NCBI GenBank assembly: GCA_949751835.1
Contig: CATKHK010000036.1
Span: 62,001-126,000 of the forward strand
Direction: 5' to 3'
Source of the DNA: Blepharisma japonicum
Taxonomy: Eukaryota > Ciliophora > Heterotrichea > Heterotrichida > Blepharismidae
DNA length: 64,000 bases
This document shows positions 1 through 64,000 of the stretch, piece by piece (position 1 is the first letter of the stretch; each line of letters opens with the position of its first letter). Under the pieces are notes generated by a model that was given only the letters and a program-made list of their open reading frames with translations, ran no database searches and was not told the DNA's origin. Made by a program: the position numbers and the translations under genes.

Positions 1-154
1 ACGCTGTTTTTGAATAATGAAAATAGTAGCATTTAATATTCAACCAAGTATATTCTTTTAAGATTAACTAAAAATTGAGAAAATCAATTGTTCAACTTAT
101 ATCAAAGTTTAACAAGAATTCAATTTTATAAATCCATAATTATAACAATTGTAT

Positions 155-1351
155 ATGGAGTTCAAGAGATGCTTCGAGCCAGGCTGTGTTATTGATGTCG
201 AAGTTATATGCCCATGCACTTCGCCTGAGACATATTCATGTGTCCAACATATTGGAAAGCATTTAAAATTATCTAATAACACTCATACTCTTGAGCCTAT
301 TAGTGCAAAACCTTGCAAAAGAACTAAAAACTCAATTCTTTTATGTCTTGCAAAAGAAAAGGTGAGGCGCAATAAGAGAAAAACTTCAAATTCTTTAAAT
401 CAGCAGCTTACGGTGTCCGAAAATTATTTAAGAGAAAAGAGACTCGATATTTTAAGTAGACCAAATGATCCAGAGTTAGAGCAGGAGTTCAGAAAAACTT
501 GTTCGCTATATGAGAGTGATTCAAACAATAATGATTCACCTTCACTTATGCAGGCTTATCAAAACTATGTTAATGCTTATCGCCTAAAGACATCTCTTTA
601 TCATATTATTGAAACTGATAGTGTGTGTAATTTATTGATTTACGACACTGAAAGTGAAAGCTTAGAAGTAAAAATATTAGAAAGCATGGAAATAAATCCC
701 TACACATCCATAAGTCAGCTTCCTAATGGTAAATTATTCTGCTTAGGAAAAATCGATTCACTTTCTATAATTGCGCTGATAATTGATTTGAATGGTGGAG
801 TTGAAAGACTGCCATCTGCGCCTCTTTGCCAATGTTGTTCTGCTATCTATTTTGACAACAATGTCTATTGCCTTGGAGGATACAACTATCATAATAATAA
901 ATATTTTACTCTATCAAGTAAATTTAATTTGACTACAAATAGATGAACTAAATTACCTCCAATGCCAGAAATAGATGACTGCAATTGTGTGATATTTAAT
1001 GGAAATATTTTGATTTCTGGGTGGCAAAGTAGAAATCTTTGGTTATATTCAATTGATATTGATTCGTACTCCACAATTCCTTATAATTTTGAAGAAAATA
1101 AATGAAAACTCTTGATAAATGCAAAAAGGAGACTGTATGTGATTGAATTTGGTTGGGAGGGATCTATTTATGAAAGTGAAGTTGGAAGCTTCACTAATTG
1201 GAAATGAATTTTGTGGTCAATAATCGCTGGGGACATTAATCAAGTTTATTGCTCATATAATAAAGGGGCAATATATATTAGTTGCGTAGGCATTAGAAAT
1301 AAATGTTTCTACAAGTTTAATTTGAGTGGAAAATCATTATTGAAGCTATAA
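155..1351 (+). CDS. B-box zinc finger / Kelch-like propeller protein, array copy 1 (intact)
   Basis: Read with TGA as Trp this is one uninterrupted frame of 398 aa. An ATG two codons upstream (149) is possible; 155 is chosen because paralogues at 13581 and 18277 start at the same MEF/MEV position. Residues 6-44 form a B-box-like zinc site: C6, C11, C19, C21, C29, H32, H36, H44. A basic helical linker follows (about 60-105), then a beta-propeller-like half with Kelch-type blades (for example LPNGKLFCLGK and IYFDNNVYCLGGY). In-frame TGA codons fall at conserved Trp positions: NRW at 944, ENKW near 1102 and WKW near 1204. B-box proteins are often ubiquitin ligases or scaffolds, but no RING is present, so the role is unknown. 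This is the best full-length reference copy of the family. Confidence 0.85.
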
Positions 1352-1897
1352 ATAATGCTTGGAGAATTAAAACTATAAGCTATTTTATATAAGAAATGAA
1401 TTTTATGAAAGATTATAGAAGTTTTAAAATTCTTCAATAACTTCTTAGATATTAAGTCATTTTTACATTTTATAGTAGATTACTAAAGTAAAACCGTTAT
1501 ATTTAAATAAACTACACTGGCTAGTCAATTATAAAAGTGTATAAACTAATTCATTTCGCATAAAATCTAAAATTTATTTTCATTAAAATGAATTAAATTT
1601 GAGTTCTGAAACTATAAAATAAAGAAATAACTAAGTTTACAGCTATCTCTTATTTATGGAGACTATGCTTTATTGCGTTTATGAAAACCAAAATCGGTTT
1701 TTAAGGGAAGCCATACGTTTATTAAACTTATTGAGAAGCAGCTCAAATGATTCAATTAAAAATTCTAGTTTTGTCCATAAATGGGGAAATTTGATAATGA
1801 AATATTTAGAGTTTAGTAAAAGACGCTATATACACATTTATGAAAGATGAAATACTTTAAGAGAAATTAAGTTTAAGATTTATATAAGTTACATAAT
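1352..1897. other. Spacer with decayed N-terminal leader of the next copy
   Basis: AT-rich spacer. From about 1737 to 1897 it matches the leaders in front of the copies at 3157, 6450 and 9314. The last 50 bases still align to the linker codons of copy 1 (TTTAAGAGAAATTAAG against the YLREKR-coding bases), so this is former coding sequence of a longer gene rather than a true intergenic stretch. A 64-codon ORF at 1656..1850 lies in it; it is read here as part of the decayed leader, not as a separate gene. Confidence 0.55.
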
Positions 1898-2785
1898 ATG
1901 GAACCAGACAAAGAGTTTAGAAAAACTTACTCATTACATGAGAGTAGTCTAAATGCTTATGATTCGCCCCAGCTTATACAAGTAAATCAATACTATCCTA
2001 GTACTTATTACCAAAAAGCATCAGTTTATAATATTGATGATCGATGTGATAACAGTCGTTCTAAATTACTTATTTACAACACTCAAAGTGAAATCAAAAA
2101 AGAAGTAATTTTGAAAACAAAAATGCTAGACCGCCTTACATGCATAATCCAGCTTCCAAATGGCAAATTATTCTGCTTTGGAAAAAGCTCACCGGTTTCT
2201 GGGGTTACAATGCTAATTGATGATAATGGTAGAGTCGAAAGACTGCCATCTGGAATTCCCTGTGGCAGCTCTTCTGCTATATATTTTGACAATAATGTAT
2301 ATTGCTTTGGAGGATTAGATAATGGCAATCCTTTATTTCTATCTAGCAGATTTGATTTGAAAGAAAATCGATGAATTAAATTAACTCCTCTACCAAAGTC
2401 TGAATGATGATGCAATAGTGTAACATTTAATAGGAATATTTTGATTTCAGGAAGGAAAAATAAAAATCTTTGGCTATATTCAATTGATCTGGGCTCTTTC
2501 TCGACGATTCCACATGAATTTGAAGAATGGATAGGAAAAATCTTGATAAATGCAGAAGAGAAATTGTTTTTGATTATGCTTGATCGAGGTGGGTCTATTT
2601 ACGAAAGCAATACAAAAAACTTTACTACTTGGAGGGAAATTGGAAACTCAATATTGACTAATATTATTCTGCAAGTTTATTGTTCATATAATAAAGAAGC
2701 GATATATATTGGGTGCATGATCTATAGAGATACTGCAAAATACTTCAAATTTAATTTGAATGAGAAATCACTGACCGAAGTTTAA
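1898..2785 (+). CDS. Kelch-like propeller protein without B-box, array copy 2 (MEPDK type, intact)
   Basis: A 295-aa frame, continuous when TGA is read as Trp: NRW at 2372 and a tandem Trp pair at about 2402-2407 before CNSVTFN. It begins MEPDKEFRKTY at the point that corresponds to DPELEQEFRKTC inside copy 1, so the zinc finger and linker are absent. Propeller blades are conserved (LPNGKLFCFGK, IYFDNNVYCFGGLDNG, SIYESN.., FKFNLNEKSLTEV). Head of the repeated series; its nearest relatives are the copies at 3157, 6450 and 9314. Function unknown; a propeller alone could still bind partners. Confidence 0.8.
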
Positions 2786-2832
2786 TAAGAATAATTAATT
2801 TTTAAATAAAATATAAATTTTTGCACTTTTAT

Positions 2833-3017
2833 AGCTTATACAAACTTATCAAGAATGTGTTGACAATTACCACAAAGAAGCATCGATATATAATATTGAT
2901 GGATATGATGGTAATACAACTAAATTGCTTATTTACGGCACTGAAAGTAAAAGCAAAAAAGAATTAGTCTTGAGACAGACCGTTACATATGTATAGCTCA
3001 GCTTCCAAATGGCAAAT
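2833..3017 (+). pseudogene. Fragment of a MELEQ-type propeller copy
   Basis: About 185 bases match the start of the propeller genes at 4484, 7776 and 11919 (Tyr-rich segment, then YNIDGYDGNTTKLLIYGTES). The match breaks off after AQLPNGK and runs straight into the leader of copy 3. Stops and a short deletion after the KKELVL segment show it is a remnant. It marks a recombination join between the two sub-types of the array. Confidence 0.7.
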
Positions 3018-3156
3018 GATTCAATTAAAAATTCTGGATTTGGAAAATTGAATAGTACAATATTTAGGGCTTAGTAAAAGACACTAGCATACATATCAAT
3101 TAAAGCTGATATACTTTAAAAGAAATTAAGTTTAAGATTTATATAAGCTAAATAAT

Positions 3157-4044
3157 ATGGAACCAGACAAAGATGTTAGAAAAGCTTACCAAATACATGA
3201 GAGCAATCTAAGTACTTATGATTTGCTTCAGCTTATACAAATCAATCATGACTATGCTAGCACTTATCTCCAAAATGCATCAGTTTATAATATTGATGAT
3301 CGATGTGATGACGGTAGTTCTAAATTACTTATTTACAATACTCAAAGTGAAATCAAAAAAGAAATAATTTTGAAAACAAAAATGTTAGACCGTTACACAT
3401 GCATAACCCAGCTTCCAAATGGCAAATTATTCTGTTTTGGAAAAAGTTCACCGGTTTCTGGAGTTGCAATGCTAATTGATGAGAATGGTGGAGTCGAAAG
3501 GCTGCCATCTGGAACTTTCTGTGGCAGCTCTTCTGCTATATATTTTGACAATAATGTTTACTGTTTTGGAGGATTAGATAATGGAAATCCTTTATTTCTA
3601 TCTAGCAGATTTGATTTGCAAGAAAATCGATGAATTAAATTAACTCCACTACCAAAAGCTGATTGATGATGTAATAGTGTAACATTTAAAAGGAATATTT
3701 TGATTTCAGGAAGGAAAAATAAAAATCTTTGGCTATATTCAATTGATTTGGACTCTTTCTCAACAATTCCATATGAATTTGAAGAATGGATAAGAAAAAT
3801 CTTGATAAATTCAGAAGAGAAATTGTTTTTGATTGAGTGCGATCGAAATGGGTCTATTTATGAAAGCAATACAGAAAACTTTACTACTTGGATGGGAATT
3901 GGAAACTCAATATTCTTCAAGACTACTCAGCAAGTTTACTGTTCATATAATATAGAAGCAGTATGCATTGGGTGCATGGTCTATGAAGAGACTGCCAAAT
4001 ACTTCAAATTTAATTTGAATGAGAAATCAGTGATTGAGGTTTAA
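3157..4044 (+). CDS. Kelch-like propeller protein without B-box, array copy 3 (MEPDK type, intact)
   Basis: A 295-aa frame using TGA as Trp at the same three sites as copy 2 (NRW, then the WW pair). Starts MEPDKDVRKAYQIHES. Very similar to copies 2, 5 and 7 in both bases and residues, with the propeller motifs LPNGKLFCFGK and IYFDNNVYCFGG intact. First gene of the first about 3.3 kb repeat unit, followed at 439 bp by a MELEQ-type copy. No zinc finger, signal peptide or membrane segment. Function not inferable beyond a propeller scaffold. Confidence 0.8.
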
Positions 4045-4483
4045 TAAAAATAATTCATTTTTAATTAATATTGCAGCTTTTGAGTTGGCATTGAATTATC
4101 ATACCATAAATATCAGATAATCGCGTATATAAAAAGATAAATGCAAGCTCACAAATGCTAAGAAAAGGCTATTCTTGCGATTAATTTTAGCAAGGTGAGT
4201 TTGAAATGGTTTCAAAAGGTCAAAATAGCTATGATAATCCTTCTACTTAAGTACCAGGAATTCAAAAAATCTGAAAGAAAGTAAATTCAGGTATCAAAAA
4301 CACTCTAAAACGCAATAGTTACAATAATATGCTAGTTAAAGGTGACTTTGAACCATGACCTGCATTTAATAAAATTTAATGTTACCTACTTGCTTTAGAG
4401 ATTCAATTTTAGGTTGTCTTATGAGAAACAAATTTCTATAAAAAAAGAGAAAAGAGTATGAGATTTTAAATACATCAGATAAT
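4045..4483 (+). promoter_or_regulatory. Conserved upstream segment of the MELEQ-type copies
   Basis: This 439-bp spacer is almost identical to 7338..7775 in the next repeat unit. Shared blocks include ACCATGACCTGCATTTAAT and a T-rich block before GTCTTATGAGAAA. It probably holds the promoter, though recent duplication alone explains the identity. The final 45 bases align with linker codons of copy 1, so the transcript leader is former coding DNA. Confidence 0.45.
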
Positions 4484-5504
4484 ATGGAACTAGAGCAAGA
4501 GCTCAGAAAGACTTGCTCGTTATATGAGAGTAATCCAAGTGTTTTTAATTCGCCTCAACTTATACAGGCTTATCAAGATTGTTTTGACACTTACTACAAA
4601 GGAGCATCAATATATAATATTGATGATAGATATGATGGTAATACAACTAAATTACTTATTTACGAAACTGAAAGCAAAAGCAAAAAAGAATTAGTCTTAG
4701 GACAAAAAATACTTGACCGCTGCACATGCATAACTCAGCTCCCAAATGGCAAATTATTCTGTTTTGGAAAAAGCTCTCCGATTTCTGGGATTACGTTACT
4801 AATTGATGATAATGGTGAAGTTGAAAAGTTGCCATCTGGTAATAAATTTTTTATTTTTGACCATTTCTGTGTTCTACAATAAAAATTAGCTAAAAATGCC
4901 TCTTATTTTTTGCTTCTAAGATTCAGTTAAGAATTATTTTGAAAAATAGAAATTATCATACCCATCTAGAACTTCCTGTTGTAGCTCCTCAGCTATCTAT
5001 TTCGACAACAATATCTATTGCTTTGGAGGATTAAATAATGGCTACCCTTTATCTCTATCTAACAAATTTGATTTGGATAAAAATCGATGAATTAAATTAG
5101 CTCCACTGCCAAAAGCTGATTATCTATGCAATAGTGTAATATTTAATAGGAATATTTTGATTTCTGGAAGGAGAAATAAGAATATTTGACTATATTCAAT
5201 TGATCTGGACTCTTTCTCTATAATCCCTTACGAATTTACACAGGGTATAAGAAAGATTCTGATAAATACAGAGGAGAAACTGTTTTTGATTGAGTGTGAT
5301 AAAAAAGGGTTTATTTATGAAAGTGAAATTTCAAGCTTTACTACTTGGAGGAGAATTGGAAGCTCAATAATCTTCAAACTCATTAAGCAAGTGTATTTTT
5401 CGTATGATAAAGATGCGATCTATATTGGGTGCATGATCTATAAAGATCCTGCCAGATATTTCAAGTTTAATTTGAATGAGAAATCACTGACTGAAGTTCA
5501 ATAA
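4484..5504 (+). CDS. Kelch-like propeller protein, array copy 4 (MELEQ type) interrupted by a 130-bp insertion
   Basis: Begins MELEQELRKTCSLYES. The frame is open to 4882 but departs from its paralogues at 4840, after LPSG. The propeller resumes at 4970 (TSC/SCCSSAIYF region) and runs to TAA at 5504, with TGA as Trp in NRW and IWLYSID. The 130-bp insertion (4840..4969) is the only break; taking it out leaves the downstream part in the same frame. If the insertion is removed from the DNA or RNA the product is about 296 aa, like copy 8; otherwise it is truncated at 132 aa. No B-box. Confidence 0.7.
4840..4969. other. 130-bp insertion with near-identical 8-bp flanks
   Basis: Absent from copies 6 and 8. 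Left flank CCATCTGG (4832..4839) and right end CCATCTAG (4962..4969) differ at one base, like a target duplication. The inside is AT-rich with stops in every frame. It begins GT and ends AG, but at 130 bp it is nothing like the 15-nt introns of this genome. Possible internal eliminated sequence or small non-autonomous element. Confidence 0.55.
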
Positions 5505-5904
5505 AATAAAAGCCTTTAAGTTTCAATTTTCGTATTGAACTATTAATTATTTACAAATTAAAAAATTTAAGCACTCATATTTATAAAGCAGCTAAATCTG
5601 AATTATAAAGGGTAAGAAAAGTTATATGAGATTACTTTAAATATATTAAGTTTTCAGCTTGTTTCAAAAGGACAAAAAAATCTATAAAGCTACATTCTGA
5701 TATTTTCTCAATTTGAAAGGATAAGCAAGATATGCATTGTCAACATCAGTTGAGATAACTTTACAAATTAAAATTATAGAGTTTGTAGAGCTTGCTTAGT
5801 GCCGATAAGACTCTACAAGTTGATATAGCAAATCATACGATGAGAGAGCTTGAACCCCATTTTATTAGGTAACTCAGATTACTGTATAATATAATATCAT
5901 ATTG

Positions 5905-6120
5905 GGGGCAGGAATGCCTTGAGCCAGGCTGAATGTTTGATACTGAGATTGTGTGCTCATGAACTTCTTCTGATACATATTACTGTAAACTTCGTCTTAA
6001 AAAGCATATATAATTGACTCAAGCCTTAAATTCTTTTTTAATAGACCTTCAAAGGAACGAAAGAAGCAATTCTCTTTAATTTTACAAAAGAAAGAATTAG
6101 GATGTCAAAAGAGATATACT
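5905..6120 (+). pseudogene. B-box relic 1
   Basis: Reads ECLEPGWMFDTEIVCSW and further as a worn copy of the B-box start (CFEPGC..EV.CPC), with zinc ligands replaced and a stop near the second His. The same relic recurs at 8905 and 13201, always downstream of a MELEQ copy. The rest of 5505..6449 is AT-rich; 6170..6290 repeats the upstream region of the genes at 13581 and 15811, and 6295..6449 is the decayed leader of copy 5. Confidence 0.6.
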
Positions 6121-6449
6121 AAAAATAAATTACAAATATTTCTTATAAATTGTTCAGTTAGCTTTGAAAATCTTTTTGCCTAAAATTCTGATATTCCATA
6201 ATTTATAACTATTCTTTCGTTTATCAATCTTTGCTAATTTTTGCCTATATTCACAGCATGATTTTTATAATTTGAGTATAAAGGGAAGCAGCTCAAATGA
6301 TTCAATTAAAAATTCTGGATTTCATCCATAAATGGGAAAATTTAATAGTGCAATATTTAGGGTTTAGTAAAAGACACTAGCATACATATCAAGTAAAGCT
6401 GATATACTTTAAAAGAAATTAAGTTTAAGATTTATATAAGCTAAATAAT

Positions 6450-7337
6450 ATGGAACCAGACAAAAATGTTAGAAAAGCTTACCAAATACATGAGTGTAAT
6501 CTAAGTGCTTATAATCTGCCTCACCTCTTACAAATCAATCATGACTATGCTAGAACTTATCTCCAAAATCCATCAGTTTATAATATGGATAATAAATGTG
6601 ATGACAACAGTTCTAAATTACTTATTTACAATACTCAAAGAAAAATCAAAAAAGAAGTAATTTTTGGGACAGATATATTAGACTATTTCACATGCATAAC
6701 TCAGCTTCCAAATGGTAAATTATTCTGTTTTGGAAATTGCTCACTGGTTTCTGGGGTTGCAATGCTAATTGATGAGAATGGTGGAGTCAAAAGACTGCCA
6801 TCTGGAACTTCCTGTGGCTGCTCTTCTTCTATATATTTTGACAATAAAGTATATTGCTTTGGAGGATTAGATAATGGCAATCCTTTATTTCATTCTAGCA
6901 GATTTAATTTAGAAGAAAATCGATGAATTAAATTAACTCCATTGCCAAAAACTGATTGATGATGTAATAGTGTAGCATTTAAAAGGAATATTTTGATTTC
7001 AGGAAGGAAAAATCAAAATCTTTGGTTATATTCAATTGATCTGGACTCTTTCTCAACAATTCCATATGAATTTAAAGAATGGATAGTAAAAATCTTGATA
7101 AATGCAGAAGAGAAATTATTTTTGATTGAATGCTATCAAAATGGGTGTATTTATGAAAGCAAGACAGAAAACTTTACTACTTGGAGGAGAATTGGAAATT
7201 CTATATTCTCAAAGTCTACTAGGCAAGTTTACTGTTCATATAATATAGAAGCAGTATACATTGGGTGCATGGTCTTTGAAGGGGATATCAAATACTTCAA
7301 ATTTAACTTGAATGAGAAATCAGTAATTGAGGTTTAA
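6450..7337 (+). CDS. Kelch-like propeller protein without B-box, array copy 5 (MEPDK type, intact)
   Basis: A 295-aa frame with TGA as Trp at NRW and the following WW pair. Starts MEPDKNVRKAYQIHEC. Closest to copy 3; it heads the second repeat unit, exactly 3293 bp downstream of copy 3. Propeller motifs are kept, but several conserved positions drift (FCFGNCS for FCFGKSS; FEGDIKYFKF near the end). No N-terminal zinc finger. Whether it is expressed cannot be told from sequence; an open frame alongside decayed neighbours suggests either recent origin or selection. Confidence 0.78.
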
Positions 7338-7775
7338 TAAAAATAATTCATTTTTAATTAATATTGCAGCTTTGAGTTGGCATTGAATTATCAAACCATA
7401 AATATCAGATAATATTGCATGTAAACAGATAAATCCAGGCTCACAAATGCTAAGAAAAAGCTATTCTTGCCATTAATTTTAGCAAAGTGAATTTGAAATG
7501 GTTTCAAAAGGTCAAAATAGCTATGATAATCCTTCTACTTAAGTACCAGGAATTCAGAAAATCTGAAAGAAAGTAAGTTCAGGTATCAAAAACACTCTGA
7601 AACGCAATAGTTACAATAATTATGCTCGTTAAAGTTGATTTTGGACCATGACCTGCATTTAATAAATTTTAATGTTACCTACTTGCTTTAGAGATTCAAT
7701 TTTAGGTTGTCTTATGAGAAATAAATTTCTATAAAAAAAGAGAAAAGAGTATGAGATTTTAAATACTCAGATAAT
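7338..7775 (+). promoter_or_regulatory. Conserved upstream segment, second unit
   Basis: Near-identical counterpart of 4045..4483, 438 bp. No ORF or RNA gene seen. Same decayed linker in the last 45 bases. Confidence 0.4.
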
Positions 7776-8665
7776 ATGGAACTAGAGCAAGAGCTTAGAA
7801 AGACTTGCTCGTTATATGAGAGTAATCCAAGTGTTTTTAATTCGCCTCAGCTTATGCAGGCTTATCAACACTGTTCTGACACTTACTACAAAGGAGCATC
7901 AATATATAATATTGATGATAGATATGATGGTCATACAACTAAATTACTTATTTACGAAACTGAAAGCAAAAGCAAAAAAGAATTTGTCTTGGGACAAAAA
8001 ATACTTGACCGCTACACATGCATAACTCAGCTCCCAAATGGCATATTATTCTGTTTTGGAAAAAGCTCTCCGATTTCTGGGATTACATTGCTAATTGATG
8101 ATAATGGTGGAGTTGAAAAGTTGCCATCTGGAACTTCCTGTGGTAGCTCCTCAGCTATCTATTTCGACAACAATATCTATTGCTTTGGAGGATTAGATAA
8201 TGGCCTCCCTTTATCTCTATCTAGCAGCTTTGATTTGGATAAAAATCGATGAATTAAATTAGCTCCACTGCCAAAAGCTGATTATCTATGCAATAGTGTA
8301 ATATTTAATAGGAATATTTTGATTTCTGGAAGGAAAAATAAAAATCTTTAACTATATTAATTGATCTGGACTCTTTCTCTACAATCTCTTATGAATTTAC
8401 ACAGGGTATAAGAAAGATTCTAATAAATACAGAGGATAAATTATTTTTGATTGAGTGCGATCAGAATGTGTCTATTTATGAAAGTGAAGTTCTAAGCTTT
8501 ATTACTTGGAGGAGAATTGGAAGCTCAGCAATCTTCAAACTCATTAAGCAAGTGTATTTTTTGTATGATAAAGATGTGATCTATATTAGGTGCATGATCT
8601 ATATAGATCCTGCCAGATATTTCAAGTTTAATTTGAATGAGAAATCACTGACTGAAGTTCAATAA
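7776..8665 (+). pseudogene. Kelch-like propeller copy 6 (MELEQ type), broken in the second half
   Basis: Open from MELEQELRKTC for 191 codons, reading TGA at 8250 as Trp, to a TAA at 8349. There the paralogues have TGA (Trp of NLWLYSID), so a Trp codon has become a true stop. One base is also missing a few positions on (TATTAATTG against TATTCAATTG), putting the remainder in another frame, open to 8665. Product would be half a propeller. No 130-bp insertion here. Second gene of repeat unit 2. Confidence 0.75.
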
Positions 8666-8904
8666 AATAAAAGTCTTTAAGTTTCAATTTTCGTATTGAA
8701 CTATTATTTATTTGCAAATTTTAAAATTAAAGTAATCATATTTATAAAGCAACTAAATCTGACTTATAGAGTTAAGAAAAGTTATATGAGGTTACTTTAA
8801 ATATATTAAGTTTTCAGTTGTTTCAAAAGGACAAAAATGAGACGAGCTCGAATCCCATTTTATTAGATAAATCAGATTACTGCATAATATAATATCATAT
8901 TGAG

Positions 8905-9110
8905 GGAAGGTATGTCTTGAGCCAGGCTGTATGCTTGGTACTGAGATTGTGTGTCCATGTACTTCTCCTGGAACATATACTGTAAACTTCGTCTTAAAAA
9001 GCATATAGAATTGACTCAAGCCTTAAATTCTATTTTAGTAGACCTTCAAAGGAACGAAGAAGCAATTCTCTTTAGTTTTACAAAAGATTTAGGAAGTCAA
9101 AAGAGATATG
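8905..9110 (+). pseudogene. B-box relic 2
   Basis: Same relic as 5905..6120: CLEPGCMLGTEIVCPCTSPG keeps more zinc ligands, but there is no continuous frame into a propeller. It ends in sequence joined to the leader of copy 7 (about 9155..9313). Part of the third-unit boundary. Confidence 0.55.
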
Positions 9111-9313
9111 TTAACTTCCTTTGACCAACGTCATTTTAATGTATGCGTTTTATGAGAAGCAGCTCAAATAATTCAATTAAAATTCTAGTTTCGTCCATAA
9201 ATGGGGAAATTTGATAGTGCAATATTTGGGTTTAGTAAAAGACGCTATACATCTATGAAAGATGAAATACTTTAAGAGATATTAAATTTAAGATTTTATA
9301 TAAGTTAAATAAT

Positions 9314-10142
9314 ATGGAACCAGACAAAGATGTTAGAAAGGCTTCCCAAATACATGAGAGTAATCTAAGTGCTTATGATTCACCTCAGCTTATACAAGTA
9401 AATCAAGACTATGCTATCACTTATCACCAAAAAGCATCAGTTTATAATATTGATGATAAATGTGATGACGGCAGTTCTAAATTACTTATTTACAATACTC
9501 AAAGTAAAATCAAAAAAGAAGTAATTTTGGGAACAAAAATGCTAGACCGCCTTACATGCATAACCCAGCTTCCAAATGGCAAATTATTCTGTTTTGGAAA
9601 AAGTTCACCGGTTTCTGGGATTACAATGCTAATTGATGAGAATGGTGAAGTCGAAAGACTGCCATCTGGAATTCCATGTGGCAACTCTTCAGTTATATTT
9701 TGACAATAATGTCTATTGTTTTGGAGGCTTAGATAATGGAAATCCTTTATTTCTATCTAGCAGATTTGATTTAGAAGAAAATCGATGAATTAAATTAACT
9801 CCATTGCCAAAAGCTGATTGATCATGCAATAGTGTAACATTTAAAAGAAATATTTTGATTTCAGGAAGGAAAAATAAAAATCTTTGGCTATATTCAATTG
9901 ATTTGGACTCTTTCTCTACAATTCCATATGAATTTGAAGAATGGATAGGAAAAATCTTGATAAATGCAGAAGAGAAATTGTTTTTGATAATGTTCGATCA
10001 AAATAGGTCTGTTTATGAAAGTAATACAGAAAACTTTACTACTTGGAGGAGAATTGGAAATTCAATATTCACTAATATTATCCTGCAAGTTTACTGCTCA
10101 TATAATAAAGAAGCGATATATATAACTAACTATATCTTGTAA
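9314..10142 (+). pseudogene. Kelch-like propeller copy 7 (MEPDK type), frameshifted and 3'-truncated
   Basis: Opens MEPDKDVRKASQIHES and matches copies 2, 3 and 5. Two bases are missing at about 9694 (TCAGTTATATTTT against TCTGCTATATATTTT), so the second half (from about 9700, open to 10142) is in another frame. After NKEAIYI (about 10120) the sequence leaves the family and enters a foreign segment, so the last 30 or so codons are lost. Head of the third repeat unit. Confidence 0.75.
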
Positions 10143-10196
10143 AGAGACCTTAAATTATAAATGAATTATTTTAATTAGCAGATTAATTGCATTAAA

Positions 10197-10424
10197 TTAT
10201 CCAGGATATGCAGAAATATCAAAAAGCCTTGCAAAAAGTGGCCCATTAATATTTATATTGAAATCTCTTGAATATCTCCTGTTTGAACACAATAAAGTTA
10301 AAGAAATGGTCTTATATTCAGACCCTATGATTTTTTTTGCAATAAAATAACTCTCTGCTTTGCTCAGGTCAACTATAATGTCACTAATATGCATTTCATA
10401 GGGCATCCTACCTAAAATAAGCAT
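10197..10424 (-). CDS. Unidentified short ORF in the segment that splits the array
   Basis: A 75-aa ORF on the minus strand, in-frame open a further 11 codons upstream (TFLEHIDTFPK). Composition looks coding (MLILGRMPYEMHISDIIVDL; later LLCSNRRYSRDFNINI), but no domain is recognised. It lies downstream of, and on the same strand as, the intron-bearing gene at 10577..10942, and could be the end of a decayed gene carried in with it. Confidence 0.3.
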   Translation of the reverse strand: MLILGRMPYEMHISDIIVDLSKAESYFIAKKIIGSEYKTISLTLLCSNRRYSRDFNININGPLFARLFDISAYPG

Positions 10425-10576
10425 TTTTGGAAAAGTATCAATATGCTCAAGGAAGGTTTAATCAGATTTGTATTAGAGGAGTATTTTTCTACTTTATAAG
10501 CTTTAAGTCGAATTGATGATGAAAATAATAATACTTAAAACTGAATAGCATATTAAATGCTAATTTTTGAGTGCTT

Positions 10577-10942
10577 TTAGAAATTTAAATTATTAATGAT
10601 ATCTTGTAAACCTTATTTCCATTTACAGGACCATATATCTGAAGACTCAAATTGATATTCATATTTGTAATTTGGTAGATCTTCTCTGAAAACTATTTTA
10701 GCTCTTCGAGTAGGAGTAAATCTTGTTGGACTTCAGCGAGGATAATCAAACTTATGAACTTTTGATGTTATTTTATGAAACTTTCAATCATAGCCTATTC
10801 TTGGAATTCCGTCTTCGAGATTTCCATAGCCGACCTGATGCTTTTTGACTTTTCTTCTTTCCCATCGTAATGATTTTTTGTCTGAAGGACAAGATTTTAC
10901 GGTTTGGTTTGTATATATTCCATAAATCTTATCCCTTCTCAT
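10577..10942 (-). CDS. Small basic protein with a likely 15-nt intron, unidentified
   Basis: complement(join(10577..10611,10627..10942)), 116 aa. Exon 1 starts MRRDKIYGIYTNQTV and is rich in Arg, Lys, Trp, Tyr and Pro (KKHQVGYGNLEDGIP, FDYPRWSPTRFTPTRR); two of its Trp codons are TGA. It would end at TAA right after SDIWSCKWK, but a GT..AG stretch of 15 nt (complement 10612..10626) joins TCC-T to GT-TTA and gives a short tail, SCLQDIINNLNF. The frame is open about 17 codons upstream of the chosen ATG, so the start is uncertain. No family recognised; the style resembles small microtubule-associated proteins, which is only an impression. Confidence 0.45.
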
Positions 10943-11030
10943 CAAATTATCAGATATAAATGGGACTCCAGCTATTTCAAGTGGAAATCTTTGATATTAA
11001 TTTATAGACAAATCACGCAAAATAAAATTC

Positions 11031-11167
11031 TAAGACTATATTTTTCAGAATGATATAAATTTATAATAATATAATAGCTTAAACTATTAGCTTAATAGAC
11101 TATATTTTTCAGGATAATATAAAAATATAATAATTTACTAGCTTAAACTATTAGTTTAATAGTCTTA
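11031..11167. repeat. 137-bp MITE-like repeat: 9-bp inverted ends around a 64-bp tandem duplication
   Basis: Ends TAAGACTAT (11031..11039) and ATAGTCTTA (11159..11167) are perfect inverted copies. Inside, 11033..11096 and 11097..11160 are two similar 64-bp units, each with GACTATATTTTTCAG and TAGCTTAAACTATTAG. No coding potential. May be a small non-autonomous element or a simple duplication. Confidence 0.5.
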
Positions 11168-11208
11168 CAAATAAGGATCTCTATGCAAAAAATAAGTAAA
11201 AGTTAAAT

Positions 11209-11600
11209 ATGGAATTTTTGTTTGTTTTGAAAGTAATTGCAACAAGAAAGTTGAGTGTATATGCAAATATATATCGCTAAATATTTTAAATTGCAAAGAT
11301 CATCTCATTTTGCATATGGAATTAGCAATCATACCTCATCATATACAATCAATATATAGGAATTAATCAAATGGCTAAAGGAGTAATCTTTAACTACGCA
11401 ATAAAGGAAAAAGAGAAAATTAAGAAAAATTAACACAATTTTCTATAGGTTTTATAGACTCAAAACGAAATCTTAAGGAAGCGTTAAATAAGGCTAATCT
11501 TGACATTGCAATAATTCTCAAAATTATCAAATTAATTTTGAAACAAAAAAATATATATCCCTCACTTATCTGATAATGGCGAAATTATCGAAATTATTAT
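11209..11600 (+). pseudogene. Divergent B-box relic upstream of copy 8
   Basis: In one frame, bases from 11224 read CFESNCNKKVECIC, then CKDH and HMELAIIPHH: a recognisable B-box ligand series (C-x4-C, C-x-C, C-x2-H, H). The frame is lost soon after; Lys/Ile-rich coil-like remnants continue to about 11780. The order B-box, coil, then propeller at 11919 mirrors the genes at 13581 and 15811, so this is probably the decayed front half of copy 8. 11780..11918 is AT-rich leader. Confidence 0.5.
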
Positions 11601-11918
11601 GAGCTATCGAAGGAATATTGAAATGTTAAAATAGAATTATTGAAAAAAAATTCAGCTGGGTCCAATGTTTTCACAAATATCTGAGCATATCAACTTTATT
11701 GATGAAAAAATCAGTAAAAGTGAGGTGACGTCAGCCAAGCAAACAGAATCCATCAAAAATGTTGAGATAAGAAAATGAAGTCCACTAGCTGAAATAGTGA
11801 GGGACATATACTCAATATAAATGAGTGAAAAGATGAAATATAAGGACCTACAATGCTATTTTTTTAAAAAAATAATTTAAGAGAAAAGAGTATAGAGATT
11901 TTAAATACATCAGATAAT

Positions 11919-12809
11919 ATGGAACTAGAGCAAGAGCTCAGAAAGACTTGCTCGTTATATGAGAGTAATCCAAGTGTTTTTAATTCGCCTCAGCTTATAC
12001 AGGTTTATCAAGACTGTTCTGACACTTACTACAAAGGGGCGTCAATATATAATATTGATGATAGATATGATGGTCATACAACTAAATTACTTATTTACGA
12101 AACTGAAAGCAAAAACAAAAAAGAATTAGTATTGGGGCAAAAAATACTTGACCGCTACACATGCATAACTCAGCTCCCAAATGGCAAATTATTCTGTTTT
12201 GGAAAAAGCTCTCCGATTTCTGGGATTACGTTGCTAATTGATGAGGACGGTGGAGTTGAAAGGTTGCCATCTGGAACTTCTTGTGGTAGCTCCTCAGCTA
12301 TCTATTTCGTCAACAATATCTATTGCTTTGGAGGATTAGATAATGGCTACCCTTTATCTCTATCTAGCAGATTTGATTTGGATAAAAATCGATGAATTAA
12401 ATTAGCTCCACTGCCAAAAGCTGATTATCTATGCACTAGTTTAATATTTAATAGGAATATTTTGATTTCTGGAAGGAGAAATAAAAATCTTTGACTATAT
12501 TCAATTGATCTTGACTCTTTCTCTACAATCCCTTATGAATTTACACAGGGTATAAGAAAGATTCTGATAAATACAGAGGAGAAACTGTTTGCGATTGAAT
12601 GTGATCAAAATGGGTCTATTTATGAAAGTGAAGTTGCAAGCTTTACGACTTGGAGGAGAATTGGAAGCTCAATAATCTTCAAACTCATTAAGCAAGTTTA
12701 CTGTTCATATAATAAAGAAGCAGTACACATTGGGTGCATGATCTATAAAGATCCTGCCAGATATTTCAAGTTTAATTTGAATGAGAAATCACTGACTGAA
12801 GTTCAATAA
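11919..12809 (+). CDS. Kelch-like propeller protein, array copy 8 (MELEQ type, intact)
   Basis: A 296-aa frame with TGA as Trp at NRW (12393) and NLWLYSID (about 12493), ending TAA at 12807..12809. It is the undamaged version of copies 4 and 6 and proves that their insertion and stop are secondary. Motifs: LPNGKLFCFGK, IYFVNNIYCFGGLDNG, SIYESEVASFTTW, YFKFNLNEKSLTEVQ. No B-box in frame; a relic lies upstream. Function unknown. Confidence 0.8.
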
Positions 12810-13200
12810 ACTAAAAGTCTTTAAGTTTCAATTTTTAGTATTGAACTATTAATTATTTGCAAATTAAAAAATTTAAGCACTAGCGAAATCTGACTTATAA
12901 AGGGTAAGAAAAGTTATATGAGATTACTTTAAATATATTAAGTTTTCAGCTTGTTTCAAAAGGACAAAAAAGCCCATAAAGCTACATTCTGATATTTTCT
13001 CAATTGGAAAGAATAAGCAAAGATATGCATTGCTAACATCAATTGAGACAACTTTACATGAAAAGTGCAATTATAGAGTTTGTAGAGCTTGCTTAGTGCC
13101 GATAAGACTCTAAAAGTTGAGATAGCAATTCATACTATGAGACGAGCTAGAAGCCCATTTTATTAGATAACTCAGATTACTGTATAATATAATATCATAT

Positions 13201-13430
13201 TGGAGGGAAGGAATGCCTTGAGCCAAGCTGCATTCTTGGCACTGAGATTGTGTGCCCATGCACTTCTTCTGGAACATATTACTGTAAACTTCCTCTTAAA
13301 AAGCATATAGAATTGACTGAAGCCTTAAATTCTATTTTAGTAAACCTTCAAAGGAACGAAAGAAGCAATTCTCTTTAATTTTGCAAAAGAAAGAACTAGG
13401 ATGTCAAAAGAGATATGCTAAAAATAATTT
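13201..13430 (+). pseudogene. B-box relic 3
   Basis: Third occurrence of the relic seen at 5905 and 8905 (CLEPSCILGTEIVCPC), again downstream of a MELEQ copy. It closes repeat unit 3. Confidence 0.55.
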
Positions 13431-13439
13431 AGTTAGCTT

Positions 13440-13580
13440 TAGAAATCTTTTTACCTAAAATTCTGATATTCCATAATTTATAACTATTCTTTGGTGTATC
13501 AATCTTTGCTTATTTTTGCCCATATTCGCAGCATTATTTTTATAATTTGAGTATAAAGGGAATCATTATAATAATTTTAT
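13440..13580 (+). promoter_or_regulatory. Conserved 5' region of the long B-box copies
   Basis: Nearly identical to 15660..15810 and to relic DNA at 6170..6290: AATCTTTTT, CCTAAAATT, then a block ending TTTGAGTATAAAGG about 25 bp before the ATG. Conservation across three loci suggests promoter or leader, but duplication age alone could explain it. Confidence 0.4.
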
Positions 13581-15310
13581 ATGGAGGTGAAACATTGCTT
13601 CGAGCAAGGTTGCATTCGTAAACCTGAACATTATTGTAACTGCACCCCTGCTGATATTTACTTTTGCGAGAAGCACATCATAAGTCATGTTAAATCTTAT
13701 GATACGAGTCATGATATACACCGTCTTTTTGTAAATCCTTGCATAGGAACTAAACAAGCAATTCTTGAATTCCTCAATAAGGAAAACTTAAAGAATAGTA
13801 AGCGAAAAAATAAAATATTAGCTTCCTTTAGTCAGCGTATTCTTGCTTCAGAAAATGACTTTGGAGAGCTTATAAAAGAAATTGATTCTTGCTCTGAGCA
13901 TATAAATGATTATCTTATAAAAATTTCCCAAGTTGAAAAATTACCAAAGTCAGAAAAAGATCCAATTTTGACACTATTGAGTTTACAGCCTGATGAGGCT
14001 GTTAAAAAATAAAAACACTGATCCCAGACAATTCAGATCGATTCAAAATTATGAAGGAGTTTTGTGGATTTAGTGAAACAGTGAAGAAAATAATTGAGTG
14101 TTTCATAAAAGACAAATTCGAAGCTTACTTAGATACAAGACTTGCAAATATGGGCAATAGTCTAGAAAAATATAAAGAAATAAATAGCGAGATAGCAAAC
14201 GTAAAGGATTCTATATCTAAGCTAAGAGATGAAAATAAAAGAATCAAAAGAGAAATTGAAGACTGAAAGAAATGGACAGGACCAAATAAAAAGGGAAAAA
14301 AAAGAATACTTAATCCTAAAATTACTGAAGAACTAAATCTTAAACTCAAAGAAGTAGAAAATGCTCAAAATATAATAAATATCACCCAGAAAAGCTTAAG
14401 AGACAAGATTTCTGAAATTTTAAATAAGCCAAATAATCCTAAGCTAGAAAGGGATTTCAGAGAAACTTATTTCTTGTTTGAAAATGACCCAATTTTTTTA
14501 AAATCACCTCTACTTATGCAAGCCTTCCAAGACTATTTTGATTCTTATCGCCAGAGAACATCAATTTATTTAATAAATGGAAAAGATGAGAGAAGTAATT
14601 TATTGATTTATGACACTGAAAGGCAAAGAGAAAAAATCGAAACCTTGGAAATTAAAAAATGGCTTGACTCTAATACATGCATAGCTCAGCTTCCAGGTGC
14701 CAAATTATTCTGTTTTGGGAATGGCCATGCTTCTGGGGATGCATTGATAATCGATAATAATGGTAAATTCCAGGAGTTGCCATCTGGAACTCCTTGCTAC
14801 TGTTCATCAGCTATATATTTCAACAACAATGTCTATTGCTTTGGTGGAGGTATTGATGGTAAAGATTTAACTCTCTCTTGTAGATTTGATTTAGACATAA
14901 ATCAATGAATTGAATTAACTCCAATGCCAGAAGATGATATAGCCTGCAAAAGTATAATTTTTGATGGGAATATATTAATTTCTGGATATAAAAATAGACA
15001 ACTTTTGCAATATTCAATTAATGACAACTCTTTTAAGACAATTCCTTTTTTATTTGCATATCGTAAAGTAAAGATTCTTATAAATGCAGAAGAAAAGCTC
15101 TATTTGATTGAATGCGAAGGCGGATCTATATATGAAAGTGAAAACAGCATTACTTGGAAACGAATTGCAGACTCAATAATTACCTCACGCCCTGTTCAAG
15201 TTTATTGTTCATATAATAAAGGAGCTATATATATTGGGACAAATTTTAAAGATGGCAATAAATACTACAAGTTTAATTTGAATGAAAAATCATTATCTGA
15301 ATCTCATTAA
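13581..15310 (+). CDS. B-box / coiled coil / propeller protein, array copy 9, with one frame break in a poly-A run
   Basis: Longest form of the family, about 575 aa. Begins MEVKHCFEQGC with a full B-box ligand set (CNCTP, YFCEKHIISH). It has a long charged helical region with heptad-like Leu/Ile spacing (SLEKYKEINSEIANV, KLRDENKRIKREIED), then the propeller from about 14445 with TGA as Trp at 14264 and in NQW (14906). A TAA ends the first frame at 14012, after a run of six A where the sister copy has seven; one base restores a single frame to 15310. The break may be a real mutation or a homopolymer error. Conserved over its full length otherwise. Confidence 0.65.
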
Positions 15311-15810
15311 ATAAGGTTAATTTAGTTTATTTTTTATTGTGAATCTTAGTATAATGAATTGAATTCTCTGATATTAAAACTAAAATTTAACCATGAAGTG
15401 CGTTGATTTATAGCTCTGCTCGTATATGCAATTTATAGATAATTAGAACACCCAAAATTATTTAATAGTTACTTAATAAATAAAGAAATAGTTTTGCAGT
15501 ATATAGAATGCTAAATACTTAGTAAATCCATTTGGAAAATTTATTATTTATCTCGGCTAATTAAATTTAGAAGTTTATAAATTATACCAAATCAAAACGA
15601 TAAAAAATCGGTATTGAATTGGAGTAAAAATAAATTGCAAATGCTTATTATAAATTGTTTAGATAACTCTGAAAATCTTTTTGCCTAAAATTTTGATATT
15701 CCATAATTTATAACTATTCTTTGGTGTATCAATCTTTGCTTATTTTTGCCTATATTCACAGCATTATTTTTATAATTTGAGTATAAAGGAAATCATTATA
15801 ATAATTTTAT

Positions 15811-17625
15811 ATGGAGGTGAAGCATTGCTGCGAGCAAGGTTGCATGCTTGAACCTAAGCACTATTGCGACTGCACCGCTTCTGATATTTACTTTTGTAAG
15901 ACGCATATCAATAGTCATCTGGAATCTATTGATAAGACTCATAATATACACCTTCTTTTTGTAGAGCCTTGCATAGGAACGAAGCAAGCAATTCTTGAAT
16001 TCCTCAATAAGGAAAACTTAAAGAACAGCAAGCGAAAAGATAAAATATTAGCTTCATTTAGTCAGCATCTTCTTGTTTCTAAAAATGACTTTGGAGAGCT
16101 TTTAAAAGAAATTGATTCTTACTCAGAGCAAATAAATAATTATTTTACAAAAATTTCCCAAGTTGAAAAATTATTAAAGTCAGAAAAAGATCCAATTTTG
16201 ACACTATTGAGTTTACATCCTGATATTTATTTTTCCATTTTTCAGTTACTTATCAATAAAATCAGACTTAATATAGGACATTAGCTAATTTATAAAGTTA
16301 CAGCCTGATGAGGCTGTTAAAAAAATAAAAACACTGATCCCAGACAAGTCAGATCGATTCAAAAATATGAAGAAGTTTTGTGGATTTAGTGAAACAGTGA
16401 AGAAAATGATTGAGTGTTTCATAAAAGACAAATTCGAAGCTTACTTAGATACAAGACTTGCAAATATGGGCAACACTCTAGAAAAATATAAAGAAATAAA
16501 TAACGAGATAGCAAACGTAAAGGATTCTATATTTAAGCTCAGAGATTAGAATAAAAAATAAAAAGAGAAATTGAAGACTGAAAGAAATGGAGGACCAAAT
16601 AAAAAGGAAAAAGAAAGAATACTTAATCCTAAAATTACTGAAGAACTAAATCTTAAACTCAAAGAAGTAGAAAATGCTCAAAATATAATAAATATCACCC
16701 ATAAAAATTTAACAGACAAGATTTCTGAAATTTTAAATAAGCCAAATAATCCTAAGCTAGAAAGGATTTCAGAAAAACTTGTTTATCATATGAAAATGAC
16801 CCAAATGTTTTTAGTTCACCTCTACTTATGCAAGCCTACCAAGACTATTTTGATCTTTATCGCCAGAGAACATCAATTTATTTAATAGATGGAAAAGATA
16901 AGAGAAGTAATTTATTGATTTATGAAACTGAAAGGCAAAACTCTTACTTCTTTAACTTGGATATTCCAAAGTGGCTTGACTCTAATGCATGCATAGTTCA
17001 GCTTCCAGGTGCCAAATTATTCTGTTTTGGGAATGGCCATGCTTCTGGAGTTACATTGATAATCGATAGCAATGGTAGATTTAAAGAGTTGCCATCTGGA
17101 ACTCCTTGCTACTGTTCATCAGCTATATATTTCAACAACAATGTCTATTGTTTTGGTGGAGCTATTAGTAATAGAAAATTAAAACTCTCTTGTAGATTTG
17201 ATTTAGGCATAAATCAATGAATTGAATTAACTCCAATGCCAAAAAATGATGCATTCTGCAAAAGTATAATTTTTGATGGGAATATATTAATTTCTGGACA
17301 TAAAAATAGGCAACTTTTGCAATATTCAATTAATGAAAACTCTTTTACGACAATTCCTTTTTTATTTGCATATCGTAAAGTAAAGATTCTTATAAATGCA
17401 GAAGAAAAGCTCTATTTGATTGAATGCGAAGGTGGATCTATATATGAAAGTGAAAACAGCATTACCTGGAAAAGAATTGCAAACTCAATAATTAGTTCTA
17501 TTCCTATGCAAGTTTATTGTGTATATAATAAAGGTGCGATATATATTGGGGTAAATTTTAAGGATGCCACCAATAAATACTACAAGTTTAATTTGAAGGA
17601 AAAATCATTATCTGAATCCTCATAA
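15811..17625 (+). pseudogene. B-box / coiled coil / propeller copy 10, several breaks
   Basis: Sister of copy 9. The B-box (MEVKHCCEQGC, CDCTA, YFCKTHINSH) and first helix are open to about 16224. An 85-bp insertion follows, then a TAG and small indels at about 16546-16600, and one missing G near 16765 that shifts the junction into the propeller. The propeller itself (16828..17625) is open, with TGA as Trp in NQW. Its homopolymer has seven A, so it lacks the frame break of copy 9. At least four lesions make it a pseudogene, unless the insertion is removed and the rest is mis-sequenced. Confidence 0.75.
16225..16309. other. 85-bp insertion with 12-bp direct repeats
   Basis: TTACATCCTGAT (16213..16224) recurs as TTACAGCCTGAT (16298..16309), one mismatch. 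Copy 9 has a single version of this site (near 13983). The 85 bp between are AT-rich and non-coding. The repeat contains TA. Same class of event as 4840..4969. Confidence 0.55.
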
Positions 17626-18276
17626 ATTATCATTAAAATAAGGGTAATTTAGTTTATTTTTATTGCGAATTGTATGAAGTCTCTAATATTAACACTAAAG
17701 TTTAGATTTAGCAAAATTTTAACCATGAAGTGCGTTGATTTATAGCTCTGCACGTATATGTAAATTTATATATAATTAGTGTACCCAGAATTATCTAATA
17801 GTTACTTAATAAATAAAAATGTAGTTTTGCAGTATATAAAATGATAAATACTTAGTTATCCACTCGATTACAAAAAAAGTGAGAAAATCCATTTTTAATC
17901 AGTGTATAAAACTCATCAGCTCCTGAGAATTTTACATCTTCGAAGATCGATTATTCATTCTTGCAGTTTTCCAATGCCTTTATCGAATGGCCTTGCTGTA
18001 AAAGGTATATCTCAGCTGTAAGTGTGATTATAGACTCTCTCGACCAATAACCGTTGACAGTCGCTTGGCTTCACCCTTCCAATTTGATTCCACCAAATTA
18101 ATTATATGCTTCAATGGATTTGTATTGCCCCTTTTATGAACGGATAAATAATATTGGAAACTAATTTTGTCAAAGTCTTTTTCTAATTTTTAATAAAAAA
18201 TAATTCTCAAATTTTAATTTAGATTTTAAAATAAATTTGATTAAAATTATTCTCAATTAGTCTTTATAATAATTAA
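17626..18276. other. Spacer with a possible minus-strand coding relic
   Basis: Mostly AT-rich. 17930..18150 is richer in G/C, and on the minus strand reads NPLKHIINLVESNWKGEAKR then LSTVIGRES before a stop, which looks like worn coding sequence of unknown origin. No other gene seen. Confidence 0.3.
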
Positions 18277-19482
18277 ATGGAGTTTAAACGATGTTTTGAG
18301 CTAGATTGTATGCTTGAAGCTGAGATCATATGCCGATGCACTTTTCCTGAAACGTATTCCTGTATTCTGCATATTAAGAAGCATATAAAATCAGCTAATA
18401 AGACTCATTCTCTTGAGTCTATTTTTGCAGATCCATGTAAAGGCGCAAAAGAAGCAATTCTTTTATGCATTACAAAAGAAAAATCAATACTTAAAAAGAG
18501 AAAAGCTTTAGAGTTCCTAAACGAACGTCTCTTTCATTCAGAAATATATTTAAGAGATAAGAGATCTAAGATTTTAAGAAAGCAAAATAGCCCCATTTTG
18601 GAAGAAGAGTTTAGAAAGACATGTCAGCTATATAAAAATAATCTAAATATTTATAATTCGCCTCCACTTATCCAGGCTTATCAAGACTATACTAATACTT
18701 ATTGCCAAAATGTATCTCTTTATAATATTGCTAGCAGAGACTTGAAAACTAATTTATTTATTTACAATACTGAAAGTGAAAAGAAAGAAGTTAAAATCTT
18801 GGAAAATAAAGAAATAATCGGCACTTGTACATGCATAGCTCAACTTCCAAATGGTAAATTATTCTGTTTTGATGACCGCTATAACTTCAAAGGTTATGCA
18901 GTGATAATTGACAGGAATGGTGGAGCTCAGAGGTTGCCATCTGGAAACCCTCCTGAAATCTCATCTGCTATCTATTTTAAAGACAATGTTTATTGCTTTG
19001 GACCAAAAAATAGGATTTTAATTCCTTCAATAGTGTTTTATAAATTTGAATTAAATAGAAATCGATGGATTAAATTACCTTGACTACCAAAAGCCGAGTA
19101 CAATTGCATGAGTATAATATTTAATGGAAATATTTTAATTTCTGGATGGGAAAATAAAAATCTTTGGTTATATTCGATTGATATTGGTTCATTCTCCATA
19201 ATTCCTTATGAATTTGCATATGATAGAAGAAAGATTTTAATGAATGGTGGAGAGAGACTGTATTTGATCGAGTGTTTTGAATTTGGATCAATATACGAAA
19301 GTGAAACTGCGGACTTTTATGTTTGGACACGAATTGCAAACTCAGAAATTCATTATTATCCTGATCAAGTGTGCTGTTTATACAATAAAGAAGCTATATA
19401 CATTGGGTGCATTAAAAATTATAATAATATCAAATATTACAAATTTGATTTGAATGAAAAATCATTATGCACTATAGAATGA
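18277..19482 (+). CDS. B-box zinc finger / Kelch-like propeller protein, array copy 11 (intact)
   Basis: A 401-aa frame. B-box at residues 6-44 (CFELDC, CRCTF, YSCILHIKKH), helical linker, then propeller. Here the first conserved Trp after the NR motif is TGG (NRWIKLP) and the next is TGA (19081, LPWLPKAEY), a direct internal proof that TGG and TGA are used for the same residue within the family. Same short-linker architecture as copy 1, unlike copies 9 and 10. Ends LNEKSLCTIE. Apparently functional; role unknown. Confidence 0.85.
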
Positions 19483-19740
19483 AAGTATTTTAAAAATTAG
19501 GCTAATTTCTTAGAACTATTCTATTTTTATTACAGAGTTTAATTGCTTGTTTTCAAAAATAATCTATATAAGAAAAAGTTTATAAGAATAAAATTCTTAG
19601 ACTCTAGATGAGCCAACACTTAAAAACTTAGAATTGAAATCATCCTGCAGTTTAAATACTTTTCTTAATGCCTAATTTCCATATATTTTATATTGAGACT
19701 TAAATCCTCTAGCTGAGCTTGAAGATATTTTATACCTTTT

Positions 19741-20610
19741 TTAGCACTAAGTAGAATAGGAATCTTGCTCTACGCAGACGACATTGTGCTGATAGCCAAG
19801 AACACTGAAGAACTTCAACTACTTTGTGACATCAGCTGCACTTGAGCATATGAATTCTCTCTAGCAATAAATATCTCTAAATCAGTCTGAATAGACTACA
19901 AGAAGAAGCAAACTGATCAAACTCTATGATTAGGTGGAGCGAATGAAGCTGGAAAAAACGCACAAATTCAAATACTTGGGTAAAATTACTGGGAGAAAAT
20001 TAGGGATGAGTCAGATCAAAAAATGACGCTGGAGAAGATGAAGACAACATGCAGAACTGTTCAAGGCCTAATTTCAGGCCGATAACCAGTAGATCGGTGA
20101 TACCAGAAGCGCATATGATCTCAACAGCGCTATATGTTAAAGGGTGTGCTCAAGAAGAAAGGGATCAAAAGCTGCTGGAGCTGATTGATAGAGAGAGGAT
20201 GAAAATAGCTAGGACTTTATTGTGTGCACTGAAGGGAATAGCTCGAGAGACATCTCTGAAAGACTTTGGCTAAATCACAGTTCGAAATCATTGTCGAAAA
20301 CGAACACTAAACTTTAGAAAAAGGGTGCTAAACTCTAAGAACAAGATAGCACGAGAAGTCCTCATCTCAAACTGTACTGAAAACTTGCCGTAAGAGAGAA
20401 AATGTGAACCTTCTTAAAAAAGCTTGGGGCGGATGAATCCTTAGACAAAGAGAACATTGCATCATTGGAAAGAGGGCAATTGGGAAGATTAATAACTTTC
20501 GAAATCCAAGCGTGCAATTTAAGAGAAGTTATGTACAGGCTAATGACGGAAACAGAAAAGACGACCCAAATTTGAAGGTGGCCTAAAGAAGGAGCAATTC
20601 ATACTTAAGA
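19741..20610 (+). mobile_element. Decayed LINE (non-LTR retrotransposon), 3' part of the reverse transcriptase
   Basis: Reads GILLYADDIVLIAKNTEEL, the YADD active-site motif of a non-LTR reverse transcriptase, followed by W.YEFSLAINISKS. After gaps and stops comes the thumb-like segment at 20049..20273 (DQKLLELIDRERMKIARTLL; LKDFG). Only the C-terminal third is left, as expected for a 5'-truncated LINE copy. TGA stands at Trp positions (CTWAYEF, SVWID), so the element was adapted to this nuclear code. G/C content is visibly higher than the flanks. Not active. Confidence 0.75.
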
Positions 20611-20624
20611 AATTGTTGAAAATG

Positions 20625-20760
20625 AGTCAATATCAACTGAATATTATATTCGATTTCCAGAAATCAAAATTTTCAATTACATATTATTCTTCTACAATGT
20701 TATCATATTTTGGTATTGCAGCTAAATTAATTCATCTATTTTTATTTTAATAAAATCTGC
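20625..20760 (-). pseudogene. Propeller-family relic, minus strand
   Basis: Short blocks match the minus-strand propeller gene downstream: GAGTCAATATCAACTGAAT (like 21541..) and TTAATTCATCTATTTTTA (like 21655..). Internal sequence is badly worn. It suggests a second minus-strand copy once stood here. 20761..21255 holds no gene; 20870..20895 has an A-box-like motif (see findings). Confidence 0.4.
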
Positions 20761-21255
20761 TCGATAAAGATGATCAACTCTTCTTTATCAATCCTTCAAA
20801 CAGCAGACGTCTCTATTGAAATAGATACTTTAAAATTAAATTTTAAGATCCTATCGGCTAAGCAAGATAGCCTAGTGGTTCTTACTTTATGATAGCTATT
20901 GCAATTTCTCATCTGTGAATAGAAACACAGTGAGAGTCCTGTTCTGATTACCAAACAGTAGTGAAAAGATAATGAAGGCGATAAGTGACCTTCAAACCTG
21001 CAGAGAATTTCTCTATACATAATAAGTTAGTGTATAAGCTTAATTAACGTATCAAGAATTTAAAAAATAAACTTCATACTTAAGCAAAGAGATAATTTTC
21101 CTAAAATTTCCTTTTAAGTACCAATTTTAATATAATACATAATTTTTCTAATATTTTGTCTGAGAAACGAAGCCATGGTGACTATCGAAGAAATATACTC
21201 TTTTAATTTAATAGACTAATAAATAAGATTAAGAAATATTTTTATTCAATCAAAT

Positions 21256-22353
21256 TTATTTTAGAGATACCAATGTTTTTTTATTCAAGTCAAATTTATA
21301 GTAATTGATGCTATCACAAGAATTGCACCCAATATATATCGCTCCTCTGTTATACGAGCAATAAATTTGATTAGGAATAATATTTATTGTTGATACTGTA
21401 ACTATTTTCCAGACATTAAAGCTTGCAATTTCACTTTCATATATTTGAAAATTTTTTGACTGAATTAAATACAGTCTCTCTTCTGCCTTAACTAATATCT
21501 TTGTTATGAATTTTCCAAAATCCCAACGAATTATGGAGAAAGAGTCAATATCAATTGAATACAGAAAAAGTTTTCTATTTTTATATCCAGAAAACAAAAT
21601 ATTTCCTAGAAATATAACACTACTGCACCAAAGATCAGGGCTTGGCATTGGAGTTAATTTTATTCATCTATTTTCACCAAAATCAAATCTAGTAGAAAGA
21701 TTTAAGTGTCTGATAGATTCTGCTCCTCCAAAACAATAAACATTGTTATTTAAATAGATAGCTGAAGAATAGCCACATCGAGTTCCAGAAGGAAGAAACT
21801 TAATTTCTCCATTTAAATCTATTAGCATTGCAGTCCCAGATTTTGGCTCTATTCTACCAAAGCAAAATAATTTACCATTTGGAAGCTGAGCTATGCATGT
21901 GCTAAAATCTAGGATTTTTGGAGTCTTCAAGTCTTTTACTTCTTTTTTATGATTTTCAGTATTGTAAATAAATAAATTAGTTCTGCGTTTGTTATTTACA
22001 ATGTTATAAAGTGACGCTTTTTGTTTATAAGCATTAGTATAGGCTTGCATAAGTGATGATTCATAAATACTTGGATTGTTCTTATAGCATAAGCGAGTTT
22101 TTATGTATTCCTGCTCTAACTCTGGGTCATTTGGCCTATTTAAAATTTTAGAAATCTTTTCTCTTAAATCATTGCTTAGATCAAGGAGATGCTTACTATT
22201 AGAATTTAATTCTTTTTTCTTGGCATAAACGAAAGATGCCTTTTCTTTCGACATTTGAACGCCTAGTATTTGATTTTTGTCGTTTTGAATTAGTTCTGTA
22301 TAGGAGCCAAGCTGCTTTCCATTTTTTTGTCCCATATTATAGATTATGAGCAC
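21256..22353 (-). CDS. Kelch-like propeller protein, array copy 12 (inverted, no B-box)
   Basis: A 365-aa frame on the minus strand, continuous when TGA (21664..21666, ENRWIKL) is Trp. The N-terminus differs from the rest: MLIIYNMGQKNGKQLGSYTE replaces the zinc finger. A start at the second Met would give MGQKNG, a possible N-myristoylation signal. A helical linker (LRDKISKILNRPNDPELEQ type) then leads into the propeller (LPNGKLFCFGR, IYLNNNVYCFGG). It is the only intact copy of the array in the opposite direction and closes the array on the right. Confidence 0.8.
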
Positions 22354-22972
22354 TTATTAGATTTATTGCACTTATTGATATTTTTTACCTAATAGTTTTA
22401 GTTTCTTTTTACGTATTTTAATCAAAATTATCCAAAAGGAATTATAAATTTATATCTTTACTATATTTGGGGTATAAATTCTTTCTCCGCCTATTGCTTT
22501 AGAATAAAAATTATTTGTCTTGCAAAATTTGAACTCGAATTTTACTCAGATTGTTTTTATAGCTCTATTCCTAAAACCTAAAGATTCCCTATAATCACCA
22601 AGAGTAAATGCCAGTATTATATTATGTGAAGTTTGATACTTAGTTGGAATTTTTCTAATTATTAACTTTTATTTAATTTTCTTTATTTACTTTAACCCTT
22701 TATATGTTAAAAAAGCAGGAACTTTCTTTGCCAATAAGCAGCTTTCCTGAAATCTTCTTCTGATTTTGGATTATTTGGCTAATAAATTTTAATGGAGCTT
22801 AGTAGGTTTCAATTTTTAGACTAAACAAATATTCAATTAAATGCTGCCTATTATAGGGAAAAAATTATATGAAATCTAAGTTCTCATCATAATATATAAA
22901 TAGCTATGAATATTTCTCTTTTATTATATAAATAATTAATTTGATAAGAATATAGTTGATTAAAGATCTGCC

Positions 22973-23095
22973 CACCAATTAGTAAAATCTGCAGCTTCGC
23001 TTTTATAGATTAACCTAAAGGATGGCACTGAATCAAATACAGTCTTTCCTCCACATTTATAATGATTTTCTTATATATGCTACAAAGTCATAAAG
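22973..23095 (-). pseudogene. Propeller-family relic, minus strand
   Basis: Minus strand reads KKIIINVEERLYLIQC, then a worn SIYESE..FTNW equivalent, matching the KILINAEERLYLIEC blade of the family. No frame survives. The rest of 22354..23742 is AT-rich, with a few further weak matches up to about 23300 and nothing else recognisable. Confidence 0.5.
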
Positions 23096-23742
23096 AACTG
23101 TACCAACGCTTTTCTTCTTTCAAGCAAAACATTCTTTCTATGTTACCTTTAGAGTAAATTTGAAATAAAGAAGCAATAAATTTTTAGTTCAACTGATATT
23201 TGTAGGCCTATCTAGTATTTTGTATTCATCTATGATTACTGTAGAACTTTTCGTAATTATCAGGACATAAATACATCAATTTTCTGCTCAAAAAGAAGTT
23301 TTGAGCTTCTAATAATAATTTATACTTAAAGAATTTGCTTTTTTCTCACGATCAAAAATCCGCCATCAAGTAAATTAGGAGCCCATTAATTATCAAACAC
23401 TTTATTTTTAAATAATAAATTTTAGCTCAATAGTCGATTAAAAAGTAAATGATTAGAAAATAAATTGTTATGTAAGGGTTACAAACTATCTAATACAAAA
23501 GAATATCGAAAATTAAAAAATTCCATAGCCTTTTTCTTCTGACTTTGAATTCATTTCTCTCAATTTTAGAATAAGTGAGACAATCTAATTATAAATCTCT
23601 AAATATTTTAACAAAAATTCTAAAAAAACCTATTTAATCATATGGAAAAATCATAAAAGCAGAATCCTCCACTTCAAAAATATTATTTTACATCCAAATA
23701 CAGAAGCAACTTCTCAATACATTATATAAACTAAATTTCTAA

Positions 23743-24615
23743 TTAAGGAGACGCATTAGAACCACAACTCGGGCATTTCTCCACATTATCATCCCTCATT
23801 TCTTTTGCACAGCTTCCACAAATAAGGCAGCCTTTTTCACAAAGCTCTCGGATGTCATCTGTCTTCCTACATCTAATACATCTCACTTCTCTTCCTGCAG
23901 GTGGTGGGACATCAACTGGTTTGGGTAGTGTACCCAAAGCTATTTTAAGGGTATATCTTATTTCCACCGAATATTTATTTTCACATCCAATCCTTGGGCA
24001 CTTCAAGGTATAAAAATCATTCAGGTTATTAATGCAATGCTGAGTTGTGCAGGAATCACACACATTGCAGCCTTCAGCCCTGGCCAGCGAGAACTCAATA
24101 TCGTCTTTTCCTTCATTACAGACTGGACAAGTCTTATAGGTATCATTTAATTTAGTGATCCATCCAGAAATGTCGGATTTTTCTCTTTCAAAGGTTTGCT
24201 TGCCATGTTGGCATCTTTCCTTGTTAAAAAGAAAATCTCTGATGCATTCTCCGCAGTGGTTTTCTTTGCAAGCGTTGAGCTTGTAGTATTTAGGCTTAGA
24301 TCTATGCTCAGCGATATTGTGGACTAATTGAAGAATTTCGATAGGGATTGCTTCAGTTCGGTCAAGCTGCTTTATGCGGCTTAAGAGTATTTCTTTGCCT
24401 TTTTGTCCAATTTGAATGTTGTTTTCAAGAGCAAATTTGGATAAATAGATGGCGAAATTTTTGAATGCTTCTTTGCCTGCTTGAAGGTTAGTGGGGTTTG
24501 CTTGGGATTGGATTGGGGCTGGGGCAACCTTGATTTCTTCTTCAACGGATTTTGAGATTTCTTGTAGATTGCCAGAGCCGTATAAGAAATTGGGCATGTT
24601 TACGCGTGCTTTCAT
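23743..24615 (-). CDS. Cys-rich double RING-like protein
   Basis: 290 aa, starting MKARVNMPNFLYGSGN. The first third is helical and low in Cys. From about residue 115 there are three Cys/His clusters: CKENHCGECI..C.H; CPVCNEG..CNVCDSC..C followed by CPRIGCENKY; and a C-terminal RING-like module CIRCRKTDDIRELCEKGC, CGSCAKEM, CPSCG. The series of zinc sites with a CP..CENKY motif resembles RING/IBR-type ubiquitin ligases, but spacing is irregular and no Rcat Cys can be fixed, so E3 activity is an inference. Single exon, with TGG rather than TGA for its only Trp. Confidence 0.7.
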   Translation of the reverse strand: MKARVNMPNFLYGSGNLQEISKSVEEEIKVAPAPIQSQANPTNLQAGKEAFKNFAIYLSKFALENNIQIGQKGKEILLSRIKQLDRTEAIPIEILQLVHNIAEHRSKPKYYKLNACKENHCGECIRDFLFNKERCQHGKQTFEREKSDISGWITKLNDTYKTCPVCNEGKDDIEFSLARAEGCNVCDSCTTQHCINNLNDFYTLKCPRIGCENKYSVEIRYTLKIALGTLPKPVDVPPPAGREVRCIRCRKTDDIRELCEKGCLICGSCAKEMRDDNVEKCPSCGSNASP

Positions 24616-24849
24616 GATTCTATAATTTATATTACATATTAAGATGATACAAGGAAAAAATTATTAATAATAGAATATTTAATTTTTAGAATAAATTCAA
24701 CTTTACAATTAAATAGCTAAAATAGTGCGAGCGTTAAATAATTATATTTAAAATTGCTAACTATCCCATCCTTATTCTAACTATTCTCCTATTGCATTTT
24801 TATCAGTTATCTTTAAATTAAGCTTAATTAACCTTAAATATGTTTATTG

Positions 24850-25476
24850 TTAGTATCTTAGTAATGGCCGTGTATAATCTGATTTTTCATTGATTTCTTT
24901 TCTTGCAATAAGAAAATACACTGTACTCACAAGAACAATAAATAATGCGACAAACATTAAAACAATTCCGGGTTCTGCTTTAACATCATAATCATGAGAT
25001 AGGCCATCTGGCGGCTCAAGAGTAAAAACCTGACTAATACTTGTATACAAAATAAGTGCAATTATATATAAGGTAGGGTATATATAATGCTCTATATCAT
25101 GCTTCACATAAAGCGAAAAATCTCTTCCTAAATACTTTAGTGATAGCCTTAAAAGACCATAGGCACAAAAGACAAAGGAAATAGATGTAAATATTAAATA
25201 AAGGATTCCTGAGACTTCCCATGCACTTAAACAGTCACAAATTTTTTGAGAATTGTCGTCTGAGCTATCACAAAATTGTCCCTTGAAGTAAGAAAAAGGT
25301 TCTGATTTAAGCACACTAAACCAATCCCCAGAATAATTTACTGACAGCTTTATAAGCCCAATTTCTAAGCTTTCCATGTAGCTAAACTCGTTCACAAAAA
25401 AGGTAATTAGAACAAGCCCAATGTAAACTAAATCAAGACCGATTTTAATCAGAATTTTGTTTTCAGTTCCTGCCAT
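24850..25476 (-). CDS. Four-helix membrane protein, paralogue 1
   Basis: 208 aa with four hydrophobic helices: about 10-28, 90-112, 130-148 and 170-193. An outer loop between helices 1 and 2 carries two or three Cys before SAWEVSG. The tail is charged (ARKEINEKSDYTRPLLRY). The layout is claudin/tetraspan-like, but the claudin W..W..C..C signature is not complete, so the family is left open. Close to 37727..38353 (almost identical) and distantly like 25974..26594. No introns. Confidence 0.75.
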   Translation of the reverse strand: MAGTENKILIKIGLDLVYIGLVLITFFVNEFSYMESLEIGLIKLSVNYSGDWFSVLKSEPFSYFKGQFCDSSDDNSQKICDCLSAWEVSGILYLIFTSISFVFCAYGLLRLSLKYLGRDFSLYVKHDIEHYIYPTLYIIALILYTSISQVFTLEPPDGLSHDYDVKAEPGIVLMFVALFIVLVSTVYFLIARKEINEKSDYTRPLLRY

Positions 25477-25973
25477 TGTTTATATCGAAATTTATTTATT
25501 GCAAAATATCTTTTAATAATAAAATAACTATTGCTTTTGATTGAAAATAATTTAATGAATTTTTGATATAACAAGACAATTGAAATTTATTTAAAGTGAA
25601 TTTTTGATTTAAAAGGCAATTTTTCGTAAATAAAATCTCATTATTTAAAATACTGAATTAGATAAAATTCATAAGCCTAAATTAAGTAATAAAAATTCTT
25701 TTTAAATTGCTATAGCAATTATTTCCTCGTAACAACTTTTTATCTTATAAATCGAGGTTTATTTAGATGACTATCTGACAACTTTATGAAGTAAATAATA
25801 TTTTTTCTTCGTAATGAATATAAGTCACAAATTAGAATATAGGGTTAGTAAAATAGGCAGCAACTTTTACAAGAATAATAGTTTTGGTTTTCATCATCAT
25901 AATAATTTTTGCAAGATATTATTAATTATTTCTTAAAAATAAAAATGCGCTAAAAGATTGGATTAAACTTTGC
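25477..25973. other. AT-rich spacer
   Basis: About 500 bp between two same-strand paralogues. No ORF, RNA gene or repeat recognised; presumably contains the promoter of the gene at 25476. Confidence 0.4.
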
Positions 25974-26594
25974 TTATTTAAGAAAATAATTCTTTAAAAA
26001 TGGTTTCATAAGCTCTGATTTTTGTTCAAACTTTTTTCCTTCAACAAGAAAATAAATTGCACTTATAAAGCTAATCAAGAAAGCTGTAATCATTAGAATA
26101 AGTCCAACTTCAATTGCCGCACTGTCGCTGGTTTTATTTTCATACTCAACATTAATTTCAGTCGTAAATACTCCACTAATAATTATATAAAGAAAAGAAC
26201 CAAAAAAGCTAAGAATTGGGTAAATATATCAGTCCAAATCGTATTTTATGGTTAATAGAACATCTTTATCAGCAAATCTAAGTGACAGCCTAAGAAGCAC
26301 GTATGTACAAAAAACAAGCGAGAGGGATGAAAATAATAAATAATAGACCCCTGCAGCTTCCCAATATTTTAAATAATCACAAAAGGTATCTTCCTCATTT
26401 ATACAAATTCGATTTGTATAATTAGAAAAGAGTATAGCTGGCTCTTCAAGATGAGTATCTGACACTTTTGTGAGATAAATTGACAATCTTTCATTGTAAC
26501 TAAAAATAGGCACAAAAAAAGAGATTAGGATAGTTAAAATATAAGCAAAATCGAGCACGATCTTTACCAGAATACTCATTTTTACTTTTTCCAT
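25974..26594 (-). CDS. Four-helix membrane protein, paralogue 2 (divergent)
   Basis: 206 aa, one frame with TGA as Trp at 26226..26228 (YDLDWYIYP, where the paralogues have HDIEHYIYP). Same plan as 24850..25476: helix 1 at the N-terminus, a loop with C..C..YLKYWE, three further helices, and a charged tail (EGKKFEQKSEL). Residue identity with the other two is modest, so this is an old duplicate beside a younger pair. Likely a plasma- or vacuolar-membrane protein; role unknown. Confidence 0.75.
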
Positions 26595-27433
26595 TAAATA
26601 TAAATGTCTAATAATATCTGAAATTTTTTACAAATTCCAAAAAAATTTAGAACACAATGAGGAAGAAGTATTTTATCCTTTCTTTAAAATCCTTATACTG
26701 GAATATAAAAACCTCGAATCTTAAGTCTTTTATGCATCCCCGTAAAAAATTAGGATTTAGCAGAATTAATTAATTTTATTTATGACAAATTTTACTCAAA
26801 GGATAAAACCATGAAAATAGTTCTTTTCTGATCAATAAAAAGTCGGTTGAAAAACATTAGAAGAGTAATTATTTTAAATCAGACTTATATTTCTTTTAAA
26901 AGAATTGCTGCATCAAAACATTTGGTAAATTTGCCAAAATTAAGTCATTAAAACTTATCAGGTTACTTTTATCTATAGCTATAGTGTGCGATATCAACAT
27001 CGAGCACATTTTGAAATTATAAATCTACTCAAAAAATGGAATTTATTAGATAATTTTTATTTCCAAACAAAATTAAAAAATGAATAGAAAAATTGTTTTT
27101 TGAAGTTCTATAATCAAATAAACATATATATATTGGTTTTGATAAAATAAAGTGCTTTAAAATGATATTTCATGGAATTATTTATGAAAATAAAGCTCTT
27201 GATTTCTTTATTTCATAGAAATATTCTAGGATACTTCTCGTTCTTGAAAAAATAATTAAGTTGAATTGTCTATTAATTGTTAAGTAGTAGGGAAATGATC
27301 TTTTAAAAATTCTGTAATTAGTTTAGAATTAATTTTGTAAATTAAATTAGGAAAATTAAAATTATATATATGCGAATTTTAAAAGAAGAATGAAATTTAA
27401 AGAGCCGTTTAAACCGACAATAACAATGCTTAT
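26595..27433. other. AT-rich spacer
   Basis: About 840 bp with no supported gene. Several short ORFs, none with coding composition. Nothing else seen. Confidence 0.4.
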
Positions 27434-27570
27434 ATGGAGATCAAGCGTTGCTTCGAGCCAGGCAAAGTTTGATGTTGAAGTTGTGCCTATGCATTAAGCC
27501 TGAGAAATGTAGGAATGCATAATTAATTGTATAATAAAGCTCATAACTTGGAATCTATTATGATATAAGA
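27434..27570 (+). pseudogene. Isolated B-box relic, 4 kb outside the array
   Basis: MEIKRCFEPGK followed by C.YA, LSLRN and a worn remainder matches the B-box start of copy 1 (MEFKRCFEPGC). Stops and indels follow at once. It shows that family members once extended, or were scattered, beyond 23 kb. 27571..28040 has no recognisable content. Confidence 0.55.
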
Positions 27571-28040
27571 GAGATTAAGTTTATTTCTAACTCTTTAATT
27601 TTAGTTTGCTGTTAAGATTGAGTAGATTAAGACTTTTGAGAGTCTTTAGCTAGCAAATCATTTTAGGTCTTGAGCTGAAAATAGTTGTGCCATAGCCTTT
27701 ATGGATCAAAAAATAGGTAGACTATCCTAAGCAACGACATCTAGAGTTGAAAAGCATTTTTCACTAGTGCTTTGCTATTATGTGCACTTTATTTATCCAG
27801 GTGTTCCATCTAAAAGTAGCATATCTTGATTAATTAGAGAGGTGATATCCTAAACCCAATTAATTAAAACAAACATAGCGTTCATTATTAATCGGGGTGT
27901 AAGCAAGAGTCCAACCTAATGAAGATTTTTTATAAAATTCCCCAAAAGCGATATTTCCATGCATGCTTTAAAAGTTAAAAATGCTTACCTCCATTATTAC
28001 TATATAAATTAATAATTTAATAATCTTTATCAACCAAGTC

Positions 28041-28319
28041 ATGCAAAAAAATAATTTAATAGAAGGCATGGAGTATAATTGAGAAGATGGGTCTAATTAT
28101 ACAAGACAATTAAAAGCCAATGTAATTAATAGGATTAGAAAATATGTGGATTGACGGCAGGCAATAATATTTAGGAGATTGAATAGATGGAATTATGAAC
28201 AGATTCAGAGTTTTTCTTGAAAGGATGAACGATTTAGAGGCAAAAATCAGGATGCTGGTATTCAATTTCTACATATGAGAGTGTATCCAAAAATAAATGA
28301 AATTTATGAAAATTGTTAA
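28041..28319 (+). CDS. Unidentified Trp-rich ORF, possibly a fragment
   Basis: 92 codons from ATG to TAA with TGA as Trp, e.g. MEYNWEDGSNY, RKYVDWRQAIIF, NRWNYEQIQSFSWKDERF. The composition looks like real protein, not AT-rich noise. After the TAA the same frame continues ERQWYPEELGLIEYKHAKMF to another stop near 28395, so it may be a broken longer gene. No domain recognised. 28400..28815 holds a perfect hairpin (28453..28471) and otherwise AT-rich DNA. Confidence 0.4.
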
Positions 28320-28815
28320 GAAAGACAATGATACCCCGAAGAACTAGGATTAATTGAATATAAGCATGCTAAAATGTTTAGACTGTCCATATAAATGATA
28401 ATTATAGTTAAATAACTCATCTTATATCTAAAACTTCTAAATTATTGTTTTGAAATCGCTTCGAGCGATTTTATAAATAAATATGCAAATTTTTTTAAAG
28501 TTAAAGTAAAATAATATCGAAAGATAGTTAATCTATAGAAAAGTCATTTATAAACTAAATCTATAGCTGCTATTTATGTGAATTATATATTTACTCTATT
28601 TCTGAAGTTATCTCACAAATCTTTTAAAAACTGCAATTGGACAGATAAAAGTTATTATACGATTGATAAAGAGAACTGCTTTATAATAGTAAAATATTAT
28701 AAAATTGAAACGTTTGAACTCTTTTAAAGAATATTTTAAATAAAGAACTTAAAATTTTATGTATTGACAAATATCCATATTAGAGCAAAAATATTTGTCA
28801 GATGACATAAGTAAA

Positions 28816-31800
28816 ATGGAGCTTCAACCTCTACATAATTTAGGTCAAAGCTCTTACAAATATTTCCCAGCGCTTCCTACAAGAAAGCCAGGATTCTTAT
28901 CAATGACTTTCTTCACATGAGTAAAATCGATTCTTGATTTAAGCAAAAATAAAGTTGTTACTCTCGATGATGCTTACCCTCTTCCTGACGGTGAAAAAGC
29001 AGAGAATGAAGAACTCACCAATAAATTGAAAAAGCACAAACTCTTTTGGGCTATTATTCTTTCCAATATAAAACTGATACTTTTATCTGTTTTTTTAGGA
29101 AATATTTGTGCATTATTAGATCTATCAGCCCCTTTGTTTATCGATTGACTCATTATTTACATCGAGTCTGATGAGAAACCTCTTATAACTGGGATCTATA
29201 TTTTATTAGGCTTTTCAGTTCTTAATATACTATATCAGTTATTAACAGCAAGGATGAAATTTAATGATATGCGCATCAAGATAAGGGTTAAAAATTCCTT
29301 GTCAAATGCAATTTATATGAAAGTCCTAAAAGCTTCAAAAACTCCTGAAGGGCTTGGAGTAAACATTCTTGAAGTAGATGCAGAAAAAATCTACTCTGTC
29401 TTTGCTGATCTTGGACTTTTCATCTCATGCCCAGCTCAAGCTATTTTGTCGATTTATTTAATCTACTTACAAGTAGGATCTGCAGTTCTTGCTGGATTAG
29501 GAGCGTTGCTTATATGTTTAATGCTAAGCTATTTCTCTTCATCATTGTTGGAGAAATATCAAACTGAATTGATGACAATAAGAGATGAAAGGATAGAAGT
29601 GTCATCTCAATTCTTTGGAAATATTAAAATCATCAAAGCCTACGTATGAGAAAACTTCTTCAAAAACCGAATCCATGATATCCGTAAAAGAGAGCTCTCA
29701 TCTCTCAAATCTTATCATATAGCTGATGCAGCATCATCATATTTATTCTGGTCGACTTCAAGCCTAACTGCAGCTTCTGTATTTATCTACTATACACAAG
29801 TTATGGGAGAAAGCTTAAACCCAAGAGTTACTTTTGTAACTTTAACAACTTTGCTCATTCTCCAAGCCTCTCTTCAAGTACTTCCTTTTATATTGACTAA
29901 CATAATTTTATGCTTTGTAAGCATAAAAAGAGTGCAAAAATTCCTCGATGTCAATGACTTGAGTGAGCTTCCTAAAAGTGATACCGTCGAAATCAAAAAT
30001 TGTTCATTTGAATTTGATGGAAAAACTCTATTAAATGATATCAGCCTTAATTTAAAGAAAAACGAATTCATCGCTATTGTTGGGCCAGTTGGGAGTGGGA
30101 AGTCATCACTTCTCAATGCAATTATGGGAGAACTTCAGGTAAAATCAGGAGATATTCGTGTTAATGACCAAATTGCATATGCACCTTCTTTGGAATCTTG
30201 GCTCCAAAACGACAGCTTAAGGAATAATATTTTATTTGGAAAGCCATATAATGAGAGCTGATACTTAAAAGTAATAGACTCGTGCTGCTTAGCACAAGAT
30301 ATAAATTCCTTGCCTGATAAAGATTTAACAGAAATAGGAGAAAAAGGTATCAATTTAAGCGGGGGACAAAAAGCGAGAGTATGCTTAGCAAGAGCTGTCT
30401 ATGCTGATAAAGAAATTTACCTCCTTGATGATCCACTTAGCTCTGTTGACAATTTTGTAGCAGGCTCAATAATGAATAACTGTTTTCTTAATCTGCTCTC
30501 CAACAAGACACGAATTCTCGTTACTCATCGTTTAAACATTTTAGACAAAGTAGACCGTATTGTTGTCTTAGAAGATGGAAAGATAAGCCAAATTTCTGAG
30601 CCTGCTTCTTTAAGTATTCAAGAATCACTTATAGAGAAGAGTGATTTTAAACTCCATGATATTCCTTATGAGCCTAAAAAGCTAATAGAAGATGAAGAAA
30701 AAGAATCAGGAAAAGTAAGCAGCAAAGTCTATAAGGATTATTTTGAATTCTCAGGAGGATACACCATGACAGTGCTAGCTTGTATATCCATAGTTCTCTG
30801 GACTGCAGCTCGCATGTCAGGAGACATAGTCTTGAAAGAATGAAGTACCAATCCCAGTGATGTATTCACACTCCTAATTATATATTTGTGCTTAAGAGTT
30901 GGAGGAGACATTTTAGTACCTTTAAGAGGGATTCTTCTCAATTACTTTGTTGGTACCAGAGCTTCACAAAGAATTCATGACAAAATGATTGAATCTTTCA
31001 CAAGAGCGCCAGTCAATTTATTCTATGATGTAACACCAACAGGGAGAATTTTGAACAGACTAAGCAAGGATATGGATGAAATTGATGAAAGTGTACCTTA
31101 TGCTATTGGCTCAACCATAGTCCTATTAGGAGAGAACAGCGCACTAATTTTAATGGTTCTCATATATATTCCATATCTAGTTTTTGCACTGCCTTTATTC
31201 ATTTATTTTGCGCTAAAGATGAAAGATGCGTACTTAGGAGCTTCAAGGGAATTGACAAGACTTGAAGCCATCTCAATATCTCCAATTCTTAATCATTTTT
31301 CTGAAACATTAACAGGTGCTAAACTCATTCGAGCCTTTAAGCAAACCGAAAATTTTCACACTAAGAACTATAATTTATTAAATATCAATTCAAGAATCCT
31401 TTATTCACTAGGAGCCTGTGAGTGCTGAATTGACTTATACCTTGGACTTTTGAGTTCTGCTTGCATATTTATTTTGGTTTTTTCAATCATTATGCTAAGA
31501 AACGATCTATCTGCGGCAACTGTTGGGTTATGTCTAGCTTATATTATTCCATTGCCAATAGACATGCATTATTTGATTCGTGATTTTACATATTTAGAAA
31601 ATACGATAATTTCAGTTGAAAGAGCTAAACAGTATATGAACATTCCTGCAGAGAAGCCAAGCCTGCTGCAGACTGATAAAAATTTAGGGTGCTGGCCTGA
31701 AAGTCCAGCAATTGAATTCAGGAATGTTTTCATGAAATACAGGCCTGATACGCCATATATTTTAAAAGGAGTAAATTTTAAGATTGGAGCATCAAAACGA

Positions 31801-32406
31801 ATAGGATTTGTAGGAAGGACCGGGAGTGGAAAGTCTTCTGTTTTTCTTGCGCTATTAAGAATTGTTGAAATTGATAAGGGAATTATTTTTATTGATGGAG
31901 TAGACATATCACATATAGGGTTAGATAAGTTAAGGTCAGCAATTACATTAGTTCCTCAAGATCCATTAGTCTTTTCTTCCACTCTAAGAAATAATTTAGA
32001 TCCATGTGGACTCAAATCAGACAATGAAATTAAAAAAGCTTTGGAAGAAGTCAATCTCTCAAAATTCTCAATTGATCACGATATCAAAGGCAGTGGATCA
32101 AATATATCAGCTGGAGAAAAGCAGCTCATCAGTATAGCTAGAGCCATGCTTGCACATACAAAAATAATTTTATTTGATGAAGCAACTGCTGGAGTTCATC
32201 AAGAGAGTGATCACGAAATCCAGAATTTAATAAGAGGGAAGTTCTTTAACTGCACTATTCTCACTATTGCCCATAGACTCATAACAGTTATGGAAAGCGA
32301 CTTTATTATTGTGATGCAAGATGGAATTGCTGCTGAAATAGGAAGCCCTGAAGAGCTATTGAGAAAAGATTCGCTCTTTAAAAAAATCAAAGATCATATC
32401 CATTAA
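28816..32406 (+). CDS. ABCC/MRP-type ABC transporter (full transporter)
   Basis: 1196 aa in one frame with TGA as Trp at conserved sites (IDWLIIY, KAYVWENF, ESWYLKV, ECWIDLY). Order: short cytosolic N-terminus, membrane domain 1, NBD1 with Walker A GPVGSGKSS (about 423), signature LSGGQKARVCLARA (about 514) and Walker B YLLDDPLSSVD; membrane domain 2; NBD2 with Walker A GRTGSGKSS (about 1000), signature ISAGEKQLISIARA (about 1097) and Walker B ILFDEATAGV. Asp in place of the catalytic Glu in NBD1 is the ABCC hallmark. It lacks the extra N-terminal membrane domain of long MRPs, matching short MRP4/CFTR-like members. Probable exporter of organic anions or conjugates at the plasma or vacuole membrane. 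Confidence 0.93.
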
Positions 32407-32657
32407 TTATTTCTTGATTAAAATTAGTAATTAATGAAGATTAAATAGATTATTTTTATATTAGAATTATAGAATAATTCAGATTTTCAGATTTTCAATT
32501 ATTGAAGCATATTATTGTAAATATTAGTTGATGATTAATTAGTTATAATTGTAATTAATCTTATTCACTTTTCAAATATCTAACCCATTACAGTTAATAT
32601 TCAAAAAAATTATCTATATTTTTATTTTGAAATGAATTTAGATTGAATTAATCCTAA

Positions 32658-33670
32658 TTAAATTGCTGTTGCACTGACAGCATAGTCTTGAATCGATGGA
32701 ATTTGAGCCACACTATCTAGCCTAAAGCCAGTTTCATTAAGTAAAGCTTCAAATTGCTCCTTCGTTCTTTCTTTTCCATTTAACATAGCCATCATGTGAA
32801 TATCAGCCATTCTTGCGTGAAGATAATGCTTATTTGATCTATTAATGACATTTTCTATTATCTTGAGTTGTTTTCCTACCTCTAAAGCCCTTCTGCAATT
32901 CTGCAAAATCTTTTTGGAATGTTCATCATCCCAATCATGTAAAATATGCTTCATAATTATGCACTCAAAGCCTTCGGGGACATGATTTAAAAAACTGCCT
33001 GAAATTACACTGAATTTTTCTTGTAAATTGTGATCTGCCAAAGTTTTTTCTGCTTTAGATTTGACTTCTTCAAGCTCATAAACAGCACCTGATATATGAG
33101 AGTTCCATTTTAATAACTCGATAAGAAGTGAGCCATCCCCTTCACCTACGTCAAGAACTCTTTTTACTGACGAGAGATCAACTATTTTGTAGCCATCCCC
33201 AAAAATTTTGGTAACTGCTGCCAATGTCCTTTGGAAAGTTTCTAAGAGATCTGGATGAGCCGCGAGGTAGTCAAAAGAATGGCATCCAAAATGTAATTCA
33301 GCAGAAGATGTATTCTGTTTGACTGATTCAGAAAATTTTGAAAGCATTTCAAGCTCAAATGGATTTCCAAGCCATCTGGCTATTGCATTGATTTTTTCGT
33401 CTATTAGAGCTTCAGATAGAGAAGAATTTGACCATAAGCCAGTTTCTTGATTAAATGAGAAGAATCCCAAAGACTCTAAAGCAAATAAAATACGTTCTAG
33501 CTTTTCTGGAATTGCTGAAGTTTGTTCTGCTAAATGAGAAAAAGGTTTTGGTTCAGCAAGAAGATGTGGGATGTCAAGGTCAACAACGGTATAAATCATC
33601 GCTGCTACTTGAGGTCCCAATAAGAGCTGATATATTTTACCTAAGTAGCAAGTCTGTCATCACCCTCCAT
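32658..33670 (-). CDS. COMT-type (class II) SAM-dependent O-methyltransferase
   Basis: The bulk frame (32658..33640) has the plan of plant COMT/animal ASMT enzymes: N-terminal dimerisation helices (LLLGPQVAAMIYTVVDLDIP), SAM site VLDVGEGDGSLLIELL, then MKHILHDWDDEHSKKIL with the catalytic-type His of HDW, and a C-terminal EQFEALLNETGFR block. It has no ATG at its upstream end. The nearest ATG (33670..33668) is in another frame; a GT..AG intron of 23 nt (complement 33641..33663) would join ATGGAGG to GTAAAATATATCAG and give MEGKIYQLLLGPQ, 329 aa. The intron is inferred. Substrate unknown; phenolic or indolic compounds are typical. Confidence 0.85.
33641..33663 (-). other. Candidate 23-nt intron in the O-methyltransferase
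   Basis: GTGATGACAGACTTGCTACTTAG, removed to place the start codon in frame. It is longer than the 15-nt introns elsewhere in the window, so a base indel in the first codons is the rival explanation. Confidence 0.4.
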
Positions 33671-34167
33671 TTTAATTATAAACTTTTTAATAGTAAGATT
33701 TTAATGGATAACCGAATGATTAAATAATTTTATGATAGTTGAAAAATTTATTTAAATAATAATTAAACTCGGTGTAGTTATGATTAATAATCTATTGCAC
33801 CAACTTTAAGTGTTAATTCTTTCTTTATTTAGCAACATTTTATCATAAATTAATTGTTTCCTTATAAATTTGTAACTTAACTTTGAAGTATATCCGCTTT
33901 TTGCATCTTGCTATAATCCTATGAATGAATTAAATTTTTTGGAGACAAAAAATAGATATTGTTACTAAAATACGTATAATTTTATTCAAAAAATTTTCTC
34001 TTGATTTCTGCGACTAATAAAATTTGTACTTTAAAGCATAAAGATGCATGCTTATAAGGGTGTTAGTTTAAACATTAGCTATTAAAATAATAGTTAGTAT
34101 TTTTACTTTTACTGCAGATTTTGCACTCGTGTAGAATCGCTTAAGGACTTGCCTATATACTGGTTCT
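33671..34167. other. AT-rich spacer
   Basis: About 500 bp upstream of the methyltransferase and downstream of the GTPase, both on the minus strand. No gene or repeat recognised. Confidence 0.4.
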
Positions 34168-34716
34168 TTAGATGGGAGTGTTCTTTTTGGCTGCTAATTC
34201 TACAGCAATTAGCGTAAATAAAGATTTTATGTTTTTCAGTGTTTTAGCACTAACTTCAATATATGTAGCCCCTAATTCTACTGCTTTAGCAGCCGCTTCT
34301 TCTAAAGTGACACATCTTTCTTCAACTTTATCAGCTTTATTTCCCACCAATATGATGATTCCTTTAGCTCCGCTATGTCTTATTTTATCTTTAATTCATC
34401 CATCAATGCTACCAAGTGTTTGTCTATCGGTTAAATCAAAAACAATAATTATTGCTGAAGAGTTTCAAATATAATATCAGCCTATATTCGAAATTTTTTC
34501 TAGCCCTGATGAATCACAAAGCTCTATTTGCAAAGTTTTATCATCAAAATAAATCGCTAACTTATAAAAATCTTTTCTCTCGGGTTTATAACTATTATCG
34601 ACAGTTCAATAAAAAAATTGTTTTATTATAGAAGTCTTTCCCACATTTTGATCGCCTATAAATGTAATCATGTGTTCTTGTGCCCAATACTTAGGGTTTT
34701 GCATTTTTGTTGCCAT
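34168..34716 (-). CDS. Rab-like small GTPase, unusual switch II
   Basis: 182 aa in one frame when four TGA codons are Trp (FYWTVD, IGWYYIWNSS, DGWIKD). P-loop GDQNVGKTS (21-29), switch II DSSGLE (68-73) in place of DTAGQE, NKAD (126-129) and SAK (156-158). Leu72 replaces the catalytic Gln (Ras Q61 position), the change that locks Ras/Rab proteins in the GTP state. The C-terminus (AAKKNTPI) has no Cys for prenylation. Thus a Rab-fold protein, probably slow at GTP hydrolysis and not membrane-anchored by geranylgeranyl. The frame is clean, so it does not look like a pseudogene. Confidence 0.85.
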
Positions 34717-35071
34717 TATATAATCGAACAAATTTCAACTAATTATGCTTATACATATGATTCTTTTAATACTGCTATAGATTCTGTAATAAATTCCTTA
34801 AGCTAACTATAAAATAAGAAATTTACCGAATAAAGCTACTTTTAAAACAATTAATTTAAAAAATAATTGATTTTACATTTAGAAAGTTTCCATTAGAATT
34901 ATTCCTATATGAAATATAAGTAAATCACATATGATTCAATTTATTAGATTATGCAGAAATAATCGTTGTTTTGATTTTGAGCTTAAGAGAAATCTTAACA
35001 TTAGTTACAAGTATTTTGAAAATACGAAAAATGTTTTGGTAACCTTACTTCAATAGATAATCATAATAACG
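34717..35071. other. Shared divergent promoter region
   Basis: 355 bp between the starts of the GTPase (minus) and the kinase (plus). AT-rich; no specific site recognised. Confidence 0.35.
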
Positions 35072-36181
35072 ATGTCGCTTTTTCCTGAAGAGCTAACAAA
35101 CGCTTTTGAAGTTAAGGATCATCTCAATTTTGGAGGTTATGGGACTATCTATAGAGTCATAAAGAGAAGTAATTTTTATTCAGGCAGTGGAAAAATGTAT
35201 GCGATGAAGGCTGTAGTCAGATCTAGTACAGGATCAAGCTGGAAAGATATTGAAACTGAGATACAAGTACTTTCATGAAAAAATCCATATAAGCTTCGTT
35301 TAGACAACTTTTTTGTGAGTGGCAATACTTTCTTTATGGTAATAGATTATTGTGAAAATGGCGACCTTCTTAAAGCAATAGCTGATAAAATTGAAGATCA
35401 TGAAATATTTGAAGAAGACGAAATCTGAAAATATTTTATCCAGATCTGCTTTGGGCTCGAATCTTTGCACTACAACGGATTTATTCATAGAGATCTTCAT
35501 CCACAAAATATCCTTTTAGACGAAAACAAAGACATCAAAATAGCTGATTTTGGCATTTCTCGCTGTTTACCGACCAAAACAATTCAAGGAGTTTTTGCTT
35601 ACCAGTCTCCTAGGACTCATAGTGGAGATTCCCAAGCTAAAGAAAGCGATATTTGGGACGTCGGCTGTATTTTATATTATCTCTGCAACCTTGAGCATCC
35701 TTTTGGCGATAATGTGAATAAAATAAAATATGAACCTCATAGGCCAATAAGAAGTGAATACTCAAATGAGCTGAGGTATTTTGTTGATTGGTGCTTAAAA
35801 AAGCAGAGAATAGAAAGGCCAGTAGTTCATGATATCTTAACTCATGAGTTTGTAGTCAATAAAACTCTTAGCTTAGGCATTATAATTCCACAAACATCCG
35901 TCATGAATGCAGCTGTTTTACAAATTCAACTCAATAAAGAAAGGGAAACAAATATGCAGCTTGAAAAGGAGTCATCTGAATATAGAAAAGAGAGCATTGC
36001 CCAAAAAAATGAAATTGAGTCACTTAAAACAGAAATAGCTCGCCTAAACAGAATAATAAATGAGAAAGGGCTTGAAAATGTAAAAGAACCAATAAACGCA
36101 ATATCAGAAAGTGAGATAAGCTCGCCAAATTCTCAAATAAGCACCGTTATTAATGATTCCAACAAAAATTCGAACTTATAG
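35072..36181 (+). CDS. Ser/Thr protein kinase with C-terminal coiled coil (NEK-like), next to a propeller ORF
   Basis: 369 aa with TGA as Trp (QVLSWKNPYK, DEIWKYF). Kinase motifs are complete: glycine loop NFGGYGTIYRV, YAMKAV, HRDLHPQN, ADFGIS, and SDIWDVGCILYYL. After the kinase (to about 275) comes a charged coil (LEKESSEYRKESIAQ; KTEIARLNRIINEK). The frame ends TAG at 36179, one of very few TAG stops in the window. A frame one base off continues at once (LIDILRNKTAQILSKPNN) into the propeller at 36211, in the way other family genes link coil to propeller. Either two adjacent genes or one kinase-coil-propeller gene with a frame break. Confidence 0.85.
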
Positions 36182-36210
36182 ACATCTTAAGAAATAAAAC
36201 AGCCCAAATC

Positions 36211-37104
36211 TTGAGTAAACCAAACAATGCAGAATTAGAAATTGATTTTAGAATAACTTGTTCAGATTATCAGACCAATTATAGCCTTGATGATCCGGAG
36301 CTAATACAAGCTTACCAAGACTATCTTAATGCTTATCAACAAAAGACATCTCTTTATAATGTATGCTACCAACGTTTATTTATTTATAACACTGAAACTG
36401 AAGCCAAAGAAGTCAAAACCTTGCAGGCAGCAGAACGAATAGACCCTACCACTTGTATAACTCAGCTTCCCAATGGCAGTCTATTCTTTTTTGGTAATTT
36501 TGAACTTTCTGGGATTACTGTGCTAATTGATCTATATGATAGAGTCGAAGTGTTGCCATCAGGAATTCCTTGCAAATTCTCATCTTGTATATATTTCAAC
36601 AATAGTGTCTATTGCTTTGGAGGACAAGATAATAGAAATTATTTGAATTTGTCTGTTAGATTTGATTTGGATCGAAATCAATGAATTCAATTAACTCCAA
36701 TGCCAATTGATGATTTTCTTTGCAATAATATAATATTTAATGGACATATTTTGATTTCTGGATATTTTTGTAGAAAGCTTTGGCGATATTCAATTGATAA
36801 TGACTCTTTTTTGGCAATTCCTTATAAGTTTGCAGCACGCAAAAGGAAGATATTAATAAATGTAGAAAGACTGTATTTGATTGAATGCCCTTATGGATCA
36901 ATCTATGAAAGCGAAATTGGAAGTGACATGAATTGGAGATGAGTAGCAAAATCAATAATCAAATACAGTCCTGCCCAAATGCATGCCTTATATAATAAAG
37001 AAGGAATATACATCTGTTGCTTAAAGATTGAAAATAATAATCTACCCATTGCTGAATACTACAAATTTGATTTGAATAGAAAATTAATTAGCAATATATT
37101 TTAA
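36211..37104 (+). CDS. Kelch-like propeller of the array family, downstream of the kinase
   Basis: 297 aa from an ATG-less codon at 36211, which follows in-frame coil codons from about 36180; no good ATG exists at the front, which argues that it is the rear half of the kinase gene. Continuous with TGA as Trp at 36682 (RNQWIQL) and 36940 (NWRWVAK). Family motifs are present (SKPNNAELEIDFRITC, LPNGSLFFFGN, IYFNNSVYCFGGQDN, LYLIECPYGSIYESE). It is 14 kb from the array, so the propeller has travelled and acquired a kinase in place of the B-box. Likely a targeting or substrate-binding module. Confidence 0.75.
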
Positions 37105-37726
37105 AATAATATTTTGTTTTCAAAATTTCTGAATTCTTTTGATTTTTTATCTGAAAACTAAAAGCCTTTACCAATAGGATTATTTGATAAATATGTTTTA
37201 AATATGAGCCCTTGAATATATCTCAATATGATTATACTAGTTTTCTAGTCTTTTTTTAGTTTCAATACATATTTGTTTCAATTTTCACAATGCAGATCTT
37301 GCAACTGAAATGAACTTTGTAGGTGTAATAACTATAATTAAAATAAGACCCTCGTAAGACTCATTGCCTTTTTGAGCTTTCATACTTTAGAAAATTTATT
37401 TATAAACTTTGCCATTAACAATTTTTATAATTTAAATGTGTAGAATAAATGAAACAAATATAGTTTATTAATTCTTGTGTATAGTACTGAACCATCTTGA
37501 GGTTAATGCTTCTAATTGGTGATATCGTTTTGAGAATTTTTTTATGCTTGATTTGATAATCCACTTGGTAAGCGAGTAGAACCATTAGAAAATGACTATT
37601 TTGGAGAATTAATCTCCCTTCATTGCATAATCAGTTATAAGATTAGCTGGTTTGAATATATCCATAAATTATTATTTTATCACAATTCCCTTAAATTAAG
37701 CTTTATAAACTTTTAAAATGTTTATA
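37105..37726. other. AT-rich spacer
   Basis: 622 bp. No ORF of note. The last 60 bp resemble the region just downstream of the paralogous membrane gene at 24850, showing that its 3' flank was copied too. Confidence 0.45.
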
Positions 37727-38353
37727 TTAGTATCTTAGTAATGGCTGTGCATAATCTGATTTTTCATTGATTTCTTTTCTAACAATAAGAAAATACACTG
37801 TACTCACAAGAGTAATAAACAATGCCACAAACATTAAAACAATCCCAGGTTCTGCCTTAACATCATAATCATGAGAGAGGCCATCTGGTGGCTCAAGAGT
37901 AAAAACCTGACTAATAGTCGTATACACAATAAGTGCAATTATATATAAGGTAGGGTATATATAATGCTCTATATCATGCTTAACAAAATGTGAAAAATCT
38001 CTTCCTAAATACTTAAGTGATAGCCTTAAAAGTCCATAGGCACAAAAGATAAAGGAAATAGAAGTAAATATCAAGTAAAGAATCCCTGAGACTTCTCATG
38101 CACTTAAACAGTGACAAATTTTTTGAGAATTGTCATCTGAGTTGCCACAAAAATAATCCTTGAAGTAAGAAAAAGGTTCTGATTTAAGCACGCTGAACCA
38201 ATCCCCAGAATAATTTACTGAAAGCTTTATAAGTCCAATTTCTAAGCTTTCCATGTAACTAAACTCGTTTACAAAAAAGGTAATTAGAACAATTCCAATG
38301 TAGGCTAAATCTAGACCGATTTTAATCAGAATTTTGTTTTCAGTTCTTGCCAT
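37727..38353 (-). CDS. Four-helix membrane protein, paralogue 3 (near-copy of 24850..25476)
   Basis: 208 aa, the same length as paralogue 1, differing by a scattering of residues. One conserved Trp (SAWEVSG) is TGG in paralogue 1 and TGA here (38093..38095), a clean natural test of the code. Four helices, Cys-bearing first loop (FCGNSDDNSQKICHC) and charged tail are kept. Both copies are near propeller-family DNA, so the same duplication process may have moved them. Function unknown. Confidence 0.8.
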
Positions 38354-39151
38354 TGCTTATAATAAATTGATTAATTACTAAATACTAATCATTTTTGCTT
38401 TTAATTTTAGATGATTTAATCAATTTTTTTGATACCAATGACATTTAAAATTTACTTCAAAATTAATTTTTGATTTATACGGTAAATTTTCAATTTCAAA
38501 TACTAAATATTAAAATTATGCTTATTAGTTAATTTTTTACTTGCTTGTTTTTGGCATCAAAAATGGTTACAAAATTTTAAATTTATATAAAAAATAAGTT
38601 TTGAGAGATAAAATTGATATCTCCACTGCTCTATCCTTATTGATTATTTTAATTCAAACAGTTTTTTAGAGCTCATTGAAAGGACAATCTAAACTTTTCT
38701 AATTAATTGGTAAGTGATAATAATTCATAATAATCAATAAAAAGAAAATCACTAAAACAATCTATTTTAAAAGCACTGTCTTAGAATTCAAAAGTTCACT
38801 GGGCAATTTGTTTGTGATTAGAAATTAAATTGAGATAGAAATACCTCATTAATTTTTAATTTTCATTGAAATTTTGCTTTTAAAATAGCTTTATATCATA
38901 AATTTATTTCTGTTACACTCCTTTTTTAAATTTTATTGAATTGATTCCTACTGATTCTAAGCAGTATTTAATTAGAAAAATGATAAATAATTTGCATTTA
39001 AGATAAATTATTTACGTTTTGAAACGCCTTTCATTCAAATATAAAATTTTCTTTATCAAGTTATAGAGAATTTTAAAAAAATTTTATTCTTCTTTATCCT
39101 ATTAAGGAGTAAACATTTTATAATAATTATTTATTTGTTTCGGCATATAAA
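38354..39151. other. AT-rich spacer between divergent genes
   Basis: 798 bp between the starts of 38353 (minus) and 39152 (plus). No gene, repeat or RNA recognised. Confidence 0.4.
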
Positions 39152-41296
39152 ATGAGTTGTATCAAATGCAATGATTCAAAATTTGTCAAGGATTGTCCAA
39201 CTTGCCAAAAATCCCTCTGCCGAGTTTGCCAATGCAAAGACATATGCATACCATGTGAAGCTTGTGAACCAAAAATCCACATCAGAAGCACCTATGATCT
39301 TATATCACTATGCGAAAAATGCTTCCCCAACAGAATAAAGGATTTTGAAAGCTCAATATGCTTTTTTAACAACTCAGGAAGAAGAGAAGAAGAAGAAGAC
39401 TTAGCCAGCATTCAGTTGAAAGTAAACTCAATTATCAATAAAAATATCTCTGACATATTTCTCTATGATTTTCAAAAAAATATAGGGGAATTAGGCGTAG
39501 AGCCAAATGATGTATATATGGAGGAAAGCTTGATACAAGATATCAAAGATAAGATAGTATCAAAACTTGAACTGATTATTATAACAACTAATACTTTGTC
39601 TCATAGTATTTTAAAAGATCTCTGCGAGCTTATAAGAGATATAAAACTTAATATTGTTTGGTATAAGCCTGGATTAAAAGAAATGTATGCAATAGTTCCA
39701 ACAGCTTCTTGCAAAGCCAACCCAAAAGACTTAGTAAAAATTATAGATGAAATCTCATCTGAGGGCTATCCACTATGCACTCAAAGCAGAATTATAGAGA
39801 AATTTTATGAAAAAAATTTGAGGTTTGACCTCAATAAACTTATCGAATCTACAGTAAGAAAAAACTACATAAAATTGCAAATCTTCGAAGAGGAAAGCGA
39901 AAATTATTTGCTCCTTGCTTCCAAAAATGCATCTGTAATTAATTCTGAAATTATTAAAGAGGTCATAAAATTTTTTGAAAATTTCAAATTGGTTCCATTT
40001 TTATTCAGGATCCAGGAAATGCTGCTAAATATCTATGGAATTGATGCATCATTAAACTTTATAGAGAGATTTGTGCATGATATTCCTGGCTATGAATTAT
40101 GCTCATCAAAATATATGCTGGATCATCAAAATTATGTTAAAACTGCAAATGAGGGAGAATTCAGGACAATTTTTTATGATGACCAAATAAAGCAAGCATC
40201 TTTAGAAAAGTATAAAGCGTTTATGGCGTTTTTGGAAAAATTGATAGGTAAGCGTATGCCAAAAGGAGTTTTAGCTCTTTCACTCTTATATAAGCATCTA
40301 TATATGAAAAATAAGCCAAAACTTTCAATCCAAGAGATCTATGAGTTTTTTGAAATCCAAGAAAGAAGTATTAAAATCAAAAGAAAACAGCTCTTAGAAG
40401 TTGGCCAAAGCGATCAAAGAAAAAATTCTGACAACCATAATATTCATCTATTTAACAAAACTGACTTTGTTACCCCTCAAGAATGCATAAATATGGTCAT
40501 TGGAATTCTGCTCGAGCGCAAGAATGGAATAAAAATTTCTGACTTATTCGATCTTGTAGGATCTTTATTTTCTCCAAGAGTGGTCAGCTTAAACTATCTT
40601 GGCTATTTTGATTTCGAAGATCTGCTGACTTGTATAGATGACGTAGAAATCGCTAATGGCTATGCTATATACAGTCTATATAAGCATCCAGAAGAGTGCC
40701 CATATTGTATGGAAGAATTAAATGAAGAAGATACAAAGCTCGAGTGCTCTCATCAATTTCATAATGCTTGCCTTATAGAAATTGTGAATAAATCAATAAA
40801 AAAGTCTCAATCTGGGATAATTTGTCCTATGTGCAGAACTCCACTTTCAAAAAATATGATAAAGCATATTATAGGCCCAGCCAGAAAAAAGAAAAAAATA
40901 GTAAAAAAAGATGAGAAAAAACACCCTGAAAAGCGAAAATCATCGTCTCATCCGAATTGACTGATACCTGGGATTATGAAGTGTTTTACGAATAATTGCC
41001 AGTATTTTTTTGACCCTGGATATGCTTGCAAGTATACTTGCCCGCTTTGTAAAATTGAATACTGCTTGAAGTGTGCAATAGAGACCAAGAGAGAGTGCGA
41101 ATGCACAATTAATGCTGCAAAAGAAAACCAGGAATTCCTTAATTGGATTGAAATGAACAATGGTAAGGCCTGCCCTAATTGCGGAATAGTGACTTTGAAT
41201 GAAACTAATAAATCTATAGTAAAATGCACATCTTGCCATACGACTTTTTGCTTTCAATGCAGAAAATTGAAAAAGGGCTGTGTTTGCTTAACTTAA
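39152..41296 (+). CDS. RBR-like E3 ubiquitin ligase with N-terminal Cys-rich and winged-helix-like regions
   Basis: 714 aa; TGA at 40958 is Trp (HPNWLIPG), joining what would otherwise look like two genes. Residues 1-60 are a Cys-rich zinc region (MSCIKCND, CPTCQKSLCRVCQC). The middle is helical and holds winged-helix-like stretches, the last (GIKISDLFDLVGSLF..YFDFEDLL) resembling a LOTUS/OST-HTH fold. RING1 at about 516 (CPYCMEEL, CSHQFH, CPMCRTP), a Lys-rich spacer, an IBR-like module (CFTNNCQYFF, CKYTCPLCKIEYCLKC), then a final module CPNCGIV, CTSCHTTFCFQC. In RBR enzymes the last module has a catalytic Cys about five residues before the CxxC pair; here that stretch is NKSIVKC, with Lys/Ser instead. 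The domain order fits RBR; the catalysis is doubtful. Confidence 0.75.
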
Positions 41297-41739
41297 TTTA
41301 TTTATATGTCAATAATAATTTTGTCAGGATTATTTCGCAAACCAAATAAAATTCAAAAATGGCAACGGCTATCTCCTATAGGATATGCATTTAATAAGAT
41401 CTATAAAAATGCACAGTAGCTCAACTTCCACATAGAGGAATTCTAGATGGCTATAAATACTATTGATTTTATTCTAAAAAAATTTAGGAGTGGAAAAAGT
41501 GCATTTTTTGAGGCAGCTAACCAAGTGAAAAAATGCATATAAAAATAAAAACTTTTATAGCAATAATTTATTTCAACATTGTAAATTTGTCCAAGATCTT
41601 GGTTTCGGATTGCTGCATTGATCGCATCTATTGCTAAAGCTTTGGTAATTGGATTGGAGCTGGCACTTAAATTTGGATTAGTAGCTTCTACTGACATTTA
41701 TTATAAATCTCCCTAATTAAAATCCCATTATAAATTTCT
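41297..41739. other. Spacer with a weak minus-strand ORF
   Basis: AT-rich. A minus-strand ORF at 41443..41697 begins plausibly (MSVEATNPNLSASSN, ALAIDAINAAIRNQDLG) but turns into AT-rich hydrophobic translation. It may be a first exon or a relic; not called as a gene. Confidence 0.25.
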
Positions 41740-41901
41740 ATGCATTTGATCAAGAGATTATTTTCAAAATCTAAGTCTGAAAATGCATCTTCTTACCTTG
41801 AATTTGAAGAGAAAACTCTTCAAAGTCCTGAAGAGTTTAAAGTTGCTCATCACCAAATTGCCATAAAAGAAATATTCAAGTATGAGAATGTGGATTTTTA
41901 A
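41740..41901 (+). CDS. Small hypothetical protein
   Basis: 53 aa, starting MHLIKRLFSKSKSENASSY and ending TAA. Charged, with coding-like composition (QSPEEFKVAHHQIAIKEIF), no TGA, no domain recognised. It sits just upstream of the unusual ORF pair at 41929. Could be a short host gene or the front of a decayed one. Confidence 0.35.
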   Translation: MHLIKRLFSKSKSENASSYLEFEEKTLQSPEEFKVAHHQIAIKEIFKYENVDF

Positions 41902-41928
41902 TAATTTTCCCGATTCACGGGTAAAGAA

Positions 41929-42150
41929 ATGATGATATCTGGTAGCATAGTTGCACATAGCTTAGAAAGAATGGATGTACAATACCCTCATGATGATGAG
42001 AGTTTTTATTTAAATTTCGAAAATGCTAATGATAATGATTTTAGAGGTACAGTTGATTTAAGAGGCACAGTATTTCAGGGTCGAGGAGCTATGGAAAGAA
42101 TATTGAATACTGAAGGATATGGTAATTTATCATATATTATTAGAGGTTAG
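41929..42150 (+). CDS. Small ORF of bacterial appearance, first of a pair
   Basis: 73 aa (MMISGSIVAHSLERMDV; FRGTVDLRGTVFQGRG), acidic first half, no domain recognised. Preceded by AAAGAA six bases before the start, and by a small hairpin (CCCGATTCACGGG). Ends TAG, which conserved genes here almost never use. Followed 52 bp on by a second same-strand ORF with the same features. No TGA to test the code. Possible transfer from a bacterial symbiont, or contamination; not provable from this window. Confidence 0.4.
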   Translation: MMISGSIVAHSLERMDVQYPHDDESFYLNFENANDNDFRGTVDLRGTVFQGRGAMERILNTEGYGNLSYIIRG

Positions 42151-42202
42151 TTTTAAAACTAGATAAAATGTAATTAATACATCAATTTAATAAGGAAAGT
42201 AT

Positions 42203-42781
42203 ATGAAAAATAGTAAAGAATTATTTATAGAAACTAGAGATAAGCTTATACATGCTAGGTTAATTTTAGAGAGTTCAATAGAAACTCCTATTATACAATA
42301 TCGATCAGAAGGAAAAGAAAAAGTATACAATTTAAGCAGTTATATAGAAGATTATTATACTTTGTTACAAAACGTTCCAACTTATGTAAGTGATAATTCT
42401 TGTGTATTAAAGCATGTTCCAAATATAAAAGAATTTATTGCTAGGCTTAGCGAAAATTTTAAATCTCCAGAAAATTCTAGCATCATTGATATTGAGCATA
42501 ATGTAGAGGTACAAATGCTCTCTAAAATGTTTTCTGAAGAAAAAGCAAAGGTACCTTTGATAAGGTTTGTTTATTATCAAGCTTTTTCTGAATGGTTAAA
42601 AGATACGTTGTCTAAAATAAATTATCATGATTACGAATATGAGGCAATACCTGATGAAACTCTGCTTTCGCACAATGTTAGAGTATTAGGAGAGGCAATA
42701 TACGGAGCTTTCAATCAAGAAGCACAGCATGAAGAATTACATATCCTTGGAGATGACATAATACAAGAAGACATGATATAG
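42203..42781 (+). CDS. ORF of bacterial appearance, second of a pair
   Basis: 192 aa (MKNSKELFIETRDKLIHARL ...). AAGGA stands seven bases before the ATG, like a Shine-Dalgarno site. Ends TAG. Largely helical by composition, no signal peptide or membrane helix, and its one Trp is TGG. No family recognised. Same strand and close spacing as 41929..42150 suggest a two-gene bacterial operon fragment. Neighbours on both sides are clearly ciliate genes (RBR-like with TGA-Trp on the left, AC40 on the right). Confidence 0.5.
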   Translation: MKNSKELFIETRDKLIHARLILESSIETPIIQYRSEGKEKVYNLSSYIEDYYTLLQNVPTYVSDNSCVLKHVPNIKEFIARLSENFKSPENSSIIDIEHNVEVQMLSKMFSEEKAKVPLIRFVYYQAFSEWLKDTLSKINYHDYEYEAIPDETLLSHNVRVLGEAIYGAFNQEAQHEELHILGDDIIQEDMI

Positions 42782-43027
42782 GCAGTTTTTTAAGTAATTT
42801 ATTAAATCCACAAATTATAAAACTTAACTTCCATATAAAGCAGCCCATAACTTAATTGAATAGATTCATATTTTACAATTAATGACATAATATTATTGTG
42901 ATTAAAGCTATTTAATATAATTTAATAAATAAATTCAGTCTTCCTTTAATATGCTATAGTCTATTTTCTCTTATATTGTAAGCTCTTACAATAATATCTA
43001 CTTATTCAACTAAATCTAAACATTATT

Positions 43028-43984
43028 TTAACTTTTAGGTGTTCTTTTATAAATATTGATCTTATCGAGCCAAAAAGTTGCTTTGTCTCTAAGCTCTTTA
43101 ATAGCTTCTCGAAAAATATCTCTTGGTGAAAGAGCTCCAGTAGTCTCAATTGTAAAGATAAAATGATCTTTTACTTTTGCTAAACTGACCATAGAGTCAT
43201 CTTCTCTGATGCATTCTCTGCAGGATGTGCAATTTCTAGGGTTTTTTACGATAGCCTTTCCTTTCTTGACATCAAAAACACCCATAGGACATTTGTTTTT
43301 AAGATTTATAGCGCTTTCACCTGTAATTTCTTTTTTCAATGTTATTTTAGGTGCAAGTCTGTATGAAGCTGTACAGACAGGCGACCATTTTGTGTGGGTT
43401 GAGCCTACGCCTTTTTCGCAAAATAATTCTGCCTCAATTTCTTGACCTGGACCTAATTTTGCTATGATAATATCATCATGAACAGGTTTGAAATGTCCAA
43501 ATCTTTCTTGCTGATTTGGAAAAGGCTGCCATTGGAGATCTCCTGACATCACTTTGTCTCCTACAATGCTTCCATCTTCTAGTCTTCTGCATATAGCATG
43601 CAATTTAAAGCAAATGCAATTTTCTGAGGAGTGTTCTTCATTAGGGTGCTTAAACTTAAATAGTCGTGGATCAGCATCAATTGGAATTAGTCCTATTCGA
43701 TGAGCCAAAACTTCATCTGGGATCACTGATGTATTTTGCCATAAATTTATGTCCTCGATCGCCATTGTTGGGACTTCAGAGAGCATGATTCTTCTTAAGG
43801 CATTGGCAATAGGAGCTTCAATGCCTACAAGATCAATGATTAAATGCTCTTCATTTTCTTCGATTATTGTCATCTCGATGTTGCTTAAGATTTCCTCTAA
43901 TGTTTTGCCTCCAGATAAAGGATGCTCTACTGTGTGGACGTTTTCTAGTGTGTTTTGGGTCAAATAGGCTGTATTTGCGTCCAT
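43028..43984 (-). CDS. POLR1C: RNA polymerase I/III subunit AC40 (RPAC1), with four-Cys motif
   Basis: 318 aa from MDANTAYL; the frame is open 21 codons further up, but that part is AT-rich. It has the alpha-type dimerisation core (IDLVGIEAPIANALRRIMLS, AIEDINLWQNTSVIPDEVLAHRIGLIP), the insert domain, and the closing ETTGALSPRDIFREAIKEL. The subunit pairs with AC19 to nucleate assembly of Pol I and Pol III. A full set of four Cys (KCPMGVF, then NCTSCRECIRE) is kept in the insert domain, as in archaeal RpoD and some protist homologues that bind a 4Fe-4S cluster; animal and yeast proteins have lost it. Length is typical. Confidence 0.93.
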   Translation of the reverse strand: MDANTAYLTQNTLENVHTVEHPLSGGKTLEEILSNIEMTIIEENEEHLIIDLVGIEAPIANALRRIMLSEVPTMAIEDINLWQNTSVIPDEVLAHRIGLIPIDADPRLFKFKHPNEEHSSENCICFKLHAICRRLEDGSIVGDKVMSGDLQWQPFPNQQERFGHFKPVHDDIIIAKLGPGQEIEAELFCEKGVGSTHTKWSPVCTASYRLAPKITLKKEITGESAINLKNKCPMGVFDVKKGKAIVKNPRNCTSCRECIREDDSMVSLAKVKDHFIFTIETTGALSPRDIFREAIKELRDKATFWLDKINIYKRTPKS

Positions 43985-44233
43985 TATTAAAACTTCATTT
44001 AATAGGAAAATTAAGCTTTGTGTGCTAATTTTAGCAATAACTAACATATATAAAGCTTATAAATACAAAATTGATTATTATTCTGTCCAAATAAGAAAAT
44101 TATAAAAAATCTTAAAAATTTTCTTAAAATTTAATGAAATGCACTATTAATAACTAAAACCTCGAAATTATAATAAATTGCCACTTAAGAATTGATCTTT
44201 TCTCTTATCCCTTAATTTTCATGCATAATAAAT

Positions 44234-45187
44234 ATGCTGAAAAGAGCATTTTCCTCCCTTATTTTAGCTGAGCACAACAACACCAAACTGGCTGGAGGTG
44301 TTTATAGCGCTATCAATGCAGCTGATTATTTTAACGAAGAAACAACAGTCTTAGTTGCAGGAGAAAATTGCTCATCAGTCGCCGAAGAAGCATCAAAAAT
44401 CAAAGGAGTCACAAAAGTTTTGCATTATGACAATCCGGTACTTAAAAACCATATGGCCGACGTTATGACTCAGACTCTTCAAGCAGTTCAAACTCAATAT
44501 AGATTCAAAAGAATAATTGGAGCTACAAGCCAATTCTCAAGAGATATTATCCCAAGACTTGGAGGTGTCATGAATATTCAGCCCATTTCTGACGTAGTTC
44601 GTATTATGAATGAAAAGTGCTTCAAACGCCCAGGCTATGCTGGAAACGCTATATATACAGTGACGACCCACCAAGATTTTATCCTTCTGACAATCCGTTC
44701 AACTTCATTTGATAGAAACCCAGTTTCCAAAACTGCGTCTCCAATAGAAAGAATTGACCTAAATATACCATTTAGACCTGTCATGACTTGGGTGTCACAA
44801 AACTTAGAAGTCAATGAAAGGCCAGAGCTAGGAACTGCAAAAATCATTGTGACTGGAGGAAGAGGACTGAAAAGTAAAGACAATTGGCATGTAGTAGAAG
44901 AATTCGCTGCAAAATTAGGAGCTGGGGTTGGAGCATCAAGGGCTGCAGTTGACGCTGGATTTTGCTCAAATGATTTGCAGATTGGACAGACTGGGAAAAT
45001 CGTAGCCCCAAATCTTTATATTGCTTGTGGAGTTTCTGGAGCGATTCAGCATATTGCTGGCATGAAAGATTCAAAAGTAATAGTTGCTATTAATACAGAC
45101 CCAGAAGCACCAATTTTCAGTGTTGCTGACTATGGGCTTGTAGCTGATTTATTCAAGGCTATTCCTGAAATGATCCAAAAACTTTAA
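44234..45187 (+). CDS. ETFA: Electron transfer flavoprotein alpha subunit, mitochondrial
   Basis: 317 aa. The first 12-15 residues (MLKRAFSSLILAEH) are basic and amphipathic, a short mitochondrial presequence. The FAD-binding C-terminal domain is clear: IIVTGGRGLKSKDNWHVVEE, GASRAAVDAGF, QIGQTGKIVAPNLYIACGVS, GAIQHIAGMKDSKVIVAINT and AIFSVADYGLV-like DPEAPIFSVADYGLV. With ETF-beta it passes electrons from acyl-CoA and other matrix dehydrogenases to ETF-ubiquinone oxidoreductase. Ends 19 bp before the stop of the convergent arrestin-like gene. No introns. Confidence 0.95.
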   Translation: MLKRAFSSLILAEHNNTKLAGGVYSAINAADYFNEETTVLVAGENCSSVAEEASKIKGVTKVLHYDNPVLKNHMADVMTQTLQAVQTQYRFKRIIGATSQFSRDIIPRLGGVMNIQPISDVVRIMNEKCFKRPGYAGNAIYTVTTHQDFILLTIRSTSFDRNPVSKTASPIERIDLNIPFRPVMTWVSQNLEVNERPELGTAKIIVTGGRGLKSKDNWHVVEEFAAKLGAGVGASRAAVDAGFCSNDLQIGQTGKIVAPNLYIACGVSGAIQHIAGMKDSKVIVAINTDPEAPIFSVADYGLVADLFKAIPEMIQKL

Positions 45188-45206
45188 ATAAGTTAGAATT
45201 TATTAA

Positions 45207-46244
45207 TTATTCTTCATCTTCTAATGGAGGAGCGGATGGCGCATATGCTTCAGCATACTCGTAAGAAAGTCTCTGCACCTCAAAAGTAACTGGATTTCAG
45301 CCTGCAGGAGCTTCTGGGGCTGGCCTAGGGATTTCCATTATCTGTGGGCAGATTTCTAAAGGAATTTCGCATGAGCCAATGTTTCTTACACAGCTGTCAT
45401 TAGTAATAAAATCGAAAATCAGCTTATACATACATTCGATTTTGGCTGAGGTTATAGTTGGGGCGTGATGTAGAGTTTTTTGGACTTTCGATAAGTCGAG
45501 GAGGGTTGATATTGCATTTTCTAGTTCACAGATTTTTCCTTTACCACAACCTTTGGTTTTGTGAGAGGAAATATACTCGTTATAAAATGAATGCTTTTTA
45601 TTACTGCGTAAAATAATTTGTCTCGCCAATGATATTGTTATTGAATCCAAATTTGTGCCCGACTCTGTATTGTTGATTTCTATATAAACTTGTGGCTTTT
45701 CTAGTGGAGTGTATGCAGATTTATCTAATTGAACATTAATTCTGAAGCTACCAACAGAGAAGCAATGAGAAACAGGAATCTTATTAGTCATAATGCTCCC
45801 TTCTTTAGCTTGAACAAGGTTATTAATTTGAATATCTACCGAGCTTTTCATTTTTTTGTGGCCTTCTGGCTCAATTTCTGCTTTTAGTTTATATATAATA
45901 TCTGCATTATAATTTGCTGTATCAAGGTGAAAAGAGTTAGCAAGGTTTTCAGGCAGCGTATAAGTATAAGGGATTTCATAGTCGCCACTAGGGACAATTC
46001 CATCTTCCCACACAATGACTGGAGCTTTTAAATTAATCAAATTTGTAATCCCTTTAACTTTTGAGGAAATTGCAGATGAGCTTCATTGGGTCTGCTCTTT
46101 TCCTTTGAATTTTAGCCAGAGAGTAGAAGCACGGATAGCTTTTTCTAGCTTCATATAGATCTTTCCTGTAACACTAGAGCCTGGGACTGAGGATGTTTGG
46201 TCAGTCGTGATTAATATACTTCGAGTGCTATGCTTTCCTCCCAT
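45207..46244 (-). CDS. Arrestin-domain protein with possible N-myristoylation
   Basis: 345 aa from MGGKHSTRSILITTDQ; a longer frame starts at 46340, but its first 32 residues are not arrestin-like. TGA as Trp at 46080 (QTQWSSS) and 45297 (PAGWNPV). Arrestin-N signals: VPGSSVTGKIYMKLEK, LWLKFKGKEQTQ, VPSGDYEIPYTYTLPENL. Arrestin-C: INVQLDKSAYTPLEKPQVYI and C-terminal CEIPLEICPQ. Gly2 with Ser6 in MGGKHS fits N-myristoylation. Alpha-arrestin-like adaptors link membrane cargo to trafficking or ubiquitin ligases. The acidic tail (PPLEDEE) has no clear PPxY. Confidence 0.85.
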
Positions 46245-46465
46245 TTTATTAATATAGAAGTGTATATCTTGATATTGTGAAGGTGGATGAGGAAAGGAGA
46301 ATTTGATACGATATTTGCCGATAAGAAGATTTTTAGACAAAAATATAAAAGAAAAAAAAATTTGACGAAATTGGAGATTTATAACGATTTTTGGAAAAAA
46401 TTAAACGGAAATTCCATTTTTGATAATGTAAATAAACTTCTATAGGAGAAACTTAGCAATTAAAA

Positions 46466-47974
46466 TTATTTTTTGAGTGATCTTTTCCTTTTTAGGCTTT
46501 CTAGCCTTTGGCAGCCATTTAATATGACATTTTCTACACATTTGTCTTTTAAAGCTTGACTAAAGCTTGCTCTTATTGATGATATTTTGTCATCTTCTTC
46601 ATCATTTTTACTGTCTTCTGCATATCAATTTAAATGCCTTTTGAAATTTTTAGTTAAAAGCAGTTTGGAAGCGTCTTTTACTACAAATTCTCCTTTTAAT
46701 GAATTTATTGAAACTATGTCCTCCATAGTTTGTTTTAAATTTTTTAATAAATTCAAGCTTGAATTGTGTTTTTTTCTTACAGCATCATGGAATGTAGAAA
46801 TCTGCTTTGCATAGGTTTTTTCGAGCATCATATCAGGCAACTTATCTTCTCTTCTCTTAAGCCACTTCTGATAGTTCATATACTTTAAGTCTTTTAATCG
46901 ATCTTTCCCAATTAAAGTATCAATATCATTTTCTATTCTGTCAACTGCATGAGGTATTTTTTTAACGGTCTGGGATCGCGCTAAAGGAAGTGGCTTAGAC
47001 AGGGTTTGCTTAATTTTTTTGGGAATTATTGGATCCTTATTGTATATTTTATTTAATTCCAAGCTGGGTGTATTATTATCCATAAAAGTTTTATCAACGT
47101 CTTCATGATTTTTTGAGCATAGAGTAAGGTTTAATAAATCATGGCCAGTAGCTACTGTCCTATTTAATTTCCCTATTATACTTGGCGTTTCTGTTGATTT
47201 TCTTCTAAAAAATGAAGTTTCTACTTTCTTTTCACTGATATGGCATGAATGTAAACCTATCAAAAATCATTCGTTATTTTTACTCATAATAAAATTCGCA
47301 GAAACTTTCATAACGGTCCGATGTAATAGCACTGCCCTTAATATACTATAAATTCAATCGATACTCTGTGATAATTCAATAGTAGACATAGAAATACTCC
47401 CTTTTCCTATACAAATACCTCTAATTATTATGAAACTTTTGGCTAATGGCTGGAAATCGGAGGTTTTTTGTTCCTTTTCTTCTGAAGTTGTTAAAAAAAA
47501 GTTTAAATTTGGATTTAACATTACATGATTTTTCTTTTGACAAATAAAGGAATATTTATTTTTTATTATTTTTGCTGATATACGATTTGCTGAATTTTTT
47601 GATACACGGACTATTTGTGTGTAATCTCCGGGGGAAATTATATATTGCTGTAAAGAAAATTCGTATCTGATTTTAATATATTTTTCTATAAGTTTATAAG
47701 CTTCTTGAGGATTATTTACAAGCGTGATACTATCTTTAGTTTTAAATACAGCAAAAGGGAAGTTTTTATCCTCATATTCAAATTCATTCAGAATTCCATG
47801 CAAATCTGTCAGAGATATTTCACAAAAATGCAGTGTTTTTTCTACTGTAGAAATCATTGTAAGGTCCTTGAACCCAAAGCCATAAATAACCGTCTTTGGT
47901 ACTGTTAAAAATATTTTGTTGTTTTTTGAAGCGAGATAAAGCATTTTGAATAAATTAATCGTTGCTTCTCCCAT
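46466..47974 (-). CDS. Unidentified 502-aa protein, one gene across two TGA-Trp codons
   Basis: Starting MGEATINLFKMLYLASKNNK, one frame runs to TAA at 46466. TGA codons at 47354 (SQSIDWIYSILRAV), about 47270 (NNEWFLIG) and 46622 (RHLNWYAED) are Trp. With standard reading it would split into two or three pieces. The N-terminal 220 residues have alternating strand-like segments (KTVIYGFGFKDLTM, FPFAVFKTKDSITLV). The middle is basic and probably disordered (SFFRRKSTETPS). The C-terminus is helical and charged (YQKWLKRREDKLPDMM; VRKKHNSSLNLLKNL). No known domain recognised; could be a cytoskeletal or basal-body protein. Confidence 0.75.
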
Positions 47975-48054
47975 TATTTATATATTTATACTTTGATATG
48001 GATTCTTAAAATTAAAAAACAATATAGAGAAGTCATATTAGCATAAAATTGTGT

Positions 48055-48804
48055 TTACTTGCAGCTGCATTTACTTTCTTCAGAGATTTCTGCATCCTTT
48101 TTTTGAATTTCATTCCCTTTTCTTGCTTCTAGAATAGCGTTTTTATATTTTTTACACCATTCATCCGAAAGCCCTATCCCAACATTTTGTGCTAGCTTTG
48201 CAAGAGTACTAGAAGGGTCTGACTGTCCTATGATAATAAATTCGATTTTCCCTTTAACTAGCCTTATTCTTGTTAAACCAATATAAGTAATTCCTCTGGA
48301 TACCCATCTCTCTTGAGGTTTTTTTTCGTTATTCACCGAGTAATAAACGACTACAACTGAGTCTTTGTCATAAGCAACTACTCTTTTTTCTATATAATCA
48401 CCTTTATATGCAAATAATTTGATAAGGAAATAAATTGTATAATTATTTGGAAAATTCCCATCAATTATTTCATAAGTTTTGAAGTTTTTATCCCATGAGA
48501 GTCTTTTCTTGGGTTCATTTAAAAAATCTAAAATTATAGATAATTCAGCCTTTGTGCCTAAGGAAAACCAAATTTTGGTGACTGGGGTGTGAGAATCATA
48601 TTTAGTTGTTCCATTGAGTTTAGAAATGTCGCACCAGCCTGAGTGCTTGATTATTTCCCATGAATTCGAGTTTTCTATCGTTTCAATATATAAATAACGC
48701 TCATAAGCTTCTTTATCTTCCTCATTCAGAGGTTTCAGGCCGAGCAATTTTGCCTCTTCAACAAGTTCGCTATTTGCTGGGGTAGGAGGTCTAGTGTAAG
48801 TCAT
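48055..48804 (-). CDS. START-domain lipid-binding protein
   Basis: 249 aa. Short N-terminus (MTYTRPPTPANSE), then a START fold: SNSWEIIKHSGWCDISKLNG, FLNEPKKRLSWDKNFKTYEII, ERWVSRGITYIGLTRIR and a C-terminal helix SSTLAKLAQNVGIGLSDEW. These match the order and spacing of START proteins (PCTP/StarD family), which carry a single lipid in a hydrophobic tunnel. The tail is Lys/Glu-rich and ends KCSCK. No membrane helix or targeting signal. Lipid ligand unknown. Confidence 0.8.
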   Translation of the reverse strand: MTYTRPPTPANSELVEEAKLLGLKPLNEEDKEAYERYLYIETIENSNSWEIIKHSGWCDISKLNGTTKYDSHTPVTKIWFSLGTKAELSIILDFLNEPKKRLSWDKNFKTYEIIDGNFPNNYTIYFLIKLFAYKGDYIEKRVVAYDKDSVVVVYYSVNNEKKPQERWVSRGITYIGLTRIRLVKGKIEFIIIGQSDPSSTLAKLAQNVGIGLSDEWCKKYKNAILEARKGNEIQKKDAEISEESKCSCK

Positions 48805-49164
48805 AGAGGATTGGTAATTTGATGCCTCTGGAGCTCGATCTTTGCTTTTCTATATAGAAATTTACATCTCTTGATTCACAGCAGCCCATTTTAATTTAAC
48901 TAGCTGTTTTAAGCGAATAAAAAATTTGTTGTTTTAATGTCTAGTGATAATAGTGGATTTTATCAATTTTTAGGTTTTTATTAGAATAAAAAATTATAAG
49001 CCTATATAATAGTTAATAGACTACACTTTTTCGATAAGTCTATAAGAAATTTGTCCCTTTTTATACTTTAAAAGCTTAATTTATTATAAATTTTCATAAA
49101 TTTTTCTTTTAAACACACAGAAATGTAATTAGCTTTCTTTAATAAATGGACCTAAAATTAATAG
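48805..49164. other. Divergent promoter region
   Basis: 360 bp between the START gene (minus) and katanin (plus). AT-rich; an out-of-frame ATG at 49146 was not used as the katanin start. Confidence 0.35.
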
Positions 49165-50763
<1,599 letters not shown>

Positions 50764-50782
50764 TTCATATAAGCTATTTTTA

Positions 50783-52045
50783 TTAGGCTCCTTCGGTATC
50801 TTTCCAGATCTTGCATGTATTATCTTTTGACCCAGTAATTATAGTGTCTCCTTCATAATTAAACGCACAAGAAAATATTTCATCTGTATGCCCTTCTAGT
50901 GTCTGCAAACATTCCCCAGTTTCAGCGTTCCATATCCTACACGTCTTATCATTACTTGCAGTCAGAATTTTGGTCCCTTGAGGATTAAAGGCGACCTTGG
51001 AAATTTCTCCTTCATGGCCGACTAAAATTCCTACACATGCATTAGTTAAAACATTATAAACTCTTGCATATGTATCACCACTTGCAGTTACCAGCTTTGT
51101 GCCAGTTGAATTAAAAGCGACGTCTAATACTTCATTTGTATGGCCTCGCAAAGTTTCGATACATCTTCCGCTGTTCACGTCCCAGAGCTTGCAAGTATGG
51201 TCGATGCTGCCGGTGGCTACATAATCGCCTGAAAAATCAAATTGAGCATTGGAAATTTCTCCATTGTGGCCTTCTAGAAGCCTTATGCACTGGCCTGATC
51301 TGGTATCCCATATTCTTGCAGTAAAATCAAAGCTGCCTGTGAGAACTTTATCGCCGTCAGTATTGAACTGAACACTTACGATTTCTCCTGTATGGCCTGC
51401 GAAGGAGCAAAGGCGTTCACCTGTTTCAACATCCCATATGCAAGCAGTTTGGTCCATAGAGCCTGTGGCAAATAAAAACCCATTGGTATCGAAATTTAAG
51501 CAGACAATTTCTTTTTGATGCCTAAGTGTATACATGCACTCACCAGTATCCGCATTTCATAGCTTGGCAGTCTTATCAAATGACCCAGTCGCTACTCTGT
51601 CTCCATACGGGTTATTAAACGCTATTGCATACACCACATTTTTATGCCCTTCCAAGCTCCTTATTTCTTCCCCAGACGCCGTGTTCCATATCTTGCAAGT
51701 CCTATCATAGGACCCAGTGATAAATTTATCGCCTGATTTATTGAAGGCACAATTCGTAAGGGGTAAAATATGGGCTTTAAGAGACTTATATAGGACAAAG
51801 CGCTGGTTTTGGTTGGTTTGAAGTTTTTCTATAAGTTTCAATATAAGTTTTCGCAGCTGTGGCTTTCTTGTCTGAGATATGGCGGGTTCTTCGAAAATAA
51901 TCTGATCCACAAGGGCATCTACATCAGTCTGAGGGCTTAAATTTAGCAAGTCAATGTATTTGGACTCTATCTGGCCATTTGATCGGAGGTATTCCAGTAT
52001 GATTCCTGGTGGATAATACCGCAATAAGAATTTCTTAAGCTTCAT
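50783..52045 (-). CDS. DAW1: Dynein assembly factor with WD repeats (DAW1/ODA16)
   Basis: 420 aa; TGA at about 51556 is Trp (KLWNADTGEC). The N-terminus [20 protein letters not shown] and ..[15 protein letters not shown] are specific to DAW1/ODA16. Eight WD40 repeats follow, with [40 protein letters not shown], and a last repeat [23 protein letters not shown]16 is the adaptor that loads outer-arm dynein onto IFT46 for entry into cilia. Starts only 28 bp after the stop of the RING gene upstream on the same strand, so its promoter must be very short or lie inside that gene. Confidence 0.95.
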
Positions 52046-52073
52046 TTTATTAATTTAATGAATTTTTATAGGT

Positions 52074-53426
52074 TTATGAATCAGGACTTAGGATTTCGAC
52101 TGGCTGTGCGCCTTCATCTCGATAAGTTCTGACTGTATTAGGACGCGCATAAATTTCTTTTTCTTGAGTCACGTCAAGAAGTTCTTCAGGAGATTCTACA
52201 CAATCTTGCTTACAGACGTAGCAAATCTAAGTAAATATTACTTTGCTCATTCTAAACCAGCGCTTTATGCAGTGATCATGGAATATATGATTACAATATA
52301 ATTTTCGAACAAGAGAATTCTCTAAATATTCATCAAGACAAACAGGACAACTTTTATCTGAAGTTTTGGTAGCAACTTCTGAATACTGGACTAATGGAAA
52401 TTTTTCATTTATCTTGGTTAAAGTAATCCCAATGGTTCTTTTTCTTTGTCGTCGATGTTTGAAATACATAACCCCTAATATAGCTATGATAATGAATAAT
52501 AATACACCCAGTGTCGGCAAAACATAAACCAGGATATCATTTTCTTCTAATGAGCTCCCAGATAATTTTACATATAAATTAAAATTTTCGCTTGTGCAGT
52601 TCAAGTCATTATAAAGTGCCATATAAATCATATTTGACATCATTTTTACGTCAAGATCCACCTTTAAGCTATAATTATAATCAGGAAGTAAAACTTGATA
52701 AAAATAATTTCGAGGCGATGGCAGCTCTGCAATTCCTCGCCCTTTGTAATCCCAAAACAGCCTGCTTGAGTACTTTGTCCACCCAAAATAAAATTTCAAT
52801 GCATCATCTGATACCTTCTGGCGATTAATGTAAGCATAATTCACCCCTTGACAGGGTGCATTTAGCGAATATAAATTATTTTGTGTAATTTCAGTGGCCT
52901 GGCTTTCACAGCCAACCCCAATGTATCCATTTTGGCATTCACATACATCAAGAGATACACAAACCCCTCTTGAATTGCAGTCCTGTGGACAAAGAATGTA
53001 ATCATCTTCTTCTATGGAGATTTTATATGAAATTTGTCCTTTTGCATAATTAAAATTGCCAATTCCTATATAAGTAGATGAAGAACTTGATATTGAGGAA
53101 CTTTGGAATATTAAGGAATGGTAGCCACACTGGGTAAACCATCCATCATAGTCGATCATATCTGCATTTACTGATAAACCGTCAGACGAAAATGAAGGCA
53201 AATCATGGCCTAATGATAAAACCGGCTCTGAAGTGTCTGGTTTTTGTAATATTTTTACTGAAACTCGTATATATACTTTTGATGGGGAGTTTAAAATTAA
53301 TTGAAAATAAGATCATTCAGATTCTTGAGTAACAGAAAGGCTGTTACCTGATTGTAAGCTGGGAATGGATTCTGTAGCAGCTTGTTTGAGGAAAACTGCT
53401 AAAAGTAAATTTAGCAAAATATACAT
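52074..53426 (-). CDS. Signal-peptide / EGF / transmembrane / RING-H2 protein with a 15-nt intron
   Basis: complement(join(52074..52226,52242..53426)), 445 aa. Signal peptide MYILLNLLLAVFLKQAATES; lumenal part with TGA-Trp (SEWSYFQL); one EGF-like module (CPQDCNSRGVCVSLDVCECQ); a second lumenal stretch; a membrane helix (VLPTLGVLLFIIIAILGVMYF); a basic stop-transfer KHRRQRKR; then RING-H2 CPVCLDEY..CNHIFHDHCIKRWF..CYVCKQD. The last CxxC is coded only after removal of the 15-nt intron; without it the frame stops at FT. Resembles PA-TM-RING and related membrane E3 ligases of the endosome and lysosome. Confidence 0.88.
52227..52241 (-). other. 15-nt intron
   Basis: GTAATATTTACTTAG, GT..AG, between the codons for SK and ICYVC in the RING-H2 domain. 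Its removal restores the last zinc pair exactly. The size is typical of heterotrich ciliates. Confidence 0.9.
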
Positions 53427-53712
53427 TATAATGGATTTAGTCTCCAGGAGAAATTCTTTGAGGCTTTAATAATAATTACAATTATAAATTAAATTAATTA
53501 TATGTTTACTTAAAGTGGTTATTTGTGGTGTATATAGCATAAGTAAAATTTATTTTAAACGGTAGCTACTATAGCATATATGGATGAGTGATACTGGTTT
53601 TGTTAAAAAATTCAATTTTTAATTAAAATATTTTTCATTGCTAGCCTCATATGTGATTGATGTGTTTTAAGCTAGAAAAACAATAAATTGATCAATTACG
53701 AGCAATAAAAAA

Positions 53713-54201
53713 TTACACAAAAACAATAACAACATCTTCTTTCTTCATAACGAACTTATTTGATTTTTGAATATTGTTTAATTTTGGGTTAGAGCATCCA
53801 ATTACTCTTTGATTAATTTGTGGCTTGGATATTTCATTTCTTTTATATTGAGATCTTCTTAATTTCTGCATCAAATTTTTAATTCTTGATCCTGTATCCA
53901 CAAAAGTTTTGCATTTCTCACATAACTTCACAATATCAATTGCCATTTGTGCATGATCAAACATATTAATGCTTTTTTCAATCTCAAATAATAAATTTTC
54001 CCCTTCTTCTATGTATTTTTTGGCTTCTTTTGTTATCGTTTCTTCACTTTTTCCTAAGCTTTTCTCAATAACTCGTAAGGAAAGCTGAATCTTTTCTTTT
54101 CATATCTCTATATCGTTTATGCCAATATTATTATCATTATCTTCATTATCGGACTGACAAGGAGCTTCTTCTCTTTTTCTTGATGCACAGCAATTTCCCA
54201 T
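53713..54201 (-). CDS. Acylated small coiled protein (MGNCC start)
   Basis: 162 aa from MGNCCASRKREEAPC; TGA about 54100 is Trp (DIEIWKEKIQ). A frame extends 32 codons upstream, but it would overlap the divergent FAM136A gene. MGNCC is a textbook dual-acylation signal (myristate on Gly2, palmitate on Cys4/5). The acidic spacer DNEDNDNN is followed by helices (RVIEKSLGKSEETITKEAKK; HAQMAIDIVKLCEKC) and a basic tail. Likely a lipid-anchored membrane-associated protein; no enzymatic domain. Confidence 0.72.
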
Positions 54202-54204
54202 AAT

Positions 54205-54609
54205 ATGGTAAATTTGAACTATGTGGAAACACTCAATGAAAAGGTCGAAGCTGACTGCAATGAGCTCTTTTCTGTTCTCCAATCTGAATTTATCCAATTA
54301 AAATTCAAAGCAGCGAGGTGTGCGAGAAAATGCTTCATAGAAAAATTGATGCCAGAATCATTTGGATGTGAAAAAGGGTGCATGGAAGGGATTTCTAATG
54401 TAAAACAATTGATTGAGAAAAAACAAAAAGAAGTACAAGATAATTTTCATAGGTGTGTAGAAAGGACTGGAAGAATGTCGGAAGGGATTGATGAAGGGGA
54501 GGATATTACAGATATAGAAACTGGGGTAACAAATTGTTATGAAAAATTTAGGATTAATATAAAGAGAATGAAGAGTGAAATGATTACAGAGTTTAGCTAT
54601 TATCAATAA
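54205..54609 (+). CDS. FAM136A: FAM136A-like protein (DUF842), mitochondrial
   Basis: 134 aa. Helical with CX3C motifs: C39-x3-C43 and C55-x3-C59 complete; C84 and C111 stand at the first position of the third and fourth pairs, whose partners are Thr88 and Phe115. The pattern C..C, long helix with Lys/Gln, C.., C.. and closing KRMKSEM matches FAM136A/DUF842 (human protein about 138 aa). The human protein sits in the mitochondrial intermembrane space. Its ATG is 3 bp from the ATG of the divergent MGNCC gene. Confidence 0.75.
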   Translation: MVNLNYVETLNEKVEADCNELFSVLQSEFIQLKFKAARCARKCFIEKLMPESFGCEKGCMEGISNVKQLIEKKQKEVQDNFHRCVERTGRMSEGIDEGEDITDIETGVTNCYEKFRINIKRMKSEMITEFSYYQ

Positions 54610-55911
54610 ACACAAAATAAGTAAAAAGGATTATGGAAGTGTAATGAAAATTAAAATGTTTATAATTTCATAGAGTGAAAGTATTAAGAGATTCACTTCA
54701 GCCAATTAAAATCAGGAATTTTAATTCTCTTAAACACTGAAAATACTTTGCCTTGCCATGCAGCAAAAAAGAATCAATTAGTAATGCTTTAGCCTTTCCT
54801 GAAATTTTGCTTGATAAAAATTTTGTTGAAAAACGCTTTAAAAATGAATCATCTTATTCAATTTTGTATAATCTTTACCGAATTGACTCTATTATAATAT
54901 TTTCATTTTTCTTAATAAGATTGTAAAATCAATATTTTAGAAGCATCATGCTGCTATAATTCATAACTAAAAACACGAATTCAATTATGTTTAAATTAAT
55001 TCTTCTTGAAATCAAATTCAATAATTATAAAATTAATTATTTTCTTTAAAAGAAAAATATTTATATAATAAATATTATACTCAGATGCTAAATAACTCAT
55101 AAATTTGTCGATTATACAAATTAATGATTAATATAGTTTAATTATTACAACCAATAAATATAAAAATAAAATTTAGATAAATAGGCTTTAACTTACTTTT
55201 TTTATCTTCAGAAATTGGTAAAAAATAGGCTAAAATTAACTGTTAATGTTCCATGAAATTTATTTTATTGAAATTTGTTGTTTTCTAGAATATGAATCAT
55301 TCCAAAGGTTTCACTGTCCATTTACTTGACATATAGAAAATATGACAATTTTTTTAGATATTCTGAAAGTTCAAATAATCTAATGAGTATTTAAAAATAA
55401 TCATTCTTTTCCAATAGTTAATATTTCGGATAGTCCCGAATTACTCAAAAAGCTTTATTTAGACTATTATTTTTTCAAGTCATGATTTCAAATTAAATTT
55501 TAGGATCAAATGCCTGCAATTGATATTTCTATCTAAAACAGTTCATAAGCCTTCAGAAAATTTAAAATTATTAAATAATTGTAATTAGCCATTAAAAGCT
55601 CCATCTTAATCCTTCTAATAATTAATTTCCGATACTTGACACCATACTGTTTATTCACTAAATAATTATTTGATAAGCAAAGTTTTCGCTAAATGCTCAG
55701 CTAAGCTTATTATTAAAAAGCAAATAACTGCCATAGAAACCAATTTAATTATTAATAAGAAATTTTGTTTCCTTTAGGTATAATCCAGATATTCTATTGC
55801 ATGAAGCAAATCCAATCATTAGCCTAAAATTATTTACTTATAATAGTCAATTATAAATAAAAACTTTGCTATAACTATGGACTTTTTTTTTAAAATTTAC
55901 CAATTATAAAT
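54610..55911. other. Long AT-rich spacer
   Basis: 1.3 kb, the longest empty stretch in the right half. No ORF above noise, no tRNA-like or repeat structure seen. Unusual beside neighbours with spacers of 3 to 30 bp. Confidence 0.45.
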
Positions 55912-56418
55912 ATGAAAACACCTAAACCAACCTCTAATCAATTAACTCTTTACTGCTGTATGGAAAACGATTGTGGAAAATCTTTTATTACCAAGTTCAA
56001 TCTTAAACGGCATGTGACATCAGTGCATTATAAATCAAAAAATTTTAAATGCAATTATTGCTTTAAATCATTTTCAAGTAAACAAAATTTGGATGAGCAT
56101 GTTTTCATCCATACTGGAGAAAGACCTTATATATGTGATATATGCCTAGTTTCTTTTCGCCAAATAAGTCAGCTCTCTTTGCATAAAAGAAATCATACTA
56201 AGCCGCTCCATAAAACTAAATTACAGAAAAAGACTTTACAGTCAAATTTTGAAAAAGATAAAGATTTATGTAATATCCAAGAAATAAAAAGTAGCACTGA
56301 GAAAATTAAAATAGCTTCTAATATATCTTACATTAGTTTGCCTTTATTACAAATGCATGAAGAGAAAGAAATTAAGCTGCCTAGGGTGTCCGATATCATT
56401 AGCTCTGATATAATTTAA
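55912..56418 (+). CDS. Three-finger C2H2 zinc-finger protein
   Basis: 168 aa. Finger 1 CCMENDCGKSF..LKRHVTSVH, finger 2 CNYCFKSFSS..LDEHVFIH, the classic linker TGERPYI, and finger 3 CDICLVSFRQ..LSLHKRNH. The tail is Lys/Ser-rich (KKTLQSNFEKDKD) and ends with a helix. Tandem fingers with a TGERP linker usually bind DNA, so this is a candidate transcription factor. No introns and no Trp. Stands alone between two long spacers. Confidence 0.88.
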   Translation: MKTPKPTSNQLTLYCCMENDCGKSFITKFNLKRHVTSVHYKSKNFKCNYCFKSFSSKQNLDEHVFIHTGERPYICDICLVSFRQISQLSLHKRNHTKPLHKTKLQKKTLQSNFEKDKDLCNIQEIKSSTEKIKIASNISYISLPLLQMHEEKEIKLPRVSDIISSDII

Positions 56419-57233
56419 AAGAAATGATTAATTAATTATAATTCTATTAAATATATCATCAAAATCAAAACTCTTTTTTAGAAAAAAGTTTAGCTTATTA
56501 GTTATAATTATAGGAATCTTAGGAAAATTTAGAATAGTAAGATTGATTTAAAATAGTTAGGATGAATAATTCTGATATTTATTTTATAATATGACAATAA
56601 TTTACTGTTGTTTCTCAAATGCCATGTTTTCTGATATAAGTCATTTTTTATACAATTTTCAGTAAAATTTAAAATTTAAAGGTCAATTAGAAATTATTTA
56701 TATCTTAATTATAATATTTGGCTATAGTAGTGTTACAGTTAAAATATCTTCGAGAGGAATTAATGGAGGGATTTTTACTTATATTTAACGCTTTCTGAAT
56801 TGTCTTTTTTAAAAAATGTAAAATATAAAAAGTCAGGAAATGTTAGCAAATATATTAAATACAATGAAAAATTACTGGAAAACGGAGTATTCTCATATGA
56901 AAAATCATTCATAGTTATAATCCAAATCGTTTTATTCTTAACTATAGATTAGGATAAATTATTACATTTTTATTTTTACTTCAATTCATAAATAAACTTT
57001 TGTCAACCAAAAATCCTAGCACATACAGTAATAAATCAGATCAGAATCTAGCACTTTAATTTTTAATAAGCAAATATTTACAAGATTGGGTAGAATATAC
57101 GATCGATAGGATAAACCTAATATCCATGCCACTAAATAAATTATTTAAGTTCAGTGAACTAAATGAAAGATGTTTCATAACTTATTGAATTTATTAACCT
57201 TACTTTGAATTTTATAACTAATTTAATTTTATC
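56419..57233. other. AT-rich spacer
   Basis: 815 bp between convergent genes (zinc finger plus, pseudokinase minus). No gene or repeat recognised. Confidence 0.4.
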
Positions 57234-58301
57234 TTAATTTACTCAAATGCAACGATTTTCAATTAATCTATACAATTTTTTCTTCAAATTTTTCCTATTT
57301 ATCTCATCATGATAATCAAACACAAAAGGTTCGGCTGCAATGTCATCATATTCTGGATCGTAAAGTGTTTCTAAATACTTATGCTTTAATAATTTTTCTG
57401 CACATCACCTTTTCAAAGGATTAAAAACTAACATTTTATCTAAAAAATTCAGAGCTATTGGATCAGCGCCTTTAAACAATTCATTCCATTGTATTTTTTC
57501 TGTTTTTGGCAAATTTTTAATAAATTCAAATGTTTGATCGTTGAGAAAAAAGAAATCATCTTCTTCTTGAGATCCTAAAACTTCTAGTATAGAAGCAATC
57601 TGTCTCAAGCAGCTTTGTTTATCAAATAATGGCTGCCTTCTTAAGAGAGCTGCCATTATACATCCAATACTTCAAATATCGGATTTTGTTGTAATATAAT
57701 TCGCCCCACAAAAACACTCAGGAGCCAAAAATAATTTGTTTACTCTATAAACATGGTTTTCTGCTCAAAATATTTTATTATTCCCAAAAGAGAGTCTAAA
57801 ATTGCAAATTTTTACATCGCAGTTAGCATTAATTTCTAATACTTGTGGGCATAAATTTCCCACAACAACTCCTGAAGAATGAATATAAGAAAGTGCTCGT
57901 AATGCCTGATAAATAATAAATTGTATATGATCGTTAGTTATTGCTTGTGGTGACCTAATGATATTGTGCAAATTAGTATCCATCGCATCAGTAATTATAT
58001 ACATGACTCTAACTTTATTTTCCTTGTAAAATTCAATATCATAAAGCTGCAGGATATTTTCATGTTGATAATGCTTGAGTAAAGAAATTTCGTTTATATC
58101 TCCTTTGATAGAGTCATTGCAATTAGTAGCATTTTCGATGACACGAATATGAACATTTCGCTTTAAAATTTTGTCATAGGCTGAAATAACACCACCGTAG
58201 TATGTACATGAGATTTTACGAAAATTTGTATAGCGGCTATTTATGACTGATTGAAGACCAAAGAGATTAATCGGGGTTTTATCAGAGGAAATTTGGTCCA
58301 T
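57234..58301 (-). CDS. MAPK-fold pseudokinase
   Basis: 355 aa in one frame with TGA as Trp (NKIFWAENHV, SDIWSIGCI, LKRWCAEKL, RCIWVN). The fold follows MAP kinases (LKHYQHENILQLYDIEF; VYRVNKLFLAPE; KSDIWSIGCIMAALL; DPIALNFLDKMLVFNPLKR). All three catalytic positions are lost: Arg53 for the VAIK Lys, VGN (147-149) for HRD, and NFR (167-169) for DFG; Cys151 and Val154 replace the catalytic-loop Lys and Asn. The glycine loop is degraded (SCTYYGGVIS). So a protein-binding pseudokinase. The frame is clean and the rest conserved, so it is not a dead gene. Confidence 0.85.
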
Positions 58302-58738
58302 TTTTACTCTGAGTTATATATGAAAAATGAATTAATATAAGAAAATAATTCTAAATTATTAAATTAAAGAAAATGAATTTTTATCTTGATTGAAAGTTTA
58401 TGTATAAAAATGTTGTTTTATTATTTATATAGTGCATTTTGTGAAAATGATGGAGGTTTATAGTTTTAATTAGAGATAAATTCTTAATGGAGTGTTTTTG
58501 AAGAAATAAAATACTTATTCTTCATTCTGATCGTATTATTAATGATTTATTATTTTTTTCAATGTAACTTTAATTTTAATGCAGAAATTTATTACAGAAT
58601 ATTTCCTAATTATATTCCAATTTTATTTCTCTTTAAAAATTTCAATTGAATTATTAAGATTTTAATGGAATAGGCTTATATTCACTGTAAAAGGAGCCAG
58701 AAAAGCTGCTATACCCATTGCAATTTTAATTTATAAAA
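58302..58738. other. Divergent promoter region
   Basis: 437 bp between the pseudokinase start (minus) and the HD-domain gene start (plus). AT-rich; nothing specific recognised. Confidence 0.35.
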
Positions 58739-59653
58739 ATGGCTCAAACTTCAAATGAGTTTGTACAATTTTTCCCTTTACTTATAAACACACTAGAAAA
58801 TTTCAGCAGAGTTATAAATACAGACTTTCAAATATCAAGCAAAGACTCTCAAGAGCTAAAAATTGCATATAGAAGATGAAAAAATGAATGTCATCAAGTA
58901 ATCCAAGAAGGATGCTGAGGTGAAATTATGAATATCATACCTAATGAATGATCAAAACTTAATAGGCGATCTAATAGAGTAGGAAATCATACAATTAGAC
59001 TTATGCTCTGCATGTATAAAGATCAAGAATTTAAAGATTTGGATAATCATGATAAAAACTTATTGCTTTGGGCAACTCTTTTGCATGATTTAGGCAAAAG
59101 AAGCCGTCCAGAAGTAATAAAAAGAGATCCTTTTCATCCTTTTCCAAGCTGCGCTATCGCAATTTCAATATTTTTCAAATTTGGGTGGCTACTTAATGAT
59201 GAATCTGAAATAAAATATGTGATATCCTTAATTAATTCAGCATTTACAATAAATGACCAAAATGAAGAAATTATAGATAACTCGAAAATTCCTCAAATCC
59301 TATCACATCTTTTTTATATTACAAAATTAACAGCATCTACAATGACGCCATGAACTTCTTATCAAGAAATAACTAGAGATATTGACAAATCCCAAATATT
59401 TGAGCTAGAAATTTTAATAATAATTTTATTTCATCAGTCTATACAAGTGATTAAAGAATATCCATTTAAAGCTAGACTTGAGAATGAGCAAATTTACACT
59501 TTTATGTCGGTAAGAATTATAACTCTTTTAAAAATTTTGGTACAAAATGACAGTTTATCATACACTTTTCACGATTCAGAGCTAACTGAATATTACCAGT
59601 CAAGGATACGAGAAACATACACAGATTTATTAAATTCTTTTCAAATTTTATAA
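58739..59653 (+). CDS. HD-domain phosphohydrolase-like protein
   Basis: 304 aa; eight or so Trp, most as TGA (YRRWKNECH, EGCWGEIM, PNEWSKL, TPWTSYQ). HD-type metal motif: His84 (GNHTIRLM) and His116-Asp117 (ATLLHDLGKR) with the LHDLGK signature; a third possible ligand is in HPFPSC. HD proteins hydrolyse phosphate esters (nucleotides, cyclic dinucleotides, tRNA ends); substrate unknown here. Downstream half helical. Stop lies 11 bp from the stop of the convergent 7TM-kinase gene. Confidence 0.75.
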
Positions 59654-59664
59654 TTATTTCACAA

Positions 59665-61611
59665 TTAAACTAATAGTCCTGAAAGCGTCATCGATATATG
59701 TCTAAAGTCAGATCTTTTTTCAGGCTCAAATTCCCAGCATCCCCTTAATAGTCTTACTATTTCAGGCTGCAAATTATTTGGAATCGGCAGAGTATTTCCT
59801 TCTAATCCTACGCTTTGTTGTAAAATTTTTAACGTTTTTCCATCATGAGGTATCTGCTGAGTCATAATTTCCCATATGATGACCCCAAAGCTATAAACAT
59901 CATCTGTACTTTGTGCTTTAATTATTGTTTTATAAGGCTCTCTAAATATCTGGGGACTGCATCATGCATTTTTATTTTCATATCCTAATACTGCTCCAGC
60001 ATATTTTTTTACTTTTTCCAGCCCTAAATCAGCAATTTTCGGCTCATTTTGTTCATCAAGTAAAATGTTGTGTGATGATAAATGTCCATGGATTTTATTT
60101 TGTGAGTGAAGGTCTCTGATTCCTCTAGCGAGAATTGATATCAGCTTTATTTTTTCTTTTATATCAAGAATCCTTGCAGATTCATGCAAATATGAGAATA
60201 GAGAGCCGCCTTTCATATAAAGAGTGGAGATCCCTATTGCTGGAAGAGTAAAGCAAGCACCGTAAAAGGGGACTAAAATGGAATTGTCTAATGCTTTCAT
60301 TGCAGCAATATCAGAATTTATTTCTTCTAGAACTGAACCACTCATTCTGGGAAATTCTATTTTTCGGTATAAAATGTCTTTTCCTTTATATGTAGCTTTG
60401 AAAAGCTCGCCTAAGCCTTGGTTTTTATTCGCGAGGGATGATATAATAGTGATATCATTAAAATCTATTAGAAGGTTAGGAGTTTCACTTAAGCTTCTTC
60501 TTGGTTGATATAAAGATCTTTCTTCATCCTCTTCAGTTATCACATTCCCATGATGATCAAAAAGCCCAGCATGCTGAATGACTTCATCATCTGGAAACAA
60601 AAATATTGCCATAAAAGAATAGTCCAGCACTGTAATATAGCAAATAATCTCACACAAAATCAGCATACACACTAGTGAGCATGCTTGTATAAGCGTTGCT
60701 TTTTCAATTTCATGAATATTTCTAATAAAAATATTAGGCTCAATTGTTACGAAAATTTCATAAAATCCTTTTATATATCTAGCAAGTGTCCATAAAAACA
60801 TAATCGAGGTAATCCTTTGCAGCTTATCACGAGCTGTATTTGATTTAAAAGGAGTTGAGGAGTAATTTATATGTAAAAATATCAAAAATATAAAAACAAA
60901 CATTGAGCATATCAAATTAACTGAGCTCAGCTCGAATTGGATATCTTCATTTCTTACTAACCCTTTAAAATACAGTACATATAGCCCTGATTCTACTAGT
61001 AGCCAGATTATTGTTAATACTCCTAATATTTTGGTTGCACTGAAATGCCTTGGCTTGGTGAAATGCACCAATAGACTCATCTGCAAATCATTTTCCATAT
61101 GACTGAAATAAAACACCCTAATCATTTGTAAGAATAATAAAAAATAGCTCACTAAAAACACTGCATCAGGTATCGAAATCAATAGAAAAAACACTTTTTT
61201 GCCTTCAATACTTCCTGGTAAAGCCCAAGTCATAAACGCAAAAGTGCATAACCTTATCAGTACTTGTACAGCAATAGAAACATAAAAGAGTTTGGTATAT
61301 CTTCAGTTTGAACAAAACTTGTGTAGTTTGTAAATCCTTGTCATTGCATAAACTAACGAAAACCCATATAAGAAAGTCAAAGAAAACAATATCAAAAAAT
61401 AGGAATTTCCATCCATTTTAAATATGTATACACCTTCTGTATGGTCTCCTAATGGTTGGACTTGGACAAAAGAAACAATTCCCCCTCATAAACTTAGAAG
61501 AACGATAGAAACTACAAGATACAATAACTCAAATAGCGTTACTAATGAATTTAAAACTATTGTCCCTAACAGATGAGAAGAAAACGGATGAAGATATGAT
61601 GAATCCAGCAT
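59665..61611 (-). CDS. Seven/eight-helix membrane protein fused to a kinase-like domain
   Basis: 648 aa with TGA as Trp (LSLWGGIV, CSNWRYTK, NKNAWCSPQ). Residues 1-350 hold seven or eight hydrophobic helices (e.g. YFLILFSLTFLYGFSLVYA, FLLISIPDAVFLVSYFLLF, ILGVLTIIWLLVESGLYVLY). After a cytosolic linker comes a TKL-like kinase domain (GLGELFKATYKGKD, PFYGACF, STDDVYSFGVIIWEIM, RGCWEFEPEKRSDF). HRD is HGH (508-510), as HGNL/HGSL is in receptor guanylate cyclase kinase-homology domains; DFG is DLG. A receptor-like protein whose kinase is probably inactive or ATP-sensing. Confidence 0.8.
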
Positions 61612-61811
61612 AAATTACTTAAAACAACACAGAAGTTCTTCAATTGCAAGAACTACACTTCCCCAAATAGGCGAATTTATTACAACAAACCAAAAATTTT
61701 TTTCAAAATCTCCCCTTAGGAAAGAAAAGTTATTTACGAATTTTTCGCCAAAAAAGAGACAAGTGACGTTAGGCGGAGTTTTAGGAATTTCATCAATTAA
61801 TAATTAATATG

Positions 61812-64000
61812 TTAAAATGCTTTAGAAAAATCGCTTCGGCTTACAAATGTGACAAAGAATGGAACTTCTAGCATTTCATCAATTTTGCTATGCATGATTC
61901 CAAAAATGAAACTTTCCTCTAATACTAAAGCATTTGGATCTGGATGAATAATAATTGATCCTTGAGGATGCAGAGGAGCTAAAAACTTCAAATTTACAAT
62001 TTCACTGCACGAGGATATGGAAAAATCAGCCACTTTTGAGTTAATTAGCTCTCCAAGCTTATTTTCATCCACAATAGTAAATGCAGGAATCCATATTTCT
62101 TCTTTAACGTCCTCAACTTTGGTTATCCTTGATAAAACTTCTTTTGCATAATTAAAAGCAATAGATCCATTACTTTCTGAGCAAGGGATAAAAAATGCAC
62201 TAAAATTTGGGTCTTCTGTAGGGACGATATATGCCAATAAATCATCAGATTTCATAATATTTATTTGGGTTTGGTAGATACGGGTGTATGAAATCCCATT
62301 AATTATTGTTGTCATAGATTTGGGCCAGGAAAGGCCTAATGCTGAGCACGAAACTGAGGTTTCTGAGTCTTCTTTGAAATCAGATAAGGTTAGGCCTATA
62401 GATCGAAGGTCGTTTAATGCTCCGTCATATTTTTCTTTTCGAAATCTGAAGGCTGGGGGCACCCATGATGCTTGCATTTTTCCGATAAGGTCTTGGACTT
62501 TGTGACCAAGGTCAGATTCTGATGAAAATTGACCTAGCGCACGAAGTGCGCATGAAATTCCGATTAGGCTGAAATAAGGACTGTGGGTAGGAATTGTACG
62601 AGAATTGTTTGAAATTTGTGCAGCGCAGCCATATGCAATTTCTATAGAATCTCCAAAAAGCTGCTTTGCAGGCAAATTTTCATCTAATGGAGCAGTTTCA
62701 GGTCTTCTCAGCCCTAACAGCTGTAATGGAGTTTTATCTCCAGTATAAATCATTTGTTTCCACCTAAATCCCAATTTATCAAAATGCTCCTTAATTGATT
62801 TATCAGCTTCATATTTCCCTTGTTCATTGACTTTTGAAATGATTCCGCTTCTTATTTCAATGCATGGGTAATTTTCCCAAATATACCCTACCATCATATT
62901 TAAAATTTCTCCAAAAGCTTGCAAAGATTCTGCTGAAATGTGTGAAATCATAAGCCTTTTTTGTACTGATTTTTGGTTTTCTAAATTTAGTATCACAAAA
63001 CCTATGATATTTTGATGCTGCCTTATCCACAGATATGCAGGAAATCTCAAAGATTGAGAAATGACATACGCGTTTTCAGGCTTCCCTAATGCTTCTTTTA
63101 GGTTTTCAGGAACCTTGTTAGAATACTCAGCAATTTGTTGCTCTATGTCGTCTCCAGATAAAGACTCAATAAAAAGTCTTTCAGTTACCAATGGTTGCGG
63201 CTCAATATTTACAGGGGTTTCTGGTGGTTTAATGTGTATTTTTGACTCTTCTGGAGATGCATCGCGGCTGTTATCTCTTGAGAATAAAGATCTGTTGGAT
63301 TTATTTCGACCCCGGGCAGAGCTTCTCCTTGAGCTTTTGGAGTCTTCATTTTCTTTATCTGAGTTTACTTGAGGAGGATCACTATTAAAAGCGTGCGATT
63401 TATTTCGTAAGTCAAATAAAGTTTCTCGTACAGGTGCAGCTGACACTCCTTCTTCTAATAGAATCATTTCGCATTTCCTTATCCTACTAAGTAAAGAATT
63501 CGCTATTGGAAGTTCCAATTTTTTTGGAGATTTCATTTTTCCTAAACTCACAGAGCTCGCATATACGAAAAATGGGTCTGATTTATTAGAAATATAAATT
63601 AAGTCCGCAATAATTGTTTCTGCAAGATAAATAGTATCAGTTTTCATTTTTATCAAATAATTTTCATCATTTATAAGAAACTCGATTTTTGAAGGCGACA
63701 AGTTTTGATTTAAACTTGATAATTTTTCTCTCCAGTTTTGTATCAGCTCCACAGCATTCAGCGAAAGCGTCCTTAAATTTGACAATTTGTCAGCTAATTC
63801 TTGTCTGGAAATCGAGTTTCTATCTTTTTGAGTCAGTTTTTTCAGTTCTAATAATGCTTGTTCTCGTGCATTTATAGTTTTAATTGCGTGTAAGAGGACG
63901 CTTTTATTATTGCCTGTTTCATCCATTTCTTTAACCATCTTATTTGCTTTTTGTTTTGCTGGCAAATTTTCAATAGCTGATAAAAATAACCTTTGCTGAT
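61812..64000 (-). CDS. Large unidentified protein, possible GNAT-like domain, 5' end outside window
   Basis: At least 728 aa. The frame is open to the right edge of the window; an internal ATG at about 63932 (MVKEMDETGNN) is possible, but the upstream codons also look coding (RLFLSAIENLPAKQ). N-terminal helical part (TINAREQALLELKKLTQ), a Ser/Arg-rich low-complexity stretch (SSRRSSARGRNKSNRS), a region from about 265 like an N-acetyltransferase fold (LVTERLFIESLSGDDIEQ; QHQNIIGFVILNLEN; HFDKLGFRWKQMIYTGD), then a second long domain not recognised (ISCALRALGQFSSESD; PCSESNGSIAFNYAKEVL). Acetyltransferase activity is speculative. Trp is TGG throughout. Confidence 0.7.
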   Translation of the reverse strand, partial: QQRLFLSAIENLPAKQKANKMVKEMDETGNNKSVLLHAIKTINAREQALLELKKLTQKDRNSISRQELADKLSNLRTLSLNAVELIQNWREKLSSLNQNLSPSKIEFLINDENYLIKMKTDTIYLAETIIADLIYISNKSDPFFVYASSVSLGKMKSPKKLELPIANSLLSRIRKCEMILLEEGVSAAPVRETLFDLRNKSHAFNSDPPQVNSDKENEDSKSSRRSSARGRNKSNRSLFSRDNSRDASPEESKIHIKPPETPVNIEPQPLVTERLFIESLSGDDIEQQIAEYSNKVPENLKEALGKPENAYVISQSLRFPAYLWIRQHQNIIGFVILNLENQKSVQKRLMISHISAESLQAFGEILNMMVGYIWENYPCIEIRSGIISKVNEQGKYEADKSIKEHFDKLGFRWKQMIYTGDKTPLQLLGLRRPETAPLDENLPAKQLFGDSIEIAYGCAAQISNNSRTIPTHSPYFSLIGISCALRALGQFSSESDLGHKVQDLIGKMQASWVPPAFRFRKEKYDGALNDLRSIGLTLSDFKEDSETSVSCSALGLSWPKSMTTIINGISYTRIYQTQINIMKSDDLLAYIVPTEDPNFSAFFIPCSESNGSIAFNYAKEVLSRITKVEDVKEEIWIPAFTIVDENKLGELINSKVADFSISSCSEIVNLKFLAPLHPQGSIIIHPDPNALVLEESFIFGIMHSKIDEMLEVPFFVTFVSRSDFSKAF

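What the first reader, a model, noticed from the sequence alone, without database searches (positions are those of the whole stretch)
1..23100. Tandem, fast-evolving array of B-box/propeller genes
About twelve copies in 23 kb: two intact B-box copies, two long coiled-coil copies, several B-box-less copies, one inverted copy and many relics. This pattern of birth, loss and partial duplication is typical of recognition or variable gene families. The family itself seems undescribed as a B-box plus Kelch-like propeller combination.
Basis: partly seen in the sequence, partly recalled or inferred. Interest (0 to 1): 0.7.

Follow-up and report, generated by a model that had tools for sequence, protein, structure and literature searches.

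The report
Ciliate receptor-like family, hypervariable propeller face
The gene array belongs to a family of at least about 160 copies in a Blepharisma-like ciliate genome, whose proteins end in a propeller-shaped domain with one face that differs in every gene compared while the rest is conserved, as expected of a repertoire of recognition proteins.

Summary
The array is real. The window is from a TGA=Trp ciliate genome (Blepharisma-like; CCCTAACA telomeres). The family has at least 163 places on 86 contigs, concentrated near contig ends. The protein is a zinc motif, a middle that looks like coiled coil, and a six-bladed Kelch propeller. The zinc motif is not a Pfam B-box: the model finds 65 places in this genome, none near a listed family member. 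In 22 full-length paralogues, 24 codons are hypervariable, all in the propeller, mostly in the b-c and d-a loops that form one face, with which Keap1 and KLHL20 bind ligands. Identity is 13% there and 82% elsewhere. Nonsynonymous change there is about five times the background silent rate; simulation fits omega near 15 without extra mutation. A second subfamily varies at mostly the same places. Propellers also sit behind a protein kinase (9 of 12 close kinase matches, one in this window) or a WW domain. I read this as an intracellular recognition repertoire; its targets are unknown. The window array itself is a partly broken, mostly constrained branch. Fungal HET-D/E WD40 propellers vary at the equivalent loops, so this looks like convergence. 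The searches made found no description.

The parts
155..1351 (+). copy 1: zinc motif + propeller, 398 aa, open; middle region missing
   Evidence: AF2 model
1898..2785 (+). copy 2: propeller-only open frame, 295 aa
   Evidence: dN/dS to copies 3 and 5 0.49 and 0.63
2835..3022 (+). propeller relic
3157..4044 (+). copy 3: propeller-only open frame, 295 aa
4445..5504 (+). copy 4: propeller split in two frames
5909..6037 (+). zinc-motif relic upstream of copy 5
   Evidence: E 7.5e-8
6450..7337 (+). copy 5: propeller-only open frame, 295 aa
7725..8662 (+). copy 6: propeller, split near 8357
8907..8981 (+). zinc-motif relic
   Evidence: E 3.6e-8
9266..10142 (+). copy 7: propeller split in two frames
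11223..11354 (+). weak zinc-motif relic
   Evidence: E 0.001
11868..12809 (+). copy 8: propeller-only (ATG ORF 11919-12809, 296 aa)
13199..13345 (+). zinc-motif relic
13581..15310 (+). copy 9: full-length layout (zinc, middle, propeller), two frames meeting near 14009
15811..17625 (+). copy 10: full-length layout, broken; ~84-base insert near 16215-16299
18277..19500 (+). copy 11: zinc motif + propeller, 407 aa, open; middle missing; its Kelch motif is not over the Pfam cut-off
20611..20776 (-). propeller relic, inverted
21256..22335 (-). copy 12: inverted, N-terminus without zinc motif + propeller, 359 aa, open
35057..36181 (+). protein kinase ORF (HRDLHPQN and DFG present), probable N-terminal part of a kinase-propeller gene; 69% identical to the kinase part of L083
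36154..37104 (+). copy 13: propeller directly behind the kinase, in another frame; no joining 14-18-base GT..AG intron found

Best explanation
This is a large family of probably intracellular recognition proteins. SHOWN by computation: a conserved six-bladed Kelch propeller carries about 24 hypervariable residues, concentrated at the b-c and d-a loops of its blades, which form one face. These residues change under strong diversifying selection while the rest of the propeller is conserved. Sequence parts are shuffled among paralogues, and the same propeller stands behind different N-terminal modules (zinc motif + middle region, protein kinase, WW). INFERRED: the variable face is a ligand-binding site, each gene having its own specificity; the middle region dimerises the protein; the zinc, kinase or WW end passes on the signal or recruits partners. 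Duplication and gene conversion near chromosome ends supply new variants, and selection for new specificities keeps those that recognise a changing target (non-self proteins of microbes, symbionts, mobile elements or other strains). The window array is an interior, partly broken branch of it.
Against: No ligand, expression or localisation data. The window copies are mostly under net constraint (dN/dS 0.35-0.75) and several are broken. In the 22 genes the zinc region has dN/dS 1.01 and the middle 0.83, so the supposed effector end of this subfamily is weakly constrained or itself changing. pS is also raised at the variable codons (0.32 in subfamily A, 0.515 in subfamily B); the simulation accounts for it in A and was not run for B. 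Contig ends are partly assembly breaks, which repeats cause by themselves. Of the 13 telomere-capped ends listed (list cut), 4 have a listed member within 11 kb and C36 has a diverged one; the other 8 were not read beyond 300 bases. The zinc motif has no confident model or matched relative. The kinase-propeller in this window is in two frames, and in L083 the open frame lacks the start of the kinase.
Confidence: 0.66

Rival explanations
1. Diversifying substrate adaptors of the ubiquitin system, TRIM- or KLHL-like: the variable face picks endogenous or foreign proteins for degradation. This is a more specific form of the recognition reading.
For: Kelch ligand face; zinc motif, middle region and C-terminal recognition domain resemble the TRIM order. 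Nematode F-box and MATH-BTB adaptors expand similarly (recalled).
Against: No RING, BTB, F-box or B-box appears in the Pfam listings of the members scanned; kinase and WW versions need no ubiquitin step.
Confidence: 0.3
2. Self/non-self or mating-type labels within the species (allorecognition), analogous to fungal HET-D/E.
For: Same loops diversified as in HET-D/E WD40 propellers (PMC1805685, passages); all 22 genes distinct.
Against: Some 160 copies in one genome fit a repertoire better than one label; no strain comparison was possible.
Confidence: 0.2
3. Targeted hypermutation (DGR-like or programmed during macronuclear development) generates the variable codons.
For: Variation is confined to single codons next to nearly invariant ones; several columns keep one third base (NNT or NNC) while bases 1 and 2 vary. 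Fourfold codons sharing their first two bases differ at the third base more often at variable codons (21 of 164 gene pairs) than elsewhere (1606 of 30897), and codons flanking them have pS 0.163 against 0.106 further away.
Against: Overall pS, pN and third-base diversity at these codons are close to what selection alone gives; third-base diversity (0.416) is below that of bases 1 and 2 (0.605, 0.586); many adenines beside them do not vary. The two silent signals in the For line were not simulated, and a template was not searched for.
Confidence: 0.07
4. Relaxed constraint or pseudogene drift in a useless repeated family.
For: Broken copies in the window; dN/dS 1.01 in the zinc region of subfamily A.
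Against: 56 of 77 matches to P0001 cover it nearly end to end with open frames of 567-619 aa (5 of the 56 list a TAA or TAG inside the match); pN at variable codons far exceeds the silent rate, which relaxation cannot do; non-variable propeller codons have dN/dS 0.70.
Confidence: 0.03

Closest known systems
HET-D/HET-E NWD (NACHT-WD40) non-self recognition family of Podospora (PMC1805685, passages)
   Same: Propeller proteins in a gene family; positively selected residues in the d-a loop and the b-c turn on one face; exchange between copies
   Different: WD40 with near-identical repeat units and a NACHT domain; here Kelch with divergent blades, no NACHT found, zinc/kinase/WW ends, variation measured between genes rather than between repeat units
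BTB-Kelch adaptors (Keap1, KLHL20) (PMC4668279, PMC6720452, passages)
   Same: Six-bladed Kelch fold; b-c and d-a loops as ligand face
   Different: No BTB/BACK domain found here; those adaptors are not hypervariable families (recalled)
TRIM proteins
   Same: Order zinc motif, presumed helical middle, C-terminal recognition domain
   Different: No RING found; zinc motif not matched by the Pfam B-box model; Kelch instead of SPRY/NHL (recalled)
Variant surface antigen families at chromosome ends (recalled: var, VSG, Paramecium surface antigens)
   Same: Large, shuffled, enriched near contig ends
   Different: No signal peptide or membrane segment seen by eye at the N-termini read; kinase neighbours point to intracellular proteins; expression mode unknown

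Membership tests
Kelch propeller superfamily | Kelch motif in sequence and six-bladed fold | tested here: met
TRIM | RING finger | tested here: not met
   no RING match in window copies scanned or P0001
TRIM | B-box zinc finger | tested here: not met
   0 of 12 N-termini (two of them truncated) list zf-B_box at E<=10 (HMMER's filters drop most weak matches); 65 B-box places in the genome, 0 within 3 kb of 163 family places. Ligand pattern C-x4-C-x7-C-x-C-x7-C-x2-H-x3-H only resembles it
TRIM | coiled coil | tested here: inconclusive
   long helix in the AF2 model of copy 1, low confidence; the full middle was not modelled
BTB-Kelch (KLHL) | BTB/BACK domain before the propeller | tested here: not met
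   no such Pfam match in members scanned
NWD/NLR (HET-D/E) | NACHT or NB-ARC NTPase | tested here: not met
   none in members scanned
NWD/NLR (HET-D/E) | diversifying selection on d-a and b-c loops of the propeller | tested here: met
Chromosome-end variant gene families | enrichment next to telomeres | tested here: inconclusive
   strong at contig ends; 5 of the 13 telomere-capped ends listed seen with a member within 11 kb, 8 not read
Chromosome-end variant gene families | exclusive or switched expression | not testable with these tools
   no expression data
Diversity-generating retroelement targets | template repeat with adenine-specific change | not tested
   no template search made; codon pattern argues against adenine specificity

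The most novel reading that the evidence does not exclude
A single-celled ciliate carries an innate immune-like receptor repertoire: a family of some 160 copies, about 50 of them with near-full-length open frames of one type, in which a Kelch propeller works as a paratope-like variable face, coupled to exchangeable signalling ends (zinc motif, kinase, WW), evolved independently of NLRs and of antibodies.
Probability: 0.45. Interest if true: 0.92.

Novelty: new variant of a known kind. Interest (0 to 1): 0.78.

Why it matters
How single-celled predators such as ciliates tell non-self proteins apart is, to my knowledge, largely open. A family with dozens of similar frameworks and one hypervariable face gives a direct handle: ligands can be sought with named genes, the variable residues are known, and kinase-linked members would offer a signalling read-out. 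It would also be a second, apparently independent case, after fungal HET WD40 proteins, of evolution using the b-c and d-a loops of a propeller as a variable binding site.

Tried and rejected
B-box identity: rejected on Pfam; a profile of 12 N-termini against PDB sequences gave nothing significant (best E 0.16), and AF2 of the N-terminus was low-confidence (pLDDT 55), so its fold stays open.

Hypermutation: the raised silent count at variable codons first looked like it; simulation showed that counting bias under strong selection accounts for most of it in subfamily A. Two smaller silent signals were not simulated (see the rival).

Intron between kinase and propeller: searched for 14-18-base GT..AG introns that would join the frames, none found.

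Pooling window copies for selection: weak or net constrained; I do not claim diversifying selection for the window array.

Dropped rows: L082 in the subfamily-A set was a different protein (zinc + TPR) and was left out of codon counts (it was in the entropy table); the subfamily-A member in that same locus was missed, and C58, which lists a TAG, was not taken: 22 of the 24 near-complete members at 74% identity or more were used. One search used 53 distinct full-length propellers of 101 domain hits. Telomere ends: C108 was capped and had a member at 1 kb, but I had looked at it because it had a match, so it is left out of the count of 13. One search computed all window pairs and printed eight.

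Literature: ten searches, judged from the listings, showed no description of this family; one paper holding all four terms (PMC3498115) was not opened. The main texts of the two Blepharisma genome papers contain no 'kelch' (PMC9942806, PMC9942856; term searches). Preprints and most subscription journals are not covered.

Full report
What the window is. Read with TGA=Trp, several apparent breaks of the array vanish and long frames appear. The window is contig C36:62001-126000 of a 45.2 Mb, 224-contig assembly with the telomere repeat CCCTAACA (168 exact matches to three tandem units, 0 in the control). Both features are reported for Blepharisma stoltei (PMC9942806, passages), so this is most likely a Blepharisma or close heterotrich; the species is my inference.

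The observation. tblastn confirms 12 propeller copies in 1-22.4 kb, with relics between them and one copy inverted. Two copies join the zinc motif directly to the propeller, two have the full-length layout but are broken, four are propeller-only open frames and three are split. More family members lie upstream (C36:45.7 and 60.1 kb). One lies downstream at 36154-37104, directly behind a protein kinase ORF (35057-36181) that is 69% identical to the kinase part of L083, where kinase and propeller share one frame. The L083 frame lacks about the first 41 residues of the kinase, and one search lists a TAA in the longer match there.

The family. The canonical member is about 580 aa in one frame (P0001): zinc motif with invariant or nearly invariant Cys/His, a middle region of P0001 residues ~90-277, then the propeller. 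Five protein searches list 104, 77, 113, 126 and 101 matches. It includes broken copies; the tool says its own counts are lower bounds. Of the 77 matches, 56 cover P0001 nearly end to end with open frames of 567-619 aa; 5 of the 56 list a TAA or TAG inside the match.

Position. 89 of 163 places lie within 10 kb of a contig end, 15.5 expected; on contigs of 100 kb or more, 45 of 106, 6.5 expected (contig lengths partly interpolated, total 45.14 of 45.19 Mb). Because repeats break assemblies, telomere-capped ends are the cleaner test. The cut list shows 13 such ends. Four have a listed member 0.9-10.6 kb from the end (C4, C6, C7, C17), and C36 has a diverged 888-aa member about 0.5 kb from the telomere. 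The other eight (C5, C11, C38, C47, C69, C78, C80, C89) show no listed member within 11 kb and were not read further. The window array itself is 62-84 kb from a telomere-capped end.

The hypervariable face. Among 22 full-length paralogues, 24 columns reach 2.2 bits, all in the propeller. Mapped to the model, 11 lie in b-c loops (of 27 columns), 7 in d-a loops (of 42), 5 in strands (of 129; at strand ends beside such loops, or in strand 1b), 1 unmapped, and none in the 40 columns of a-b and c-d loops (Fisher test for loops p 1e-4). In 53 distinct propellers from several subfamilies the same loops are the most variable; in the 22 outside the first subfamily one c-d column also passes the percentile used. 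These loops are the ligand face of Keap1 and KLHL20 (PMC4668279, PMC6720452, passages). The 22 genes have 22 different residue sets, 13.3% identical on average against 82.1% elsewhere.

Selection. With columns chosen from the other genes, 11 non-overlapping pairs give pN 0.551 and pS 0.323 at these codons, against background pS 0.102 and pN 0.075. Split-half choice gives pN>pS in 200 of 200 splits. Simulated evolution on a star tree at omega about 15 with the background silent rate gives pS 0.319, pN 0.577 and third-base diversity 0.39, against 0.318, 0.583 and 0.416 observed, so extra mutation is not needed for these figures. Outside the variable codons dN/dS is 0.70 in the propeller, 0.56 in the linker, 0.83 in the middle and 1.01 in the zinc region. 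In a second subfamily (12 genes, 73% identity) 16 of the 25 most variable columns are the same positions. At the positions chosen on the first subfamily (22 of 24 mapped) pN is 0.537 and pS 0.515, against pN 0.125 and pS 0.239 elsewhere. Frequent exchange between copies is indicated by incompatible site pairs (47% within 30 bases, 64% beyond 300; 94 sites) and by uncorrelated distances between gene parts (rho 0.15-0.21). Exchange does not favour amino-acid changes over silent ones, so it cannot by itself give this pattern, but it limits tree-based site tests.

Results against the reading. The window copies do not show this strongly: dN/dS 0.35-0.75 for the eight pairs printed; the three most recent copies have pN 0.219 at the variable codons against background pS 0.182. 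The array is better read as an interior, partly broken branch. The zinc region of the diversifying subfamily is hardly constrained. Fourfold codons sharing their first two bases differ at the third base more often at variable codons than elsewhere (21 of 164 against 1606 of 30897 gene pairs), which could mean older variants or some extra mutation.

Modular ends. A kinase with HRD and DFG motifs precedes the propeller in the window, in another frame. Of 12 genome places matching that kinase at 70% identity or more (E below 1e-150), 9, this one included, have a family propeller within 300 bases. In L083 the HRD motif is lost. L021 has a WW domain before the propeller, and L082 has the zinc motif before TPR repeats instead of a propeller.

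Mechanism. I propose probably intracellular sensors whose propeller face binds a target that differs from gene to gene, with the N-terminal module as output. The face, its selection and the varied neighbours are shown; binding, target and output are inferred. The nearest precedent is the fungal HET-D/E family, where positively selected codons sit in the d-a loop and the b-c turn of a WD40 propeller (PMC1805685, passages). Fold and other domains differ, so I read the likeness as convergence.

Novelty. Ten literature searches gave no description in their listings (see Tried and rejected). I rate it a new variant of a known kind: a variable recognition repertoire, on a propeller class and in a lineage where I know of none.

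Noticed in passing
L082:6521-8272 (C108, telomere-capped end): Zinc-motif N-terminus of the family joined to about ten TPR repeats instead of a propeller.
   Followed up: partly
window 16215-16299: About 84-base insert in copy 10, flanked by near-identical 12-base repeats (TTACATCCTGAT/TTACAGCCTGAT); possibly a retained eliminated sequence or a small duplication.
   Followed up: no
window 23743-24615 and L081:4102-4986: Cys-rich RING-like proteins without Pfam match, alike by eye; the two copies lie on either side of the main propeller array.
   Followed up: no
window 24850-25476 and 25974-26594: Tandem pair of small, apparently multi-pass membrane proteins, similar to each other by eye.
   Followed up: no
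L083:5775-7667 (C7 end): Kinase part lacks the HRD motif, unlike the window kinase: possible pseudokinase or decaying copy.
   Followed up: partly
window 27434-27559: Weak zinc-motif match (E 1.5e-4) away from any propeller.
   Followed up: no
C42:389569-390081, C189:22026-22484, C205:1-189, C67:2-256, C156:2-337: Fragments of the same kinase at contig edges, so the kinase-propeller class is probably undercounted.
   Followed up: no
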